Shown: piece by piece, positions 1 through 64,000 of the stretch | Position numbering within the stretch: position 1 is the first letter of the stretch | Layout of the letters: every line of letters begins with the position of its first letter | Notes under the pieces: model-generated | Database searches by the model: none | Told to the model about the DNA's origin: nothing | Seen by the model: the letters and a program-made list of their open reading frames with translations, nothing else | Program-made: the position numbers and the translations under genes | DNA from: Stentor roeselii | Lineage: Eukaryota; Ciliophora; Heterotrichea; Heterotrichida; Stentoridae | Assembly: GCA_006503475.1 (NCBI GenBank) | Contig: RSEH01000125.1 | Coordinates: 62,001 to 126,000 of the forward strand | DNA length: 64,000 bases | Reading direction: 5' to 3'

Positions 1-136
1 TTGATGTTTAGGTGAAGGTTTTTGGTTAAAAGTGGCAGTTAGACTGTTATTCATGAAGAAATGTTGAAATTTAATAGTAGAAGGTTAATAATGTTTAGGT
101 GATGTTATTTGTTTTAAAGGATTAATAATGAGACCT
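1..136. other. Left-edge noncoding stretch
   Basis: AT-rich 3' flank of paralog 1. A short imperfect repeat of 'atgtttaggtgatg' type occurs near 4 and 90. No gene seen. Confidence 0.5.
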
Positions 137-3100
137 TTATTGTCTTGTAAAAATCACTTTGGGTTCAGTTTTGTTGGTATCGTTAGTTGGAACAACCTGA
201 TTTTGAGGTCTCCTTGCTTTAAAAAACTTCTGAACTTTTTCTCTAATACTAAGAAAAGAAATATAAATCGATATCGAAATATTAACTCCCCAAATGGTAA
301 AAATCACGATCATGCAATCCTGCCCAGCTCTTTCCCAACTAATATTCGATCCAGATAAAAATTTAAACAGCATAATAAAAAAATAAGTAGAAATTAAAAG
401 TTCCGTAATAACATTCAGCACATTTATGAGTTCTTTTTTGAAGCATCGAGTCAGGAGTATATAAAAGCAGATCTGACTAAAATTTACAGTTAATGACAGA
501 ACAGCAGCAACAATTAATTGAAGATGATGATCAAATTTCAGTCTTATCATAAAAACGAGCATAAGTCTTCTTGCCATAAACAGGCCATAATACAAAGAAC
601 AAGAAATAGATTCTTCTTTAAACTCTTCAAAAAGTACTGAAAATTTTGTCTTTAGGTCTGTTCTAGTTGTAACACTTAAACTATTTGAAAGTCTCTTTAA
701 TATTATAAATACTGAAAAAAAACTGATAACTTGGAAAATCTATATCTTTCTTACAATAAATGCTAAACATACCAGTAAGTTAAAAACTTGCATGAAGTTT
801 GAGTAGTTTCGAAATTCTAAACCAAATGAACTCGCGAGAAGTAAGTCAAAATAACTTTGGATTAGAATTCGCAGAAAAACTCCATATTTGAAGTTACTTA
901 AAATTGCAAGAACTGACCATTTGATATTTTTTATCTTGCTCAGGCCAAACAAAAGTAATGAAACCAGTAAAAAAATTACTGTCATTGTCATTTGAATTCC
1001 ACAATTAAGCATCAAAATATTTGTTTTAAACCCATACTTATGCATTTTTTTCGGTAAAACAATTCCAAAAGACTCTGGAATAAGCAGACCAAAAATATTA
1101 GGAAAAGATGAATGTACTCTCAGTCCTAAAACAAATTCCATCAAAGGAGGATATAAATCAAGATTGAAAAAGTAAACCACATAAATCATTTCAGCAATAT
1201 TCAAAAAAGAGAAAATAGTCGTCAAATCTCTTGATAAAAGTGAAGCTGCACCAGCAGCAGAAACTCCAAAGTAAAGAGTAGTCTTCGCATTTATCAACGC
1301 TTCTTCCTTTTTAACTTTAACTTCAGAATTAGTTTCAATTTCTGTTGTTTCAAAAAGGCTAACTTTGATGGTTTCACTGAGCAACAAAGAGTTTTTCGTA
1401 GAAACCACGTCGTTGATGAAGTCAACTTTAGCAGAAGTTTCAGAATCTATGTCCTTGTTGAAAGTGAGCTCTAAGTTATATAAGGACGAGTTAATTCTTA
1501 CGACTTTTGCATCTTTTAGAGTGTCAGGAAGGACTGTTACCTTGATTTGATCATTTTTTAGAGAGAGGGACTCGGTAAATGACAGCCAAATTGTGTTGTT
1601 TTGAAAAATACCGAATTTAAAGGAAAATCTCAATCGAAAGCAGTTATTTTCAATTTCTTGATAGCCAAGTTCACATATGCAATGATTATTTGTGTCTAGT
1701 TTACTAAAATCCTTGCAGCTTGTACATATTGATTTAGTTTCACAGGTTACGCATAGTCCTTCGCATGGTAAACAAGTATTTTTTTCGTAGTAGGTTATGT
1801 TTTCACATTTTTTACAAAGATTTTCTTCGAGTACCCAATTTTCAACGCATAAATAACAGGAATTTTTATTGAAACTAAAGCATTCTAGACAGTTATCATC
1901 AGCACATAGGTTGCAAGTTAGATTATTCTTGCATCCATAAATGCATTCTTCGGGACACTCTTCACATATACTTAAAAGACTATATTGAGTAAGGTTACAA
2001 AGTGGTATACATTCATGACCAGCAGGTGAGATAGAACATCCTTTCGATTTTTTTTCAACCAAATTATCGATTCCAGGATCAAGTACATAAAGTTCAAACA
2101 TAAACATGAATCCTTTAAAACCATTAGTCCAGTCCTTAGCACTCCCTATGAAAATACTTGAAATTTCAACAGCAACAAAAGGTTTTTGACTAATTTCCTG
2201 AGAAGTCTCAACAACTCCATTTATGTAGAATCTTGTCAAAGAAGAACTTGAAGTATATTCAAGAACTATTAGTAAATGGTTCCAAGAGGTAATTGAAATA
2301 ATTCCTAATGATTTGCTTGTAAATAAAACTGAATCAATTAGAGTGATAAGCTTAACTTGCTTACTTGTTACAGAGATTTGCATACAGATGATGCTCTCTA
2401 GTTGTTTTTCTGCCAGGATAAAGTCAGATTGATCTGTGTTAATCCAAAAGGAAAATGAAAATTCAGTGCCAAATATGGTATAGTTTTCTACTGATACCTC
2501 AAGTCCCCTTGTTCCTATGAAGTAGACTCCTCGGTCCACCGACCCTGCAATATGAACTTTATCATCATAGTCAACGCTCGCAACCCACCCACTGACAGAT
2601 TCAAAGTAATTCCTTCCAGACCCTTCAAAATCAAACCTCAAAGCTGCAGGTTTCAAAGCCTGACAAACCCTAAGTTCATTACAAGAATACCCAAGAGGCT
2701 TGACCATGAAGCAGACCTGATCAACTAAGAAGTACTCACAAGCCAAACATTGAAAATATTCTTTTCCTGAACATGAAAAACAGTTAAAGGCGCAGGGGCT
2801 GCAAGCGTCTTGACTTTGCATTTCATTTAATTGAAAAAAATTAACTGAACATTTGCAACCATCAGAAGACAAGGCAAAAGAATTTTTTGCTTTGCAGGTC
2901 GTGCAAACATCATCTTTTGAGCAGCTTTCACAGTGGACGTGACATGATGAGCAAAGAGAATTTAACGAAGAAAGGTCAGGATTCGCATAAGTTCCGACTG
3001 GACAATAACATCCTTTTATATCTGACTGTAATGCTTGACTTGTAAGACATTCATCACAAGTCAAACCATTCGAGCATTTCGAGCAGTGACTATGACAAGG

Positions 3101-4366
3101 CTGACAAGCATCGGGATGATCCAAAGACTTCTCTAAATAAAACATCATCTTACACCCACACCTTCCTTCAATAATTTCAGTATTTTCCGCCCTACACGTG
3201 AGACATCCAGAAGCATCACAAGTCAAGCACTCATCATAACACAACCTGCAGTCAATCAAATCAGAGCTTCCAGCATTATACGCATTGCCAATACACTGAC
3301 ATCCCACATCCACTGGAACAGAATTTAAACTTTTACAAGTCGAGCAAGTGTTTGCATCGTCACAAGTGGCACAAGTCGAGTGACAACTCGAGCAACTATT
3401 CAAATTATTTAGAAAAAAACCAGGATCACAATAAACAGTGTTAATAATCAAACACTTTCGAACTCCGTTGATGTCTGCACAGCTGTTTGGGCTGCAGTTG
3501 CATGAATAACATTGACTTTTCTCAAAAGACGAGCAAGAAACTAACAAGCCACAATTACAAGTGTTTCCTTTCGAGTTCTTTTCAAGAGAATCTTCAATTT
3601 TTATACATCCTGTACCGAGTTCACTGTCAATTACTTGAATATTACAACTACAGGTACCTGAAAAACATTTATTTGATGTGCCGATTAACATGTAGTTGTT
3701 TATATCGATAAATTCATCTAAAATTAAAAAATTCCAGAGAAAGCCGATGAAAGAAGTTGAAGAAGTTGAACCGATTGTGGTGGACTTGGGTGTTGATGAG
3801 GACTCGGAATAAATGCAGCTTAATTTATTTTTATCTAGAAGGGTGGAACCTGAATAGAAGAAAAATTCGTTGTTTTTTATTTGAATAGTTGCAAGATTCC
3901 AAAGATCTGTTTAAGACTTACATGGAGAGTCTTCTGATTGAATATTGTATTTGTTTTTTTGGCAGTTATTTATGATTATGTGAATTTGGTAAGAATCTGA
4001 TTTAGTTATTCTTTCTATGAAAAGTTGAAAGAATGATGATTGGCGTGAAAATACTACATAGGTGGACTTGGAAGATTCTTGGAACCATTTACGCCAGAAA
4101 AGGATTGAAAAGGAAGTAGCGAGGTTGAAGGAACTTGTTTGGATATCGTTTGGAGGTAGGGTTATTTTTTTTGAACCACCTGATGAGTAAACACCTCGGT
4201 CGGTGCAGATCATCTCTTTGTTGTCGAGTGTTTTGCTGGCTCCGTTAACTGCATGTCGTACATTTCCAGAATAGTCATAAAAGATTTCTCCATAATTCTT
4301 GTAAAACTTGTATTCTACCAATTTTCCTGCAAGGGATAACTCGGCTAGGATAAAAAAAATCAACAT
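137..4366 (-). CDS. LamG-like / Cys-rich multi-pass membrane protein, paralog 1 (4 exons)
   Basis: Three 15-nt introns (3907-3921, 740-754, 473-487) join three open stretches into one frame of 1394 aa; total length minus 45 nt is divisible by three. Order: signal peptide, LamG/ConA-like domain with the 'TDRGVYS' strand (to about residue 250), long Cys-rich array of CxxC-type furin/growth-factor-receptor-like repeats, a second LamG-like domain ('DRGVYFIGTRGLEVS'), more Cys repeats, a beta-rich stretch, then about eight membrane helices. The start ATG at 4366 is preceded by TATATAA. The layout suggests a surface sensor or adhesion protein with a large ectodomain. The membrane part, with 'GVFLRILIQSYFDLLLA', loosely recalls fungal TRP/Pkd2-like proteins; that is inference. 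Two close paralogs follow upstream in the same orientation, and a fourth is at 51104. Gene structure is well supported by the paralogs; function is unknown. Confidence 0.88.
473..487 (-). other. 15-nt intron 3 of paralog 1 (stop-free)
   Basis: GTAAATTTTAGTCAG on the minus strand. It has no in-frame stop and could be read as five extra residues. All four paralogs have a 15-nt GT-AG segment at this exact position, and removing it gives L-S-L-T-I-C-F-Y, aligning with the spliced paralogs. Confidence 0.9.
740..754 (-). other. 15-nt intron 2 of paralog 1
   Basis: GTAAGAAAGATATAG on the minus strand, with an in-frame TAG. Removal joins A-F-I to I-F-Q-V, restoring the helix seen in the other tandem copies, which have an intron at the same place. 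Confidence 0.92.
3907..3921 (-). other. 15-nt intron 1 of paralog 1
   Basis: GTAAGTCTTAAACAG on the minus strand. It carries an in-frame TAA, so without splicing the frame ends at 3911. Removal gives P-Y-L-W-N, matching the P-Y-I-W-N and P-E-E-W-N junctions in the tandem paralogs. Confidence 0.93.
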
Positions 4367-4373
4367 TTATATA
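4367..4373 (-). promoter_or_regulatory. Start-proximal TATATAA motif of paralog 1
   Basis: TATATAA directly abuts the ATG. Paralog 2 has the same motif at the same place. It could be an initiator/TATA element with an ultra-short 5' leader; this is inference from its recurrence in the window. Confidence 0.45.
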
Positions 4374-4486
4374 CCTCTGACACATTATTCGAATAGTTTA
4401 ATTTTTGTGGAAAAGGGTCAGTTCACCCAAGGAACTAGGTTTCTTTTAAAGTTAAAAGCTTAATATATTGAGTTTCTTTATTCTTA

Positions 4487-4534
4487 CTTGAAAGAAGAGT
4501 TGAAAAAAGAGTTGAAAGAAGAGTTGAAAAAAAG
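4487..4534. repeat. Four 12-bp tandem units
   Basis: Units follow the pattern (C/G)TTGAAA(A/G)AAGA four times in a row, the last slightly degenerate, about 120 bp upstream of the paralog 1 start. Confidence 0.75.
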
Positions 4535-5885
4535 GGAAATAGAAGACATTTGAGAGAGAAATATTAAATCTGACTTATTTATCAATTGACAAAATTAAAT
4601 ATTGAAAATTTCAGCTTAAGGATCAGTTACTGTAGAAAGGATTTGAATTTTGATTCTTTGAAGGGAAATTTTACTATAAGTAAATAATACTCTGGAATGG
4701 AAGTTAAATTGAAAAGCTTGTCATTTAATCTTCAAGGTTTTAATTGGAAAGTCAGATCACTAAAGATTTGTAGTGATCAAGATTCAAAGCTTTATACCTC
4801 TGAGAGAAAGATGAAAAAAACCAAAAAAATGATTAAATGAAATAAAGTTGATTAGAATAATAGTAAAAATTTTGCCTTATTTGATTAAACCTTAAGAATT
4901 TGTAAAATTTTAGAGAATTTTCTTTCTAAACTTTAGAAAAATCTTCAAATCGTCCTGTAATTAGCTCAATAAATTAAACTGTGATTAAATTTTTATTTAG
5001 TAGCCTGAATAATGAAATTTTTTAGAATTTAGATTCTTTTGTAAAGTTATACTCTATTGAAAATTAAAGGGATGCATAATTTATTATGCTTAATCATTTT
5101 AAATAAATAATTCCAATCTCTTTAGCACACCTTTTTTAATCTGCGCTTATGATCGGATAATTTAAGTTATTAAAAGCAATATCTCTTCAAACTTAATTAT
5201 TTTCACAAAAGTACAGAGTTTAAGTTTGAAAATTCACGAAAATTGTCCTAAAATTAAAATTGATTATTTTCCTTCGTTTAGAGTCGTTGAAAATTAGAAC
5301 TCATAAAAATTAAAGTTACCAGCAAAACAATAAAATTATGAGAATAGAGAAAAAATCATAAAAAATAATACTATATATTAAAAACACAAATTGTATAAGA
5401 ATTCTATTTCAAATCAATAATTAATTTATCCAATATTTACTTGCTGTTAACAAGATTTATAGATGGAAGAAATCAATTAATACCCATAATTTTATAAAAA
5501 ATCCATAATTAATTATGAAAATTAAATAAAATTTTAGAAAGATAAAATGATACAAGTGAAAATAATTGTGATGATTCAATCTAATTCATGAGTTTAAATA
5601 TCATTAGATAATTTTATTATTATTGTAATTTTTAATTATCTTTTTTATTCTAAAAGCTCACTCCAGGTTTATTGATTAAACTGAAATAGTAACTCTTATT
5701 AAAAATATCGAGAAATTATTACTGCTAACCTCAAACACCTTGTTAAATTCTCAATTATTGTCTAGTAATTATAATGTTGATTGATTAACCTTCTCTTCTA
5801 TTGTTGGAGTAATTTCATTATTACCTTTAATTTAAAAATCTTCTATCTTTTCAAAAATATTAATAACAAAAAAACGTCTAAATAC

Positions 5886-6425
5886 AAATATTAACTCCTT
5901 ATATAGTGAAAACCATATTAATGCAGTATTTTCCAGCATTTTTCCGCCAGTGTTCGTTTCAGATAAGAACTTGGACAGTAACACTAAAAGGTAGGAGGAT
6001 ATCAATAACCCTACGATTCATTAAGTGCATTCATCAGTTCTTTCTTGAAACATCGAGTTAAAAGTACGTGAAAACAGACCTGAATATAAATAACTGTTAA
6101 AATCATAATAGTTGTTATAATTAATTGAATATAGAATCACATCGAAGCTTCACTAGACCAACGAGTATCAGTCTTTTTACCATAAACAGACACAAAAATG
6201 ATAAGAAATTTTAAATCATTGAAAGTAATCAAAATTTCGTTTAGACTGTTTGAATTTTTGGCTTGGAAAAAAATCAGTAAAAGGAGGTGCAGGTCTTAGT
6301 TGAAAAAGTAAACCGCATAAATCATTTCAGAGATGTTTAAAAGAGTCAAATTGAGTTCAAATCTCTTGATAAAAGCGAAGATTATACAGCTGCTTAGGCT
6401 TTGTTCAGTATAAATCAAGTATTCG
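5886..6425 (-). pseudogene. Decayed fifth copy of the LamG/Cys-rich membrane protein gene (3' part only)
   Basis: Forward-strand segments such as 'tgcagtattttccagcattt' (near 5922), 'gcattcatcag' (6026) and 'aaccgcataaatcatttcag' (6310) match the membrane-helix part of paralog 2 at about 7470, 7578 and 8333 in the same order and orientation. The stretch between the two matched blocks is much shorter than in paralog 2 (about 180 against 600 bp), so an internal piece is missing. Frames are interrupted and no ectodomain remains. It lies within the tandem array, consistent with gain and loss by unequal exchange. Confidence 0.85.
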
Positions 6426-7297
6426 GGTATCCCGTTTAATAGTCCCTTTGGTCTCAAACTTTATACAAATTAGATCATCTATATATCGAATATTCAAATC
6501 ATTAAATTCTCAATATTTTATGTTCGCTCTCCAAATGAGTCAATTCATTTATAATTTTATTCAGCTTGAACATATAGGAATATTTTATTTTAAAATTTTT
6601 TACGAAAGTGATTTTTAACAGATAAATATTTTATAGTAAAATAATTAATAATCCAGAAAAACTTAATCTTTAATAAATTCATCCATACAACTCTTCAATA
6701 AATTTTGCTTTGAATGATGTTAAAAGTTCTGTTCTAACAAATAATTCTTTAGATCTTGTGTTAAAATATTTAAAAAAATAATTTTAATAGGTATAAATGA
6801 TTTTTTTTGTCATATCATCAGGAGAAATTATTAAATATTACGTAACATTCAAATATTACTACAAAAGTATGAGGCTTTGATTTTTATTACATATATTAAA
6901 ATACTCCTGATAATAATCTCTATATTGATATTTGTCTTATATTCATAAGTATCTCTATAATATATAGAGCTTAGCTATTCGATATTTTCAAAGCTTTTAT
7001 TGACTTCATTTTTTCATAACTGCAACCTACTTCAACATAAAATACCCGATAATTCAATAAATTTTTTTATGCACAAGGTAGAATATCGAGCAACAAAATA
7101 ATTATAGCAGAATTACTTTTTTATATAATAAACACATCTTAATATAAACTTATTTATTATGGAAAAGTTAGGCTATCAAATAATTACAAAATTGTAATAA
7201 ATATAGTACTTAGTCTTGGAAAAATTATTTCAAGCTAAAGTTTATAAAGTTATTATGTATTAAACTATTTAATTAACCTAAAGTTTAAGCTTAAAAA
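6426..7297. other. AT-rich intergenic region
   Basis: About 870 bp between the decayed copy and the 3' end of paralog 2. No frame, RNA gene or clear repeat seen. Confidence 0.6.
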
Positions 7298-10200
7298 TTA
7301 TTGCCTGGTAAAAATTATAGTCGACTGGCTAGCCTTTGCTTCTGTCATAGGAGCAATCTTAACTTGAATCTTAGTCTTGCAAATATTTTTAGCCTTTTGA
7401 TAGATATTAACGAAAGCAATGCACAATGAAATAAAAATATTAACTGCCCAAATGGTGAAAATAATATTTATGCAGTATTTTCCAGCATTTTTCCAGCTGG
7501 TATTTGCTTCAGGTAAGAACTTGAATAATAGTACAAAATAATACACAGAGATTAATAGCTCTATGATAGTATTCAGTGCATTCATCAGATCTTTCTTGAA
7601 GCATTTAGTTGAAAAGACGTAAATGCACACCTAAGTTTTAGGTACTGTTAAGGCCGCTACAGCGGCTAGTATTAATTGAATATAAGGATCGCATTTGAGT
7701 TTTATAACGAAAACTAGGAGTAGTCTTCTGAACATAAAAATGCAATAATAGAAATGATAAGATATAGAACCTTCTCTGAACTCATCAAAAAGTAATGAAA
7801 ATTTTATTTTGAGGTCTGTTTGACTGGTAATACTATAGCTATTCATCAATCTTTTCAAAATAATAAACACAGAGCACATACAAAATACTTGAAAAGCCTG
7901 CATAATTTTTACAACAAAAGCAAAACAAATGAGAAAATTAAACCCTTGAATAAAACTGGAGAACTCCCGATACTCCAACCCAAATGCACAAGCAAGAAGC
8001 AAATCAAAAAAGCTCTGAATCAAGATTCTAAGAAAAATTCCATATTTAAACCTCTTCAAAATTTCCAAAGCAAACTTTTTAAACTTCTTAAATTTTGTTA
8101 AACAAGTTAAAACCAAAAAAGCCACAAAAAAAACAGCAGCAAGTGTCAACTGAATTCCACAATTTAACATGAAAATATTTGTTTTAAAGCCATATTTGTG
8201 GTATTTACTCGGTAAAGCCACTCCAGTTGATTCTGGAATAAAAAAGCTGAAAATATTAGGAATAGATGAATGCACCCGCAAACCTAAAACAAATTCCGCA
8301 AAAGGAGGGTAAAGTTCTAGATTAAAAAAATAAACCGCATAAATCATTTCAGCGATGTTTAAAAAAGTGAAAACTGAGTTTAAATCTCCTGATAAAAGGG
8401 AAGCAGCTAAAGCTGCTGAGGCTCCAAGATAAGCTGTTGTTCTTGCATTGTTTCTTGCCTCTTCCATTTCCTGTTTAATATCATTATTATTCTTGATGTT
8501 TGTTGTTTGGAAAAGGTTGATCTTGAAACTTTTACTCAAAAGTAAAGAGTTTTTAGTTGAAATCACTTCTTTGATAAATTTGATTTTTGCTGAAGTTTCA
8601 GAATCGATGTCTTCTTTGAAGTTGAGTTCTAAGTTATACAAAAATGACTCAATTTTCACTAAATTTATATCTTTTAGCTTGTTTGGTGAAAGTTTTACCT
8701 TTATTTGATCTTTTTTTAAAATAAGGGATTCGTTGAATGACAGCCAAACTGTGTTATTCTGAAAAACTCCGAATTTTAATGAAAAAAAAATTCGTGTGCA
8801 GTTATCTGAGACTTGTTGGTATCCTTGATCACATGAACAGAGTCCTGATGCTTCTAATGAACTTAAATTCTTGCAACTTGTGCAAATTGACTTGCTTTCG
8901 CATGTCAGGCAAAGTCCTTCACATGGCACACATGATGCGTTTTTGTAGTAAGTTGAATTTTCACATTTTTGGCAAAGGTTTTCTTTAACTATCCAGTTTT
9001 CGTCACAGATTGAACAGGACTTTTCATTGAATGTGGAACATTCTAAACAGTTTTCGTCTGTGCATAAGTTGCATGTTAGATTATTTTTGCAACCGTTTAT
9101 GCAACTGGATGGACACTCTTTACAACTATCTTCATCTGAATACTGAGTCAAATTGCAAAGAGGGATGCAATCCTGACGAGCAGGTACAATCGAGCAGCTT
9201 TTAACTTTATCATCAACCAGATTTTCAACTCCAGGGTCCAGCACATAAAGTTCAAACTTGAAAATAAACCCTTTAAATCCATTTGTCCAGTTCATAGCGC
9301 TTCCAATGAAAAGACTTGAGTTGTCCACAGCGACAAAAGGCTTTTGGCTGATTTCCACTGAAGGTTCTTCAACTCTATTGATATAAAACCTTGTCTTCGA
9401 AGAGCTTTTAAAGTATTCGAGAACTATCAGTAAATGGTTCCAAGTAGAAAATTCGATACTTTTTGTTGATCTGCTTGTGAATGAAACTGAATCAATCAAA
9501 GTGATAAGCTTAACTTTCTTGTTCAGGACTGCGACTTGCACACAAACAGTGCTTTCTAGTTTTTTCTCTATTAATGTAAAGTCAGAGAGATTTGTATTGA
9601 TCCAAACAGAAAAACTAAACTCAGTTCCTAACATTGTTAAGTTTTCAACTGAAACTTCTAGTCCTCTCGTTCCAAAGAGATAGACTCCTCGGTCCATAGT
9701 CCCAGCAATATGAACTTTGCCATCATAGTCCACCTTCGCAACTCCTCCACTGAGTGACTCAAAATAATTCCTTCCAGATCCTTCAAAAGAAAAACTCAAA
9801 GCAGCTGGTTTCAAAGCTTGACAAACGCGAAGGTCATTACAAGCATACCCGAGAGGTTGGATCATGAAACAGATTTGATCGACTAGGAAGAAGTCACAAG
9901 CCAAACATTCAAAGTATTCTTTTCCTGTGCATGAAGAACAACTAGAAGGGCAAGCACTGCACTCTTGACTTTCAATTAAAATGTTTAGGAAAAAATAATC
10001 AGGACATTTGCAACCTTCTTTTATGTCGGGTTCAGCTTTCAATGCTTTACATTTGGTGCAGATGGCTTCTTTTGAACAAGTTTCACAGTGAATGTGACAT
10101 GATGAGCAGAGTGAGTCTTCTGAAGAAAGGGAAGAGGATGTGTAGGTTCCAGTTGGGCAAATGCAACCTTGAACTGGAGATGGGATTGCATTGGCACTTA

Positions 10201-11236
10201 GACATTCATCACAAATCAAATCTTCCGAGCATTCAGAACAATCACTATGACAAGCTTGACACTTAGATTCACCTTCAGGAAGATAGTATCCAGCCTGACA
10301 ACTAACACTACTAATCATCATACATTTCCTAACTCCATTAACATCAAAGCAACTATTAGGGTTGCAGTTACAAGAGTAGCATTGCGTTTTATCAAAAGGC
10401 GAGCAAGAAACTTCCAACCCACAGTCACAAATATTCCCAACCGAATTTTTCCCAATATTATCATCACTTTTTATACACCCAGTTCCAAGTTCACTATCAA
10501 TGACCTGAATACTACAACTGCATGTCCCTACAAAGCATTTCTTCGATGCACCAACAAGCATATAATAATTTCTATCGACGAATTCATCTAAAATCAAAAA
10601 GTTCCAAATAAATCCAATAAAAGAACTTGAAGAAGTCGAACCAATTGTCGTTGTTTTGGGTGTTGATGAAGACTCGAAATAACTGCAGCTTAATGGTTTT
10701 GAATCAAGTAGGGTGGAACCTGCGTAGAAGTAAAAATCGATGATTTTTATTTGAAAAATCATCAGATTCCAAATATCTGTTTAAGTTTTACATGGAGAGT
10801 CATCGGAGGGAATGTGGTATTTCTTTGTTTGGCAGTTGTTTATGTTGATTTGAACCTCGAAAGAATTCGGCTGTGTAATTCTTTCTATGGAAAGTTGAAA
10901 GAATGATGATTGGCGATCGAAAATCGTGTAAATTGACCTGGAGGATTCTTGGAACCATTTTCGCCAGAATAGGATTGAAAAGGAAGAAGGAAGGTCGAAG
11001 GAAGTTGTTTGGATATTATTAGGAGGAAGAGTTATTGTTTTAGAACCTCCTGAGGAGTATATTCCTCGGTCTGTGCTGATCATTTCATGAGAATCAGTAT
11101 TTTCACTGTCTCCATTGACGCCATGTCTAGCATTTCCTGAATAATCGTAAAAGATTTCTCCGTAGTTCTTGTAAAACTTATACTCGACCAACTTCTCTGA
11201 TAAAGTTCTTGCAATAAGTATGTAAAGAACTAGCAT
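7298..11236 (-). CDS. LamG-like / Cys-rich multi-pass membrane protein, paralog 2 (4 exons)
   Basis: Three 15-nt introns (10777-10791, 7898-7912, 7631-7645) give one frame of 1297 aa. It has the same domain order as paralog 1: signal peptide, first LamG-like domain with 'STDRGIYSSGG', Cys-rich repeats, second LamG-like domain with 'MDRGVYLFGTRGLEVS', Cys repeats, beta-rich stretch, about eight membrane helices, and a short tail ending I-I-F-T-R-Q, almost the same as paralog 1 (V-I-F-T-R-Q). The Cys-rich array is shorter by about two repeats (about 100 aa), which accounts for the length difference. TATATAA precedes the ATG at 11236. Many identical stretches with paralog 1 indicate fairly recent duplication. 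A surface receptor or adhesion role is inference. Confidence 0.88.
7631..7645 (-). other. 15-nt intron 3 of paralog 2
   Basis: GTACCTAAAACTTAG on the minus strand, ending in an in-frame TAG. Removal gives A-L-T-V-C-I-Y-V. In this copy the intron holds a stop; at the same position in the others it does not. Confidence 0.93.
7898..7912 (-). other. 15-nt intron 2 of paralog 2 (stop-free)
   Basis: GTAAAAATTATGCAG on the minus strand. It is in frame and readable as V-K-I-M-Q. Removal gives A-F-V-A-F-Q-V, aligning with the spliced helix of paralog 1. Confidence 0.88.
10777..10791 (-). other. 15-nt intron 1 of paralog 2
   Basis: GTAAAACTTAAACAG on the minus strand, with an in-frame TAA. Removal gives P-Y-I-W-N-L. 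Position conserved in all four paralogs. Confidence 0.93.
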
Positions 11237-12122
11237 TTATATAACCTAGCCTATTTTTTCAATGGCTGGAATTTTAATAGGGTTAAGGACTCAGAGGGTG
11301 TTGAGTGGGAAATTAAATCTCTTAGAAGATGTTTATTTTCTTCGGTTGATGATTAGAAGAAGAGATTATTGCTTGAAATCACCAAATTGATGAAAAATTT
11401 AGAAAATTCTTTTCTAATCAGTTGGTAAACTAAATAACTGATGTTCAGGTCGACGCTTATAAGGATTTTATTAAGAAATGCTTTTTGAGATTCATCGGTG
11501 TAGGGTTTTTCATTAGATAACCAAATAACATATCAACTAAAGCCAAACCTCTTTTATTATTTAAAAGCCTAGTAATGATTTTACTATGCAAAATATTTGA
11601 ATAGGAGAAATTTTAAGACTAGGATTTGATTTAATTTTGGTTTAAACAATAACTAACGAATTATAAATTTTATGATTATTTGGAGATTATGATTTAGAAA
11701 AACTTACTATTTCAATGATTAGCTTGAGAAAGCATGCAAAAATATTCAATTGAGCTTGTTTCAATCTAAAATTGAATTTTTAGATTTAGTTTATTATTAA
11801 ATTCTTTGTAAGAGACATAATGGATTTAAGTATATGAATTTAGATGTTGCTCTAACAAAACTTGATTATTTGATATTGAAACTGTTGGGTTTAGACATAA
11901 ATTATATTCAAAGGAATATAAAGAATCTATCGTATTAGTACAATTCAGTGAAAAGATTAATGATCAAAGAAGATTGATTTTGAATTTCTTCATTCCAAGT
12001 AAGCAAACAATATTACTTTTAAGTCCTACAAGTTTGATAATAATAATCCAAGCCAATTTGAAATCCTGACAAAGGGACGAATTTAATAAAATTATAATAA
12101 AAATCTTAATTGTCTATAATAA
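11237..12122. other. Intergenic region, divergent (paralog 2 / kelch gene)
   Basis: About 890 bp of AT-rich DNA between two divergent starts. TATATAA abuts the left start (11237-11243) and CTATAA lies at 12114-12119 before the right start. Nothing else seen. Confidence 0.6.
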
Positions 12123-13394
12123 ATGTCACTACATCCATGCTATATCTCGAAATGCAAAGAGGAATCTTTGTTTACCTGCAGCTGTAGTAAAAGAATATTC
12201 ATTTGCTATTCTCATGTCCAAGATCATTTAACAACTATAGAAAAACATATCCTAAAAAATTATGCGACTATAATTCCTCAAGAATTCAAACCTAAGATAT
12301 CAGAATATTTCCTTAAAAACTTGAAAATCATTAAAGAAAATATCAAAGTAGTGAAAGCTTATACAACCAAAACAATTTCACAAATTTTGAATGAATCAGC
12401 CAGCCTTATAAAAAAACTTCAAGAGGAAAAGGCAAAGTTAAATAAAACTTTTCAGTCATTTTTATGTAAATCATTGGTTAATTCAGAAATAACTGACATC
12501 CTATTCAAGAAAAAGAAAACTTGGATGGATTATTATGATTTAAAATTAGTTGACTTAGAGACAAATATCAAAAAAGTCTATAATTTTAGCTTAAAGAATG
12601 AAAAATCATATGATGCTACTTATGCCTTAGTTTTTAGTTCAACTGAATTTAATAAAATTGAAATGATTCATCTAGAAACTTTTCAGACAACTTTAAAATA
12701 CTATGATTCAGGTATATTCCCGTTTTATTGTGTATGTTGCAAGATTGATGAAGAAAATAACTACTTTGTTTATGGTGGTGGAAATGATGGAATGGAAATT
12801 GACTCAGCAAAAATTATTAATTTAGGAAATAACAATGTAAATAATCTATCTTCTCATGAGAAATTAAATGTTGCTGGAGGATGTTTATTCAATAGAGAAA
12901 TTTATGTATTTGGAGGGTTTAATTCTTCAGCGATGAAAAGTTCGAAAAAATATAGCTTGAATGATAACGTATGGACTTCCATTGCACCTCTGCCAGAAGC
13001 AAATTATTCAAATTCAGCTTCAAATTTTAATAATGCTATATATGTATCAGGCTTTCACAGTTCTGATATTTTCAAATATCTTCCTGATGAGAATGTCTTT
13101 AAGATTATAAAAACAAATAACAATCCTAAATCTTCTAAGTTTATTTTTGAAAATTGGCTAGTATGTTTTCAAAACTCTTTATACGAGATAGATAATAATG
13201 AAAACCTATTATTGGCTCAGCAATTTAAGGATAAAGGTGGTTATCTTAATTCATCAGGATACTTTAGAAGAGGTTTCTATCTTTATTTCATTTTGGATGG
13301 TCCCAAGTTATATAGAATTGATGTAAAGCAAAGAAAAATTGAGCAAGTTCAAATATTTAGATCACTGAATTTGTTTTCAATATCTAATAGTTAG
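12123..13394 (+). CDS. B-box-like zinc finger, coiled-coil and kelch-repeat protein
   Basis: 423 aa. Residues 5-45 hold a Cys/His pattern (C-Y-I-S-K-C, C-S-C, C-Y-S-H-V-Q-D-H) like a B-box zinc module. About 60-150 is Lys/Glu-rich and helical, and about 190-400 has kelch-type repeats ('YVFGGFNSSAMKSS', then 'NVWTSIAPLPEA', 'AIYVSGF'). B-box plus coiled coil plus beta-propeller recalls TRIM-like proteins, but no RING is present, so ubiquitin-ligase activity cannot be claimed. A role as a cytoplasmic adaptor is inference. CTATAA lies 4 nt upstream of the ATG. No intron fitting the local pattern was found. It sits on the plus strand between minus-strand receptor paralogs and appears unrelated to them. 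Confidence 0.8.
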   Translation: MSLHPCYISKCKEESLFTCSCSKRIFICYSHVQDHLTTIEKHILKNYATIIPQEFKPKISEYFLKNLKIIKENIKVVKAYTTKTISQILNESASLIKKLQEEKAKLNKTFQSFLCKSLVNSEITDILFKKKKTWMDYYDLKLVDLETNIKKVYNFSLKNEKSYDATYALVFSSTEFNKIEMIHLETFQTTLKYYDSGIFPFYCVCCKIDEENNYFVYGGGNDGMEIDSAKIINLGNNNVNNLSSHEKLNVAGGCLFNREIYVFGGFNSSAMKSSKKYSLNDNVWTSIAPLPEANYSNSASNFNNAIYVSGFHSSDIFKYLPDENVFKIIKTNNNPKSSKFIFENWLVCFQNSLYEIDNNENLLLAQQFKDKGGYLNSSGYFRRGFYLYFILDGPKLYRIDVKQRKIEQVQIFRSLNLFSISNS

Positions 13395-13904
13395 TTTTGG
13401 AGTATAATTTTTTAGATTTAAATACCCAATTAGAGTTAATGTGGTATATTAAAACATCGATTTGGAGTAAGCATGTTAATTAGATATTTAAAATTGCTGA
13501 ATAATTTATTTGATACCTAAATCTACTTTATAGATGATACAAATATATTTTCCACTGAAATAAATTCAATATGATCTATTGAAATCATCCAAAGATCGAA
13601 ATATTAATCAGCATCACTAAATTTTTAAAAATACTTTCTTTCAATATTAAAACTATCTTCCAAATCATCAGTAAACCAAATGATTATTTTCCTACAACCT
13701 TGCATAATTTCATAATTTTACTCATTAAATTATATATAAACACAGATTATGTACTCAACTAATAATTATCATCTTTAATCTAAACAATATCAATACTAAA
13801 AACTTCTAAAATTCCAACCACTATAAAACTTTTAATCTTTAATTCAACCAAATCAAAATATTAAACAACAGAGACAAGTCATTAATTGTGATAATTATCT
13901 ACTA
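13395..13904. other. Intergenic region, convergent
   Basis: About 510 bp of AT-rich DNA between the kelch gene and paralog 3 ends. No frame or structure seen. Confidence 0.6.
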
Positions 13905-16900
13905 TTAATATTTTGTATTTCTGCTCACATCATCAGTCTTCGAAACCGTGAATGGGGTAATCTGAGTGACTTGTTTCTTCTTACAGACCCTCTTAATAAT
14001 TTCAATGATTTTTCCAATAGTAATAAGTGTGGTAAGTCCAATATTGACTCCCCAAACAGTAAAAATCAAATTAATACAATGTTTGTTTTCTTCTTTCCAG
14101 GTGGTTTTCGCTTCAGGAAGGAACTTGAAAAGCATCATGAAGAAGTAAGCAGCCAACAACATCTCAGTTAAAACATTCAAAACATTCATCAACCGAGATT
14201 TAAAGCATTTCGTGATAAAAACATAAAGACCAGCCTGCCTAACCTTTACAGTAATCGAAAAAGTCGCTGAGACTATCAACTGAATGAACTGGTCCAGTTC
14301 AAATTGAATCATTCCAACAATCACTAATCTTCTCACAATATAAATCAAGTAAAACAAATAAAAAGCACTCGGACCATCATCAAACTCAGCAAAAACAACT
14401 GAAAACTTCTCTTTAAAAGCTTTTTTTTCCTCCTCATCATTAATCCTTCTCCATTTCCTCAGAATCAAAAAAGCACCAAAAACAGAAAAAACCAAAAAAA
14501 CCTGAATAAATCTTACCAGAAGTCCCAAACAAAACAAAAAGTTAAAAATTTGTAAAAAATTCGAAAAATCATGAAAGTTCAGCCCAGCAAAGCAAGCCAA
14601 CAACAGATCAAAGTAGCTCTGAACCAAAAGCCTCAAAAAAGCTCCAAATTTAAAATAAGAGTAAATCGGATTAACCGTATTTTTAAACTTATTCACTTTG
14701 CTCAAACAGAAAAGAACAAGAAAAGCGGCTAAAAAAGAAAGAAAAAAAGTGAATTGAATCCCGCAGTTAAGAAGCAAAAGATTTGTTTTAAATCCGTATT
14801 TTTGAATTTTTTCGGTAACTTTATACCTAAATCACTTGCTATGATGTACTTGAAGATGTTTGGAGCTGAGGAGTGGACTCGGAGTCCTAAAAGAAACTCG
14901 ACTAACGGTGAGTAGATCTCCATGTTGAAGAAGTAAACTGAGTAGATCATTTCTGCTATGTTAAGAAAAGTAAAGATCGAGTTCAGGTCTCCTGAGAATA
15001 AAGATGCTGCCCCTGCTGCCGATGCGCCGACATATGCTGTTGTTTCAGCGGTTTTTTTAGCTTTTTTTTCTTCTACCTTGATTTTTTGCTCTTCTTTCGC
15101 AGTTTCGGTTACGAAAAGATCAAGTTCTATTGTTTTGTTTAGAAGTAAGGAGTTTTTGGTTGAATATATTGGAGAGATGAAATTGATTTTTACTCTGCTG
15201 TTCTCAGTAGGGATTTCTTCTAATTCTATTTCTAAGTTGTATAAAGTACTAGAAAGTTTTACAAGATTTAGAGATTTTAGCACAGAGTAGGAGATTTTTA
15301 ATTTTATTTGACTGAGTTTGATTTCTAGAGACTCGTTGAATCTTACCCAGATTGTATTGTTTTGGAAAATGCCGAAGACGAAAGTAAAATATTTTCTCTT
15401 GCAGGTAGCTTTATCTTGAGTATAACCAGAATCACAAACACATTCCTTATCCTTGTTAACACTTGAGTTATTCTTACAGCTAGTACATATATCTTTACTT
15501 TCACAGGTAATACACAAACCTATGCACTCCACACAAGACCTTTCTTGATAAAAAGTAGTATTTTTGCATTTAACACAAAGTCCTTGATCTTGCACCCAGC
15601 CATCATCACACACAACACAAGACTCAGTATTATAACTCGAACATTCTAAGCAGTAATCATCAGCACATAAGCTGCAAGTTTTATGATCTTTACATCCCAG
15701 TTTGCAATTTGAAGGGCAGTCTTCACAGATCCCATCAAGGGAAAATTGAGTAACATTGCAACGAGGGATGCAATCAAGTCCTGCAGGTAAAACTTGACAA
15801 TTTGGATAACCTGAGCTAACCAAATTGTTCATTCCAGGGTCCAGGACATAAAATTCCATCAGATAAATGAACCCTTTAAAACAATTTGAAGAGTTTGAGT
15901 CACTTCCGATGAAAAGACTGGAATTATCTTGGTTAAAAAATGGCTTCGTCGTGAGTTCCACAGATTTTCCAAGTACTCCATTCAGATGGATACATGCTGA
16001 AGTCGCTTTTAAATCATAATTGAGGACCACTATCAAATGATTCCAACTTCCTTGAATAAGACTTGATTCTGAATAGGTTGAATAATACTTCTTATCAATA
16101 AAAACAGTGAAATTTAATACACGTTCTTGAATAGAAACTCGAACATTGTAAAGATCACTTCCTTTTTGAACTAAGACGAAGTCAGACCTATCAGGGTTGA
16201 CCCAGAGAGCAAAAGTGAACTCAGTCCCGAACATAGTAAAGTTTTCTAGAGATACCTGAAGCCCTGCCCCTCCAAAAAAGTAAACTCCTCGATCGAAAGT
16301 CGCTACAAATTGACTCTGCTCTTTTAAAATTGCTACTTCTTTTCTAATCCTGTCAAAATATTGAGTACCTGAGCCTTGAAAGTCGAATCTTAGAACTGCT
16401 GAAGTGTTTCCTGAGCAGTTTCTTGTTGAGTCGCATGAATAGCCAATTGGTTGAATTTCGAAACAGATATTGTCAATCATCCAGTTTTGGCAAGAAAGGC
16501 AGTTGAAATAAGCTGAGCCGTTGCATGTTAGACATGTATCTGAACAAGGAGAGCAGGCATCAGCATTATTTAAATCCTTTGTCTTATAAAATTTTCCAAG
16601 ACATTCACATCCTTCAACAGATGCAGGAGCTGAGTTCAGCGCTTTACACCCTAAACAAGTTTTAGAATTATTACATTCACTGCAGTCAGCATGGCAATCA
16701 AGACATAAAGAACCAGTTTCATTAAATTTCCCAGAAGGAAAAAATCCAGCTGAACAATTGCATCCTTCAGTATCTTTCGGCCTCGCTCCAGAAGTAATGC
16801 ATTCCTGACAAATTAATGATGATTGACAAGTTAAACAATGACTGTGACATGGCTGACACCCCTCTGGATCTGAAAAAGTTGAATTCATATAAAATTTCTG

Positions 16901-18157
16901 ATTGCAAATACAATTTGAACCTTGAGGGAAGGAATTATGAGAAATGCAAGTTAAGCATGATGTTGAATTAGTGCAGGTCGCACATATATCCATACATTTA
17001 GTACAGATTGTTGAAGTAGTTAAAGTAGATGCTCCAAAAGTGCCTTGGATGCACTTGCATCCTGTAGTGTCTGGTATTGAGAATTCACCTGCACATGTAA
17101 TGCAAGTAGTATCACTTAAACAAGTTTTACATGAATCTGGACAAACATGGCAGGTTCCTGATATAAGATACTCATGTGATTTACAACTACTTTGAGCGGT
17201 ATTCATGCAAGATTCAGTTCCTTTTACATCTACACAATTACTAGGATTACAATTGCATGTATAACATAAAGCTTTATTGTAAGAGGAGCAGGATATCTCT
17301 TTCGAAACTTCTAATTTTCCATCTTTACTCAAAGCTTTGCACCCACAGTCTTCACCTTTCGAATTTTTTTCTTTACCGTCTTCTTTTTTGATGCACCCTG
17401 TTCCGAGTTCGCTATCAACAACAATCCTCGTACACGAGCAAGTCGATCCTAAAACACAAACAGCAGAAGTCCCAGAACTAATAAAAGAGGTATAAACATT
17501 AACCTGATCTAGTATAACAAAGTTCCAAATAAACCCTTTAAACGATTTCGGGTCTCCAGTATTCGCTCCAATCAAAGTAGTTAAAGTACCACTAGTTTCT
17601 GCATAAGTACAGGGAACTGTAACCTTAATCACTTCAGTTAACCCAAGAATAAGTCTTACTTGGTTACCACTGACTTCAAAAGTGACCATATTCCATTCTT
17701 CTAATTATCAGTTACCTGGCAATAAATCTTTGTAAATATTTGAACTATACTTTCCACATGCTTGATTAAATATAAAAGAAAGATCATGAACTTTTGAATT
17801 CCTTTGAAGGTAGATGTCAAAACTTCCGAATCGTCTTGAAAACACAATGTATTGAATTTTAGTTAAATCTGGCTTCCATTTACGCCAGAATATCAAACTG
17901 AACACTGATGGCAAGTTAAAGGATTGCGTCGCTATATTATTTGGAGGGAAAGTTATCCTCTCAGTAGTTCCATCTGAATGCACTCCTCGGTCTGTGCAAA
18001 TCATCTCAAACGTATCTGAGGTACTGTTCAAACCATTCACTGCATGTCGACCATTACCAGAAAAATCGTAAAATATTTCACCGTAGCTCTTGTAAAACTT
18101 GTACTCTAAAATCTTTGCTGCAAATGAAAAAGAGACCAGGATGCACAGAAGTGACAT
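13905..18157 (-). CDS. LamG-like / Cys-rich multi-pass membrane protein, paralog 3 (frame broken once)
   Basis: Three 15-nt introns (17701-17715, 14502-14516, 14235-14249) lie at the same positions as in paralogs 1 and 2. After splicing, length is one base short of a multiple of three. The break is in an A6 tract (plus-strand T6 at about 14809-14814): upstream the frame reads L-P-K-K, and only the next frame reads K-Y-G-F-K-T-N as in the paralogs. A homopolymer under-call, a real mutation, or slippage at the A-run are all possible. Domains match the family: signal peptide, LamG-like, a Cys array longer than in paralog 2, second LamG-like ('FDRGVYFFGGAGLQVS'), Cys repeats, beta-rich part, about eight helices. 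It is the most diverged of the three tandem copies. CATAA precedes the ATG. Confidence 0.85.
14235..14249 (-). other. 15-nt intron 3 of paralog 3 (stop-free)
   Basis: GTAAAGGTTAGGCAG on the minus strand, readable as V-K-V-R-Q. Removal gives S-I-T-A-G-L-Y-V at the position shared by all four paralogs. Confidence 0.88.
14502..14516 (-). other. 15-nt intron 2 of paralog 3 (stop-free)
   Basis: GTAAGATTTATTCAG on the minus strand, readable as V-R-F-I-Q. Removal gives L-L-V-F-L-V-F, aligned with paralogs 1 and 2. Confidence 0.87.
17701..17715 (-). other. 15-nt intron 1 of paralog 3
   Basis: GTAACTGATAATTAG on the minus strand; read through, it leads to a stop. Removal gives P-E-E-W-N-M-V at the conserved junction. 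Confidence 0.93.
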
Positions 18158-18959
18158 TTATGCTACAAGTAAATGTCTGATGAAAGAGAAGAAAATTTTA
18201 AATGATATTTGGAATAAGTTAATTTTTATTTAGTGGGTTGGGTTTTGGCTTTAGAATAGTTTTTTTAGAGTGAAAAAGTTTGATTTAAAGATTAGTTTTA
18301 GTTTTTATTTGAGGGATTTAGAGATTTGATTCTTTTAGGTAGAGATGATGTTTTTCTGATTTTAGGTGAAGAAGTTGTTTAGATTGAGAAAATATTTATT
18401 GAAATTTTTGCTGAAACTTGCTCTAGATAACTGAAGATCACAAGAACCTTTGTTCGTTTGCTTGAAGTTGATAAAAGTTCATACTTATTTTAGATCTGTT
18501 TAGAAGGTGCTTTTTAAAATTAAGATTTTCTATTTAGTTTAAAAGCAGAACTGATTAAGATTAGAGTTAATGAATGCATCAGCAACTTGATTTTATAATC
18601 AATAAAAATATTTAGGAAATTTCAATCTCAGAGATAATCTCCAGATTATAAATAGAAAAATGATTCAAATTTACAAAAATCCACAAAATTCATCAAAATA
18701 AACTTTATTTCTTTAAACTTAAAGTTTATAATATTTAAACCAAGACGACTAAAAGATCCTTCAACTTATTCTTATCATCATCATAAATTTTTTTTTCATC
18801 CAAAAATCTTCCAAACCAACATTAAAACAATAAAAAAACCATAAAATTTACCCCATTCTAAACCCCAACGAATAACTTTATTCTACCTAAATCCTCTCTA
18901 AAACAAATAAATCTCAAACACTTCAAAATGACCCAATTGTAACGCTTGACATAATAAAA
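18158..18959. other. Intergenic region, divergent
   Basis: About 800 bp of AT-rich DNA between paralog 3 and the C2H2 gene. 'acataataaaa' directly precedes the right ATG. No gene seen. Confidence 0.6.
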
Positions 18960-19376
18960 ATGAAATCAACTGAACCAGTCTCCAACCTCCTTCCTTCAGT
19001 AATCGACCCAGTCTCGTCCTACTCATACAAGACTCACAAATGCGAGCACTGTGGATTGGGTTTCAAAACAGTTGCGAACCTTCGACATCACATCCTTGCC
19101 GGGTCGAGTTCTCAGTTCTCCTGCTCTGAATGCAATGAAGTCTTTTTTTCTAGGAAAGGAATGAAGCAGCACTTTGGGAAAGTTCATTCAAAGGTGAGAA
19201 AATCAAGATGTGGAGTTTGTAAGAAGAGATTTCGTAACAAGTATGCACTTAGACTGCACTTTAAGCAGGTTCATGAAGAATCTACTAGAGTTAGATGTTT
19301 AGAGTGCAATTCGGAGTTTTATAATGCTTTTTCTATGAGGAGGCACTTTGAAAATACTCATAAACTAAATAATTAA
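18960..19376 (+). CDS. Small C2H2 zinc-finger protein
   Basis: 138 aa with four C-x2-C units spaced 25-35 residues apart ('CEHC', 'CSEC', 'CGVC', 'CLEC'). The last three are followed by canonical H-x3-4-H ends ('HFGKVH', 'HFKQVH', 'HFENTH'). The first has 'RHHILAG' and lacks a clean second His. The fingers span residues about 25-135, so nearly the whole protein is fingers. A nucleic-acid-binding nuclear role follows from the family; target unknown. It is single-exon, and no segment fits the 15-nt intron pattern. Confidence 0.88.
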   Translation: MKSTEPVSNLLPSVIDPVSSYSYKTHKCEHCGLGFKTVANLRHHILAGSSSQFSCSECNEVFFSRKGMKQHFGKVHSKVRKSRCGVCKKRFRNKYALRLHFKQVHEESTRVRCLECNSEFYNAFSMRRHFENTHKLNN

Positions 19377-19836
19377 ATTGAGTTACAGAAATTTTTAAGT
19401 TTTTGATTTTTCTTTGAAAAGAATCAACGATATTAAAGGATTTTATGGGAAATCATTCAAAGATCACAGGGGTTTAAGGTGGTTTCATATGAGGTCTTGA
19501 TAGACTTTTTTTTAAAATTTTTTTTCAAACCTTTTGGATAATTCCGTATTACTTCCAGCATTTTTGTTTGATAAAAGGAAAAATTAGAAAAATCGATTAT
19601 TTGAGGATATGAAGGCTTTTAGATGTTTTTGGTTACCTGATAATAATATTCAAGAGATTTCATAAGCGATAGGTTATTTGTATATAATTATGAGAAAATT
19701 TTGTAATGTTCAAGGGATTGATATTAAAAAATATTATAAACCTTAGAAATCTGAGTCAATCATTCCAATAAATTGATAATTGATTGAAAATCATTATTAA
19801 AACCTACCCAAAATCTTTCCATTCAAATTCTAAATA
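19377..19836. other. Intergenic region, convergent
   Basis: AT-rich 3' flanks of the C2H2 and fibrocystin-L-like genes. Contains runs of T near 19508-19525. Nothing else seen before the repeat that follows. Confidence 0.55.
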
Positions 19837-19990
19837 ACATCTAAAAGAAACTATTTTTCTCTACCAACACTCATAACTTAAAAAAATTCAAAACAGAAAT
19901 AACTTCAAATTTTACATCTAATAAAACAATTATTCTCTACCAACACCCATAACTAAAAACAATTCAAAATCAGAAATAACTTCAAATTTT
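19837..19990. repeat. 77-bp direct tandem duplication
   Basis: Two adjacent 77-bp units (19837-19913 and 19914-19990) share 'ctctaccaacac', 'cataact', 'cagaaataacttcaaatttt' and the lead 'acatctaa', with scattered differences. The second ends two bases before the stop codon of the fibrocystin-L-like gene. Confidence 0.85.
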
Positions 19991-19992
19991 AA

Positions 19993-22900
19993 CTAAACTA
20001 CTTGATTTTCCTTATTTTCTTCATTCGATCCCCAAGCTCCTTTATGTGCAGCATCATTGGCATCTCCAACTTTGCTAGTAAACTTCGACTGCACATCATA
20101 AAGACTCACACTTTTATTTGCATTCTTGGTATACAACACCAGTCCACTCAAGACAATAAGCAAAAAGATGATTCCTCCAAACACCCCGACAAGCCAATCA
20201 TCAGCAACTACCTTAAAATGATTAGTGCTTGAAGTTCCAGACCCGAGATTTCCTCCATTGGGGTCGTTATCTTCAGTGGTTTCGCCGTTATTTTCATTGT
20301 CGCTTTCACTATCCTGGTTTGTTTCACTTTCTTGACTGTCTTCGTTGCTTCCACTGTCTTCACTCTCACTTATATCAGAGACCACACTAACTTCTGAAGA
20401 ATACTTCAAAACATTGTAACCCAACCCTGTTCCCAAAGTTCCACTTTTCGCGGATTCTTTGAAAGCATCGTGCACTTGATTCAACTCGTTTGCTTGATCG
20501 GTGGATGAATCCAAAGTCTCATCAATCGGAATGTAAATATCTAATATTGTTGAACCTTGCTTCACGTTTACTATTCTTATTCGGTAACTTGGGATGTTTA
20601 ACATTGCAGCGAATTTGTCTAGAAAAGCTATTTCACCGTTGTTGTTAAAGAAGTTGTCCAGATCGATGTCTAGTTCTAAGTTTATTTTAACTGAACTAAC
20701 TTTTCTTATTTGAATTGCTGTTTTGGTTCTTAGAACGAATTGGATCGTGTTTTGTTCATGGAACCAACGATTAGTTCCGTGAGAGTCAGTAAGTGAACAT
20801 TCAGAAATGACTCCTTTCGACCATTTATATCCAGGGACCAAAACATTATCAACATAAACATGAACAGAAGCAGGGTCCATATATCTAACAGCGACCACAA
20901 TAGGTAAGTCGAGGTTTTGATTAATATCCAGTCTAAACTCAAGGTTATTGGGAAGAGTTCCTCGACTAGTAATATTATAATACTGTCCAGAATACACGAT
21001 ACTAGGGAACCTAGAGAGTCGAATATGCCCAGTATAGAAACCGTCCCAAACATGGTCTTGGAATTGGGCAATGTCGTTTCTAAAGCCTCTTCCATTTTCA
21101 CTCACAAATGAATTGCCGTAGGAAGTAACGTTGATTGGGGCAAATGTTCTGCGAGACTTGTCATCATCGAGACTTTCGAATATCATCATCATGTATTTGT
21201 TCTTGTCAGATGAATCAGCTATGCAGAGGTATGCGTTCATTGTTGGGTTTAATGTGCAGATGTCAGCTTTTGCAATTCCTGGACTATTAGGCAAAATGTA
21301 ACCACCTGATCCTCCTACTACGCTACCATCTAAATCGAACCCAATAGCGTTTAAGGGGCCTGTGCAGTTCCAGTCGACACAGTCTTCTTCATTAAGCCAA
21401 GCTGGATTAGGGTCGTTCATGTAGACTTTGTTGTTAGCTCCAACATTTGAAAACTTAATGTTTTTAAAGAACTGAGGAATCTGATAGTCAGGAGAATGGT
21501 TATTTGAAGTAATGGCGAAATCATTTTTCTTGCACTTAGTATTAGCATTAAAATTCATGAATTGAACCCCATCAACATTATGACTTCCATAAGCATTAGC
21601 ATTTGCTCTAGCGGCATACAAAGGCACTTTGATTTTCGCAACCATAGTAATTTCAGCAACTCCTATATCAGACTGCCCAAACACATACCCAAATTTCTGT
21701 TTACAATCCAAATCATACTTACAATCCTGACACAAGCTATGAATAGTCTTTCCAATAAAAACAGAATTACTCAAAGTACCTGCAACATAAGCTTGATCTT
21801 CACCTCTTGCAGTTCTGATTCCAATTCCAAACAAATTTTCAACAAACTCAAAATTGCTAAGTCTAAACTGATAACTCGAGCTCTTAAACCCGAGACCTTC
21901 CTCCGTGAAATGAGCAATATTATTAGATAGTTCCATACAATCAAATCCTCCGTTATTAGTGTATAAAAATCCAGTAAAGCCAGACCTTACCTTATTACCC
22001 GAATTGAATTTGTCAGTTTTATCACACTGGCAACCTGACATGATAAACCCTGCGAATTCAAATCCAAGGACTTTATTTTCAGTCATCTGGAAGGTGCAAA
22101 TAGGAGAAGTGCCTGAGCAAACGAAAAACCCTGCAGAGGCATCAAGAATAGCTGCAACATAATTTCTTTGATAGATGCTGATTATCATGTTATTGTGAAA
22201 CACGACGTCAGTGATTTTAGTTGCGACTATTCCTCGCCATCTTCCGTTGTAGATCAAGTTGTGGGAGAAGGTAAGGTTTGCTGCATCTTTCAGGAATACT
22301 GCCCATGTTTGAGGAGATTTGAAAGAGCAGTGCTGAACGGAGGATGCCTTTGAACCTACTGACTCGAAACGTAGACAAGCGAGATTTGTGTCGAATTGAC
22401 CACATTCGTCGAAATAAACGTGGCTTAGATCTGCTTTTCCTTTTCTAAATACTGGGTCTGTGTCGACAAGCTCATCGAGGTAGTCGTTTACTACTACTGC
22501 ACCTGTCCATCCGTTTTGCTCGGTTGTTATTTTTACGTTACGGCTGATAAGAGCTACTTCAGTTCTCATGTCTACCAGGTAGTTGTTTATCAATAGAGGA
22601 GCTCCTGAGTGGTAGTAAGTAACTGGTTTATCCAATTTCAATTTAGTGATTCCAGTAGAAGGAGCAGGTTGTGCCTGTTGATTAGGATCAGTGACAACTT
22701 TGCTTTTACCATTTTGCCTGAAGCTATTTGCCAAGACCCACTCAGGATCAGTTGAAAAATCAGTAGCAGTTACAGTTTGTCCAGCTTTAACCTGATTATA
22801 ATCAGCAGCAGCTCCAGTGACTTCAGTAATAACAAAAACTTCATGTTCAGAGCTTTTGAATCCTGAAGGAGAAATAGCGATTTCATCTCCGACATCCCAG

Positions 22901-25900
22901 TCAACTTGAGTAACAAAAATGTAAGAATCTCCAGGATATACATTTTGTTCTAATTTTGAAAAAGATTCTTTGGGATACCCAAACAAAGACAAATTTCCAG
23001 TCACAACAATAACTTTATTTCCACCTTGCACATCCGGGTTGAATGCAAAAGAATCATCCAAAGGTTCCCCATACAAAACTACCTGATGTTGAATATTCTT
23101 TTTAGTTGGATCAGTTTCCGAGCCACTTCTAAGTTCTCCTTTACGAATGAACACCCAATGTGCATGAAGAGAAGCACTTTTATTAGGTGAAAACTCAAGA
23201 ATTCCATTAATTTCCACTTTTTGGAACACTGGAGTGTTTATATCGAGGTACATATGCCAGCTGCTTGGAATTTCAACGAAAGATCCTTCTGTCGGCAGCC
23301 CTGAAGGCCAGGATGAAACATCGCTCCAATATTTTATGGTTTTTTCAACATCAGTTTCATTGGTCATCGAAACTGTTGTGCAGTGAGGACCATAACAACG
23401 ATAGGGAGTCACTGTGAGGTCTCCCCATTGATTAACATTGCCTTGAACACCGTTTATCATTACTTCGAAGGCTTCTGCATCTGATTGATTTGTCCAGAAG
23501 TAAGTTCCTGATGGGTCAGTTCCTAGTAATGGTGTCGTTTTTCTACTTGTTTGACGCACATCGATGAAGTCTGGGTCGGATGTTGATACTCCTGCTGGAA
23601 GAACTCCTCGACTTATTAAGAAGTTCTCGCGGTGGTCTGTGAAGTTGAAGTTTAAATGGACCCATTCTGAACTTTGGAATAGATCTTGCTCTATCTTGAG
23701 ACCTAACCAGTCTACTGGAGAGCTTCCCCAATGAATTCGGTACTTGTAGCCTGTGACAAAAGGAACATTCCAGGCTCTTTCAGGATTTTTGTGATTTTTT
23801 CCTCCTTTCTGCATCTCAATTGCAGACCAAACAGGAACAAGTGAAGTAGTTCCATCTTCATTAGTAACAGTTTCCGTTAAAACATCTCCTCCAGATTCCC
23901 TTAAGATCTTGACTTTCAAAACATTAAAAACATCCATAGGATTTAATCCATGGAAGCCAACTCTTCTGATTTTAGCACTTCCTGTACAAACAATAGCATT
24001 ATAAGTTTCCCTGTCATCAATGCAATCTGTATTTAACAAATGTGGCCAATAAGCAGCAACGAATCCAGCTGTTCCAGTCAAACTATCATCTAAAATCTCC
24101 CAAAACCCAGTAGGAGGATATCCCCAAGCGATTTTCTTATGCGAGTTTCCAAAGACTAACTTTTCTAACTTCACCAGTCTTGCTCCATGATCACGAGTAG
24201 GAGACTTGAAAGAATGAGACAAGTCACCCATAGGATTCATGGTATCATCAAAATTATAAAACTTGGCACCATTCACATAAAGTCCATCAGTCTGAGGAGT
24301 AAGAAGTCCAATAGTATTCGCACAAGCCCCTTCAGAATTCCCAGAATTTCCAACAATCAGGGCATTAACAACTCTAGTAGTTTGATACCATTTAGTCCAA
24401 TGTGTATAAGTGAGTTCAATCCCCGCAAAAATATTATCCGCTACTTTAAAGTCAATAAACCTGACATCTCCAACATCTTCAGCAATGGCTCCATCTCTTT
24501 TGCACTTCCAGGCAGTGAGTCTTTTGAACTCAGCAGTGATTGGAACATTAGGCACGTCCCACCAGTCTCTTTTCGAATAGTCTGCGATGGGGTCGCCTGG
24601 TGTGGTTGAAGGGAAGAAACGATGGAAGATCCTGAGTCCGTACTTGGCCAATGAATGTGCAGTGTTGTCTTCGAACTGCCCAAGTTCCATGAATTCAGGC
24701 CAGACAGCAGAAGTGGCTGAAGGGCCCCTTGGGTGTAAGTTGAAGTCGAACCAGAAGCCGTAGGCCATGCCTCCAGCTGCGTGATTATCATGAATGAAGT
24801 TGTTCGGGTTCGTGATCCAGAAGACTGCAGGGGTCTGGTCGCCGTTAAGAAGAGAAAAAGACTGATAAACGTTGATTCCTAAGTTATGCGCCAGGGTGTT
24901 CTGAGACTCGATACCGTCTTCAATGAAGAAAGTATGACCCATTGTATGATATGCCACATTATCTTGAATCGTTAAGTAAAATACTCCATGTACCGTTGTC
25001 GCTCTGTTAAAAGTATGATGAATTGCATTGTTCTTTATATAACTCTGACTCACTGTACCTATCATATGGAAGTGAAGCGGGTACCTTCCAAGTGTAAAGG
25101 CCTGCCCCGCATAAAAAAGTTCTAAATTTTCAACTCTTCCTACAACTGACTCGTCACCAGGTGAGAAAAGCATGATATGCACTCCATGCTGAGTATCAAG
25201 TCCTTCATCACTACCTCTGATCTTGATATTCCTCGACAATAGTCCTACTTCTCCTCGAATCTCCATCGTGTCCGAGCCGTAAGTTTCAGTTTCTGCGTAA
25301 TGCTTGAATTTCAAAGGCGCTGTCAAGTAAATAATATTCGCGGAATTACTGTCAACGTGGTCTATTATCGCAGTTTCTGTCTCTGCAAGACTGTAACTTG
25401 TTGTTGCTAAAACTATCTGCTCCCCTGCTTTCCAATTAACAGCATCTTGAAGTTTTATTGAAGTGTCGCCGATGTTCGCAGTTTCTAATAAAAGGGACCA
25501 GGAAGGGGTTCGAGGACTGCCGTGAATGTCGAGGACTCCATTTCGAACTGCGATGAACTTGTTGCCGTAGTTTGGAAGTGTTGGAGATAGTCGGTTTCCG
25601 TGCATTGTTATTGTTATGTCGTTTAAGAAGGGAGATTCTTCTGTTCCGATTTGAAAGTGACCTCCGTGAACGAAGATGTAGTATGCGTCTATTGTTATGT
25701 TTGGAATGTCTTCTACGATTAAGGAACCTTCTACAAGGATTGCTTGGAGAAGAGGAGTTTTTTGGTCTAGGATTAAGTTCATTCCGGCTGGGATGTAAAC
25801 TGTTTCTCCTTCTCGTGGAGGCACTTCTCCTCCCCAGGTGGCTGTGTCTGACCATCTTTCTGCATAAGTGAATAATAAGCCTTGGGTTGAAACTAAGCCT

Positions 25901-28900
25901 TTATTCGCAATTCTGATTTCCAGTGATTTCTCGGTGTACTCTGTTCGAGCTCCTGTTGTGCATGTTATTTTGGTATCAATGACTGAGTTAACCGCACAAG
26001 GCACATTATCAATAATAACAGTAACATCTGCTGCAGTTGTTCCGAATCCTTGTCCAGTAAACTCAACTGATACACCTCCAGCAGTCGTTCCAATTTCAGG
26101 ACTAATCTTATTAACAACAGCAGTCAAAGAAGACATATACGAAGCAGTTCCAGAAGCACTAACAGGACTAGCACTAGCAGTAGAATAAACTTCAATATCA
26201 CAAGTCTGCTGAATACTCGAGCTATCCAAATACCTGATTCCATAAAACTCCACATCATTAATAATCCAATCAGCACTTGCCGCGGCTTGGAAAAGTCTGA
26301 AAAACCTGAACTTGAACTCGACTCCCGGCTTGACAGACCAAGAATTCCAGAAATTATTAATAGTTGTAAATTTCTTGATACTTGTCCAGGTAGTCCCATC
26401 ATTCGACCCTTGAAGTAAAGTCCCAACTAATTCTTTATACTTTGCTTGATTTGACCCTCCTCCAATAAATTTGATCTTTTGAAGGTTAAACTTCCAGCCA
26501 GTTTTCACATCAATTCCAATAAAATCATCTGCATTTGTACTATCTTTATAAAAAGTAGTAATATCATTATCAAAGGCTTTTGTATTTCCAGTTGAAAGAC
26601 TTGAGACTATTGTGAAATAGTCAAGCTTTTCAGATGATTTTACTTTGAACGTTGATAAGGAATAAGTCGTTGCGAGAGGTGGAAGGTTGCATAGAAGTTG
26701 ACTTCCAGTTGCTGAAGTTACTTCACATTTAGACCCACAAACTCTTACAATTGAAGATTCATGTAAGGCAGTTCCACTGACAGTAAGAGTAGCACCTCCA
26801 GCAAATGAACAGGATGGTGCAGAAACTGAAGTGACAGAAAGAGCTAAAGTATAAGAAAGAGTTCCACTTATAAAGCCATATCCATCAAGATGCACACTTA
26901 TTGAATAAGTTCCTGCAGGTGCTTGAGGAGTGCATGAAATTGATGAGGTACTTATTGATGTAACTGAACAAGTATATTCTGAAGTCGTTGATTTTAGAAC
27001 AACTTGCACATTATCGTTGCTTAATGAAGATGGAAAATTTCCTGCTATTGCTAAGTTCCCTGATTTGCTTGTCATTGTGAAGGTCTTTGAGGCTTTGTAA
27101 CTGAGACCACAAATTGCAGAGTCAGGACAAGTGAAGCTTCCGATATTCAGAAGTTTTGCGTTTTCATCTGTAGAGTAACTTGAGGCTATGCATGTTATTT
27201 TATCTTTTAATATCTCTTTCACCACACAACTCACTCCACCAAAAGTCACAGTCATGGTATCATCAAATCCTGATCCTTGAATAACAACAACTCCTCCAGC
27301 TTTAGAAATTTCCAAAGGACTGACACTTAAAACATTCACATCATTATCAAAGTTAAAAATTCCACTTGCAATTCCTTTTCCGCCGATATTAACACCCAAT
27401 TCTAAAGTACTTCCTAAAGCCAAAGGAACAGTGACAACAATAGAATTATCCGAAACTGAAGTGACAGTAGCAAGTTCATCACCGAAAGTAACAGTGACTT
27501 TAGAAGAATCAGTTCCAAATCCAGTTCCAGCTATAGTAACAGAATCTCCGTTCTTTCCTTGTGCCGGGGTGATGTTGGTGACTTCCGGAGTAGCACTATT
27601 AGACCACATAAAGTTACACGATCCATCCGCAGTCTCACAAGTGGCTCTATCAGTGAGTCTTCCATAAACCACTAATTCATAATCATTATCCAGAATATTT
27701 TCTCCTATTTCCGGAGTCAAACAAGTGAAAGACGTTGAAGTCGAGGACTTGATGCTACATTGATTTTCCTGACTTCCTATAAAAGCCGTCATAAATAATT
27801 TTTCTGTTGAAAAACCTTCTCCTCCCACTGTGATCAAAGTTCCACCATTCACTGAGCCGACTTTTGGACTAATCGAAGTTATTTTAAGAACAAAAGGTAT
27901 TGATGAACTTGCTCCTGAAAAACTAGCGAAACCTTCAGGGTCTCTGAATAAGGAAAGTGTGTAAGTGTCTCTAGGTCCTCCGTTGATGTTGCAGGAAATT
28001 GAAGAGTCACTTACTGAGGTCACTAAACAGTCTAAAGTCATTGTGGATGAAGTTAGTTTCACTTGAAGAAGGCTTTTGTCAGTTCCGAAATTTGAACCTG
28101 AAATTGTGACTGTTGTTTTAACTATTGTACTTGCGGTTGTTGGTGAAATTGAAGTTATCACTGGAGTTTTTGATGCCTCGTAGGTGAATGATGATGATGT
28201 TTGTGAGGTTGAACCGATTTGAACTGTTAGGGTGTTGTCTGATGACTTTGCTGATGTTTTACAGGTTACGACTGTTGTTGAGGTTGAGATTATGGAACAG
28301 GGAGAGTTTCCGATGGTAATTGACTGTTGAACTGAAAGGTTTGATAATGAGTTTAAGAATCCTTTACCTGTTATTGTTAAGATTGTTCCTCCTTGTTCAC
28401 TACCGGATGATGGGGATATTGATGAAATCACCAGGGGAATGGTGATTGTTGTGGTAGATAATGAAGAAACTATCCCTTTGTTCTCACTTCTCACTATTGG
28501 AGACCAAGTTCCCGCAACTGCTGTTGCTGCTGCTGAGCCTCTTGGAATGACACAACTTATCTGAGTACTAGATTCTGAAGTAATCCCACAGGTCGCAAAT
28601 CCGATTTCAACACTCATTGTCTGTTCAACAAAAAGAGTCCCTGTTACAGTCAAATCATCTCCACTTTCGATAATATCAGTAACTTCCGGATACAGAGGGG
28701 GTTTAATATATAAAAATTTACAAATTCCCCTACAAGGAATTTTCCTTCCACTAATGCTGACAACAATCTGTGGATCAGTATGATAAGTCCTTAAAAACTC
28801 TGAAGGAATAACATGATAAAAGACTCTTCCACTTGCAACTTGCCCAGGCACATTCAAAGTGATTGCCACATCTCTCGTATCAAGAGCGCCTTCAATGCCT

Positions 28901-30831
28901 CCTCCAGTTAACAAACTAATATCAAAAGAAAACTGATCACTTCCAGCGAAATCAGCAGGCAACATAAAATAAAGATCAACCCCATCAGCATTCGTACTTC
29001 CTCTTAAAAACAACTTTGACTTCAAATCAGGAAACTTGATATTCAAATCCCTTTCAAGTCCTCTAATCCAATAACTAGTACCCAAAGGCGCTGAAGTAAC
29101 TCCTTTATAACTAATAGTATAAGTTCCATCAACAGGAATACTTCCAGGAATCTTCGTCGTTGAATAAGGAATACCTGAAGGACTTATCTGGCTATTGTCA
29201 ACAGAGAACAACTTACGAGCTGTAGTTTTCGCGTAGTTGAAAGTAATGCTATAAATAAGTGAAGTTGACTCTTGTGTCAAACTACATAAAAATGATCCAA
29301 TTTTCAATTTACCGATGGCAGAAAGAATATCTGAGCACCTCCAACTAGAACTGCCAGAATCCCAAGAAACAGGGTCAAGAGAGGTTCCTCCATATTTCAA
29401 GATCAAATTTCCACCAGTTGGTAAGGATGTGAAGCCGATTTTCACTTTTTGTACTTCACGGACTAGTGTCGAAGGCCCGATTTTAACATGTTGGATGAAT
29501 GGAGGCTTGTTAGGACCATTTCCAGGCATTTCAACTCCGAGTTCGAAATGTGCTCCGCCAGAGCCTTGATTGTGATGAACTTCAAGGTAATAAGACATGC
29601 CCGCAGTGAGATAAATGTCATTAGAAACTAAAGTCGGCTCTCTGAACTTGTCTTTCAATTCAGTCCAGCTGGTGAAGGTGATAATTGCTTGTTTGTTGGC
29701 AGGTGAATTGTCTGTACTTAGATAAACTGTCGCTGAGTCGTCACTTGAAATGTAAAACTTGTAGTTTCCTGTCTCAGTAGCTAAAAACAGGCCATAAAGG
29801 CGAGTTCTGGTGTTATCTGCTTCGTTTAACTTTAACTGTGGAGTGAGGATCACGCTGACTTGTGAAGGAAAAGTATTCCCGATTAAAGCACTTAAAGCCT
29901 CTTTACTTTCCCAGTACTCTCTCATTAGTCCTGCACCTCCTTCAAATACGCTTCCACTCTCTGATGGTGAAGAGTTTTCACTTGTTGTACAGAGGATCGT
30001 GTCATAAGAAATCGAGTCAATTACACAATCTTTACCATCTGCTTTGATATCATAAACACTTGAGTCTTTTAAAAAACCTGCCCCTGTCAGAGTTAGTTGA
30101 AGTCCTCCTGCATGGCTGCCTTCATTGTGAGAGACTTCATCGATTTTCGCTGATGTTCGGAAGTTGTAACTCGAGCCTGACGGAGTAAATTGACTGCCGA
30201 GCCAAGTCGTTGCACTGTTCCCGAAACCATCTGAAAGACTTATTTCAGCTCCAGTGTCGCCGTGAAGGTTGTCGTTGATAACACCTGTGACATTGTGATA
30301 TCCCCAGTAATCAAGTTGTTGAATATCATCTAAAATGTTCAGGACCTGAGTTCCTACTTTCGCTGAATCAATTTTTGCCCAGTCAGTAGTTCCCCATCGC
30401 CCTACGAAGGCGATTTCATCTCCAGGACAGGCTTCAGTGGGATTAATATAAAGTATCCAAGGTGTTCTTTCATAGTCATACGAGAAGTTCATAGTCACTG
30501 AAGAATCGAAAGTGACTTCTTCAACTGTCGAAGTGATTGAAATAGGGACATTACTGTTGAAGTCACTGTCAGCAGGAGGGACGATACAATGAATAGTTGA
30601 CTCGTCTGAGTCAAAATGAACCACTTTGCATACCTTCCCACCAACTAGGACCGAATAGACGTTCGGGTCACCTGACTCGAAATCGGCCCGAATGAAAAGG
30701 TCGGTCCCTCCACGGAAGGACCCTTTCTTCATCACCTCATTTACTTGAGTTTTGATTGTTGATATACCGATGATCATTGCGCTGTCCACTTGATTGACCA
30801 AAGTGAACCAGCCGAGAAGCATTGACCACAT
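19993..30831 (-). CDS. Fibrocystin-L (PKHD1L1)-like giant membrane protein
   Basis: 3612 aa in one frame; a by-eye scan found no segment fitting the 15-nt intron pattern. Signal peptide 1-18; IPT/TIG domains about 20-290; PA14 about 298-440 ('GLFLATETGNYKFYISSDD'); many more IPT/TIG repeats about 700-1390 ('ISPSSGSEQGGTILTITG'); a discoidin (F5/8C)-like segment about 1390-1532; one more IPT; a G8 domain from about 1655 ('WGGEVPPREGETVYIP'); beta-helix repeats; a second G8 from about 2495 ('PSGLPTEGSFVEIP'); more beta-helix; an acidic Ser-rich stretch about 3480-3540; one membrane helix about 3544-3566; and a 45-residue cytoplasmic tail. IPT-PA14-G8-PbH1-G8-TM is the PKHD1L1 order. In animals this family coats cilia or stereocilia and other surfaces. 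A role in the cell coat or ciliary glycocalyx is inferred. Confidence 0.93.
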   Translation of the reverse strand: MWSMLLGWFTLVNQVDSAMIIGISTIKTQVNEVMKKGSFRGGTDLFIRADFESGDPNVYSVLVGGKVCKVVHFDSDESTIHCIVPPADSDFNSNVPISITSTVEEVTFDSSVTMNFSYDYERTPWILYINPTEACPGDEIAFVGRWGTTDWAKIDSAKVGTQVLNILDDIQQLDYWGYHNVTGVINDNLHGDTGAEISLSDGFGNSATTWLGSQFTPSGSSYNFRTSAKIDEVSHNEGSHAGGLQLTLTGAGFLKDSSVYDIKADGKDCVIDSISYDTILCTTSENSSPSESGSVFEGGAGLMREYWESKEALSALIGNTFPSQVSVILTPQLKLNEADNTRTRLYGLFLATETGNYKFYISSDDSATVYLSTDNSPANKQAIITFTSWTELKDKFREPTLVSNDIYLTAGMSYYLEVHHNQGSGGAHFELGVEMPGNGPNKPPFIQHVKIGPSTLVREVQKVKIGFTSLPTGGNLILKYGGTSLDPVSWDSGSSSWRCSDILSAIGKLKIGSFLCSLTQESTSLIYSITFNYAKTTARKLFSVDNSQISPSGIPYSTTKIPGSIPVDGTYTISYKGVTSAPLGTSYWIRGLERDLNIKFPDLKSKLFLRGSTNADGVDLYFMLPADFAGSDQFSFDISLLTGGGIEGALDTRDVAITLNVPGQVASGRVFYHVIPSEFLRTYHTDPQIVVSISGRKIPCRGICKFLYIKPPLYPEVTDIIESGDDLTVTGTLFVEQTMSVEIGFATCGITSESSTQISCVIPRGSAAATAVAGTWSPIVRSENKGIVSSLSTTTITIPLVISSISPSSGSEQGGTILTITGKGFLNSLSNLSVQQSITIGNSPCSIISTSTTVVTCKTSAKSSDNTLTVQIGSTSQTSSSFTYEASKTPVITSISPTTASTIVKTTVTISGSNFGTDKSLLQVKLTSSTMTLDCLVTSVSDSSISCNINGGPRDTYTLSLFRDPEGFASFSGASSSIPFVLKITSISPKVGSVNGGTLITVGGEGFSTEKLFMTAFIGSQENQCSIKSSTSTSFTCLTPEIGENILDNDYELVVYGRLTDRATCETADGSCNFMWSNSATPEVTNITPAQGKNGDSVTIAGTGFGTDSSKVTVTFGDELATVTSVSDNSIVVTVPLALGSTLELGVNIGGKGIASGIFNFDNDVNVLSVSPLEISKAGGVVVIQGSGFDDTMTVTFGGVSCVVKEILKDKITCIASSYSTDENAKLLNIGSFTCPDSAICGLSYKASKTFTMTSKSGNLAIAGNFPSSLSNDNVQVVLKSTTSEYTCSVTSISTSSISCTPQAPAGTYSISVHLDGYGFISGTLSYTLALSVTSVSAPSCSFAGGATLTVSGTALHESSIVRVCGSKCEVTSATGSQLLCNLPPLATTYSLSTFKVKSSEKLDYFTIVSSLSTGNTKAFDNDITTFYKDSTNADDFIGIDVKTGWKFNLQKIKFIGGGSNQAKYKELVGTLLQGSNDGTTWTSIKKFTTINNFWNSWSVKPGVEFKFRFFRLFQAAASADWIINDVEFYGIRYLDSSSIQQTCDIEVYSTASASPVSASGTASYMSSLTAVVNKISPEIGTTAGGVSVEFTGQGFGTTAADVTVIIDNVPCAVNSVIDTKITCTTGARTEYTEKSLEIRIANKGLVSTQGLLFTYAERWSDTATWGGEVPPREGETVYIPAGMNLILDQKTPLLQAILVEGSLIVEDIPNITIDAYYIFVHGGHFQIGTEESPFLNDITITMHGNRLSPTLPNYGNKFIAVRNGVLDIHGSPRTPSWSLLLETANIGDTSIKLQDAVNWKAGEQIVLATTSYSLAETETAIIDHVDSNSANIIYLTAPLKFKHYAETETYGSDTMEIRGEVGLLSRNIKIRGSDEGLDTQHGVHIMLFSPGDESVVGRVENLELFYAGQAFTLGRYPLHFHMIGTVSQSYIKNNAIHHTFNRATTVHGVFYLTIQDNVAYHTMGHTFFIEDGIESQNTLAHNLGINVYQSFSLLNGDQTPAVFWITNPNNFIHDNHAAGGMAYGFWFDFNLHPRGPSATSAVWPEFMELGQFEDNTAHSLAKYGLRIFHRFFPSTTPGDPIADYSKRDWWDVPNVPITAEFKRLTAWKCKRDGAIAEDVGDVRFIDFKVADNIFAGIELTYTHWTKWYQTTRVVNALIVGNSGNSEGACANTIGLLTPQTDGLYVNGAKFYNFDDTMNPMGDLSHSFKSPTRDHGARLVKLEKLVFGNSHKKIAWGYPPTGFWEILDDSLTGTAGFVAAYWPHLLNTDCIDDRETYNAIVCTGSAKIRRVGFHGLNPMDVFNVLKVKILRESGGDVLTETVTNEDGTTSLVPVWSAIEMQKGGKNHKNPERAWNVPFVTGYKYRIHWGSSPVDWLGLKIEQDLFQSSEWVHLNFNFTDHRENFLISRGVLPAGVSTSDPDFIDVRQTSRKTTPLLGTDPSGTYFWTNQSDAEAFEVMINGVQGNVNQWGDLTVTPYRCYGPHCTTVSMTNETDVEKTIKYWSDVSSWPSGLPTEGSFVEIPSSWHMYLDINTPVFQKVEINGILEFSPNKSASLHAHWVFIRKGELRSGSETDPTKKNIQHQVVLYGEPLDDSFAFNPDVQGGNKVIVVTGNLSLFGYPKESFSKLEQNVYPGDSYIFVTQVDWDVGDEIAISPSGFKSSEHEVFVITEVTGAAADYNQVKAGQTVTATDFSTDPEWVLANSFRQNGKSKVVTDPNQQAQPAPSTGITKLKLDKPVTYYHSGAPLLINNYLVDMRTEVALISRNVKITTEQNGWTGAVVVNDYLDELVDTDPVFRKGKADLSHVYFDECGQFDTNLACLRFESVGSKASSVQHCSFKSPQTWAVFLKDAANLTFSHNLIYNGRWRGIVATKITDVVFHNNMIISIYQRNYVAAILDASAGFFVCSGTSPICTFQMTENKVLGFEFAGFIMSGCQCDKTDKFNSGNKVRSGFTGFLYTNNGGFDCMELSNNIAHFTEEGLGFKSSSYQFRLSNFEFVENLFGIGIRTARGEDQAYVAGTLSNSVFIGKTIHSLCQDCKYDLDCKQKFGYVFGQSDIGVAEITMVAKIKVPLYAARANANAYGSHNVDGVQFMNFNANTKCKKNDFAITSNNHSPDYQIPQFFKNIKFSNVGANNKVYMNDPNPAWLNEEDCVDWNCTGPLNAIGFDLDGSVVGGSGGYILPNSPGIAKADICTLNPTMNAYLCIADSSDKNKYMMMIFESLDDDKSRRTFAPINVTSYGNSFVSENGRGFRNDIAQFQDHVWDGFYTGHIRLSRFPSIVYSGQYYNITSRGTLPNNLEFRLDINQNLDLPIVVAVRYMDPASVHVYVDNVLVPGYKWSKGVISECSLTDSHGTNRWFHEQNTIQFVLRTKTAIQIRKVSSVKINLELDIDLDNFFNNNGEIAFLDKFAAMLNIPSYRIRIVNVKQGSTILDIYIPIDETLDSSTDQANELNQVHDAFKESAKSGTLGTGLGYNVLKYSSEVSVVSDISESEDSGSNEDSQESETNQDSESDNENNGETTEDNDPNGGNLGSGTSSTNHFKVVADDWLVGVFGGIIFLLIVLSGLVLYTKNANKSVSLYDVQSKFTSKVGDANDAAHKGAWGSNEENKENQVV

Positions 30832-31731
30832 TTTTATTATTGGTGAAAAGCTCAGTGAATGGAAAAATTGAAGTTTTTTGGATTATCTAAAGAAAAATTT
30901 TTTAGAGGTAGGAAGGGAAGTCGAAGGAGATTTAAGATGGGACTTTAGAGGATTTGATTTGATTGGATTTGGAGAAGGTTGAGAATGGGAATGGGAATGG
31001 GAATGGGAAGGGGAACAGAAAAGGGATTGGAGAGGAAAGGGAGGCAGGAGTTTGGAAAAGGATTTTATAGGAAGAGGATTGGATCTTTTGGGGATGGCTT
31101 TAGGATTGTTGGTGATTTTAGAGAGATGTTTGATGGGTGTTAGGAAGATACTTGAAAGAAGTTTTTAAGAAAATTGAGAATTTTTGAAAAGGTTTGGTGG
31201 GTTAAGATGATTAGTTTAGATCATGGGTTGGATTATCGGTGTGATTATTGTATCAGAAACTTATTAATTTGGAGTTAATTCTGAGATTTGGCTGAGGATC
31301 AGTATCCCAATTGGATATTTCATGACTAAAAATTAGATTTTATCTGTAGTAATGTCTAATAATTATTAACTTCAACAATATTTGAATCGTTACATTAATA
31401 GGAAGTTCTGATATACTTTATATAATGAATAGCAAAAGATATTACATTAGTTTACGGATACTTTGAAAAATAATAACATATTTTATTTACCTTTTAATTC
31501 AAAATAGTACTTAAAACGAACTTGAGATTTCTCAAGGCTATAATTATAGTTTCTTATTTTAAATTAAGTCGTAGTTGGACTTATTTATCAAGTTTTAATT
31601 TTTTCTAGAACGATATGGTCTTGATAAAGTTTAAATTTATACAAAGTGATTAATTTACTAACGACCAGTAATACAACCTAACTAATTTTAAAACCCTAGA
31701 GCCTACTGATAAATAAAAGCGATAAAATATC
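30832..31731. other. Intergenic region upstream of the fibrocystin-L-like gene
   Basis: About 900 bp. The first 250 bp are purine-rich on the plus strand and include the GGGAAT array (30981-31016). The rest is AT-rich with no gene seen. Confidence 0.6.
30981..31016 (+). repeat. GGGAAT hexamer array, possible G-quadruplex
   Basis: Six hexamers: GAGAAT, GGGAAT x3, GGGAAG, GGGAAC. This gives at least four GGG runs with 3-nt loops on the plus strand, the template strand of the giant gene, about 150 bp before its ATG. It stands out in AT-rich flanking DNA. Confidence 0.8.
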
Positions 31732-32265
31732 TTAAACATTTTCAAAAATATCGAAAAATTTCTTTGGATTCAACTTCTTCTCGCTTAAACTTTGTTTTAA
31801 ACAAAAATTTACTTTCGATTTATTCCTTTTCTTTAAAATCCTTCTCTTCAATTTAATAAGATTGTTTTTCTGCTGTATTTTTTGAGTTCCTCCAAATTCC
31901 TCATAATTTCCAAAGCTTTCCCTGTAAATAGTCGAGTTTTGACTAGAAAAAGGAATCAAAGGATGAGATTGAGTCGCTAAAATATTGAAATTTTGTTTAA
32001 TTTTTTTATTAACCTTGAAAGAAACAGGTTTGGTGATACAACTGATATATTTTTGAGTTTCTTCTAAAAAATGAAGAGTATTTTTGTGCTTAGTGTTGAT
32101 CCTTTCAATAGGAATGCTTTGTTTTTTGCTGATATTATGCCATTTATCTGGAATTGAAGTGTCCCAAATAAACAAAATTTTATTTTTCGACTCCTTCATT
32201 ACAGGCATTTTCCAAGAAACAATCTGTTGAGAAGACAACCTGGGATTATAAAGTCTTCCTTTCAT
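31732..32265 (-). CDS. Hypothetical basic protein
   Basis: 177 aa, Lys/Ser/Asn-rich and basic, with no domain I recognise. 'KHKNTLHFLEETQKYI' may be helical, and the C-terminus has a Lys/Arg cluster ('KLKRRILKKRNKSK'). The ATG at 32265 follows an AT-rich lead. It is divergent from the PGAP1-like gene with only about 60 bp between starts if that gene begins at 32329. Codon use is ordinary for the window. It could be spurious, but length and placement favour a gene. Confidence 0.55.
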   Translation of the reverse strand: MKGRLYNPRLSSQQIVSWKMPVMKESKNKILFIWDTSIPDKWHNISKKQSIPIERINTKHKNTLHFLEETQKYISCITKPVSFKVNKKIKQNFNILATQSHPLIPFSSQNSTIYRESFGNYEEFGGTQKIQQKNNLIKLKRRILKKRNKSKVNFCLKQSLSEKKLNPKKFFDIFENV

Positions 32266-32328
32266 TTAAATAATAATGGTGAATTTCACCTGAACATGCT
32301 AAAAACTTTGATTTATCTTATTAAAACA

Positions 32329-34257
32329 ATGAAAATTCTGTATTTCTTTCTGGCTTCTTGCATGGCTTATGAGTATTCCTTGATACTTGTGAAAAAACAG
32401 GAGTCGAGTAAGTTGATTTGTTTTTTCGTGCATGGTCATCGCGGACATTACCTTCAAGTGACTCCCCTTTTGCCTGCTCTTTCATCTTGTGATGTTTACA
32501 GCTTTGACTTCAGAGAAGACATCAGTGGACTATCAGACCGAGTGATTCAAAAGCAAAGTCTTTTCATTGAAACTTCTTTAAAGACTTTTGAAAAGGATTC
32601 AAAGAATATTGTTTTGATTTGTCACTCGATGGGAGGGATCAGTGGAATTTTAGCAGCTGGTTCTGTTTATTCACAAATTTTTAAGATTATTACTCTTAAC
32701 ACCCCACTTGGGCAGTCTCCTGTTAATACACATTTGATGTTTCCTTATTTTTACTCGAAAATTCATCAGATTTTTAATGAGAAGGCTTTTGTTGTTGTTT
32801 CTATTACTGGAGCGGATGATTCTACTGTTCCTCCTGCTTTGACTAACGCCGATGAGATTAGGACTCATCATTTTTATACTTCTACTTTGGTTAGGAAGAC
32901 TCTTGGACATAATGAAATTTTGGATTTTCCTGGGATTAGGGATAAGATTAAGGAATTGGTGGAAAATCAGAGGGTTTTTAAGGAAGAGTTCTTGTTTGAG
33001 GAAATTAAAATTTGGGAAGATGATGAGTGCTGGGTATATAATCAGAAGATGGTTGGATTTGGAAGTTTTGAAAGCCAAACAAAAAAATGGTTCGGTTTAA
33101 CAATCCAGGAAGACCAAGAAATCCTAGTAAAAGTTCAAGGGAACCTTTTAAAAACTTGCAGAGGTGACCGAAAGCTTTTATTTCGGGCTCTGATTATGGG
33201 TAACTCCAACTATTTCCGTTTGAGCACTTTAAAAAACGACAAATTTTTCTTTTTACTCGATTCAGGAAAACTTGAGATTCACAAAATATCTGAATTTAAA
33301 TGTTTAAGAATTTATTACAAATACTGCGTTTTTTATTCCAAAAATCCTGCCCTAATCAAAGTCGGAAATGCATTAAGGACTCCTCTTTTTATTGAAAGTT
33401 CTGAGGAAACAAGCTGGATCTACTCCAGATGTGGAAAAGAAGAATTTTTAATTGAAAGTTCAGAGGAAACATTGATAAAATTTCATGAAGAATGCAAAAA
33501 AAATCTTGAAATTTTGATTTTTGCTAAAAATTTCAAGTTTCGAGTTTCGACACCTCTTGTTGAAATCTTAAGTGAATTTTTCAAAGATTTTCGACTTGAA
33601 ATTTTTGCTTTTGCTTTTGCTTTTTTGTTTGAAAATCAGGCAAAAGTAGCACCAGCTGTTTTTATTTACTGGCTTCTTGGGAAGTATTTCAGGTGTTATG
33701 GCCTTTTCATGCTGGATCATGTGGATTACTATGATAAAAGAGTAACTATTCCAGAAACTATTCTATTGACAGTAGTTTCTTACATCATTTCTCTGTTTTT
33801 TCAAAGAATTATGGCTTTTATGCAACGTTTTCAGATGAAAACTGTGGAAAGAAGATTAAAAAAAGAGGTCTGGGCTCTGATTATTCTATCAGCTGCTCTT
33901 CCATGGGTAATAATTCCGATTTTTCTGGTAAGATATCCTCGAATTTACTCAGATTTCGACAAGAAGTTGCTTTTTGTTCAAATTTTACTAACAATTCCTC
34001 AACAAATATCATTTTTTTACATTCCTATTAATTATTTTTCGTTCTCTTTTGGAACAATTAGTGATTTATTGTCAGTTATTCCAATAATAACTACTATTTT
34101 GATTCCTTCTGTGCAACACAAAGAGAGTGCATGTATAATGAGTTGGTTATTTATATTGATTGTTCAAGATTTACTATATCGAGGACAGATCTTATTGCTG
34201 TTAGTGAGTTTTTATCAAGTATTTCAATACATTGTAAAGAAGAACTCAAAGATTTAA
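32329..34257 (+). CDS. PGAP1-like GPI inositol-deacylase (serine hydrolase, multi-pass)
   Basis: 642 aa from the ATG at 32329. That start is chosen because it opens a signal-anchor ('MKILYFFLASCMAYEY') and is preceded by 'cttattaaaaca'; the in-frame ATG at 32296 is the alternative. An alpha/beta hydrolase follows: 'FFVHGHRGHY', nucleophile S100 in 'CHSMGG', D163/D164 in 'GADDSTVPP', and H194 in 'LGHNE', a plausible Ser-Asp-His triad. The last 250 residues hold several membrane helices. PGAP1/Bst1 removes the inositol acyl chain of GPI anchors in the ER, which sets ER exit of GPI proteins; that role is inferred from the fold. The last 16 codons lie in a tandem repeat that continues past the stop. 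No pattern-fitting intron was found. Confidence 0.85.
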   Translation: MKILYFFLASCMAYEYSLILVKKQESSKLICFFVHGHRGHYLQVTPLLPALSSCDVYSFDFREDISGLSDRVIQKQSLFIETSLKTFEKDSKNIVLICHSMGGISGILAAGSVYSQIFKIITLNTPLGQSPVNTHLMFPYFYSKIHQIFNEKAFVVVSITGADDSTVPPALTNADEIRTHHFYTSTLVRKTLGHNEILDFPGIRDKIKELVENQRVFKEEFLFEEIKIWEDDECWVYNQKMVGFGSFESQTKKWFGLTIQEDQEILVKVQGNLLKTCRGDRKLLFRALIMGNSNYFRLSTLKNDKFFFLLDSGKLEIHKISEFKCLRIYYKYCVFYSKNPALIKVGNALRTPLFIESSEETSWIYSRCGKEEFLIESSEETLIKFHEECKKNLEILIFAKNFKFRVSTPLVEILSEFFKDFRLEIFAFAFAFLFENQAKVAPAVFIYWLLGKYFRCYGLFMLDHVDYYDKRVTIPETILLTVVSYIISLFFQRIMAFMQRFQMKTVERRLKKEVWALIILSAALPWVIIPIFLVRYPRIYSDFDKKLLFVQILLTIPQQISFFYIPINYFSFSFGTISDLLSVIPIITTILIPSVQHKESACIMSWLFILIVQDLLYRGQILLLLVSFYQVFQYIVKKNSKI

Positions 34258-34575
34258 TGATTAAACGAGGGGTAGTTATAGATAAAAATTATAATCTAGG
34301 TATTTTTATTATTATAACTTGAAACAATTCTTTTCATATCAAATATTTCAATAGATTGAAAAGAAGAACTCAAAGATTTATTGATTAAACGAGGAGTAGT
34401 TATAAATAAAATTATAATCTAGATATTATTATAGCTTGAAAAAAATCTTTTCATATCAGGTATTTCAATACATTGTAAAGAAGAACTTAAAGATTAAGTA
34501 ATTAAAAGAGGGGTAGTTATAGATAATAATTATCATCTACATATTTTGATTATTATAGCTCGAAATAATTCTTCT
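34210..34575 (+). repeat. Three tandem ~120-bp units overlapping a gene end
   Basis: Units start at 34210, 34331 and 34448, each with 'tatttcaata', 'gaagaact(c/t)aaagatt', 'gtagttata(g/a)ata' and an ending like 'gaaa(c/t)aattctt'. The first contains the last 16 codons and stop of the PGAP1-like gene; the other two are noncoding copies of that end plus its 3' flank. Confidence 0.87.
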
Positions 34576-34858
34576 CAAATTAATTTTAAGTCGCATCGAT
34601 CTTAAAAACTTTTTTGAGTCCTTGTCTTATTTTCACTTAAATAAAAATCTTTGAATGTAACAAGTAAAACTAAACCAAGTCCTTTTATAATTATTAAATT
34701 TCTGAAAAATCTCTAAATTATAACTACTCTCCTTCAATACACCCGAAAAAATATACCTCTTATCAGTTAGATTTAACACTAATTTTCTCACTAAAATTAT
34801 ACTCTTCTTTCTGTTCACAACGACTAAATCGCTAAAAAAAGGCCTCTGGATATAAAAT
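34576..34858. other. Leader region of the CCCH gene
   Basis: AT-rich, no gene supported. TATAAA at 34851-34856 sits 2 nt before the ATG of the CCCH gene. Confidence 0.5.
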
Positions 34859-35236
34859 ATGGACTTTCTGGGTGTCAAACCAAAACGAGACATGGATACA
34901 AAAGGCAAGTTCAAAACCGAGCTTTGCCGTAATTGGACGCAAGGTAGCTGCGAATTCGGTTCGAAGTGTACCTTCGCCCATGGTCTTGAAGAACTTCGGA
35001 AAAAAGAGGTCTTAAATGATAACTACAGGACTAAGAAGTGCAAGCAGTTCCACGAGCTCGGTTTTTGCCAATACGGTAACCGTTGCCAATTCAAGCATGT
35101 GGACCACTCTCCAGCGAACGTGAAGACAAACGAACTACTCAGCACGGCTTCAAGTTCGCCCCGAGAAGTGTCTCCAATTGGCTTGGCTGCGAAAAAACGA
35201 CTTCCAGTCTTTGTCAGTCTGACACTGAAGGCCTGA
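34859..35236 (+). CDS. Tandem CCCH zinc-finger RNA-binding protein (TIS11/tristetraprolin type)
   Basis: 125 aa, ending in TGA. Two CCCH fingers: residues about 23-42 as C-x7-C-x5-C-x3-H ('CRNWTQGSC..CTFAHG') and about 61-80 as C-x8-C-x5-C-x3-H ('CKQFHELGFC..CQFKH'). Both have the usual basic/aromatic lead-ins ('KFKTELC', 'YRTKKC'). The first finger is one residue shorter in its first loop than the animal consensus. Family members bind AU-rich 3' UTR elements and promote mRNA decay; that is family knowledge, not shown here. The tail contains 'SSSPREVSPIG', possibly phosphorylated. Single exon. Confidence 0.92.
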   Translation: MDFLGVKPKRDMDTKGKFKTELCRNWTQGSCEFGSKCTFAHGLEELRKKEVLNDNYRTKKCKQFHELGFCQYGNRCQFKHVDHSPANVKTNELLSTASSSPREVSPIGLAAKKRLPVFVSLTLKA

Positions 35237-35323
35237 TTATTTAAGTTAAATTAAGTAGGTTTTATAGTCCTGGTTAAGCACTTATTGAGAAATTTTCTCT
35301 TATTTTCCACAGTCATAATAATC

Positions 35324-36052
35324 ATGTCTCTTCCCGCCTTCAACAACACCTTAGGACAGATCGACTTGCAGCAAGAGGCTGACTTAGCCGACCTGCAGGC
35401 GAAAAAACCGAAAAAACAAGTAAACCGAGTTCAACTAAATGAATCGACTTTACTTCAACCTACGAAAGGACTGAAAAAATTATACGAAATCACTAACACC
35501 CTGAAACTTTCAGAAAACCCAAAAAAAGACCTGAGGTCACTTCTTGACCTTTACAAAGAATGGCATTTTATTGTTGCTCCGAAGTTTGAATTTAACTATT
35601 TTATTCAGAAGTGCCAGATACTTGGTACTAAAGCACCTGTCAGAAGTTACATGGGAAGACTAAGGGACTATCATTCTGGAAAAATCACTGAAGATGAGTT
35701 TCAAAATCCTATCACACAAGCTCCTGATGATGATGATAATTTTGAACAGGTTTATGAAACTCCTGAGAAACTTTTAAATAATCTTCAGAAGAAAAATGAT
35801 GAAAGTGAAAATCAGGTCAATGAAAAAATGCCGAGTCCTAAAATTTTGAATTATTTTGATGAGTTGGAAGACTTGCCTGGGTATGAAGAAGAGTTGCAGG
35901 TTTTAAATGATTTGCAAAATGAAGGGCAGTATGAGTTTGGCGATGAACAGGAAATGGAGTATTTGCAGCAGTTGGCATTGGAAGGAACTGGAAAGAGACT
36001 TGAGGAGAAGGGGAATGATATGGAGCAGGAGAAGTATTTAAAAGAAAGGTAA
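35324..36052 (+). CDS. TIPIN / Swi3-domain replication fork protection protein
   Basis: 242 aa from the ATG at 35324; upstream in-frame codons begin only with TTG, and 'cataataatc' precedes this ATG. Residues about 43-115 match the Swi3 domain: 'LLQPTKGLKKL', then 'DLRSLLDLYKEWHFIVAPKFEF', 'FIQKCQILGTKAPVRSYMGRLRDY'. TIPIN/Swi3/Csm3 pairs with Timeless/Tof1 at the replication fork for checkpoint signalling and fork stability. The C-terminal half is Glu-rich and disordered-looking, as in other family members. It is one of few cell-cycle genes here. Its stop is 21 bp before the next ATG on the same strand. Confidence 0.85.
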   Translation: MSLPAFNNTLGQIDLQQEADLADLQAKKPKKQVNRVQLNESTLLQPTKGLKKLYEITNTLKLSENPKKDLRSLLDLYKEWHFIVAPKFEFNYFIQKCQILGTKAPVRSYMGRLRDYHSGKITEDEFQNPITQAPDDDDNFEQVYETPEKLLNNLQKKNDESENQVNEKMPSPKILNYFDELEDLPGYEEELQVLNDLQNEGQYEFGDEQEMEYLQQLALEGTGKRLEEKGNDMEQEKYLKER

Positions 36053-36073
36053 TGGATTTTTTTATTATTTTTA

Positions 36074-37558
36074 ATGAATAGGTCTTTTTCTTTGTTGGAC
36101 AATCTTGCTTCTGCATTTCCTGAAGAGTGCAGAATTGCACATCTAGAAAATAATGTTTTTATGTATGGAGGAGGACCTGGTTTAAATTGGAAGACACCTG
36201 AATATATTTTGACAAAGCATCAAATTCATTCTTCATCAATCAAAAATAATTATCAAGACCCATTCAGAAAAAAGTACAGTTCCTACCTTCAAAACTTTTC
36301 ATCTCATGAAGACCTAAACAACCCCCACCTCCAATCACTTCCCAATTCTCAAAATAAATCACAAACCCCATCGACCAATCCAAAAAATCCAGAAAATCCT
36401 GAAAATTCTTCAAGATCTAAAATTTCATCATTAAAGCGAACTTCTTCAGTCCCAATTCAAAAGCCGACAGAAAATTCAAGACCTGAGTCAATCCTAAGTC
36501 AAAAGTTGTCAGACTTCACCGAAAAAATTTCAGTTGAAAACAATTCTCTAGGCCTGGAAGAGTCACTGACGATAAAAAAGAAAGAAACACTTGGAAGGAC
36601 CAGAACTTCAAATACAAGCAACCATTCACAAGACTCGCTTGGATTAGGCAGTGTTAAAAACATGCATGATCATCTTAGTGGCTTAAACAAGGCGAGTCAA
36701 GAGGAAGGGCTTTTGAATAGTTCATTGAAATTTAATCAGTCTCGTCACTCAAGTCTTTTAAATTTTTCAGAAGCGAAGGAAAATTTGAGTAGATCAAAAC
36801 TTTCAAATAAAATCAGCGATTTTAATGGATTAATTGAGGAAAATAAAGGAAATTGTGAAGAAAAGAGAGAAGGGTTTGATAATAAAATGAAAATAGCGGA
36901 TTTTAAAGGAAATAAATGCCCAAGGTCGAAGTCTGTGGTTAATAGTCCTTCTTCGTATCAAAATTATGAGAAATTCGATTTGGAATCTAGAAAAATACCT
37001 ACTTCATCGAAAATAAACTCAGATCATCATTCAAATAGGAGTAGAAGTACCATTCAATCAGCTAACAGGTCTGAAAATGTGATCAAAATACATGAAACTA
37101 TTGATTCAAACAGTAAAAAATACCCAATATTCCAAGTCTCATCGAAAAAATCTCTAAAAAATGAAGATATTAGTCATCATTCATCGAAACATCGACATTC
37201 CACAGAATTTTCTATTAAAGAAAGAGAAAATTCTTTAAAATCAAAAAAAGATTCTTTAAAGTCAAATCTTGAAAGTTCTAAAAGTTATTCACAACATTCA
37301 AGTAGCTTCAGTATTAGTCAATCTTCCAAAAGTTCCTCTAATATTCATTCGAAACAAGATGCTTCTAGCAAAAATCCTGCATTTGTGCAGTATTGTCCTT
37401 CAACCTATTATAAATCTCTTGGTTTGGACCCTCCTCATCCTTTTCCAAACTACTCAAAAAGATCTCTTAAAAGGAAAAAAAGTGATACTCTTCATTTTAA
37501 ACAAACTTTTAATTCGAAGCTTCGTTCTTCAGAAAACGAGTCATACACGTATTCCTAA
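36074..37558 (+). CDS. Hypothetical Ser/Lys-rich low-complexity protein
   Basis: 494 aa. The first 60 residues ('FPEECRIAHLENN', 'MYGGGPGLNWKTPEYIL') look folded; the rest is Ser/Asn/Lys-rich with repeated 'SLKSKKDSLKSN'-like stretches. No domain is recognised; a phosphorylated scaffold would fit but is a guess. GTACCATTCAATCAG at 37047-37061 fits the 15-nt intron pattern and is stop-free, but in such low-complexity sequence its removal cannot be judged. It ends 9 bp from the convergent BEACH gene. Confidence 0.75.
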   Translation: MNRSFSLLDNLASAFPEECRIAHLENNVFMYGGGPGLNWKTPEYILTKHQIHSSSIKNNYQDPFRKKYSSYLQNFSSHEDLNNPHLQSLPNSQNKSQTPSTNPKNPENPENSSRSKISSLKRTSSVPIQKPTENSRPESILSQKLSDFTEKISVENNSLGLEESLTIKKKETLGRTRTSNTSNHSQDSLGLGSVKNMHDHLSGLNKASQEEGLLNSSLKFNQSRHSSLLNFSEAKENLSRSKLSNKISDFNGLIEENKGNCEEKREGFDNKMKIADFKGNKCPRSKSVVNSPSSYQNYEKFDLESRKIPTSSKINSDHHSNRSRSTIQSANRSENVIKIHETIDSNSKKYPIFQVSSKKSLKNEDISHHSSKHRHSTEFSIKERENSLKSKKDSLKSNLESSKSYSQHSSSFSISQSSKSSSNIHSKQDASSKNPAFVQYCPSTYYKSLGLDPPHPFPNYSKRSLKRKKSDTLHFKQTFNSKLRSSENESYTYS

Positions 37559-37567
37559 ACCCCCTAA

Positions 37568-40500
37568 TTAAATCAAATCTAAAATAATTTCATTTTTATT
37601 CTCAAGTTTCTTCAACGAAACATACCTCAAAGCTCCAACAATCGCATCTGTCCCCCCCTGTGCCCAGTACATGAACCCTAATTCCCCCCGATGCATTAAA
37701 ACATTACGAAACCTGAACCCTTCAATTTTTTCACATCTTTCAGTATTCAAGCTAAAAATATCCCTTAAAACAACTTCATCCGAATACGCTTCAATACAAA
37801 AATTTGCACAAGGCGAAATCTGAACAGATTCCAAGTCATTTTCGACTTCAAATTCCGAGACAGTTTCACAGTTGATTCCGACAACTAAGACCTTCGATCG
37901 ACTAGCAAGTAAAACGATTCCATTTTCATTCACGTCCATTAAAAAAGCAGGAAAAATCAAAGAATTTAAACATTCTGCATTTTTCGTATCATGGATCAAC
38001 ACCCGACCTTCTGCTGATAAAGAGACTAGGACCTGGAAAGACTGAATAATTTTTAAAGAAATCACAGGTGCTTCGTGTCCGAAAAAAGTGAAAGATCTGA
38101 TGAATGAGTCTTTTTCTAAATGCCAACTTTTTATTGAACAGTCAAAACTTCCTGAAAATAACTGATCTGAGGAACTTGTCACTGTTAAAATGATTTGACT
38201 GTGAAATGAAAGATTATTTAAAAGTTTTCCTTTCATATCGAAAACTTTTATATCGAAGCTTCGGTCAAGTCCTGCTATGAGGAACTTGTCGAGAACTACT
38301 GAAAAGCTGTTGTTGAATGAGGATAACTCGAAAGCTCTGTAAGAAAAATCGGTTAGAATATAGTGAAAAGAAGAAGAAAGTTCAGGAAAATAACAAGTTA
38401 ACTGAACTTCAGGCAGGACTGAAACGATTTCCAAGGAGTTCTTAATAAGAATCCTGCATAAATAGCAAAATCCTTTAACTTCCTTTACAAAAAGCACGAA
38501 ATCTGCACCCATATAAAAAAAAATCAGGTTTCCATTAACTCCAAATCCTTTTTCAACCGGTTTAAACGCCAGGTCTTTCCCGGTGTTAAAATAAAAAAAG
38601 TTATAAAAATTCATATTTTTCCAGCCCTCTTCCCTTGCAGGATGCGCTTTGCCTTCAAATAACACCTGCGGGGTCTGTCCAAAATGATAAACCTGTTCAA
38701 TCATAGAATTAAATTCAATATTCTCATGTCTCTCTAAAAAATCCTCAAAAAGCCCTTCATAAGTAACCGAGTTAAAAACATTAAAACTCGCTAAAGCATT
38801 TTTTCCGATTTGTTTAAACCCAAAGATCAAATCAATCCAAAAGTTCAAATCTCGACTAACCATTTCCGATTCCAGTAAATTTCGATGTTTTACAATAAAA
38901 TCCCAGTTGTTAACCGCCCAGTCCGGAGGTTTGACACTAGAAACATCAACACCCAGACTATTAATCCCAAGGTACTGTCCTGAAGCATTTTCAAGTATCA
39001 ACCCATTAAAAAAAAGTTCAGGAACAAGTTCTTTATTGTCAGTTCCCATGTTTTCAATGCAACTTTCCCATGCGAGTGACATTGAAAAAAATAATCTGTC
39101 AGGAATGTCGAAGTTTCCACCCTGCAAGTTTTTAGCCTGGGTGGAAAAAGGCTCGACTCTGACTAAGTAATGCAAGACGATTCCTCCATTGGAGTAGTGG
39201 GATCCGTGATGGTAAGGTTCTAAGAAATCATCTTTCCAACTTTCGATCTTTTCCTGGAGAAGGGCCTGGTACTCAAGTTTCTGAGCACCTACTGGAAACT
39301 TTAAGTCTCTGAATAGCTTTTTATCGTTGAAATCTAGAAGACCTGAACGATAATCAGATAAAATCCAAGGAAAAATCGGGTATTGGCTTATGTCGTTTAA
39401 TGAACGACTTGCGAAACGATTTAATGTCATCAGGTACTCGAAATTTGTGATTTTTCCTTGTTTCCAGTCGTTTTTTAACGATTGCAGCACTTTGGAAGTC
39501 CCGAAACATAAAGTCGCTGCTTTCCAGGTATTCAGGACTTTTAACGCCTGGTCTCTTTTCCTTGTAGTGAAAAAATTCAGATAATAAGATTTTCCTGAGT
39601 TTAAAACAAACTCTAAAGCTGTATGTTTATGTAAAAATCGTTTTGGAAGGACCTCTAAAAATTCATCTGCCTGCCAAACTCGTCTTTTCTGCTGAGCCAA
39701 GCGGGTAAAAGCGAGAGCTCCAGTAGTTTCAGGACTTTTCACAAGTCCTTCAAAGTGCAAGTCGAAAAATTGAGGACTCAGTGAAAGTTTCGCTAAAGAA
39801 CTTCCTTGAACTTGGATTCTTTCCACCCAGAAGACAGAAGAAGAAAAAGCTTTGAATGACTTGCTTGCCTTGTAAGTGTTTTCTCTTGAAGGACGAGAAC
39901 TGTTATCAGAGAAATTTGCAGAGTCGCAATTTCCATCTGTTGACTGACCCGTTTCATGTAAATTTATGTAAACCACTGGAGCTTCTGAAAGACTTTTAAA
40001 AGAAGAAGACTTTTGTGGATTATTTGACTTAAGGCAAGAGGCCTTGAAAGTACTCCATCGGAAAAATTTGTCGTATTTTTGACGCACTTTACAAGGGGGG
40101 GACCTTGGAAAAGTTTGAAGTTTTTTTAAGTTTTTCAGAGATTTTGAAAAAAAGTAACAATCTTGAAAAAGTTTTAAGTTTTTTTTCTCTCTTTCTTCTG
40201 AAAAGTCTGATGCCCAGCTTTGGTCTTTGAAGTCTTTTGACCATTTTTCTAGATCTTCTTGGGATAGAGGAGTGGAATGGATTATTGGCTCTGGGTTGAA
40301 AGGGGCTTCGGAGAGTTTTACTACAAATCTTTGGAAAAGGTATTCGAAGACTTGGATTATTTCGTTTAAAACTTGGGTATCTGTGAAAATTTCACTGTTT
40401 TCGAGGTCGTAACAGTCGATTAGGGACTTCAGTCGCTGTTGTTGATGAATAAAAAGATTTAGCTTACTTTCAACTTTACTTTCAATGGTTTCTCTGTTAA

Positions 40501-43500
40501 TTTCTAGAATAGATTGATTACAAATCACATCTCGCAAAGAGTTTTTCACGACATTTGTATGTTTTTCACAGAATTTTCCAAGTTTTTCTTGAAGATTTGC
40601 CTGAAAAATGAAGAAAATCAAGTCTTCCTTAAGTGCTTCACATCCTTCTAGGTACTTTTTCAGTAGTTCAATCAAAAGATAAACAGAAAAAAATATTTGA
40701 CTTGTCTTCAACTGTGACTCATCTCTTTCAAAAAACTGAATTTCCTGATTTTCCAAAAATCTTCTAAAAAACTCAAATCTCATTCCAAATCCTCTAAAAA
40801 CAGATAAACCAAAAACCAAGAAATTCAAAAAATTCGTTAAAAAATCCTTCAAATCCTCTATTTTTCCTCTTAAAGCAGAAACCTTAAAATTTTCCAGTGA
40901 TTTTTTCGCCAATTGAACAATGAAAGGTCCTTGCAAATTTTCACAAATCTCTGAAATCGCTTCAGGCTTTTCAGCAAGTTGCTCTTGAAGGACTTCAAAG
41001 CTTTGCAAGACTGAATTGACAGAAGGTGTTAAAGCGAATTTTTGAATTAAATGCTTGAAAAGGTTAATATCTTTAGTTGCATCAAGATAAGTCCTGATCT
41101 GTAATGTTCCTTCTTTTTCTGCAGCGATTTCAAGAAGGACTTCAACAAATTTATTATTTTCTGAAGAGTTTTCGCAGCAGGACTGAACATCAAGAAGAAA
41201 CCCAGGAAAAGATTCATGTTTCAAAGCAACTTCAAAGACCTGGTCTTTATTTTCCACAAAAGAGGCAAGAATCACTTTTTGATATTCAAGAGAGTTAAAA
41301 AAACGGAGACGTTTTGTAAGAAGTCTCAAAAAAAATTTACTTTGACTTGAGTTCAAATCGAATGAATTTGTGAGAAGGTATTCAAGGAACTCAGGGCTTA
41401 GGTCACTTGGAAGAAACTCGTCGATGTAATCAAGAAGTTGATGAAAGACTTCTGGAGAAGGCTTGTTTGGATTACTTAAAAATATCAGGTCGAAGACTGA
41501 AAGTTGAAGGCTTATTGGATGGGAATTGCTGAATATTGAGAGAAGAATGCCAAGCATTGAACGGGTTAAAGGGATTTTTTTTAAAGAAATTAGGACTTTT
41601 TGTAAGGTTTCGTAGTTCTTTTGATCTGAGAGAAGGGATATTAAGGATGGTAGGGATTCTTCTAGTGTTGTTGATTCTTGATGTGATAGGTATAGGGTTA
41701 GGATCTCTGAAAAGGAATCTGGAAGTGAGTCAGATAGAATTTCGGTTAGGGTTAAAAGGTTTGGTTTTGTGGCTGGATTCATTTGGATGAACTTTTGGAT
41801 GAAAAATTGAAAAAATTTTGGACTTGATTGAAGAAAAAGTTTTAAGGTTGTGTTGTAGTTTATGATAGATTGAATATATTTCAGCTGGCTTTCAGAAAAG
41901 AGCTCAAAAATACTAATAAAAACTTCACTTATTTCTTCTGAATACCTTGCTTTTGCCATTAAAAATACTAAAAAGTTGATAGACTGTTTAGTAAAGTACT
42001 CATGATCCATTTGATTGATAAAAACAAGAACTTTGATAAGTTTAAAAAATTCCTGAAGAGTTTCATCATCATCAATAAAACAATGCACTTCATGCATAAA
42101 TCTTCTGATCCCATAAACCTTAAAAGCATGATAAGCAGGAGTCTTTCTGAAAAAATAAACTCCCTGACAAGTTTCCTTTTTAAAATTTTTTTCATCAAGC
42201 AAGTCAACCAAAACAAGATCATTTTCAATCAAATCCTGATTCCAAAGCTTTTGAGACTGAATCCAAAAATTCTGAACAAAATTTATATCCACAGTTTTTT
42301 TCAGTATTACCAAAGAAGCAATTTTGCCAACTAAATAACAATTTTTTGCATTAAAAGCACAGTTGTTTCCAATGCAACACTTTTCAAGTTTTCCTGGTTT
42401 CACAGGTTTCCATTTTTTTTCATTATTTTCTAAAAGGTTCCCATTGATAAAAACCTGAATTTTCATTGAAAAGTTGATACAAACAAAATTCCAAGAATTA
42501 TTTAAAAGTCCTTCAAAACTTTCTTCTTGGCTCTGAATTTTTACTATGACAGAAGAAAAAGCAACAAAGATTTCTGTAGTTTCTCCTGAATGTCGAAATG
42601 AAAAAATCGAAGATTTTTCAGAAAAATCTAAAAAAACCCAGAAAATGATGGAAAAGTCTTTAGGAAGGTAGTAGTTTTCATTAAAAAAATCAAGAAAAAT
42701 TTTATTGTTTACCGTGAAATACGCGTATTTCAGAATTTTTTCTGAGCTGCTTAATTTGTTCACTCCTGATTTAAGTGTTTCTAAAAGACTTGCTTTTAAG
42801 GCAGAGTTTTTACTTGACTGAAAAGTTTGCACCCAGAGGCTCAAGTCACTTGTTGAGAAGTTTGATGAAATGATTTGAAGAGAAAGAGTTTCGCATGACT
42901 TCCAGATATGAAAACTTTGAATATTTTTCATAATAACTGCAAAAAAACCATGTTTTGATAGAAGGTCGATGTTAATTTCGCTAGTTTTCAGTCGTTTTAT
43001 CTCAAATTCTCTAAAGTCTCGTTCAACTGAACTCATCAAAACCTCTCCATACAAAGGAATCAGCTGAGGAAAGCGAATAATCCAAGTATCTTTATTAAAA
43101 AGAGCCTCTTTAAGTAGTTCTTTCACATCTTCTGCGATTTCACGAATATTCGCCTTTTGTCTCAACTGGTTCAGCAACGGTAAAAAAGAATGCAAAGGAC
43201 TGTCCAAGTATTCAAAGGAAGGGCGACTTACGAGTCTTAAAAGACTGAGAATCACAAACATCCAAAAACTACTGTCAAAGATCTCACCGGCGAAAGTAGA
43301 AAGACATTCAAACACTTCCCCATCTACACCTCTTGAATATAGAAAAGAGTCGTCTGCGATTTCTATGTATAACAAAAATGACTCTACTAATGTTTTTGCG
43401 ATTAGGTCGTTTTTCACTGTATTTAAGGATTTGATCCAATGGTGAAAAACTTCGATATTATGCATTTTTAAGTAGTTTACAATTATCGGCTGGTATATTT

Positions 43501-45031
43501 CTGCGGATTCTGGCTGCAAGTTCAAGACATTCGTGATAAAAAAAGAAAAACTGTTTAATATCCCAGAACCTTCTACTTTTTTTTGTGATGTTAACAGCTC
43601 TAAAAGACCAACAACTAAAACCTTATAATTTTTTTCCATTTTTTCTTGTAAAACCATGAAAATTCCATCAATCATTTGAAATTTCATTAAATACTCTAAA
43701 GTTTTATCAACATTCGCATTTTTTATCCCTTCCCTGATCCAGTCATTAAACATTTTCAGATACTTTTCACTTCTATTCTCCCTTAAGTTACTTAAAATGC
43801 TATCAAACATACTTTTCGACTTACATTCAACTTCAAACAAAGCATTCCAGATATTTTTCCAAATTTCATTGACAATGCCGAAGCGATTTGAAAAAATCTG
43901 TTGATGAAAAAGCATATTTCCAAGAGAGAAGTCAGAAATACTTGCTTTGATGACTTGAACTGAAGCATAAAAAGAATAAATAAATTCCAGGATGTAAAGA
44001 ATCAAGACTTCATTTTTTTCAGACTGAGTAAAAAGTACCTGATTAAGGACAACGTGAAAAATAATCAAAGGAATGTTCCAGGCCGTTTGATCTTTTTCAT
44101 TAGATTTCGAGATATACTTAAAAAAAGTAAAAATCTGAAAAAAAAGAGATGCCAGCTGGTTTGAGTCTTTTTTGAAAGAAATTGCTTTTATTCCAATGAT
44201 TTCGAAGTTATGGATGAAATCGACTACTAGAACTTTGAACTTTTCACCACAAGTTGAAAGCATTTTCGATCCGAAATTTTTCTGTTTTTCAGTCAATCGA
44301 TTAATAAACTCAAGAATCATCAAAAATCGCTCAAAAATCAAAAATTTTTCATTTGAATCAAGAAAACTTCGGCTCAGGTCAAGTTCGACACTCGTCATAA
44401 GTTCAAAAAGACTAGCAAAGGTCTTCCCTTCATTCCAGTCTTTTTTACTTTTCTGAATAATTCCACAGAAAATCGCTAAAAAACCTGTCAAAAACTCAGA
44501 AAATCCTTGATTTTCCTTTAAAACCTTGATTTTTTTATAGTTTTCACTTTTTTTTAAGTTCAAACAAGTTTCATGAAAGATACTTTCCACTTTTTCTTCA
44601 TGTTTTGAGTGAAAATAAGTTAAATTCACAGAACTTTTACTAAAGTTGACAAGGTTTGAGACTGTTGAGAAAATATTTTGGCAGAAAGAGTCTGGGGTAG
44701 ACATGAGAAATGAAAGCAAACCGAAGAGGGCTTCGATTAAGTCAATAAAAGACTTGACGTGCTTGAACTTCTTGTTTTGGACAAGGTGGTGGCCTAAGGA
44801 AAGCAGCGGGTTTAAAGTTTCGAAGAAGTTCGGCACTTCAGAAGGCCTGGAGTTTAAAAATGAAATCAGTCTGGGGAAAAAACTCCTTTGAAAAGAAGTT
44901 TTGAATAGAAAGGGACTTGGAAGATGAGCTTCACATCTGATGCAAAACATTGAAATCGCCTCGATTGAATTATAGGATGTGCATTCGTTCCAGAAGACTT
45001 CTAATGAAGCTGTAGACTTTGTAGTTGACAT
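37568..45031 (-). CDS. BEACH-WD40 giant protein (neurobeachin/LRBA/LvsA-like)
   Basis: 2487 aa from the ATG at 45031 (upstream codons open only with TTG). Order: helical armadillo-like N-terminus, ConA/LamG-like domain about 775-930 ('FSIIFWVFLDFS', 'NSWNFVCINFS'), long helical stretch, PH-BEACH about 1720-1820, BEACH about 1850-2115 ('YPIFPWILSDYRSG', 'YHHGSHYSNGGIVLHYLVR', 'LVPELFFNGLIL', 'DLIFGFKQIG'), WD40 propeller about 2225-2470. Family members govern membrane traffic, lysosome size, contractile-vacuole function and receptor delivery. GTACTTTTTACTCAG at 44024-44038 (minus) fits the intron pattern and is stop-free; it is unproved. Confidence 0.92.
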   Translation of the reverse strand: MSTTKSTASLEVFWNECTSYNSIEAISMFCIRCEAHLPSPFLFKTSFQRSFFPRLISFLNSRPSEVPNFFETLNPLLSLGHHLVQNKKFKHVKSFIDLIEALFGLLSFLMSTPDSFCQNIFSTVSNLVNFSKSSVNLTYFHSKHEEKVESIFHETCLNLKKSENYKKIKVLKENQGFSEFLTGFLAIFCGIIQKSKKDWNEGKTFASLFELMTSVELDLSRSFLDSNEKFLIFERFLMILEFINRLTEKQKNFGSKMLSTCGEKFKVLVVDFIHNFEIIGIKAISFKKDSNQLASLFFQIFTFFKYISKSNEKDQTAWNIPLIIFHVVLNQVLFTQSEKNEVLILYILEFIYSFYASVQVIKASISDFSLGNMLFHQQIFSNRFGIVNEIWKNIWNALFEVECKSKSMFDSILSNLRENRSEKYLKMFNDWIREGIKNANVDKTLEYLMKFQMIDGIFMVLQEKMEKNYKVLVVGLLELLTSQKKVEGSGILNSFSFFITNVLNLQPESAEIYQPIIVNYLKMHNIEVFHHWIKSLNTVKNDLIAKTLVESFLLYIEIADDSFLYSRGVDGEVFECLSTFAGEIFDSSFWMFVILSLLRLVSRPSFEYLDSPLHSFLPLLNQLRQKANIREIAEDVKELLKEALFNKDTWIIRFPQLIPLYGEVLMSSVERDFREFEIKRLKTSEINIDLLSKHGFFAVIMKNIQSFHIWKSCETLSLQIISSNFSTSDLSLWVQTFQSSKNSALKASLLETLKSGVNKLSSSEKILKYAYFTVNNKIFLDFFNENYYLPKDFSIIFWVFLDFSEKSSIFSFRHSGETTEIFVAFSSVIVKIQSQEESFEGLLNNSWNFVCINFSMKIQVFINGNLLENNEKKWKPVKPGKLEKCCIGNNCAFNAKNCYLVGKIASLVILKKTVDINFVQNFWIQSQKLWNQDLIENDLVLVDLLDEKNFKKETCQGVYFFRKTPAYHAFKVYGIRRFMHEVHCFIDDDETLQEFFKLIKVLVFINQMDHEYFTKQSINFLVFLMAKARYSEEISEVFISIFELFSESQLKYIQSIINYNTTLKLFLQSSPKFFQFFIQKFIQMNPATKPNLLTLTEILSDSLPDSFSEILTLYLSHQESTTLEESLPSLISLLSDQKNYETLQKVLISLKKIPLTRSMLGILLSIFSNSHPISLQLSVFDLIFLSNPNKPSPEVFHQLLDYIDEFLPSDLSPEFLEYLLTNSFDLNSSQSKFFLRLLTKRLRFFNSLEYQKVILASFVENKDQVFEVALKHESFPGFLLDVQSCCENSSENNKFVEVLLEIAAEKEGTLQIRTYLDATKDINLFKHLIQKFALTPSVNSVLQSFEVLQEQLAEKPEAISEICENLQGPFIVQLAKKSLENFKVSALRGKIEDLKDFLTNFLNFLVFGLSVFRGFGMRFEFFRRFLENQEIQFFERDESQLKTSQIFFSVYLLIELLKKYLEGCEALKEDLIFFIFQANLQEKLGKFCEKHTNVVKNSLRDVICNQSILEINRETIESKVESKLNLFIHQQQRLKSLIDCYDLENSEIFTDTQVLNEIIQVFEYLFQRFVVKLSEAPFNPEPIIHSTPLSQEDLEKWSKDFKDQSWASDFSEEREKKNLKLFQDCYFFSKSLKNLKKLQTFPRSPPCKVRQKYDKFFRWSTFKASCLKSNNPQKSSSFKSLSEAPVVYINLHETGQSTDGNCDSANFSDNSSRPSRENTYKASKSFKAFSSSVFWVERIQVQGSSLAKLSLSPQFFDLHFEGLVKSPETTGALAFTRLAQQKRRVWQADEFLEVLPKRFLHKHTALEFVLNSGKSYYLNFFTTRKRDQALKVLNTWKAATLCFGTSKVLQSLKNDWKQGKITNFEYLMTLNRFASRSLNDISQYPIFPWILSDYRSGLLDFNDKKLFRDLKFPVGAQKLEYQALLQEKIESWKDDFLEPYHHGSHYSNGGIVLHYLVRVEPFSTQAKNLQGGNFDIPDRLFFSMSLAWESCIENMGTDNKELVPELFFNGLILENASGQYLGINSLGVDVSSVKPPDWAVNNWDFIVKHRNLLESEMVSRDLNFWIDLIFGFKQIGKNALASFNVFNSVTYEGLFEDFLERHENIEFNSMIEQVYHFGQTPQVLFEGKAHPAREEGWKNMNFYNFFYFNTGKDLAFKPVEKGFGVNGNLIFFYMGADFVLFVKEVKGFCYLCRILIKNSLEIVSVLPEVQLTCYFPELSSSFHYILTDFSYRAFELSSFNNSFSVVLDKFLIAGLDRSFDIKVFDMKGKLLNNLSFHSQIILTVTSSSDQLFSGSFDCSIKSWHLEKDSFIRSFTFFGHEAPVISLKIIQSFQVLVSLSAEGRVLIHDTKNAECLNSLIFPAFLMDVNENGIVLLASRSKVLVVGINCETVSEFEVENDLESVQISPCANFCIEAYSDEVVLRDIFSLNTERCEKIEGFRFRNVLMHRGELGFMYWAQGGTDAIVGALRYVSLKKLENKNEIILDLI

Positions 45032-45210
45032 ATTATTAGTTCTGTTGAAATGGTTTAGATGAAGTTTTAAGGGTTTTGAGGAAGGTTTCAAGGAAATTGT
45101 TATTAGTTTGAAAAGATTTCTTGATATAATGAAATCAATGAGTTGATAAAACTTTTCAATTACCTCTTGATCACCTCATATTAATTTCCTTATCAAATAA
45201 CCAACTAATC

Positions 45211-46554
45211 CTAAAGATCCACCTTATACTCCTGTTTTATATGCGAAAACACAAAATCCTTAACCCTTCCCACAGTCCTTTCCTCTAAAAACTCAAAGAT
45301 CTCAACTCTTTCCCTTCCTTTAAAATAAAGTCGAATAGTCGGAAATCCTTTAACATCTTTCCCAATCTGATTATTATACCCGTCAATCTTCCCAACCTTA
45401 AAGTTCTTCAAATTTCTCAAGTCATACGACAGCTGCTCCACCATAACCAGAGCAGCTTTAGAGTAGCTACACCAAGGCGCATAAACCAAAACTAAAAAAT
45501 GTTCATTCGAGTCTAATACCACACTTTTAAAAGTCTCTTGAACCACAGCAAATACTAAATTTTCATTCATTTTTTTCGGGATTTCTTGAGTCAATACAAA
45601 AGGTCTTACAAATTGATTTTCCCAGTTATTAACGAATTTCAAGATATTTTCCTGAGTGATGACGTCAGACAAGTCAAATTGTGTGACATTCAAACTTCCT
45701 CCACGACATTCAATAATTCTAAGAACGGGTAGTTTTTTATCAGGGATTCTTAAAACTTCCTGAACTTGTTTACCAAGTGGAAAACTGACATCGACGACCA
45801 TCAAGTAAAGCTTTCCTCTAAGTTGTTCTTCAAGATTTTCCAGTTCAAAGTCAAGGTACTTATGTTTCCTTTCTCTAATCAAAACCACTGCATTTCCTCC
45901 TGAATTGAAAAGCTTGTCCAGGTACTTTCTTTCCATCGGCAGTAAATACACTGACAGGTGGTGTCGAAGGAAAGACTCGATTTGTTGAAGCTCTAAACTT
46001 GAATTGTACTCGACTACCTTCTCTCCAAACTTCTGAAATAACGTCAAAGAGCGACTGCCTTCAACTGAAAAAACCTGAAGTTCAACAAAATCAATTCTTC
46101 TCGACAGTTCATTAAGCAGGTTAAATTCAAGTCCTTTTCCAATCAAGCAGTTTTCATATTCAACACAAAGTTCTTCATGCGCTCTTAGCTGTGACTTTCC
46201 CATTTCATAAAGAACGACTTGGGGATGGGCTCTTCCTTTTACCCACTTTTCAATGTTTTCAGATGTTTTTTCATCTTCAAAGACAAGGGTAAGGTTATCA
46301 TGTTTATAGATGATTTGTGGAAAGGACTTGAATTTCAAGGCACTTGTTTTTAAACTCGCGTCGAATTTGTAAGAAGGGATTGAAAGGGCTGAGAAGATAG
46401 GTTCAAGAATTTCAAGAGTTTTCAAAGACACTGAGCTGAATGGACGTTACCACCAGTCAACGTAATAAACCACGAAAGCTTCAGAGTCCTGAGTCCACTT
46501 CTCATAAGAAACAAGTTCAAAGGCCTGTGCGAGGACCAAAGAAATGAAGATCAT
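45211..46554 (-). CDS. ER thioredoxin-fold protein with two CxxS sites and KVDL tail (ERp44/PDI-like)
   Basis: 442 aa from two exons; intron 46436-46450 splits the codon of the first active-site Cys. Exon 1 (ATG 46554, signal peptide 'MIFISLVLAQA') ends in W-W-stop unless spliced. After splicing the first thioredoxin domain reads 'VYYVDWCSVSLK' (C35-x-x-S38). The C-terminal domain has 'VYAPWCSYSKAA' (C357-x-x-S360) and the cis-Pro loop 'GFPTIRLYF'. The last four residues are KVDL, an ER-retrieval variant of KDEL. Both sites have Ser where PDI has the resolving Cys, as in ERp44 (CRFS), which traps clients by mixed disulfide. A thiol-retention or quality-control role is inferred. CTATAA lies at 46557-46562. 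Confidence 0.87.
46436..46450 (-). other. 15-nt intron in the CxxS thioredoxin gene
   Basis: GTAACGTCCATTCAG on the minus strand. Unspliced, the frame stops at once (TAA in the first intron codons). Splicing makes TG|C, the first active-site cysteine. Confidence 0.93.
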
Positions 46555-46562
46555 GTTTATAG

Positions 46563-47213
46563 CTATTTACTTAAAAGTCGTCGTTTCGGTGATAAGACTG
46601 ACACGAACTTCGGAGGAATCATCACTTTCACTGCATTAGACATACCTGGCAATTGAATAAAGTTATACTCAGACATCGCTGAACTACGAGTACGTTGAGA
46701 TGTTTGAAACCTGGGAATGTGAAGACTGTGAAAAATTATCAAGTTGTCATTGTCGATACAAGTGAATTTCTCGTCGTATATCAGAATTGGCTTTGAACTG
46801 ATAATCACCAGTTCAAAAACCTTCTTTGAATGAGTTTCTTGAAGAGGATACTCGCTTTCAAGACTGAAAACAAATGAAAAAATACAGTCGGATACTTCAA
46901 ATGGACTCTCGTGGTAAAGGTCGCGGAATACTTTGCATCGAGGACTTCTTGAAAGGATTTTTTCTAAAAGATGTTTCAGATCTGATGAAACTTTCACTTT
47001 TGTGTAAAGGTTTATTGGGAAAAGGAAATAATTTGAGTACTTTAAAGGAATTGAAGAAGTTGATATCAGGGTTTTTGACTTTTTTTTCTGGTGAAGGTTT
47101 GTCTGAGGAAGACGTTTCAGAGGACGGCTACCGAAAATGCCGTTGGTTTTTATTATTGCGCAGGAGTTGGTTGGAAGGAATTTGAATGATGAGAGATCTG
47201 ATTGGGTTTGCAT
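46563..47213 (-). CDS. Hypothetical protein
   Basis: 216 aa as read, 211 if the stop-free 15-nt segment at 46631-46645 is an intron. No domain recognised. Middle part 'VKVSSDLKHLLEKILSRSP' then beta-like 'FELVIISSKPILIYDEKF', 'NLIIFHSLHI'. 'ccataaaaca' precedes the ATG, like other starts here. Its TAG lies only 8 nt before the ATG of the thioredoxin gene on the same strand. Codon use resembles the neighbours. A shorter plus-strand frame across it is taken as a shadow. Confidence 0.65.
   Translation of the reverse strand: MQTQSDLSSFKFLPTNSCAIIKTNGIFGSRPLKRLPQTNLHQKKKSKTLISTSSIPLKYSNYFLFPINLYTKVKVSSDLKHLLEKILSRSPRCKVFRDLYHESPFEVSDCIFSFVFSLESEYPLQETHSKKVFELVIISSKPILIYDEKFTCIDNDNLIIFHSLHIPRFQTSQRTRSSAMSEYNFIQLPGMSNAVKVMIPPKFVSVLSPKRRLLSK
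46631..46645 (-). other. Probable 15-nt intron (stop-free)
   Basis: GTATGTCTAATGCAG on the minus strand fits GTA-N6-A-N2-YAG. Removal gives L-P-V-K-V-M-I-P. No paralog to confirm it. Confidence 0.6.
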
Positions 47214-47518
47214 TGTTTTATGGAAATGGTGGATGGGTTAGGGTGTTTGAAATGGTGGGGAATGTTGGAGGATTTAAGAGAGGTTTTGAGTAGAGATTTT
47301 AATGAATATTTTGATTTTTATTGGATTTTTTGATGATATTTTAGATGGATGGAGAAATGGAATCATTAATTTTTCAGTTACTTAATCATTTTTCAGGTTA
47401 TTATTTTTTTAGATTTCTTTTGTGCAAAGAGAATAAATTTCAAGTGTATCTCAATAACTAGAATCATTAAAAGGAACTTTTATTCTAAAATAATAGGAAA
47501 TTGTAAAAATTGCATTAT
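47214..47518. other. Intergenic stretch
   Basis: About 305 bp of T-rich DNA between two minus-strand genes. Nothing seen. Confidence 0.5.
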
Positions 47519-48073
47519 TTAAACTTTTTTCTCTGCATAAGAACTTTCAAGTGCGTCTACTCTCTGAGCTAATTTCAAAAACTCATCTTTTTGTACCCAC
47601 TCAAGTTTACCATCTAAGGCGATTTTCTCTTCTAATTCAGAGATTCTTTGTTTGTATTTGATCTCGTTTTGTGTGTATTGTACCAGAAGTTCTCTGTAAC
47701 TTTTTTCAAGTGCTATAAATCTGCTTCTTTCGTCTCGGATGACTCGTTTTAAATGCTCGACTTCTTCTTCTTTACTCTCATAGATTAATGAAATTTCAGC
47801 CTTTGGGGGACTTGACCTTAAAGTATTCAAAAGTTCTTCATCATTTCTAGAAGGGTCTGAAAAATCATCAAGCAAATTAAAGTCCAAAACTCTACTACTA
47901 CTCTCTTTCCTAAAAATATTACTTTGAGGAATGAGTTTAGTATTACAGTTTCTCCTAGTATAATTCCCAACAATTTTCTGTATATGTTTCAAAGGGAGAG
48001 ACCTGCTATTCCTAATGCTATTCGGTGAAGTTCCCGCAGATTTAAAAGCCGGAGAACGATTGACTTGATTCAT
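47519..48073 (-). CDS. Coiled-coil hypothetical protein
   Basis: 184 aa. The basic, Ser-rich first 80 residues are probably disordered; residues about 95-180 are a strong coiled coil ('EEEVEHLKRVIRDERSRF', 'KQRISELEEKIAL'). No known domain. A cytoskeletal or basal-body scaffold is possible but unsupported. It is 46 bp downstream... that is, to the left, of the EF-hand/WD40 gene stop, same strand. Confidence 0.7.
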   Translation of the reverse strand: MNQVNRSPAFKSAGTSPNSIRNSRSLPLKHIQKIVGNYTRRNCNTKLIPQSNIFRKESSSRVLDFNLLDDFSDPSRNDEELLNTLRSSPPKAEISLIYESKEEEVEHLKRVIRDERSRFIALEKSYRELLVQYTQNEIKYKQRISELEEKIALDGKLEWVQKDEFLKLAQRVDALESSYAEKKV

Positions 48074-48119
48074 TAATTTTTAAATCATAACAAAATTCTA
48101 AGAAACCTGAATTTTTTTA

Positions 48120-50915
48120 TTAAGTATTTCTAAAAATCGACTGTCCAGCCCTTTGCAAGCCACTTCTACTAGGATTAAAAGAACGTCCTCCCTTATGCGT
48201 GATTCTCAAGTAATCCGAGTTGCTATATGCCAGTTTTTTATCATTTTTATTATGGTCCCAACTCAACAAACTCAAAATGCTGTCATCTCCGCGATCATCA
48301 GCGTCATCACCCGAGCTCCACTCTTTCGGGTCTCCTTTATTCCCAACGATTTGATTACAAATTCCATGAATTTTTCCCTTTACCTCATCAATATCGACCT
48401 CATTCACTCCTTCACTTTTCTGATAAATGCCTGCCATGATATTATCAGCTTCAACTTTTTGACTCATAATTCGAGTATCAGAACTAAGTTTAATATTCCA
48501 TTTTTCATCAGTTCCTAGAATGAGTCTCCCTCTCCTCACCAGCCTTTCATCATAAATATGCACAGTACAGTCAAAGCTAGAAGTAATGATAAGCTTCTGG
48601 TCCTCAATCAAGCAAATATGATTAATCGTATCACGATGAGCATGTAACTCGCCGACAGGCTTTCCTTTAAAAATACTTCCTCGAATAGAGACTTCAGTTT
48701 TAAAAGTCTTATGAATTGCAGGGTCTGCCTTTTGAGTGACGACGTCTCGGACGTCGTAGATTTTGAGATAACCATGTTCATCGCCTGTGTAAAGTTGCTT
48801 TAAAGTCCCGTGGTACGCGATGGATTTGATGGAGCAGGACGAGTCGGCCTTGATGTGGCAGCGGTTTTGAATACGGAAAATAGGAGACTTGGATACCAGA
48901 AGACGGTCAACGATCCAAAAGGTGATCAGACCGTCGACGTCCACGCAGGCAAGGCATGAACTGTTTGAAAGGAACAACAAAAGCTTGATTTCTGAACCTC
49001 GAGTCTCGATTGTGTCGTCTTGTCGCGAGGACTGCATGTTGTGGATTGAAATTATACCGTCGTCGGTACCTGAAGCGAGGTAAGCTCCGTTTTGAACGTC
49101 GGGCATCACGCGAAGAGCGATTGAGTTCACGTTTTCTAAGTATTGCTTTGTTGTGCTTGGCTCTTGGCTGTCGTCGGTTGTTTTGGAATCGTCGTGGTAT
49201 AGGATTTTCTTGTTCCAGGAACAGGAGATTAGTCTTTTCATCTCTGACCAGAAAAGTAAACCGGTTATCTCGTCTTTGTGACCTGAGAATACTTTGATTT
49301 TAGCACCGTTTATTATGTTTATTGATTTTATTCCTCCGCCTGAGTCGCCCAGGTACATTTTCCTCTGAAACTTATCCAAAAGTGCATAAGAAATATCTCC
49401 TCCATCCATCAAATCTCTTAAAACATGTTGAAGTCTTCCATCCTGTCCATTCCAAATCTTGACAGTTTTCGCATGAACAGTAATAAAAGTATTAAAAAGC
49501 GAGTTATAAAAAGTAAACAACGCATAACTCTCATCAACTAAAAACTTATCCTTCGGCTCATCATAAGAATAAACAAACAACTTTTTAGTCCCTGCAATGA
49601 TTTTCTTATCAGGAAAAGTGACATCAAAGCAGTTCATTTCTTTGACCCCAATGCTGAAAGTTTGAATAGATGTGAAAGTGCGAATATCCCAAACACGAAA
49701 GAGTCCAGAAATATCTCCAGTGATGACCTGGGCAGTAGTAGGGACACATTTCACTCCAATTAAGCTATGATTATGCCCAGAGAGTTTAAAAATCTCTTTC
49801 TTTACGTAAGGGTTCCAGACATACGCTTCTCTGTCAAGACCAGCTGAAAATAAACAGGAATGTTCAGAGTTCCAGTCAAGTGAATAAATTCCTTTATTCT
49901 GTCCTTTAAGTCTAGTCCTCTGGGTGTTATGAGGCATGTTCCAAATCAAGATATTTCCATGTAAATCAGCAGAGACTAAAATATTCATTTTTTTTATCGG
50001 AAGTAAAGCAGCGACTATTGCTTTATGCCCGACTTTATCGTCTTTTGTTGAAAAAGGGTTCCACATCTTGATACTGTTATTTCCTTCTCTGCCACTTTCC
50101 AAGTTCCAAGTGTAAATAATAGCATCCATTCCAGAACTATACAAAATATCATGTTTCCGACTGTAAGTCAACACTAAAGGAAAAGTTGGACAAGAGATGC
50201 GTTCATGCAAGACATAAGTTGAATCATCCCACAAGTTAATAGTCAAGTCATTTGCCGCTGTTGCAACTTTACGCTTTTTATGAGCATGACAAGCAGCAGT
50301 TAAAGCTCCTCGATGTCCTTTAACAGACCGTTTATACAAGTTAAGTCCACCTTTCAAGTCATAAACTCTGAAGTCTTTCGAGTCAGCTTCCATGACAAGG
50401 AGATGTTTAATCCTCGAAAGGTAAAAAATTCTTTCAATTTCATTTTTATGAGTTATCGGGTCCTGCCATTCCTGCTGTTTGTAGTTTTTTATCGCGTCTA
50501 AAAATGTTCGGTCTTGCTTTATCATGCCGGAACCTGCGATGTGATTTGAAAACTCCTGCCATTCCATCTTCTCATCACGATTCACGTCAATTTGCTCGAA
50601 TAACTCAGCAAGTTCCATTGTTTGTCTTTGGACTTTACTTGGGTTAGTTGCGATGTGTTTCAACATAATCGCAATGAATTCGGACTTTTGAACACTTTGA
50701 CCTTCCCAACGACGGAAGTCTTTGTTTAAACTTTTCAACATGTACTTGTTTAGACTTGACATTATGTCGCCTTCTCCTGATTCTTCTGTCTCGTGAAGAC
50801 CTTCTGAAGCGGAGTCTACTGATTTTTCCTCTTCTTTGTAGGAGTCTGATGAGGAGGAGTAGTTTGATTGTCTTCGGAATTTTTGTTTGTCGTTTTGAAC
50901 TCGTGAAACTCGCAT
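48120..50915 (-). CDS. EF-hand plus WD40 repeat protein (WDR49/WDR64-like)
   Basis: 931 aa. Acidic Ser-rich N-terminus (1-50), a helical region, a good EF-hand loop at residues 110-121 (D110, N112, D114, E118, E121 in 'DVNRDEKMEWQE'), then about 10-12 WD40 repeats (about 190-800; 'VATAANDLTINLWD', 'LFSAGLDREAYVWN', 'VITGDISGLFRVWD'), ending in a basic tail. EF-hand followed by two propellers is the layout of the WDR49/WDR64/WDY group, often linked to cilia and testis expression in animals; ciliary function here is inferred. A near-match to the intron pattern ('VATAA') lies inside a conserved WD40 strand and was rejected. It is divergent from paralog 4 with 188 bp between starts. Confidence 0.87.
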   Translation of the reverse strand: MRVSRVQNDKQKFRRQSNYSSSSDSYKEEEKSVDSASEGLHETEESGEGDIMSSLNKYMLKSLNKDFRRWEGQSVQKSEFIAIMLKHIATNPSKVQRQTMELAELFEQIDVNRDEKMEWQEFSNHIAGSGMIKQDRTFLDAIKNYKQQEWQDPITHKNEIERIFYLSRIKHLLVMEADSKDFRVYDLKGGLNLYKRSVKGHRGALTAACHAHKKRKVATAANDLTINLWDDSTYVLHERISCPTFPLVLTYSRKHDILYSSGMDAIIYTWNLESGREGNNSIKMWNPFSTKDDKVGHKAIVAALLPIKKMNILVSADLHGNILIWNMPHNTQRTRLKGQNKGIYSLDWNSEHSCLFSAGLDREAYVWNPYVKKEIFKLSGHNHSLIGVKCVPTTAQVITGDISGLFRVWDIRTFTSIQTFSIGVKEMNCFDVTFPDKKIIAGTKKLFVYSYDEPKDKFLVDESYALFTFYNSLFNTFITVHAKTVKIWNGQDGRLQHVLRDLMDGGDISYALLDKFQRKMYLGDSGGGIKSINIINGAKIKVFSGHKDEITGLLFWSEMKRLISCSWNKKILYHDDSKTTDDSQEPSTTKQYLENVNSIALRVMPDVQNGAYLASGTDDGIISIHNMQSSRQDDTIETRGSEIKLLLFLSNSSCLACVDVDGLITFWIVDRLLVSKSPIFRIQNRCHIKADSSCSIKSIAYHGTLKQLYTGDEHGYLKIYDVRDVVTQKADPAIHKTFKTEVSIRGSIFKGKPVGELHAHRDTINHICLIEDQKLIITSSFDCTVHIYDERLVRRGRLILGTDEKWNIKLSSDTRIMSQKVEADNIMAGIYQKSEGVNEVDIDEVKGKIHGICNQIVGNKGDPKEWSSGDDADDRGDDSILSLLSWDHNKNDKKLAYSNSDYLRITHKGGRSFNPSRSGLQRAGQSIFRNT

Positions 50916-51103
50916 TCAATGGGTTTATTTTGGGATTTTAATTTAAGTTTTGAATTTCATTGAGAATTTAGCGATTTTTAATGATTTCTGAATAATATTT
51001 AGGACTTAAGAGAGATGAACTTAAGTTTCTTTTAAATTTTTTATTTTTGTGTTAGGTCCTCCGATGATTCTTCTTATACATCAGTACTGGCTTATAATAA
51101 AAC

Positions 51104-54100
51104 ATGAACTTTTACATGCTTTTCTTCATGCTTAACCAGGCAAAATCAAGTGAAATATTAGTTCACAAGTTCAGTGAAAACTTCGGGGAAATTTTTTACG
51201 ATTTCTCAGAAAACGAACGAATGAGTATTAACGGGTTGAGCTCTTCCACAAAGTTAAAAAACGTTTTAGCGACTGACCGAGGAGTTTATTTTCCAATAGG
51301 CGATGCAACAATAACTCTTCCTCCCAACAACCTTTCATCATTTTCAGGACTTTCAGGGTATTTTTCTGTGATTTTCTGGACTTTTATAGAAGATTATTCT
51401 TTTTACCTTTTGAGTTTTAAAACATCGAATGGTTTCGTGTATTTAAAAAGATTTTCAGTGAACCAGAATTTGGCTTTTCGAGTAAAATCTGTGAATTTTG
51501 ATAGCTTTGAGAAGACTAGCGGGGCGAATTCTTTTGTTTATGGTAAAAAGTACTTAGGGATGTGGAATTTAGTAGTTTTTAGCATTGGGCCTAATGCGAA
51601 GCTGATGATAAATCAGGGTGTTGCTGCTAATGTCGCTCTGGAAACCGTTTTTTCGTTAAGTCAGTTTATTAGTTGCAATATTGGAGAAAAAGATTATTTG
51701 ACTTCTATTGTGGGATTTTTTTATTATTTTGTTATCACTGATAATGATCCTGGTTTCGGGAATTATTTGGCTCCTGGGTCTAATGTTTGCTTGAAAAATG
51801 CTTGTGGTCCTTGCTTGTTCTCGGTTAAGGATGGAGATCGTGTTGGGTGTCTTTCTGATAATAGGAACCCTTTTCAGAATGAATTGGGAAATGATTGTGT
51901 TAACTGTCCTGAAGGATGCTCGGGGTCTAGGTGTTTAATATGTGATTCTTGCGGGTTTAATACCTGCCTACTTGAATCAGATCAAGTCATCTGCAAATGT
52001 CCTCCAGGTTCAACTTTAATCTCCAACAACTGCAAATGTGACTCAGGTCGATACCCATCAGGGTACAGCTGTCCAAAGTGCCTTCCAGAGTGTTCAACAT
52101 GTGAATCAGGTTCATCATGTCTTTCCTGCATATCAGAAAACACAGACCTGATAAATTCCTTCTGTTCCTGCAAGAAGAACTTCTACAACCTAACAAGTCT
52201 AACCTTTCAAGACTCATGCAAGCCCTGCGCAAACGAATGCGAACTATGCGACTCATCAGGTCTCTGCTTAAAATGCAAAGATTCTCAAGGAGACCTGTCA
52301 AAAAACTGTGAATGTCCATCAGGTTACTTCCAAGATAAAAAATGTTCAAAGTGTTACCCAGAGTGCCAAGAATGTTCATCATTCGGGTCCTGTTTATCAT
52401 GCATTTCTCAAAACGCAGTCCCCAAGTCCTTCGGCTGTGAATGCAATGAAGGATATGGAAGTTCTTCTACTCTAACCTCCTTCGACTCCTGCTCCAAATG
52501 TGAAGAAAAATGCCGAACCTGCACTTCCACCAACTGTAAAACATGTAAAGATTCAAATGCTTTTCCTCCAAATTGTGAATGTAAAGACGGCTTTTTTAGT
52601 AAAAATGATGAATGTGTTCCATGTTCGACTGACTGTAAAAATTGCACTGAAAGTAAATGTTTTGAATGTTGGGATAACTTAGCCTTGCCAGTTTCAGAAG
52701 TCTGCAGTTGTGGAGAAGGTTCATTCGCAATTAAAAAAAATCCACTTGTCTGTCAGAAATGTCGAGATGATTGCTTGACGTGCTCTGATAGGTCTACTTG
52801 TGATGAGTGCTTAATTCTTGGAGCTGTTAAACGGGTCGTTGGCTGTAGTTGTGAAGAAAGGTTTTACAGTGATTCAGTGAAATGTGTTAAATGTGAGACT
52901 TGGAATGAAAAACTGAAAAGTTGCGTTTTTTGTCAGAAGGATCAGTTTTTTTTTAATGGCATTTGCCAAGGATGTCCTGATCTGTGCAAGACCTGCTCTG
53001 CTGATGGGTGCTCTGAATGTGTGAAAAACGCGAAATTGAAGGGAAATGACTGTTTTTGTGAGGATATGTTTGAAGGGGTTAGCCAATGTCAGCCGAAGGA
53101 TTTTAAGTTGGATTTGATGACTGACCAGCTGCAGGTTCAGCTGGTCTTCACTGTTGACTTGTCGAAAAACCTGATCAAATCTGATGTAAAGATCCAGATT
53201 CCTCTTTCTTTCGATTTTTCCTTGAAAAAAATCACTCACAGGTTCTTCATACTTGAAATCGACTCAAGTGAATCCTGGACTTCTTCTTTGAAAGGCTCGC
53301 TGACCTTCACACATCCGATTTTTTCGATATTCAACCAGTCCTTAGAAGATAAAAAATTCATCTTCCTCCTTCCTGCCTCCTCGAAAAGTACAACGAAAAC
53401 TCAGGTCGTTAAAGCTTTTACATCAACTACCCAGTCTAACTTCTACGCTGCTTTTTCAATCACGATTTTTTTGTCTATCATTAACTTCAACTTTGTGTCG
53501 ATGTGGAACTTTTTGAACTCTGTACAAATTTTGGTGTATTTAAGACTTATTAATGTCGAATTGCCTTTGAAACTTGATACCATCTTGAAGGCGTTGAAGG
53601 ACTGTACGAATTTTTTTAATGTTTTTGAGTATTTTATTGACTCTCGAGACTTTTCGAGGATGACTGGAGTTTTTTTTCAGTTCGGGTTTGAAACTTCTAG
53701 TTTTTTTTTGAATCAGGGGCATTTGGTCAGTGTTTTTGTTATGGTTTTAGTCAATTTTGCACTTGCTGTGGTACTTAAGAAAATGCAGAGGTTTAAAGTG
53801 ATGCAGATTAATTGGATGAAGGAACTGGTTGATGATTTTTACAGTAGTTTTAAATATAGTGCGTTTATTAGGTACTTGATACAGACTTATCTGGACTTTG
53901 CTGTTAATTGTGCCTTGGCTTTGATGCGTATTGGAGTTAGTTCAGTAAATGAAATAATCAATCTGATAATTTGTTTGCTACTAGCAGCATTTATATTATT
54001 CATACCAGCAAAAGCAGCAGTTTTCACAAACCAAAGTAAAGAAAAAATCCGATCAGGTAACCAAAAGTTACTCGAAGAATACGGTTCATTATTTTACGAG

Positions 54101-54610
54101 TTCACCAACGACTCAAGCCTGATGACCTCATATTTTTACTGTTTTTTTTTCCTAAGAAGAATTCTTTACGTGATAATTTTATTCAGCCTGACAGAATTCA
54201 GCAAAATCCAGCTAGTTTTAATCATTTTCCTTACATTCTTAGTAAGTTTTACGCAGTTTTTTGTATATCTCTGTATTTACCAGCCTTACTCCGAGAAGCT
54301 AATAACTTACGGAAACATCGTAACCGAATTTTCTATAATGTCTTTGTTAGTGCTTGTTTTGGTAAACGAGGTATCAAGAAGTTTGATAAATAAAGAGCTT
54401 CTAGACATTTCTTTGACTTCTTTGATTTACTTCGTTTTTTTCATACAAACTTTATCACCTTTCATGGTTTTTTTGAAGAAGATAAAAAAGCTTCTCGTTG
54501 AAAAATGTTGCAAGAAAAACACTGAAAAGGTTCAAGATCAACTTTCTGATTCAAGACTTCAAAACTTCAGCTACCCTACTAAAAGAGTTTATCCTTGGAG
54601 TAAAGAGTAG
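51104..54610 (+). CDS. LamG-like / Cys-rich multi-pass membrane protein, paralog 4 (3 exons)
   Basis: 1168 aa as read; 1158 aa after removing two stop-free 15-nt introns (51543-51557, 54242-54256), both at positions used in the tandem paralogs. Signal peptide, N-terminal LamG-like domain ('FSENFGEIFYDFSENERMSINGL', close to paralog 1 'YKNYGEIFYDYSGN'; 'ATDRGVYFPIG'), Cys-rich repeats about 230-665, beta-rich stretch about 670-765, then about eight helices. Unlike paralogs 1-3 it has no second LamG-like domain and no middle intron. It is an older, separate lineage of the family, about 33 kb from the array. TTATAA at 51092-51097 precedes the ATG. Surface sensor or adhesion role inferred. Confidence 0.9.
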   Translation: MNFYMLFFMLNQAKSSEILVHKFSENFGEIFYDFSENERMSINGLSSSTKLKNVLATDRGVYFPIGDATITLPPNNLSSFSGLSGYFSVIFWTFIEDYSFYLLSFKTSNGFVYLKRFSVNQNLAFRVKSVNFDSFEKTSGANSFVYGKKYLGMWNLVVFSIGPNAKLMINQGVAANVALETVFSLSQFISCNIGEKDYLTSIVGFFYYFVITDNDPGFGNYLAPGSNVCLKNACGPCLFSVKDGDRVGCLSDNRNPFQNELGNDCVNCPEGCSGSRCLICDSCGFNTCLLESDQVICKCPPGSTLISNNCKCDSGRYPSGYSCPKCLPECSTCESGSSCLSCISENTDLINSFCSCKKNFYNLTSLTFQDSCKPCANECELCDSSGLCLKCKDSQGDLSKNCECPSGYFQDKKCSKCYPECQECSSFGSCLSCISQNAVPKSFGCECNEGYGSSSTLTSFDSCSKCEEKCRTCTSTNCKTCKDSNAFPPNCECKDGFFSKNDECVPCSTDCKNCTESKCFECWDNLALPVSEVCSCGEGSFAIKKNPLVCQKCRDDCLTCSDRSTCDECLILGAVKRVVGCSCEERFYSDSVKCVKCETWNEKLKSCVFCQKDQFFFNGICQGCPDLCKTCSADGCSECVKNAKLKGNDCFCEDMFEGVSQCQPKDFKLDLMTDQLQVQLVFTVDLSKNLIKSDVKIQIPLSFDFSLKKITHRFFILEIDSSESWTSSLKGSLTFTHPIFSIFNQSLEDKKFIFLLPASSKSTTKTQVVKAFTSTTQSNFYAAFSITIFLSIINFNFVSMWNFLNSVQILVYLRLINVELPLKLDTILKALKDCTNFFNVFEYFIDSRDFSRMTGVFFQFGFETSSFFLNQGHLVSVFVMVLVNFALAVVLKKMQRFKVMQINWMKELVDDFYSSFKYSAFIRYLIQTYLDFAVNCALALMRIGVSSVNEIINLIICLLLAAFILFIPAKAAVFTNQSKEKIRSGNQKLLEEYGSLFYEFTNDSSLMTSYFYCFFFLRRILYVIILFSLTEFSKIQLVLIIFLTFLVSFTQFFVYLCIYQPYSEKLITYGNIVTEFSIMSLLVLVLVNEVSRSLINKELLDISLTSLIYFVFFIQTLSPFMVFLKKIKKLLVEKCCKKNTEKVQDQLSDSRLQNFSYPTKRVYPWSKE
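51543..51557 (+). other. 15-nt intron 1 of paralog 4 (stop-free)
   Basis: GTAAAAAGTACTTAG. Removal gives V-Y-G-M-W-N-L, aligning with P-Y-L-W-N-L of paralog 1. Invisible to frame-based calling. Confidence 0.87.
54242..54256 (+). other. 15-nt intron 2 of paralog 4 (stop-free)
   Basis: GTAAGTTTTACGCAG. Removal gives L-T-F-L-F-F-V-Y-L, at the same place as intron 3 of paralogs 1-3. Confidence 0.88.
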
Positions 54611-54642
54611 GATTAATGTTAATAGCACTTATAGTTTAGATC

Positions 54643-55770
54643 ATGGGGAATACCTCCAGTCAAGATCAGTATTTTGATTCAAGGAAACGAGAACAACTCA
54701 ATTTCCTTTCAACCGTTGAAGGCTATTTAGAAAATACCAGTGAATGGATTTCAATTTTCAAGAAATCTCTTCAAGACTGCAAACTAGAATGGTCAAGAAA
54801 ACTTTTAAAATCACTGAAACATTGGGAACACTTTCAAGACTTAAGCTCAAAAGTGGCTTTCGCATGGGATCGTTATAATTCTCAAAGAAAAGTCCCAAGA
54901 GTAGACCAACAGCGAGTCTGTATCTGGCGAGACAGCATCATCAATTTAGAAACCTTTTCATTTGAAGTCGACCAATGTAAATATAAAAGAACCTTACGAA
55001 AATTTCTGACAAACATGAAGTACTGCATTTTAAGTAGGCTTATCACAGAATTTAAAAAAAATCTCGTTCAGAGTTATTCCTGCAATGAAAACGGGAAATT
55101 AATGATAAAGACTGACAACAGTCCTGATCTGTTGGCAGTCTCAGACGAAATAAACCTCTCAATAAACAAGTTCTGCTCGATAATGCTCTCAGTGATCCCC
55201 AAGTTCTTCTTAGACCTTCCTGAAACGATAGACGACATGAACAGTATAGTGAGAGATGCAGTGATATCTGGAGATGTGCTTACTTTATTAGTGACTATCA
55301 GGAAAGAAATTCAGTCAATCGAGAGTTATCTTCAAGGTCTTCAAAGAATGGGACCTTGCAAGTTCGACTCGAAAATAGCTGAGCGATTAGAAAGTAACTC
55401 AACAGGTCATTTTTCAAACGCGATCAGTCATTTAGTGGAAATCACTCACGCCAAGTCAATGGGCGACATGCAAGACTCAATCGCTTTACTAATGAACCAA
55501 ATAAGTTTAAGTCTTTTTGACCCAGCTGCTCCTGACAAGGTCCTTGAAGACGATTTCATCATTGAAGCGTTTTTAGTGGTCATCATTCGAGGAAGCGCGC
55601 CTGATTTGCCGTTGTTTGTCGACATCATTGAGAACTTCATGGACTGTAACACAAAGGAAAAGAAAGATGTTGGGAAAGGAGTCGCTAAACTTACTTTTCT
55701 TTTAGAAGAAGTGGAAAATTGGGACCAGTTTATTAAGGTCAGGGTTAGTAGTTTAGAAGTTTCTTGCTAA
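54643..55770 (+). CDS. VPS9-domain protein, likely N-myristoylated (Rab5-family GEF)
   Basis: 375 aa. It starts M-G-N-T-S-S, a good N-myristoylation signal. The N-terminal two thirds are helical ('EWISIFKKSLQDCKLEWSRK'), and residues about 285-350 resemble the VPS9 core ('VLEDDFIIEAFLVVIIRGSAP', 'LPLFVDIIENFM', 'GVAKLTFLLEEVENW'). VPS9 proteins activate Rab5/Rab21 on endosomes. The usual Pro after the DD pair is absent, so activity is not certain. The ATG is 32 bp after the paralog 4 stop. Its last 26 bp overlap the end of the convergent coiled-coil gene. Confidence 0.7.
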   Translation: MGNTSSQDQYFDSRKREQLNFLSTVEGYLENTSEWISIFKKSLQDCKLEWSRKLLKSLKHWEHFQDLSSKVAFAWDRYNSQRKVPRVDQQRVCIWRDSIINLETFSFEVDQCKYKRTLRKFLTNMKYCILSRLITEFKKNLVQSYSCNENGKLMIKTDNSPDLLAVSDEINLSINKFCSIMLSVIPKFFLDLPETIDDMNSIVRDAVISGDVLTLLVTIRKEIQSIESYLQGLQRMGPCKFDSKIAERLESNSTGHFSNAISHLVEITHAKSMGDMQDSIALLMNQISLSLFDPAAPDKVLEDDFIIEAFLVVIIRGSAPDLPLFVDIIENFMDCNTKEKKDVGKGVAKLTFLLEEVENWDQFIKVRVSSLEVSC

Positions 55771-57697
55771 GGAAGGTCTTTTGTGATGTGATTCGCTCTG
55801 AACTTGGGTTTCTTAAAACGAATTTCTTCATGTATGGCAGTTGGGTTGATTTTAAACTGGTTTTGGAGATCTTTTTTTCTATTGTTCGTAGAAGCATCTC
55901 TTTTTTCTGGTTTTCGAGAACTTCTTTCATTACTTTTTGACGGTTTATTGAGGCTAAGGGCAAGGAATATACCCGGGGAACGTTTATGCTTGATTGAATT
56001 GGAGGGTCTTTTGTTGAGATTTCAGGTTTTTCTTTTTCTAGTTGCTTTTTATGAACTTTTTCTGTCACTTTGTAAGGAGATGTGTTTGTACTTCTTGATT
56101 TGTGGTGGATTGGAATTGATAGTGAGTGTCTTATCGAGGGTTTATGAGAGAGAGAAGAGTTGCATTTTGATCGAAGGATTGGGAATAGTTCCAGAGAACG
56201 ACTGAGTAGATTTTTGAGTCGTTCCATTAACTGAAACTCACAACACTTAGAAAGTTCTTCCAAAAGATCTTTAAAATCCCTTGTCCTATTTTCCCTTAAA
56301 AAAGTGACAAGAGTATCTTTATCCAGAAAAAGTTTCAAAATCGGAGAAGATTCAATAAAATTCAAGAAAACTCTACATTCCTTATTTTTGTCTCTAAAGA
56401 TTTCCAGGTAAATAGACTTAACTTCGCTAGAACTCAAAGAAATCGAGTTTAAAATATCCATTCGGGTCTCTAAGTAGCTGTTCCTGCCCATGATTTTCTC
56501 AATGATGAACCTTTCAATATTGAAAGGTTTGCGTTTTTGCAGTCCTATCCTGGTTTGCTTGATCATATAAAGATTTTCTTTGACATGCTCATCAATTTCA
56601 TTTTCCTGAGGTTTAATAATGCTAAGTTTTTCATAATTTTCAAATAAAACTTCAGTCATTTGAAAGTAAAACTTAATAATCATGAGTTCATTTTCATGAG
56701 TTCTACTTGAATTTAAATATTTTTCTTCGATGACTTTAAAACTTTTCGGCTCTTCTTCAAGAAGGACTTTTACTTTCATCAACTCGGTTTTCAATAAAGA
56801 AAGTTCTTGGGTGAGTCTCGCTTCTTGTTCAGACATCTTTTGGTAGGTCAAGTTAAGTGACTCTGAACGGTACTCCAATTCCTTAAGTCTCGAAATGATT
56901 GCCTGAACGTTTTTAGGGTCCGCGTCACTTATGAGAATCTCGTGATTTAAAAAGCTTTTAATGACCGAAAATCCTTTTTTATAACTTTTCAGAAGCTCAA
57001 GACTTGCTTTTCTATTCTGATTTAAACTGAAAAAATCATTCAAACATTTCTCGTAATCCTTGCAAAACTCTTTTTTCGCTTTTTTCTTCTGTTCAAAATG
57101 CAAGTCAAGACTCGAGTTTTTTTTCATCCTTCTCAAATTAGCCTCAGAAGCTGTTTTAAGTCTTTTTTCAAGTTTTTCAACATTAACTGCAAATAAATTA
57201 TTAGAACTGTTGAAATGTTTTTCATACTCGTCAAGTTCGCGATTTGTCATGATCATCGAGTACCTTGAAGCGAAGTTCGAGTTGTTGAAAGCTGAGTAGT
57301 TCGTCGTGATTCTTTCGAAGTTCTTTTGAAGTTCAATAAGTTTTCCTCTGATTGTTTCAGTCTGCAGTTTGAGAGACTCTTTTTTATGTGCCAAGACTGT
57401 TTGTTCAGCGATTTCTTGCAGGCAGATCTCTTCTTTAGACTCGATACTTTCAACTAACAGAGAAAGTTGCTCAGATTTTTGAGTTGCAAGAGATGTCGAA
57501 GGCCCAGTTTTCGCTAAATCGACGAGTTTTTTGATATTTTCTAGTTTTTTTAGTTTCACGATGTTTTCATTGAAAAGTCTGTTAAAAGTTTCTTTCAAAT
57601 CAGCTTCAGGAAGACTTGGAAGCTGTTCTCGGGTGTTACCTGCAGGAAGAGCAGTGATGTATTCGAACTGGTTTAAACTTTTTACCCGTTTGTGCAT
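55745..57697 (-). CDS. Long coiled-coil protein
   Basis: 650 aa. Mostly alpha-helical with long coiled-coil segments about 25-440 ('ELEYRSESLNLTYQKMSEQEARLTQ' region), a helical bundle about 440-520, and a basic Ser/Lys-rich tail. No named domain. 'cttataattcttaaacc' precedes the ATG. Its 3' end overlaps the VPS9 gene end. A cytoskeletal role is plausible but not shown. Confidence 0.8.
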   Translation of the reverse strand: MHKRVKSLNQFEYITALPAGNTREQLPSLPEADLKETFNRLFNENIVKLKKLENIKKLVDLAKTGPSTSLATQKSEQLSLLVESIESKEEICLQEIAEQTVLAHKKESLKLQTETIRGKLIELQKNFERITTNYSAFNNSNFASRYSMIMTNRELDEYEKHFNSSNNLFAVNVEKLEKRLKTASEANLRRMKKNSSLDLHFEQKKKAKKEFCKDYEKCLNDFFSLNQNRKASLELLKSYKKGFSVIKSFLNHEILISDADPKNVQAIISRLKELEYRSESLNLTYQKMSEQEARLTQELSLLKTELMKVKVLLEEEPKSFKVIEEKYLNSSRTHENELMIIKFYFQMTEVLFENYEKLSIIKPQENEIDEHVKENLYMIKQTRIGLQKRKPFNIERFIIEKIMGRNSYLETRMDILNSISLSSSEVKSIYLEIFRDKNKECRVFLNFIESSPILKLFLDKDTLVTFLRENRTRDFKDLLEELSKCCEFQLMERLKNLLSRSLELFPILRSKCNSSLSHKPSIRHSLSIPIHHKSRSTNTSPYKVTEKVHKKQLEKEKPEISTKDPPIQSSINVPRVYSLPLASINRQKVMKEVLENQKKEMLLRTIEKKISKTSLKSTQLPYMKKFVLRNPSSERITSQKTFLSKKLLNY

Positions 57698-57721
57698 GGT
57701 TTAAGAATTATAAGATAGTTA

Positions 57722-58654
57722 TTACTCCAGGGTTTCAGAGACTTCTGAAAAAAGAGTGCATTGAGAGCCTTGAATGTTAACAGGTCGGTTTATGGGAACT
57801 TCTAAAATTCCACAGGTTTTCCCTTTAGATGAGAAAAAGGCTCTGATTTCATTTCTGACTCTTTTCGTGTACCCATAAACAACAGCATTTAAGAAACCGA
57901 CTAACGACCGAGAGACTCCAGCGAAAATAGTCAGAAGGACTTGTTGTTCTAAAGCAAAGCTGACATTTAGTAGTTCTAAAAGTCCTTTCACTGTATAAGG
58001 CAAGAAGCAGATGATGAGGATGATGGGGTAATACGTCAGTTTCTTGTTAAGTGATTTGACAGTAGATTCGTCTTGATAAGATTTTCTGACAGTTTTTATC
58101 AAAAAGATGTAAAGAATGATGATCAGGATTATCATGCACCATAGTGGAACGAAGAATAAAAAGTACCTTTCGTAGAAACCTGCATCTAAATTTGTCGTTT
58201 GAACTATCCAGCACCATCCTGCTACGGTTCCGTAGGAATGCGTTGTCAGAGGCACCACTGTTTCGATTACGCAGGTTAAAATGATTATTGTCAGGATATG
58301 TTTCCAGTATTTTTCAGGGAATAATCTACTTTTTCCTATTATGAAATAAAGAGAAATCGCGATGAAAGTTGTCCAAAGCACTCCAGCGAAGGTAAAAAAA
58401 CTTGTTAAAATTGCTTGAGCCTGGCATCGAGCAGAGCTCGACTCAGCACTCCACGTTGGGATCAGAAAAGCAACTGAATTTCCCAGGTCGAATAAGGAGA
58501 GAATTAAAATCAACTTGAAAGCGAATTTATGCAGAGATTTAAACGATAGATAAACAGATACAATGAAAAAACAGCCAAGTATCGATAAAATGTTTGCAGG
58601 CATCATTGATATATAGATCTGATATCTTTGGTCATCAGTGGTGTGTTTAACCAT
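57722..58654 (-). CDS. Seven-transmembrane receptor, cAMP-receptor-like (class E) GPCR
   Basis: 310 aa from the ATG at 58654; earlier codons open only with TTG. Seven hydrophobic segments are evident: 'MPANILSILGCFFIVSVYLSF', 'FKLILILSLFDLGNSVAFLI', 'LTSFFTFAGVLWTTFIAISLY', 'ILTIIILTCVIETVVPL', 'YFLFFVPLWCMIILIIILYI', 'YYPIILIICFLPYTVKGLLEL', 'VLLTIFAGVSRSLVGFLNAVV'. Cys before TM3 ('ARCQAQ') and W-C-W in loop 2 could form the usual disulfide. The pattern resembles Dictyostelium CAR/CRL receptors. Ligand and G-protein coupling unknown. The start lies 161 bp from the divergent CFAP418 gene. Confidence 0.75.
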   Translation of the reverse strand: MVKHTTDDQRYQIYISMMPANILSILGCFFIVSVYLSFKSLHKFAFKLILILSLFDLGNSVAFLIPTWSAESSSARCQAQAILTSFFTFAGVLWTTFIAISLYFIIGKSRLFPEKYWKHILTIIILTCVIETVVPLTTHSYGTVAGWCWIVQTTNLDAGFYERYFLFFVPLWCMIILIIILYIFLIKTVRKSYQDESTVKSLNKKLTYYPIILIICFLPYTVKGLLELLNVSFALEQQVLLTIFAGVSRSLVGFLNAVVYGYTKRVRNEIRAFFSSKGKTCGILEVPINRPVNIQGSQCTLFSEVSETLE

Positions 58655-58815
58655 GAGTAGACTTAATATAATCAAACATTCTTATCAAGAACTCTCATAA
58701 AAATCAATATAAACAAAAAATTCTTAAATCAATAAATTTCTCAACCTTTCCTTCAAACTTAATAAATTTATATCTTTTCACCTCATCTCTCCCTCAACTA
58801 TTTTCTATAATTCTA

Positions 58816-59331
58816 ATGGACTTCGACGACCTCCTAGACGAATTTTCTTCAAATTCAAAATCCATGAAAACCAACACAACCCAATCAAGACCAAACCGAC
58901 CCAACTCAAACGAAATCGACGATTTTCTTGAAGAGTTAAAAGGAATCGAAAAGCCAGAACCAATGCGTCAATCTGCAATTTCAAGAAAACCTGAAGAAAA
59001 AAAGAAAACTCTTCAAAAATGTTACCCGACTTACTTGTCAGGAAATGCAAGGGGGGGGTATTGTTCAAGTTCTGCAAATGTTTCCGCTTGTGACAAGCTG
59101 AGATGTACTCGATGTGACTTGCCGGTAAAAAGATTTCTGAATAAAATTTGGAAAGGCGAAGCCGAGTACTTGTTTTTCAGGAATAATTTTTCAAGAGATG
59201 ATAAATTGGCAGAGATGATGATTGAAGCCTCTGGATCTTCAGCTTATAATTGTCAGTGTCTTTGGAGAAGTGTCGCTGAACATTTGAGTGTCAATGGAGA
59301 GTCTTGGGTTTGTGGAGGACATCTCGTTTAA
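58816..59331 (+). CDS. CFAP418: CFAP418 (C8orf37) homolog, ciliary protein
   Basis: 171 aa. N-terminal 'MDFDDLLDEF' and 'EIDDFLEEL' acidic helices as in the family, a disordered middle, and a conserved Cys-rich C-terminal domain: 'CDKLRCTRCDLPV', 'EYLFFRNNFSRDDKLAEMM', 'SSAYNCQCLWRSVAEHLS', ending 'WVCGGH'. This signature is specific to C8orf37/CFAP418, linked in humans to cone-rod dystrophy and Bardet-Biedl syndrome. Presence in a ciliate fits a conserved cilium role. CTATAA lies at 58805-58810. A CAG-ended 15-mer in the YLFFR motif was rejected as an intron. Confidence 0.93.
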   Translation: MDFDDLLDEFSSNSKSMKTNTTQSRPNRPNSNEIDDFLEELKGIEKPEPMRQSAISRKPEEKKKTLQKCYPTYLSGNARGGYCSSSANVSACDKLRCTRCDLPVKRFLNKIWKGEAEYLFFRNNFSRDDKLAEMMIEASGSSAYNCQCLWRSVAEHLSVNGESWVCGGHLV

Positions 59332-59365
59332 GAGGGTTTGGAGAATGGGTAGCTTAGGTTAGTTA

Positions 59366-60298
59366 TTAAGGGTTGAAGTATGGAAGATGACGCACTCGGG
59401 GATTACGCTTTGGAGTGCTGAATATGTGAGAACGTAAACCGTGCGATGTTGTGCTGTTTCTTTGAAGGAATTTCGTTGGGGTTAGTGATTTTCGTGTGCG
59501 GAATACGAAACTTTTTATTAGCTCTGCTACTTCGGGCTTGGCCACAAGCAGATACAAAATTCTCCTCTTCTCAGTTTCTTCAAGTTCATCTAACCTTTTA
59601 CAAGACTTCTCCAAAAAATCAGTATTTTTCGAGTCCTCAATAGCGACCCTGACACATTCCTCAAACAAGTTCTCAAGATCATGTTTCCTTCCCAGAATTT
59701 TATTAGTTTCTCCTTTACTCTTCCTCAATATTTTCTTATAATTTTCTACTTCCTTCTTCAAATGTCCAAGAGTGGACTCATAAAAGTCTCCAGTTCTAAA
59801 ATTCAAAGTAGCAGCAGATTCAGTAATAAAACTTTTACTAACATCAGGAGTGATTTTCGAAATTGAAACTTTTTGCGAGTCATTACTTTTACTTTCAATC
59901 TTTTTATTCAAATACTTGATTTTTTCCTCCAGAGCCTTTTTATCCTCTTCTAACATTTTAGTCCTTGATTTCCAGACCTCGGTACTTTTCATGTACTCTT
60001 TACAGACCTTGTTAAGTCTAAGAGCTTCTTCCCTAAACCAGTCTCTTTCTTTTTCCCGAATCAATATTTCTTCATCCTTTTTTCTTTTAAGTTCTTCTTC
60101 AGTGATTTTAAGTTTTAACTGCTTGATTTCCTTCTGAATGTCAATCATATGAATTCGATACGCATTTAAAAATTCAGATTCATGGACCTGAACGATTTGT
60201 CCGACTTGCCCGTCAATTCCATCGATTTTTCTATTGAGTAACGTGAAGAGGTCCGAGATGGACTCAGGAAGTGTTTCATTAGTTTCAGACTTATTCAT
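59366..60298 (-). CDS. Coiled-coil protein
   Basis: 310 aa. Coiled coil about 40-150 ('QLKLKITEEELKRKKDEEI', 'KERDWFREEALRLNK') and another about 175-255; basic tail. No confident family. The ATG is only 13 bp after the stop of the LITAF-like gene on the same strand. The convergent CFAP418 stop is 34 bp away. Confidence 0.78.
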   Translation of the reverse strand: MNKSETNETLPESISDLFTLLNRKIDGIDGQVGQIVQVHESEFLNAYRIHMIDIQKEIKQLKLKITEEELKRKKDEEILIREKERDWFREEALRLNKVCKEYMKSTEVWKSRTKMLEEDKKALEEKIKYLNKKIESKSNDSQKVSISKITPDVSKSFITESAATLNFRTGDFYESTLGHLKKEVENYKKILRKSKGETNKILGRKHDLENLFEECVRVAIEDSKNTDFLEKSCKRLDELEETEKRRILYLLVAKPEVAELIKSFVFRTRKSLTPTKFLQRNSTTSHGLRSHIFSTPKRNPRVRHLPYFNP

Positions 60299-60311
60299 AT
60301 AAGCGTGAAGA

Positions 60312-61220
60312 TTATTCTAATGTAGAGTTATAAGTAGAGTTATACACATGGATATGGTCGTGGTCCTTCATCTTCGGCTTGTCAACGATTTTAACGATTT
60401 CAACAGCGGAAGTCCTGTGATGTGTTTTCATGTCGTAAGGAATTTCAAGAAAACCTGCAAGTTGACTGAGCTGATGTCCGTGAAGATGATGAATCGAGTT
60501 CTCATCAGCTACAGAGACCAACGTCGCGTTGAAGCTGAATTGATCTCCTCGGTTCAAGCGAATTATCTGATCTTTGCACTTTTCCAGGTCACTTTGACTG
60601 AACGTCAGTACCAAGTCGGCGTAGACTTCAGATTCAGTGGGACTCATCTTTACAAGTAAAACTGCAGCGTGTTCTCCTCGGAACCAACCTTGGTTCACTG
60701 TAGCCTTCATCAGAAACCCCTGCCAATTGACCACCTTTCCTGAGTATTTCGAGGTAAAAGTACTGACTACCTCGTTTTTATCTTTGATGATCTTTTCAGC
60801 ACTGCAGTCACTTAGATAGTCCTCCCATTTCACAGAACTTACATCAAGCACTGACTCCATCTTCGAAGTGGCTAAAAAGCAGAAAAAAGTAAGAACGATT
60901 AAAAAGTAAATCAAATATCTTCGAGAAAAAATCAAGGCGAAATTGCCGAAGTGAATAGAAATCACCTGGTCGTTTAAGCTTCTTCTAGAAAAAATCTCTT
61001 GTTTCTTGATAAGCGTCTTGCAATTAGGACATCTGAGCGAAATCGTTTTGGTCAAAGGAACCCAAACAGGAAGTACTAAAAGACTCCAGAATCTGAGTAG
61101 AAAGACTAAAAAAGCTGAAGTGAGAAGAGTTATTTTGTTAGACTCAGCAACCACCTGAGCTTCAACAGTCGAGTCACAACTGGGACATTTGACTTGCACG
61201 GATTCGCAGTCTTGCTCCAT
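60312..61220 (-). CDS. LITAF-like zinc/membrane protein with a second helix and a C-terminal beta domain
   Basis: 302 aa. C12-P-S-C15, a hydrophobic segment about 30-58, then C64-P-N-C67 ('LRCPNCKTLIKK') give the LITAF arrangement of a membrane-inserted helix between two CxxC knuckles. A second helix about 101-117 ('YLIYFLIVLTFFCFLA') leads to a domain about 128-270 with 'VNWQGFLMKATVNQGWF', 'VLLVKMSPTES', 'LNRGDQFSFNATLVS' and 'HHLHGHQL', a beta-rich, OB-like pattern somewhat like the wolframin C-terminus (tentative). The tail is His-rich ('MKDHDHIHVYN'). LITAF proteins sit on endosome/lysosome membranes. CTATAA abuts the ATG (61221-61226). It is divergent from the next gene by 61 bp. Confidence 0.7.
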   Translation of the reverse strand: MEQDCESVQVKCPSCDSTVEAQVVAESNKITLLTSAFLVFLLRFWSLLVLPVWVPLTKTISLRCPNCKTLIKKQEIFSRRSLNDQVISIHFGNFALIFSRRYLIYFLIVLTFFCFLATSKMESVLDVSSVKWEDYLSDCSAEKIIKDKNEVVSTFTSKYSGKVVNWQGFLMKATVNQGWFRGEHAAVLLVKMSPTESEVYADLVLTFSQSDLEKCKDQIIRLNRGDQFSFNATLVSVADENSIHHLHGHQLSQLAGFLEIPYDMKTHHRTSAVEIVKIVDKPKMKDHDHIHVYNSTYNSTLE

Positions 61221-61281
61221 TTATAGAGACAGGGTAAGCGAAAAGTGAATTAAACATTACTGATGAAGTTATTTCTAATAA

Positions 61282-62166
61282 ATGGAATTAAGTCCTAGAT
61301 TAAAAAGTTTTGTCGAGGAAGTCGAAGAAGAACAGCAAAAAATCCAGAAGTATTTGATTGATTTGAAGAATGATGGGATTTTAGATGACAGTCTTGAAAT
61401 TTATCTGAAAGATTCTTTTAATGACCTCCAATTTCGAAAGGAAAAACTTGTCAGAGACTTGGCTCAAAATTCTTATTTCCCGATAACTGATTCGAGTGAA
61501 CAGAATCAATCAAATAAGACCATCAATGGCCAGAGAATCATGAAAAAACCTTCACAAGAACCTGTCAGTTTCGTGAAGGACTCCAAATCTGACAAAAACC
61601 TTCAACCGGTAAAGAGGGTCAGCGTTTTTCACAAGAAGACAAGTCCGGAAAGAGGAAATAGTCCTTCAGCTAGAAGATATTCTCCTCAGTCTCAGGGGAT
61701 TTATGAGAAAAAGAAGAGAAATCAATGCAAGGCTAATAAAGTGAGCCCTGCTTGTAGCACCAGGTCGAGTAGAAGCAGTGAGGATAAGTTTGTGGCTGAG
61801 AATTCAGAGAAAAATGATGAACTTTGGGTTAAATATGAAGAACTTAGGGAAATCAGGAATAAGGCACATGAAAAAATGCTGATGTTGAAGGAACGCATGC
61901 TTGTGGATAAGGAAATCAAGATTAATAAAATTATTCAGAAGGTTAAGGATCAGAATGAGAAGTGTAAGAAATCTTATGAAAATATCAGGAATTGTATCAG
62001 ACCTCCAAGGTCTCCAAGAGAAAAACCAACCAGTGAGAGTAACGATAAAATTGTAATAAATATTCAGACTGATCTTGTTTACACAATATCAGGAATACCT
62101 AAGAGTAAAGTAAATCAATTCATCAATCTAGTGAAGCATAAAAAGTATGTGGATGAGATAAACTAA
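61282..62166 (+). CDS. Hypothetical coiled-coil protein
   Basis: 294 aa as read. An N-terminal helix ('LKSFVEEVEEEQQKIQKYLID'), a basic Ser/Pro-rich middle with 'SPSARRYSPQS', a helix about 180-240, then 'PPRSPREKP'. GTAATAAATATTCAG at 62053-62067 fits the intron pattern, is in phase 0 and stop-free; removal joins K-I to T-D-L-V-Y. Function unknown. CTAATAA precedes the ATG. Confidence 0.75.
   Translation: MELSPRLKSFVEEVEEEQQKIQKYLIDLKNDGILDDSLEIYLKDSFNDLQFRKEKLVRDLAQNSYFPITDSSEQNQSNKTINGQRIMKKPSQEPVSFVKDSKSDKNLQPVKRVSVFHKKTSPERGNSPSARRYSPQSQGIYEKKKRNQCKANKVSPACSTRSSRSSEDKFVAENSEKNDELWVKYEELREIRNKAHEKMLMLKERMLVDKEIKINKIIQKVKDQNEKCKKSYENIRNCIRPPRSPREKPTSESNDKIVINIQTDLVYTISGIPKSKVNQFINLVKHKKYVDEIN
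62053..62067 (+). other. Candidate 15-nt intron (stop-free)
   Basis: GTAATAAATATTCAG fits GTA-N6-A-N2-YAG; unspliced it would read V-I-N-I-Q. No paralog to test it. Confidence 0.5.
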
Positions 62167-62624
62167 TATTTAATAACAACTCTGAAAAAAACTTAAAGTG
62201 TGATAGAAATTCTTCTGAATTGAGAAAAGGCTGCTTGAGTTGAAGAAATTATTTCTTTTGTTTAAAAAAAATGTTCATTCAAATTCAGGCTACCGTATTC
62301 AAAACCCAAATTAAATAGATTTATTTCAACAAATAACTCTACAGATAAATATTTGACAAAATAATATATTAATCTAAATCCCACTATAAAATTAAAAATA
62401 ACTCCAGTCTTCTAAAATCTTTCCTTATCCAATCTCCCTATCAATCTCTACAAAAATTCAACTACAATCAACCCCTACTAACCCTAAAAGTTCAAAGTTC
62501 CTCAAAACCAAATCAATCCTCTAAATTAAACCACGATTCAACCTCCTTCTCTAATCCAAACTTCTTCAAATCTCAACAGAACTAAACTCCAAGAACCCGA
62601 ACAACCTCCCCAATAAATAATCAA
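62167..62624. other. Intergenic region
   Basis: About 460 bp of AT-rich DNA between two plus-strand genes; 'caataaataatcaa' just before the DENN ATG. Nothing else seen. Confidence 0.55.
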
Positions 62625-64000
62625 ATGGCATCCTGGGAAGAAAAGTTCGAAAATTTACTTTCAGAGTACTCTCTGTTAAGTGCAGAGCACAACCAACTAA
62701 AGCTATCCTCAGACCGTTTAAAGAAGTACTGTCGTTTCCTAGAAGAAGAAAACCTGAGCCTTCGTGATCAAATCTCTCATTTCAAGTCATCCGGGCATGA
62801 AAAGCAGTCAGAAATCCAAATTTCTCATTCACTGACCGACCTGAAGCACATCAAGCCGAAACAGACGAAACCAGCGCGTTTCATCAGTCCTGACACTTCA
62901 CAAGAAGTACCGGCGAAGGTCTTCACGCCGATGAAAACGCCTCAGCCGACGCCGGACACAGGAGCCGAGTCAGAGTCTTCCAGCAGTCTTTTCGAGGCCT
63001 TTTTCGTGATCGGGTTGAAAGAAGTGTCACTCGAGACTCGCCCTGGCGAGAGTATTTTATTCGAGTACCCTGCAAACAACTCGATTTCCAAAGCAATGAA
63101 AAACGTTTTCCCTAATATCGCCCTGAGCAGGAAAGAAGTAAAAGAACTGAAACTGACAGGGTCTGCCTCTGAAGTCAACAATTTGATTTTCGGGCAGATT
63201 CCTTCGAAACGCAATGAAAACTGCTTTATTTTTACCTTGAGGACTGAAGAGGTTGATAAGGATATCGAGTTGGACTTGCCGAACTCGAACCATGAAGTGG
63301 TTTATTTCACTTGTTTGGTGATTGACGACATTCACCAGAAGGAAGATATTGAGTTTATAGTGAGTAAGTCTTATTGCATCGCGAGTTATGTTCCTGCCTT
63401 CGAACTGCATTACGAGACCTTGTGCAGCATTCTTTTTTTAAAGCGACTTCACCGAATGAACTTGATGAGTGAAAGCGACGTCGGTGAAATCACTCCAAGT
63501 CTTTCAAACCTTCACATCACAGACGAAGGAGTCGAGCTTTTAGAGGAGTTAGGAAAAGTGAACTACTTCGAAGAACGGTCTGAAATCGTATTAAAAACGA
63601 AAAGCATGGACTGTTTAAAATACCAAGTCCCTCAAAATGTCAGGTACCTGGACGTGGCCTGGCTTTGCATTCCTTTATTTTCTTCTCTTCCAGTCGAGGA
63701 CCTCTGCTGGCTGGTTTCCGCCCTGGTGCAAGAAAAGTCGATTATTTTCATTTCAAACAACTTGGGACTGCTCACTTCTGCAGTCCTCGGCCTTCGGTCA
63801 TTAATCCGGCCTTTGAACTGGCTGAGTCTTACAGTGCCTTTGATCCCTGAGAACCTGAAAGAAATCATCGAAGCTCCTGTCCCGCTCTTGGCTGGCACTA
63901 CTTACATGGACGCCAATACACGATACAAGTTCTCTAATATCGTCTGGGTTCTTCTCGATGAAAACGACCCTGAACATCGCATTCAAGTTTCAAGGAACTG
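62625..64000 (+). CDS. DENN-domain protein (5' part, runs off the window)
   Basis: The frame opens at ATG 62625 ('MASWEEKFENLLSEYS') and is still open at the right edge, at least 458 residues. A coiled coil (1-50), then a disordered segment, then an upstream-DENN-like part ('LFEAFFVIGLKEVS', 'KSYCIASYVPAFELHYETLC') and the core DENN: 'LFSSLPVEDLCWLVSALVQE', 'KSIIFISNNLGLLTSAVLGL', 'RPLNWLSLTVPLIPENL', 'IIEAPVPLLAG'. DENN proteins are exchange factors for Rab GTPases; the Rab partner is unknown. The gene uses more CG-containing codons than its left neighbours. No pattern-fitting intron was found in the visible part. Confidence 0.88.
   Translation, partial: MASWEEKFENLLSEYSLLSAEHNQLKLSSDRLKKYCRFLEEENLSLRDQISHFKSSGHEKQSEIQISHSLTDLKHIKPKQTKPARFISPDTSQEVPAKVFTPMKTPQPTPDTGAESESSSSLFEAFFVIGLKEVSLETRPGESILFEYPANNSISKAMKNVFPNIALSRKEVKELKLTGSASEVNNLIFGQIPSKRNENCFIFTLRTEEVDKDIELDLPNSNHEVVYFTCLVIDDIHQKEDIEFIVSKSYCIASYVPAFELHYETLCSILFLKRLHRMNLMSESDVGEITPSLSNLHITDEGVELLEELGKVNYFEERSEIVLKTKSMDCLKYQVPQNVRYLDVAWLCIPLFSSLPVEDLCWLVSALVQEKSIIFISNNLGLLTSAVLGLRSLIRPLNWLSLTVPLIPENLKEIIEAPVPLLAGTTYMDANTRYKFSNIVWVLLDENDPEHRIQVSRN

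Follow-up and report, generated by a model that had tools for sequence, protein, structure and literature searches.

Thirteen 15-nt stretches in the 64,000-base window (the whole stretch of DNA analysed here, G+C 35%) had been put forward in a preliminary description as introns of a single strict form, which raises the question of whether they are spliced out at all, how far their motif identifies them and what the adenine at their position 10 (A10) stands for. The 15-mers at all thirteen coordinates fit GTA-N6-A-N2-YAG as claimed, with GTA at the start and AG at the end in 13/13. Eleven lie on the minus strand, so that the start listed for them is the 3' end of the intron, and two lie on the plus strand. 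Very probably, they are ordinary U2-type spliceosomal introns of the known 15-nt kind in a Stentor-like heterotrich. We infer their excision from in-frame stops and from the alignment of paralogues, and draw the putative roles of the spliceosome, of a branch at A10 and of a lariat from the literature or by inference.

Eleven of the thirteen sites come from a single gene family of four copies, at three intron positions, and the thirteen cases are therefore not independent. Copies A, B and C stand in a row on the minus strand and copy D follows after about 33 kb, on the plus strand. Intron 1 falls at the same codon in A, B, C and D (phase 1), intron 2 is present in A, B and C (phase 0) and intron 3 in all four copies (phase 0). 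In the lines below, "3n" denotes a length that is a multiple of three and "gain" the increase in alignment score brought by splicing, measured against the stop-carrying copy.

137..4366, minus strand: paralogue A, Cys-rich, with C-terminal hydrophobic stretches (by eye) and a Laminin_G_3-like stretch just under the Pfam cut-off
3907..3921, minus strand: intron 1 of A; in-frame TAA; sole frame-restoring 3n GT..AG excision (9-42 nt) in the searched flanks; paralogue alignment
740..754, minus strand: intron 2 of A; in-frame TAG; best of three candidates in the joint alignment; called by the gene finder as 33 nt with an identical 3' end
473..487, minus strand: intron 3 of A; stopless; codon and phase of the stop-carrying intron 3 of B; gain 14 against B
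7298..11236, minus strand: paralogue B, by paralogue alignment
10777..10791, minus strand: intron 1 of B; in-frame TAA; sole frame-restoring 3n excision in the searched flanks
7898..7912, minus strand: intron 2 of B; stopless; homologue of the stop-carrying intron 2 of A; gain 11
7631..7645, minus strand: intron 3 of B; in-frame TAG; best of two candidates in the joint alignment; called by the gene finder as 30 nt with an identical 3' end
13905..18157, minus strand: paralogue C, with a one-base break of the reading frame near 14810
17701..17715, minus strand: intron 1 of C; two in-frame stops if retained; best of three candidates
14502..14516, minus strand: intron 2 of C; stopless; homologue of the stop-carrying intron 2 of A; gain 15
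14235..14249, minus strand: intron 3 of C; stopless; homologue of the stop-carrying intron 3 of B; gain 10
51104..54610, plus strand: paralogue D, without intron 2
51543..51557, plus strand: intron 1 of D; stopless; same codon and phase 1 as intron 1 of A, B and C; weak alignment
54242..54256, plus strand: intron 3 of D; stopless; shares its column and phase 0 with the stop-carrying intron 3 of B; gain 9

The preliminary description counted thirteen supported introns. Judged from stops and paralogue positions, twelve of them are supported, and the remaining one, at 46631-46645, has the motif alone. Six of the thirteen place a stop in the reading frame if they are retained (740, 3907, 7631, 10777, 17701 and 46436), and six more (473, 7898, 14235, 14502, 51543 and 54242) are stopless and share codon and phase with an intron that carries a stop in a paralogue. 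Each of the three family positions has at least one stop-carrying copy (intron 1 in A, B and C, intron 2 in A, intron 3 in B), next to which the stopless copies can be set (intron 2 in B and C, intron 3 in A, C and D, intron 1 in D). The gains of 9 to 15 given above for five of these stopless copies were each obtained at three flank sizes. Besides, the flanks were searched jointly for 3n GT..AG excisions of 9-42 nt, with neither A10 nor a length of 15 used as a criterion, and the top-scoring joint choice was the 15-mers at introns 2 and 3 and, in A, B and C, at intron 1, the margin at intron 3 being thin (784 versus 782 with A, C and D unspliced).

Alignment gives weak support to intron 1 of D. 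Its gain varies with flank size (+16, 0 and +4), and in the joint search another excision scores higher than the 15-mer (342 versus 324), perhaps because it removes part of an insertion specific to D. As in A, B and C, the D 15-mer splits the codon two residues before a shared WN, and it is mainly this agreement in codon and phase that speaks for an intron. At the site of intron 2, D aligns without a gap across the join, which may reflect either the exact loss of this intron from D or its gain in the ancestor of A, B and C.

A length of 15 nt was taken for all twelve supported introns, with boundaries set by stops and paralogues; alternatives to these boundaries are an 18-nt excision at 46450 and the competing excision at intron 1 of D. 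A gene finder with free intron length (9-40 nt; genes scoring at least 25 listed) returned 15 nt, among the listed genes, at only four of the six stop-carrying introns, gave 33 and 30 nt with unchanged 3' ends at the other two (740 and 7631), and called no stopless site. The nine further introns of 23-38 nt that it placed in the listed genes are taken as artefacts; several of them fuse adjacent genes. Across the window it proposed neither 16-nt introns nor 15-nt introns with the A elsewhere, and fewer than one 16-nt intron would be expected among twelve. The gene finder also proposed a 23-nt intron at 14849 (paralogue C); we do not favour it, because C continues in line with A and B (...GIKLPKK) beyond it, before the frame break. 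That break, near 14810 on the minus strand, lies in or near a run of A and may be a sequencing error, a polymorphism or a sign of decay.

The two sites outside the family lie close together on the minus strand.

45211..46554, minus strand: protein-disulfide-isomerase-like gene, spliced at 46450-46436
46436..46450, minus strand: intron of this gene; in-frame TAA if retained
46631..46645, minus strand: claimed intron, unsupported; motif only; stopless if retained; no stop-carrying paralogous intron

The disulfide-isomerase-like gene matches PDI chains in PDB (8.9e-26) and Pfam Thioredoxin (9.5e-14), both from exon 2, and the end of exon 1 alone is weakly thioredoxin-like (E 0.42). Splicing of 46436-46450 connects the long ORF with an N terminus whose ATG is at 46554 (...VVYYVDW followed by CSVSLKT); the 18-nt alternative starts 3 nt upstream and also keeps the frame. 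Around 46631, the ORF 46563-47213 gave no Pfam match at E 0.01, contains no TGG and has a codon score of 0.097 per codon, which is low and exceeded by one antisense frame.

Could the 15-mers be chance matches to the motif in coding sequence, picked for their likeness? In the window, both strands included, the 15-nt A10 motif occurs 21 times, against a mean of 9.37 in 100 dinucleotide shuffles of the 64,000 bases (sd 2.80, largest 16). The same motif with C, G or T at position 10 is not in excess (19 observed versus 19.87 in shuffles), and the 16-nt counterpart of the motif, with the A at 11, is found 12 times for 9.84 expected, a count that 31 shuffles reach. The clear excess is thus that of 15 nt with A at position 10. 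Eight matches remain beyond the thirteen listed, and they are distributed as follows.

54723, 63221 and 63818: three unclaimed matches antisense to genes
34713: one unclaimed match between genes
17869-17883, 37047-37061 (plus strand), 44024-44038 (minus strand) and 62053-62067 (plus strand): four unclaimed matches on the sense strand of genes

These eight, set beside the 9.37 expected, speak for chance, as does the match at 17869-17883, which is coding since it sits in a codon run, FWRKW, common to paralogues A, B and C. The matches at 37047, 44024 and 62053 are stopless, leave the frame open whether spliced or not and may be unrecognised introns or chance. Chance may also account for 46631-46645. 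As an explanation of the thirteen sites, however, it is highly improbable, because six of them put in-frame stops into genes and six more coincide in codon and phase with such a copy, where a match by chance has a probability of about 7e-5 per position and strand. What falls is the proposal that introns can be told by eye, through the motif, from matches that arise by chance: with 21 matches versus 9.4 by chance, we reject the motif alone as an intron caller.

The adenine at position 10 is present in all thirteen claimed and all twelve supported introns, and position 10 is alone invariant among positions 4-12, in interiors that contain 35% A and in which A or T fills 75 of the 104 places (72%) at positions 4-9, 11 and 12 of the thirteen sites. 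Twelve out of twelve would have a probability of 3e-6 if all introns were independent and of 2.2e-5 by exchange of letters within introns. With one intron per independent site (four sites), the value is 0.022, and correcting for the fact that the column was chosen raises it to 0.20, short of significance. A better argument than the count is the divergence of the paralogues, which agree with each other in 15/15 comparisons at position 10 versus 53/120 at positions 4-9, 11 and 12 (22/48, 13/24 and 18/48). At 3907 and 10777 (intron 1 of A and of B), the sole in-frame stop includes A10, so that selection by stop favours this base; such mild ascertainment bias is confined to these two, the other ten supported introns being free of it. 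The strictness of the fit, on which the preliminary description insisted, holds for 12/12 supported introns here but is not general: among the 8,806 introns annotated in Stentor coeruleus, 8,173 have 15 nt and 633 have 16 nt, and 168 of the 8,173 carry the A elsewhere than at position 10 (PMC9505925).

The preliminary description also took A10 as the natural branch-point candidate, in line with the literature (PMC9505925, PMC10946202): Nuadthaisong et al. 2022 proposed it for S. coeruleus (PMC9505925), and Slabodnick et al. 2017 are credited with a branch-point proposal for the conserved A (according to PMC10946202). In S. coeruleus, 8,005 introns carry the presumed branch A at position 10 and 442 carry it at position 11, and the 16-nt introns, about 7%, mostly have it at 11 (PMC9505925). 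In the corresponding mechanism, the GTA start would base-pair first with U1 and next with U6, and A10, which mostly follows a TT at positions 8 and 9, would bulge out of the pairing with U2 as the branch-point adenosine. Branching at A10 would then leave a lariat loop of 10 nt, with a tail of 5 nt reaching the YAG 3' splice site. We consider it improbable that A10 is instead fixed by, say, a protein contact or a spacing need while the true branch base varies. Some introns do have other As nearby, at positions 8, 9 or 11, and no lariat mapping was found in the portions of the literature consulted; yet none of these neighbouring positions is invariant and the published proposals name A10 as the branch point.

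Besides its probable role as branch point, A10 might be part of a ruler. As a tentative and rather doubtful proposal, the heterotrich spliceosome may take the 15-nt A10 intron as one rigid unit, in which the spacings of 9 nt between the 5' splice site and the branch and of 5 nt to the 3' splice site outweigh the interior sequence, so that in-frame stops would be free to be present or absent. In-frame stops are absent from six of the twelve supported introns.

A reading in which the window is germline sequence and the 15-mers are internal eliminated sequences rather than introns seems barely conceivable. Short intragenic pieces of this sort occur in some ciliates (26-28 bp in Paramecium, PMC9942806), but the GT..AG ends, the length and A10 are those of the published Stentor intron class. 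That 15-nt introns are known from Stentor was rightly stated in the preliminary description, and citing papers attribute the first report to Slabodnick et al. 2017. Heterotrich introns are about 95% of 15 bp and the remainder of 16 (PMC11441545). The introns of S. coeruleus share with ours the length of 15 nt, a GUA start termed stringently conserved, the AG end, A10, richness in AU (75.63% there) and the lack of a strong G at the last exon base (PMC9505925), which is G in 4/12 supported introns here. They differ in being a genome-wide set that includes 16-nt and A-elsewhere introns, neither of which the gene finder proposed here. Genes with supported introns are 5 of 21 in the window, near the 18.14% published for S. 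coeruleus (PMC9505925). In the compact genome of the heterotrich Blepharisma stoltei, introns of 15 and 16 bp predominate, but this species reads UGA as Trp (PMC9942806). Loxodes magnus, from the sister group of heterotrichs, also has very short introns, but with a mode of 17 bp and a negligible share under 16 bp (PMC11441545).

The genetic code fits the same lineage. The main ORFs run up to 3,612 codons without TGA, reading TGA as sense adds upstream stretches only, and TGG is used 157 times in 14,223 codons of long ORFs (ORFs chosen stop-free). A Blepharisma code with UGA as Trp is not favoured, the long ORFs being TGA-free while TGG is in use; the standard code is also attributed to one species of Blepharisma (PMC6879139). 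The 21 gene ends comprise 17 TAA, 4 TAG and no TGA. Since UGA is the stop in about 9% of S. coeruleus genes (PMC6879139), such an absence has a probability of 0.14 at this usage and would also be expected of a code with rare sense TGA. The low TGA stop use is compatible with Stentor and does not alone show TGA to be a stop here; code and stop use together fit a Stentor-like heterotrich, which is the natural source of the window. The Rfam search of the window gave no match at gathering score, with no snRNA and no rRNA. Scanning viral_contigs with the long exon of paralogue A gave no pattern match and scanning genome_contigs with the BEACH protein gave 28 pattern matches, none of them confirmed; a ciliate relative is unlikely in either collection.

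Two other genes of the window deserve mention in their own right. The uninterrupted 3,612-aa ORF at 19993-30831 (minus strand), with 11 TIG stretches, two G8, a CEMIP beta-helix and PA14 matches, encodes what we take to be a fibrocystin-L-like protein. At 57722-58675 (minus strand), a protein matches Pfam Dicty_CAR, the slime mold cAMP receptor family (E 7.9e-16). In addition, a 130-nt unit is present three times at 34213-34583 (spacings 124 and 117), over the end of a PGAP1-like gene and past it.

To conclude, the 15-nt A10 introns of this window are real, ordinary for their lineage and already known. As the S. coeruleus and heterotrich papers cover the pattern, the intron length, the motif, the position of the A and its interpretation are already in print, and the window leaves the published picture unchanged. 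It provides a small independent check, in which the interiors of paralogous introns have diverged and A10 has not, and in which one intron is missing from a paralogue that aligns gap-free across the join. For annotation, six of the twelve 3n introns being stopless, the motif alone or an open frame alone mis-calls them. To our knowledge, 15-nt introns are among the shortest spliceosomal introns, and they bound what a spliceosome can fold into a lariat.
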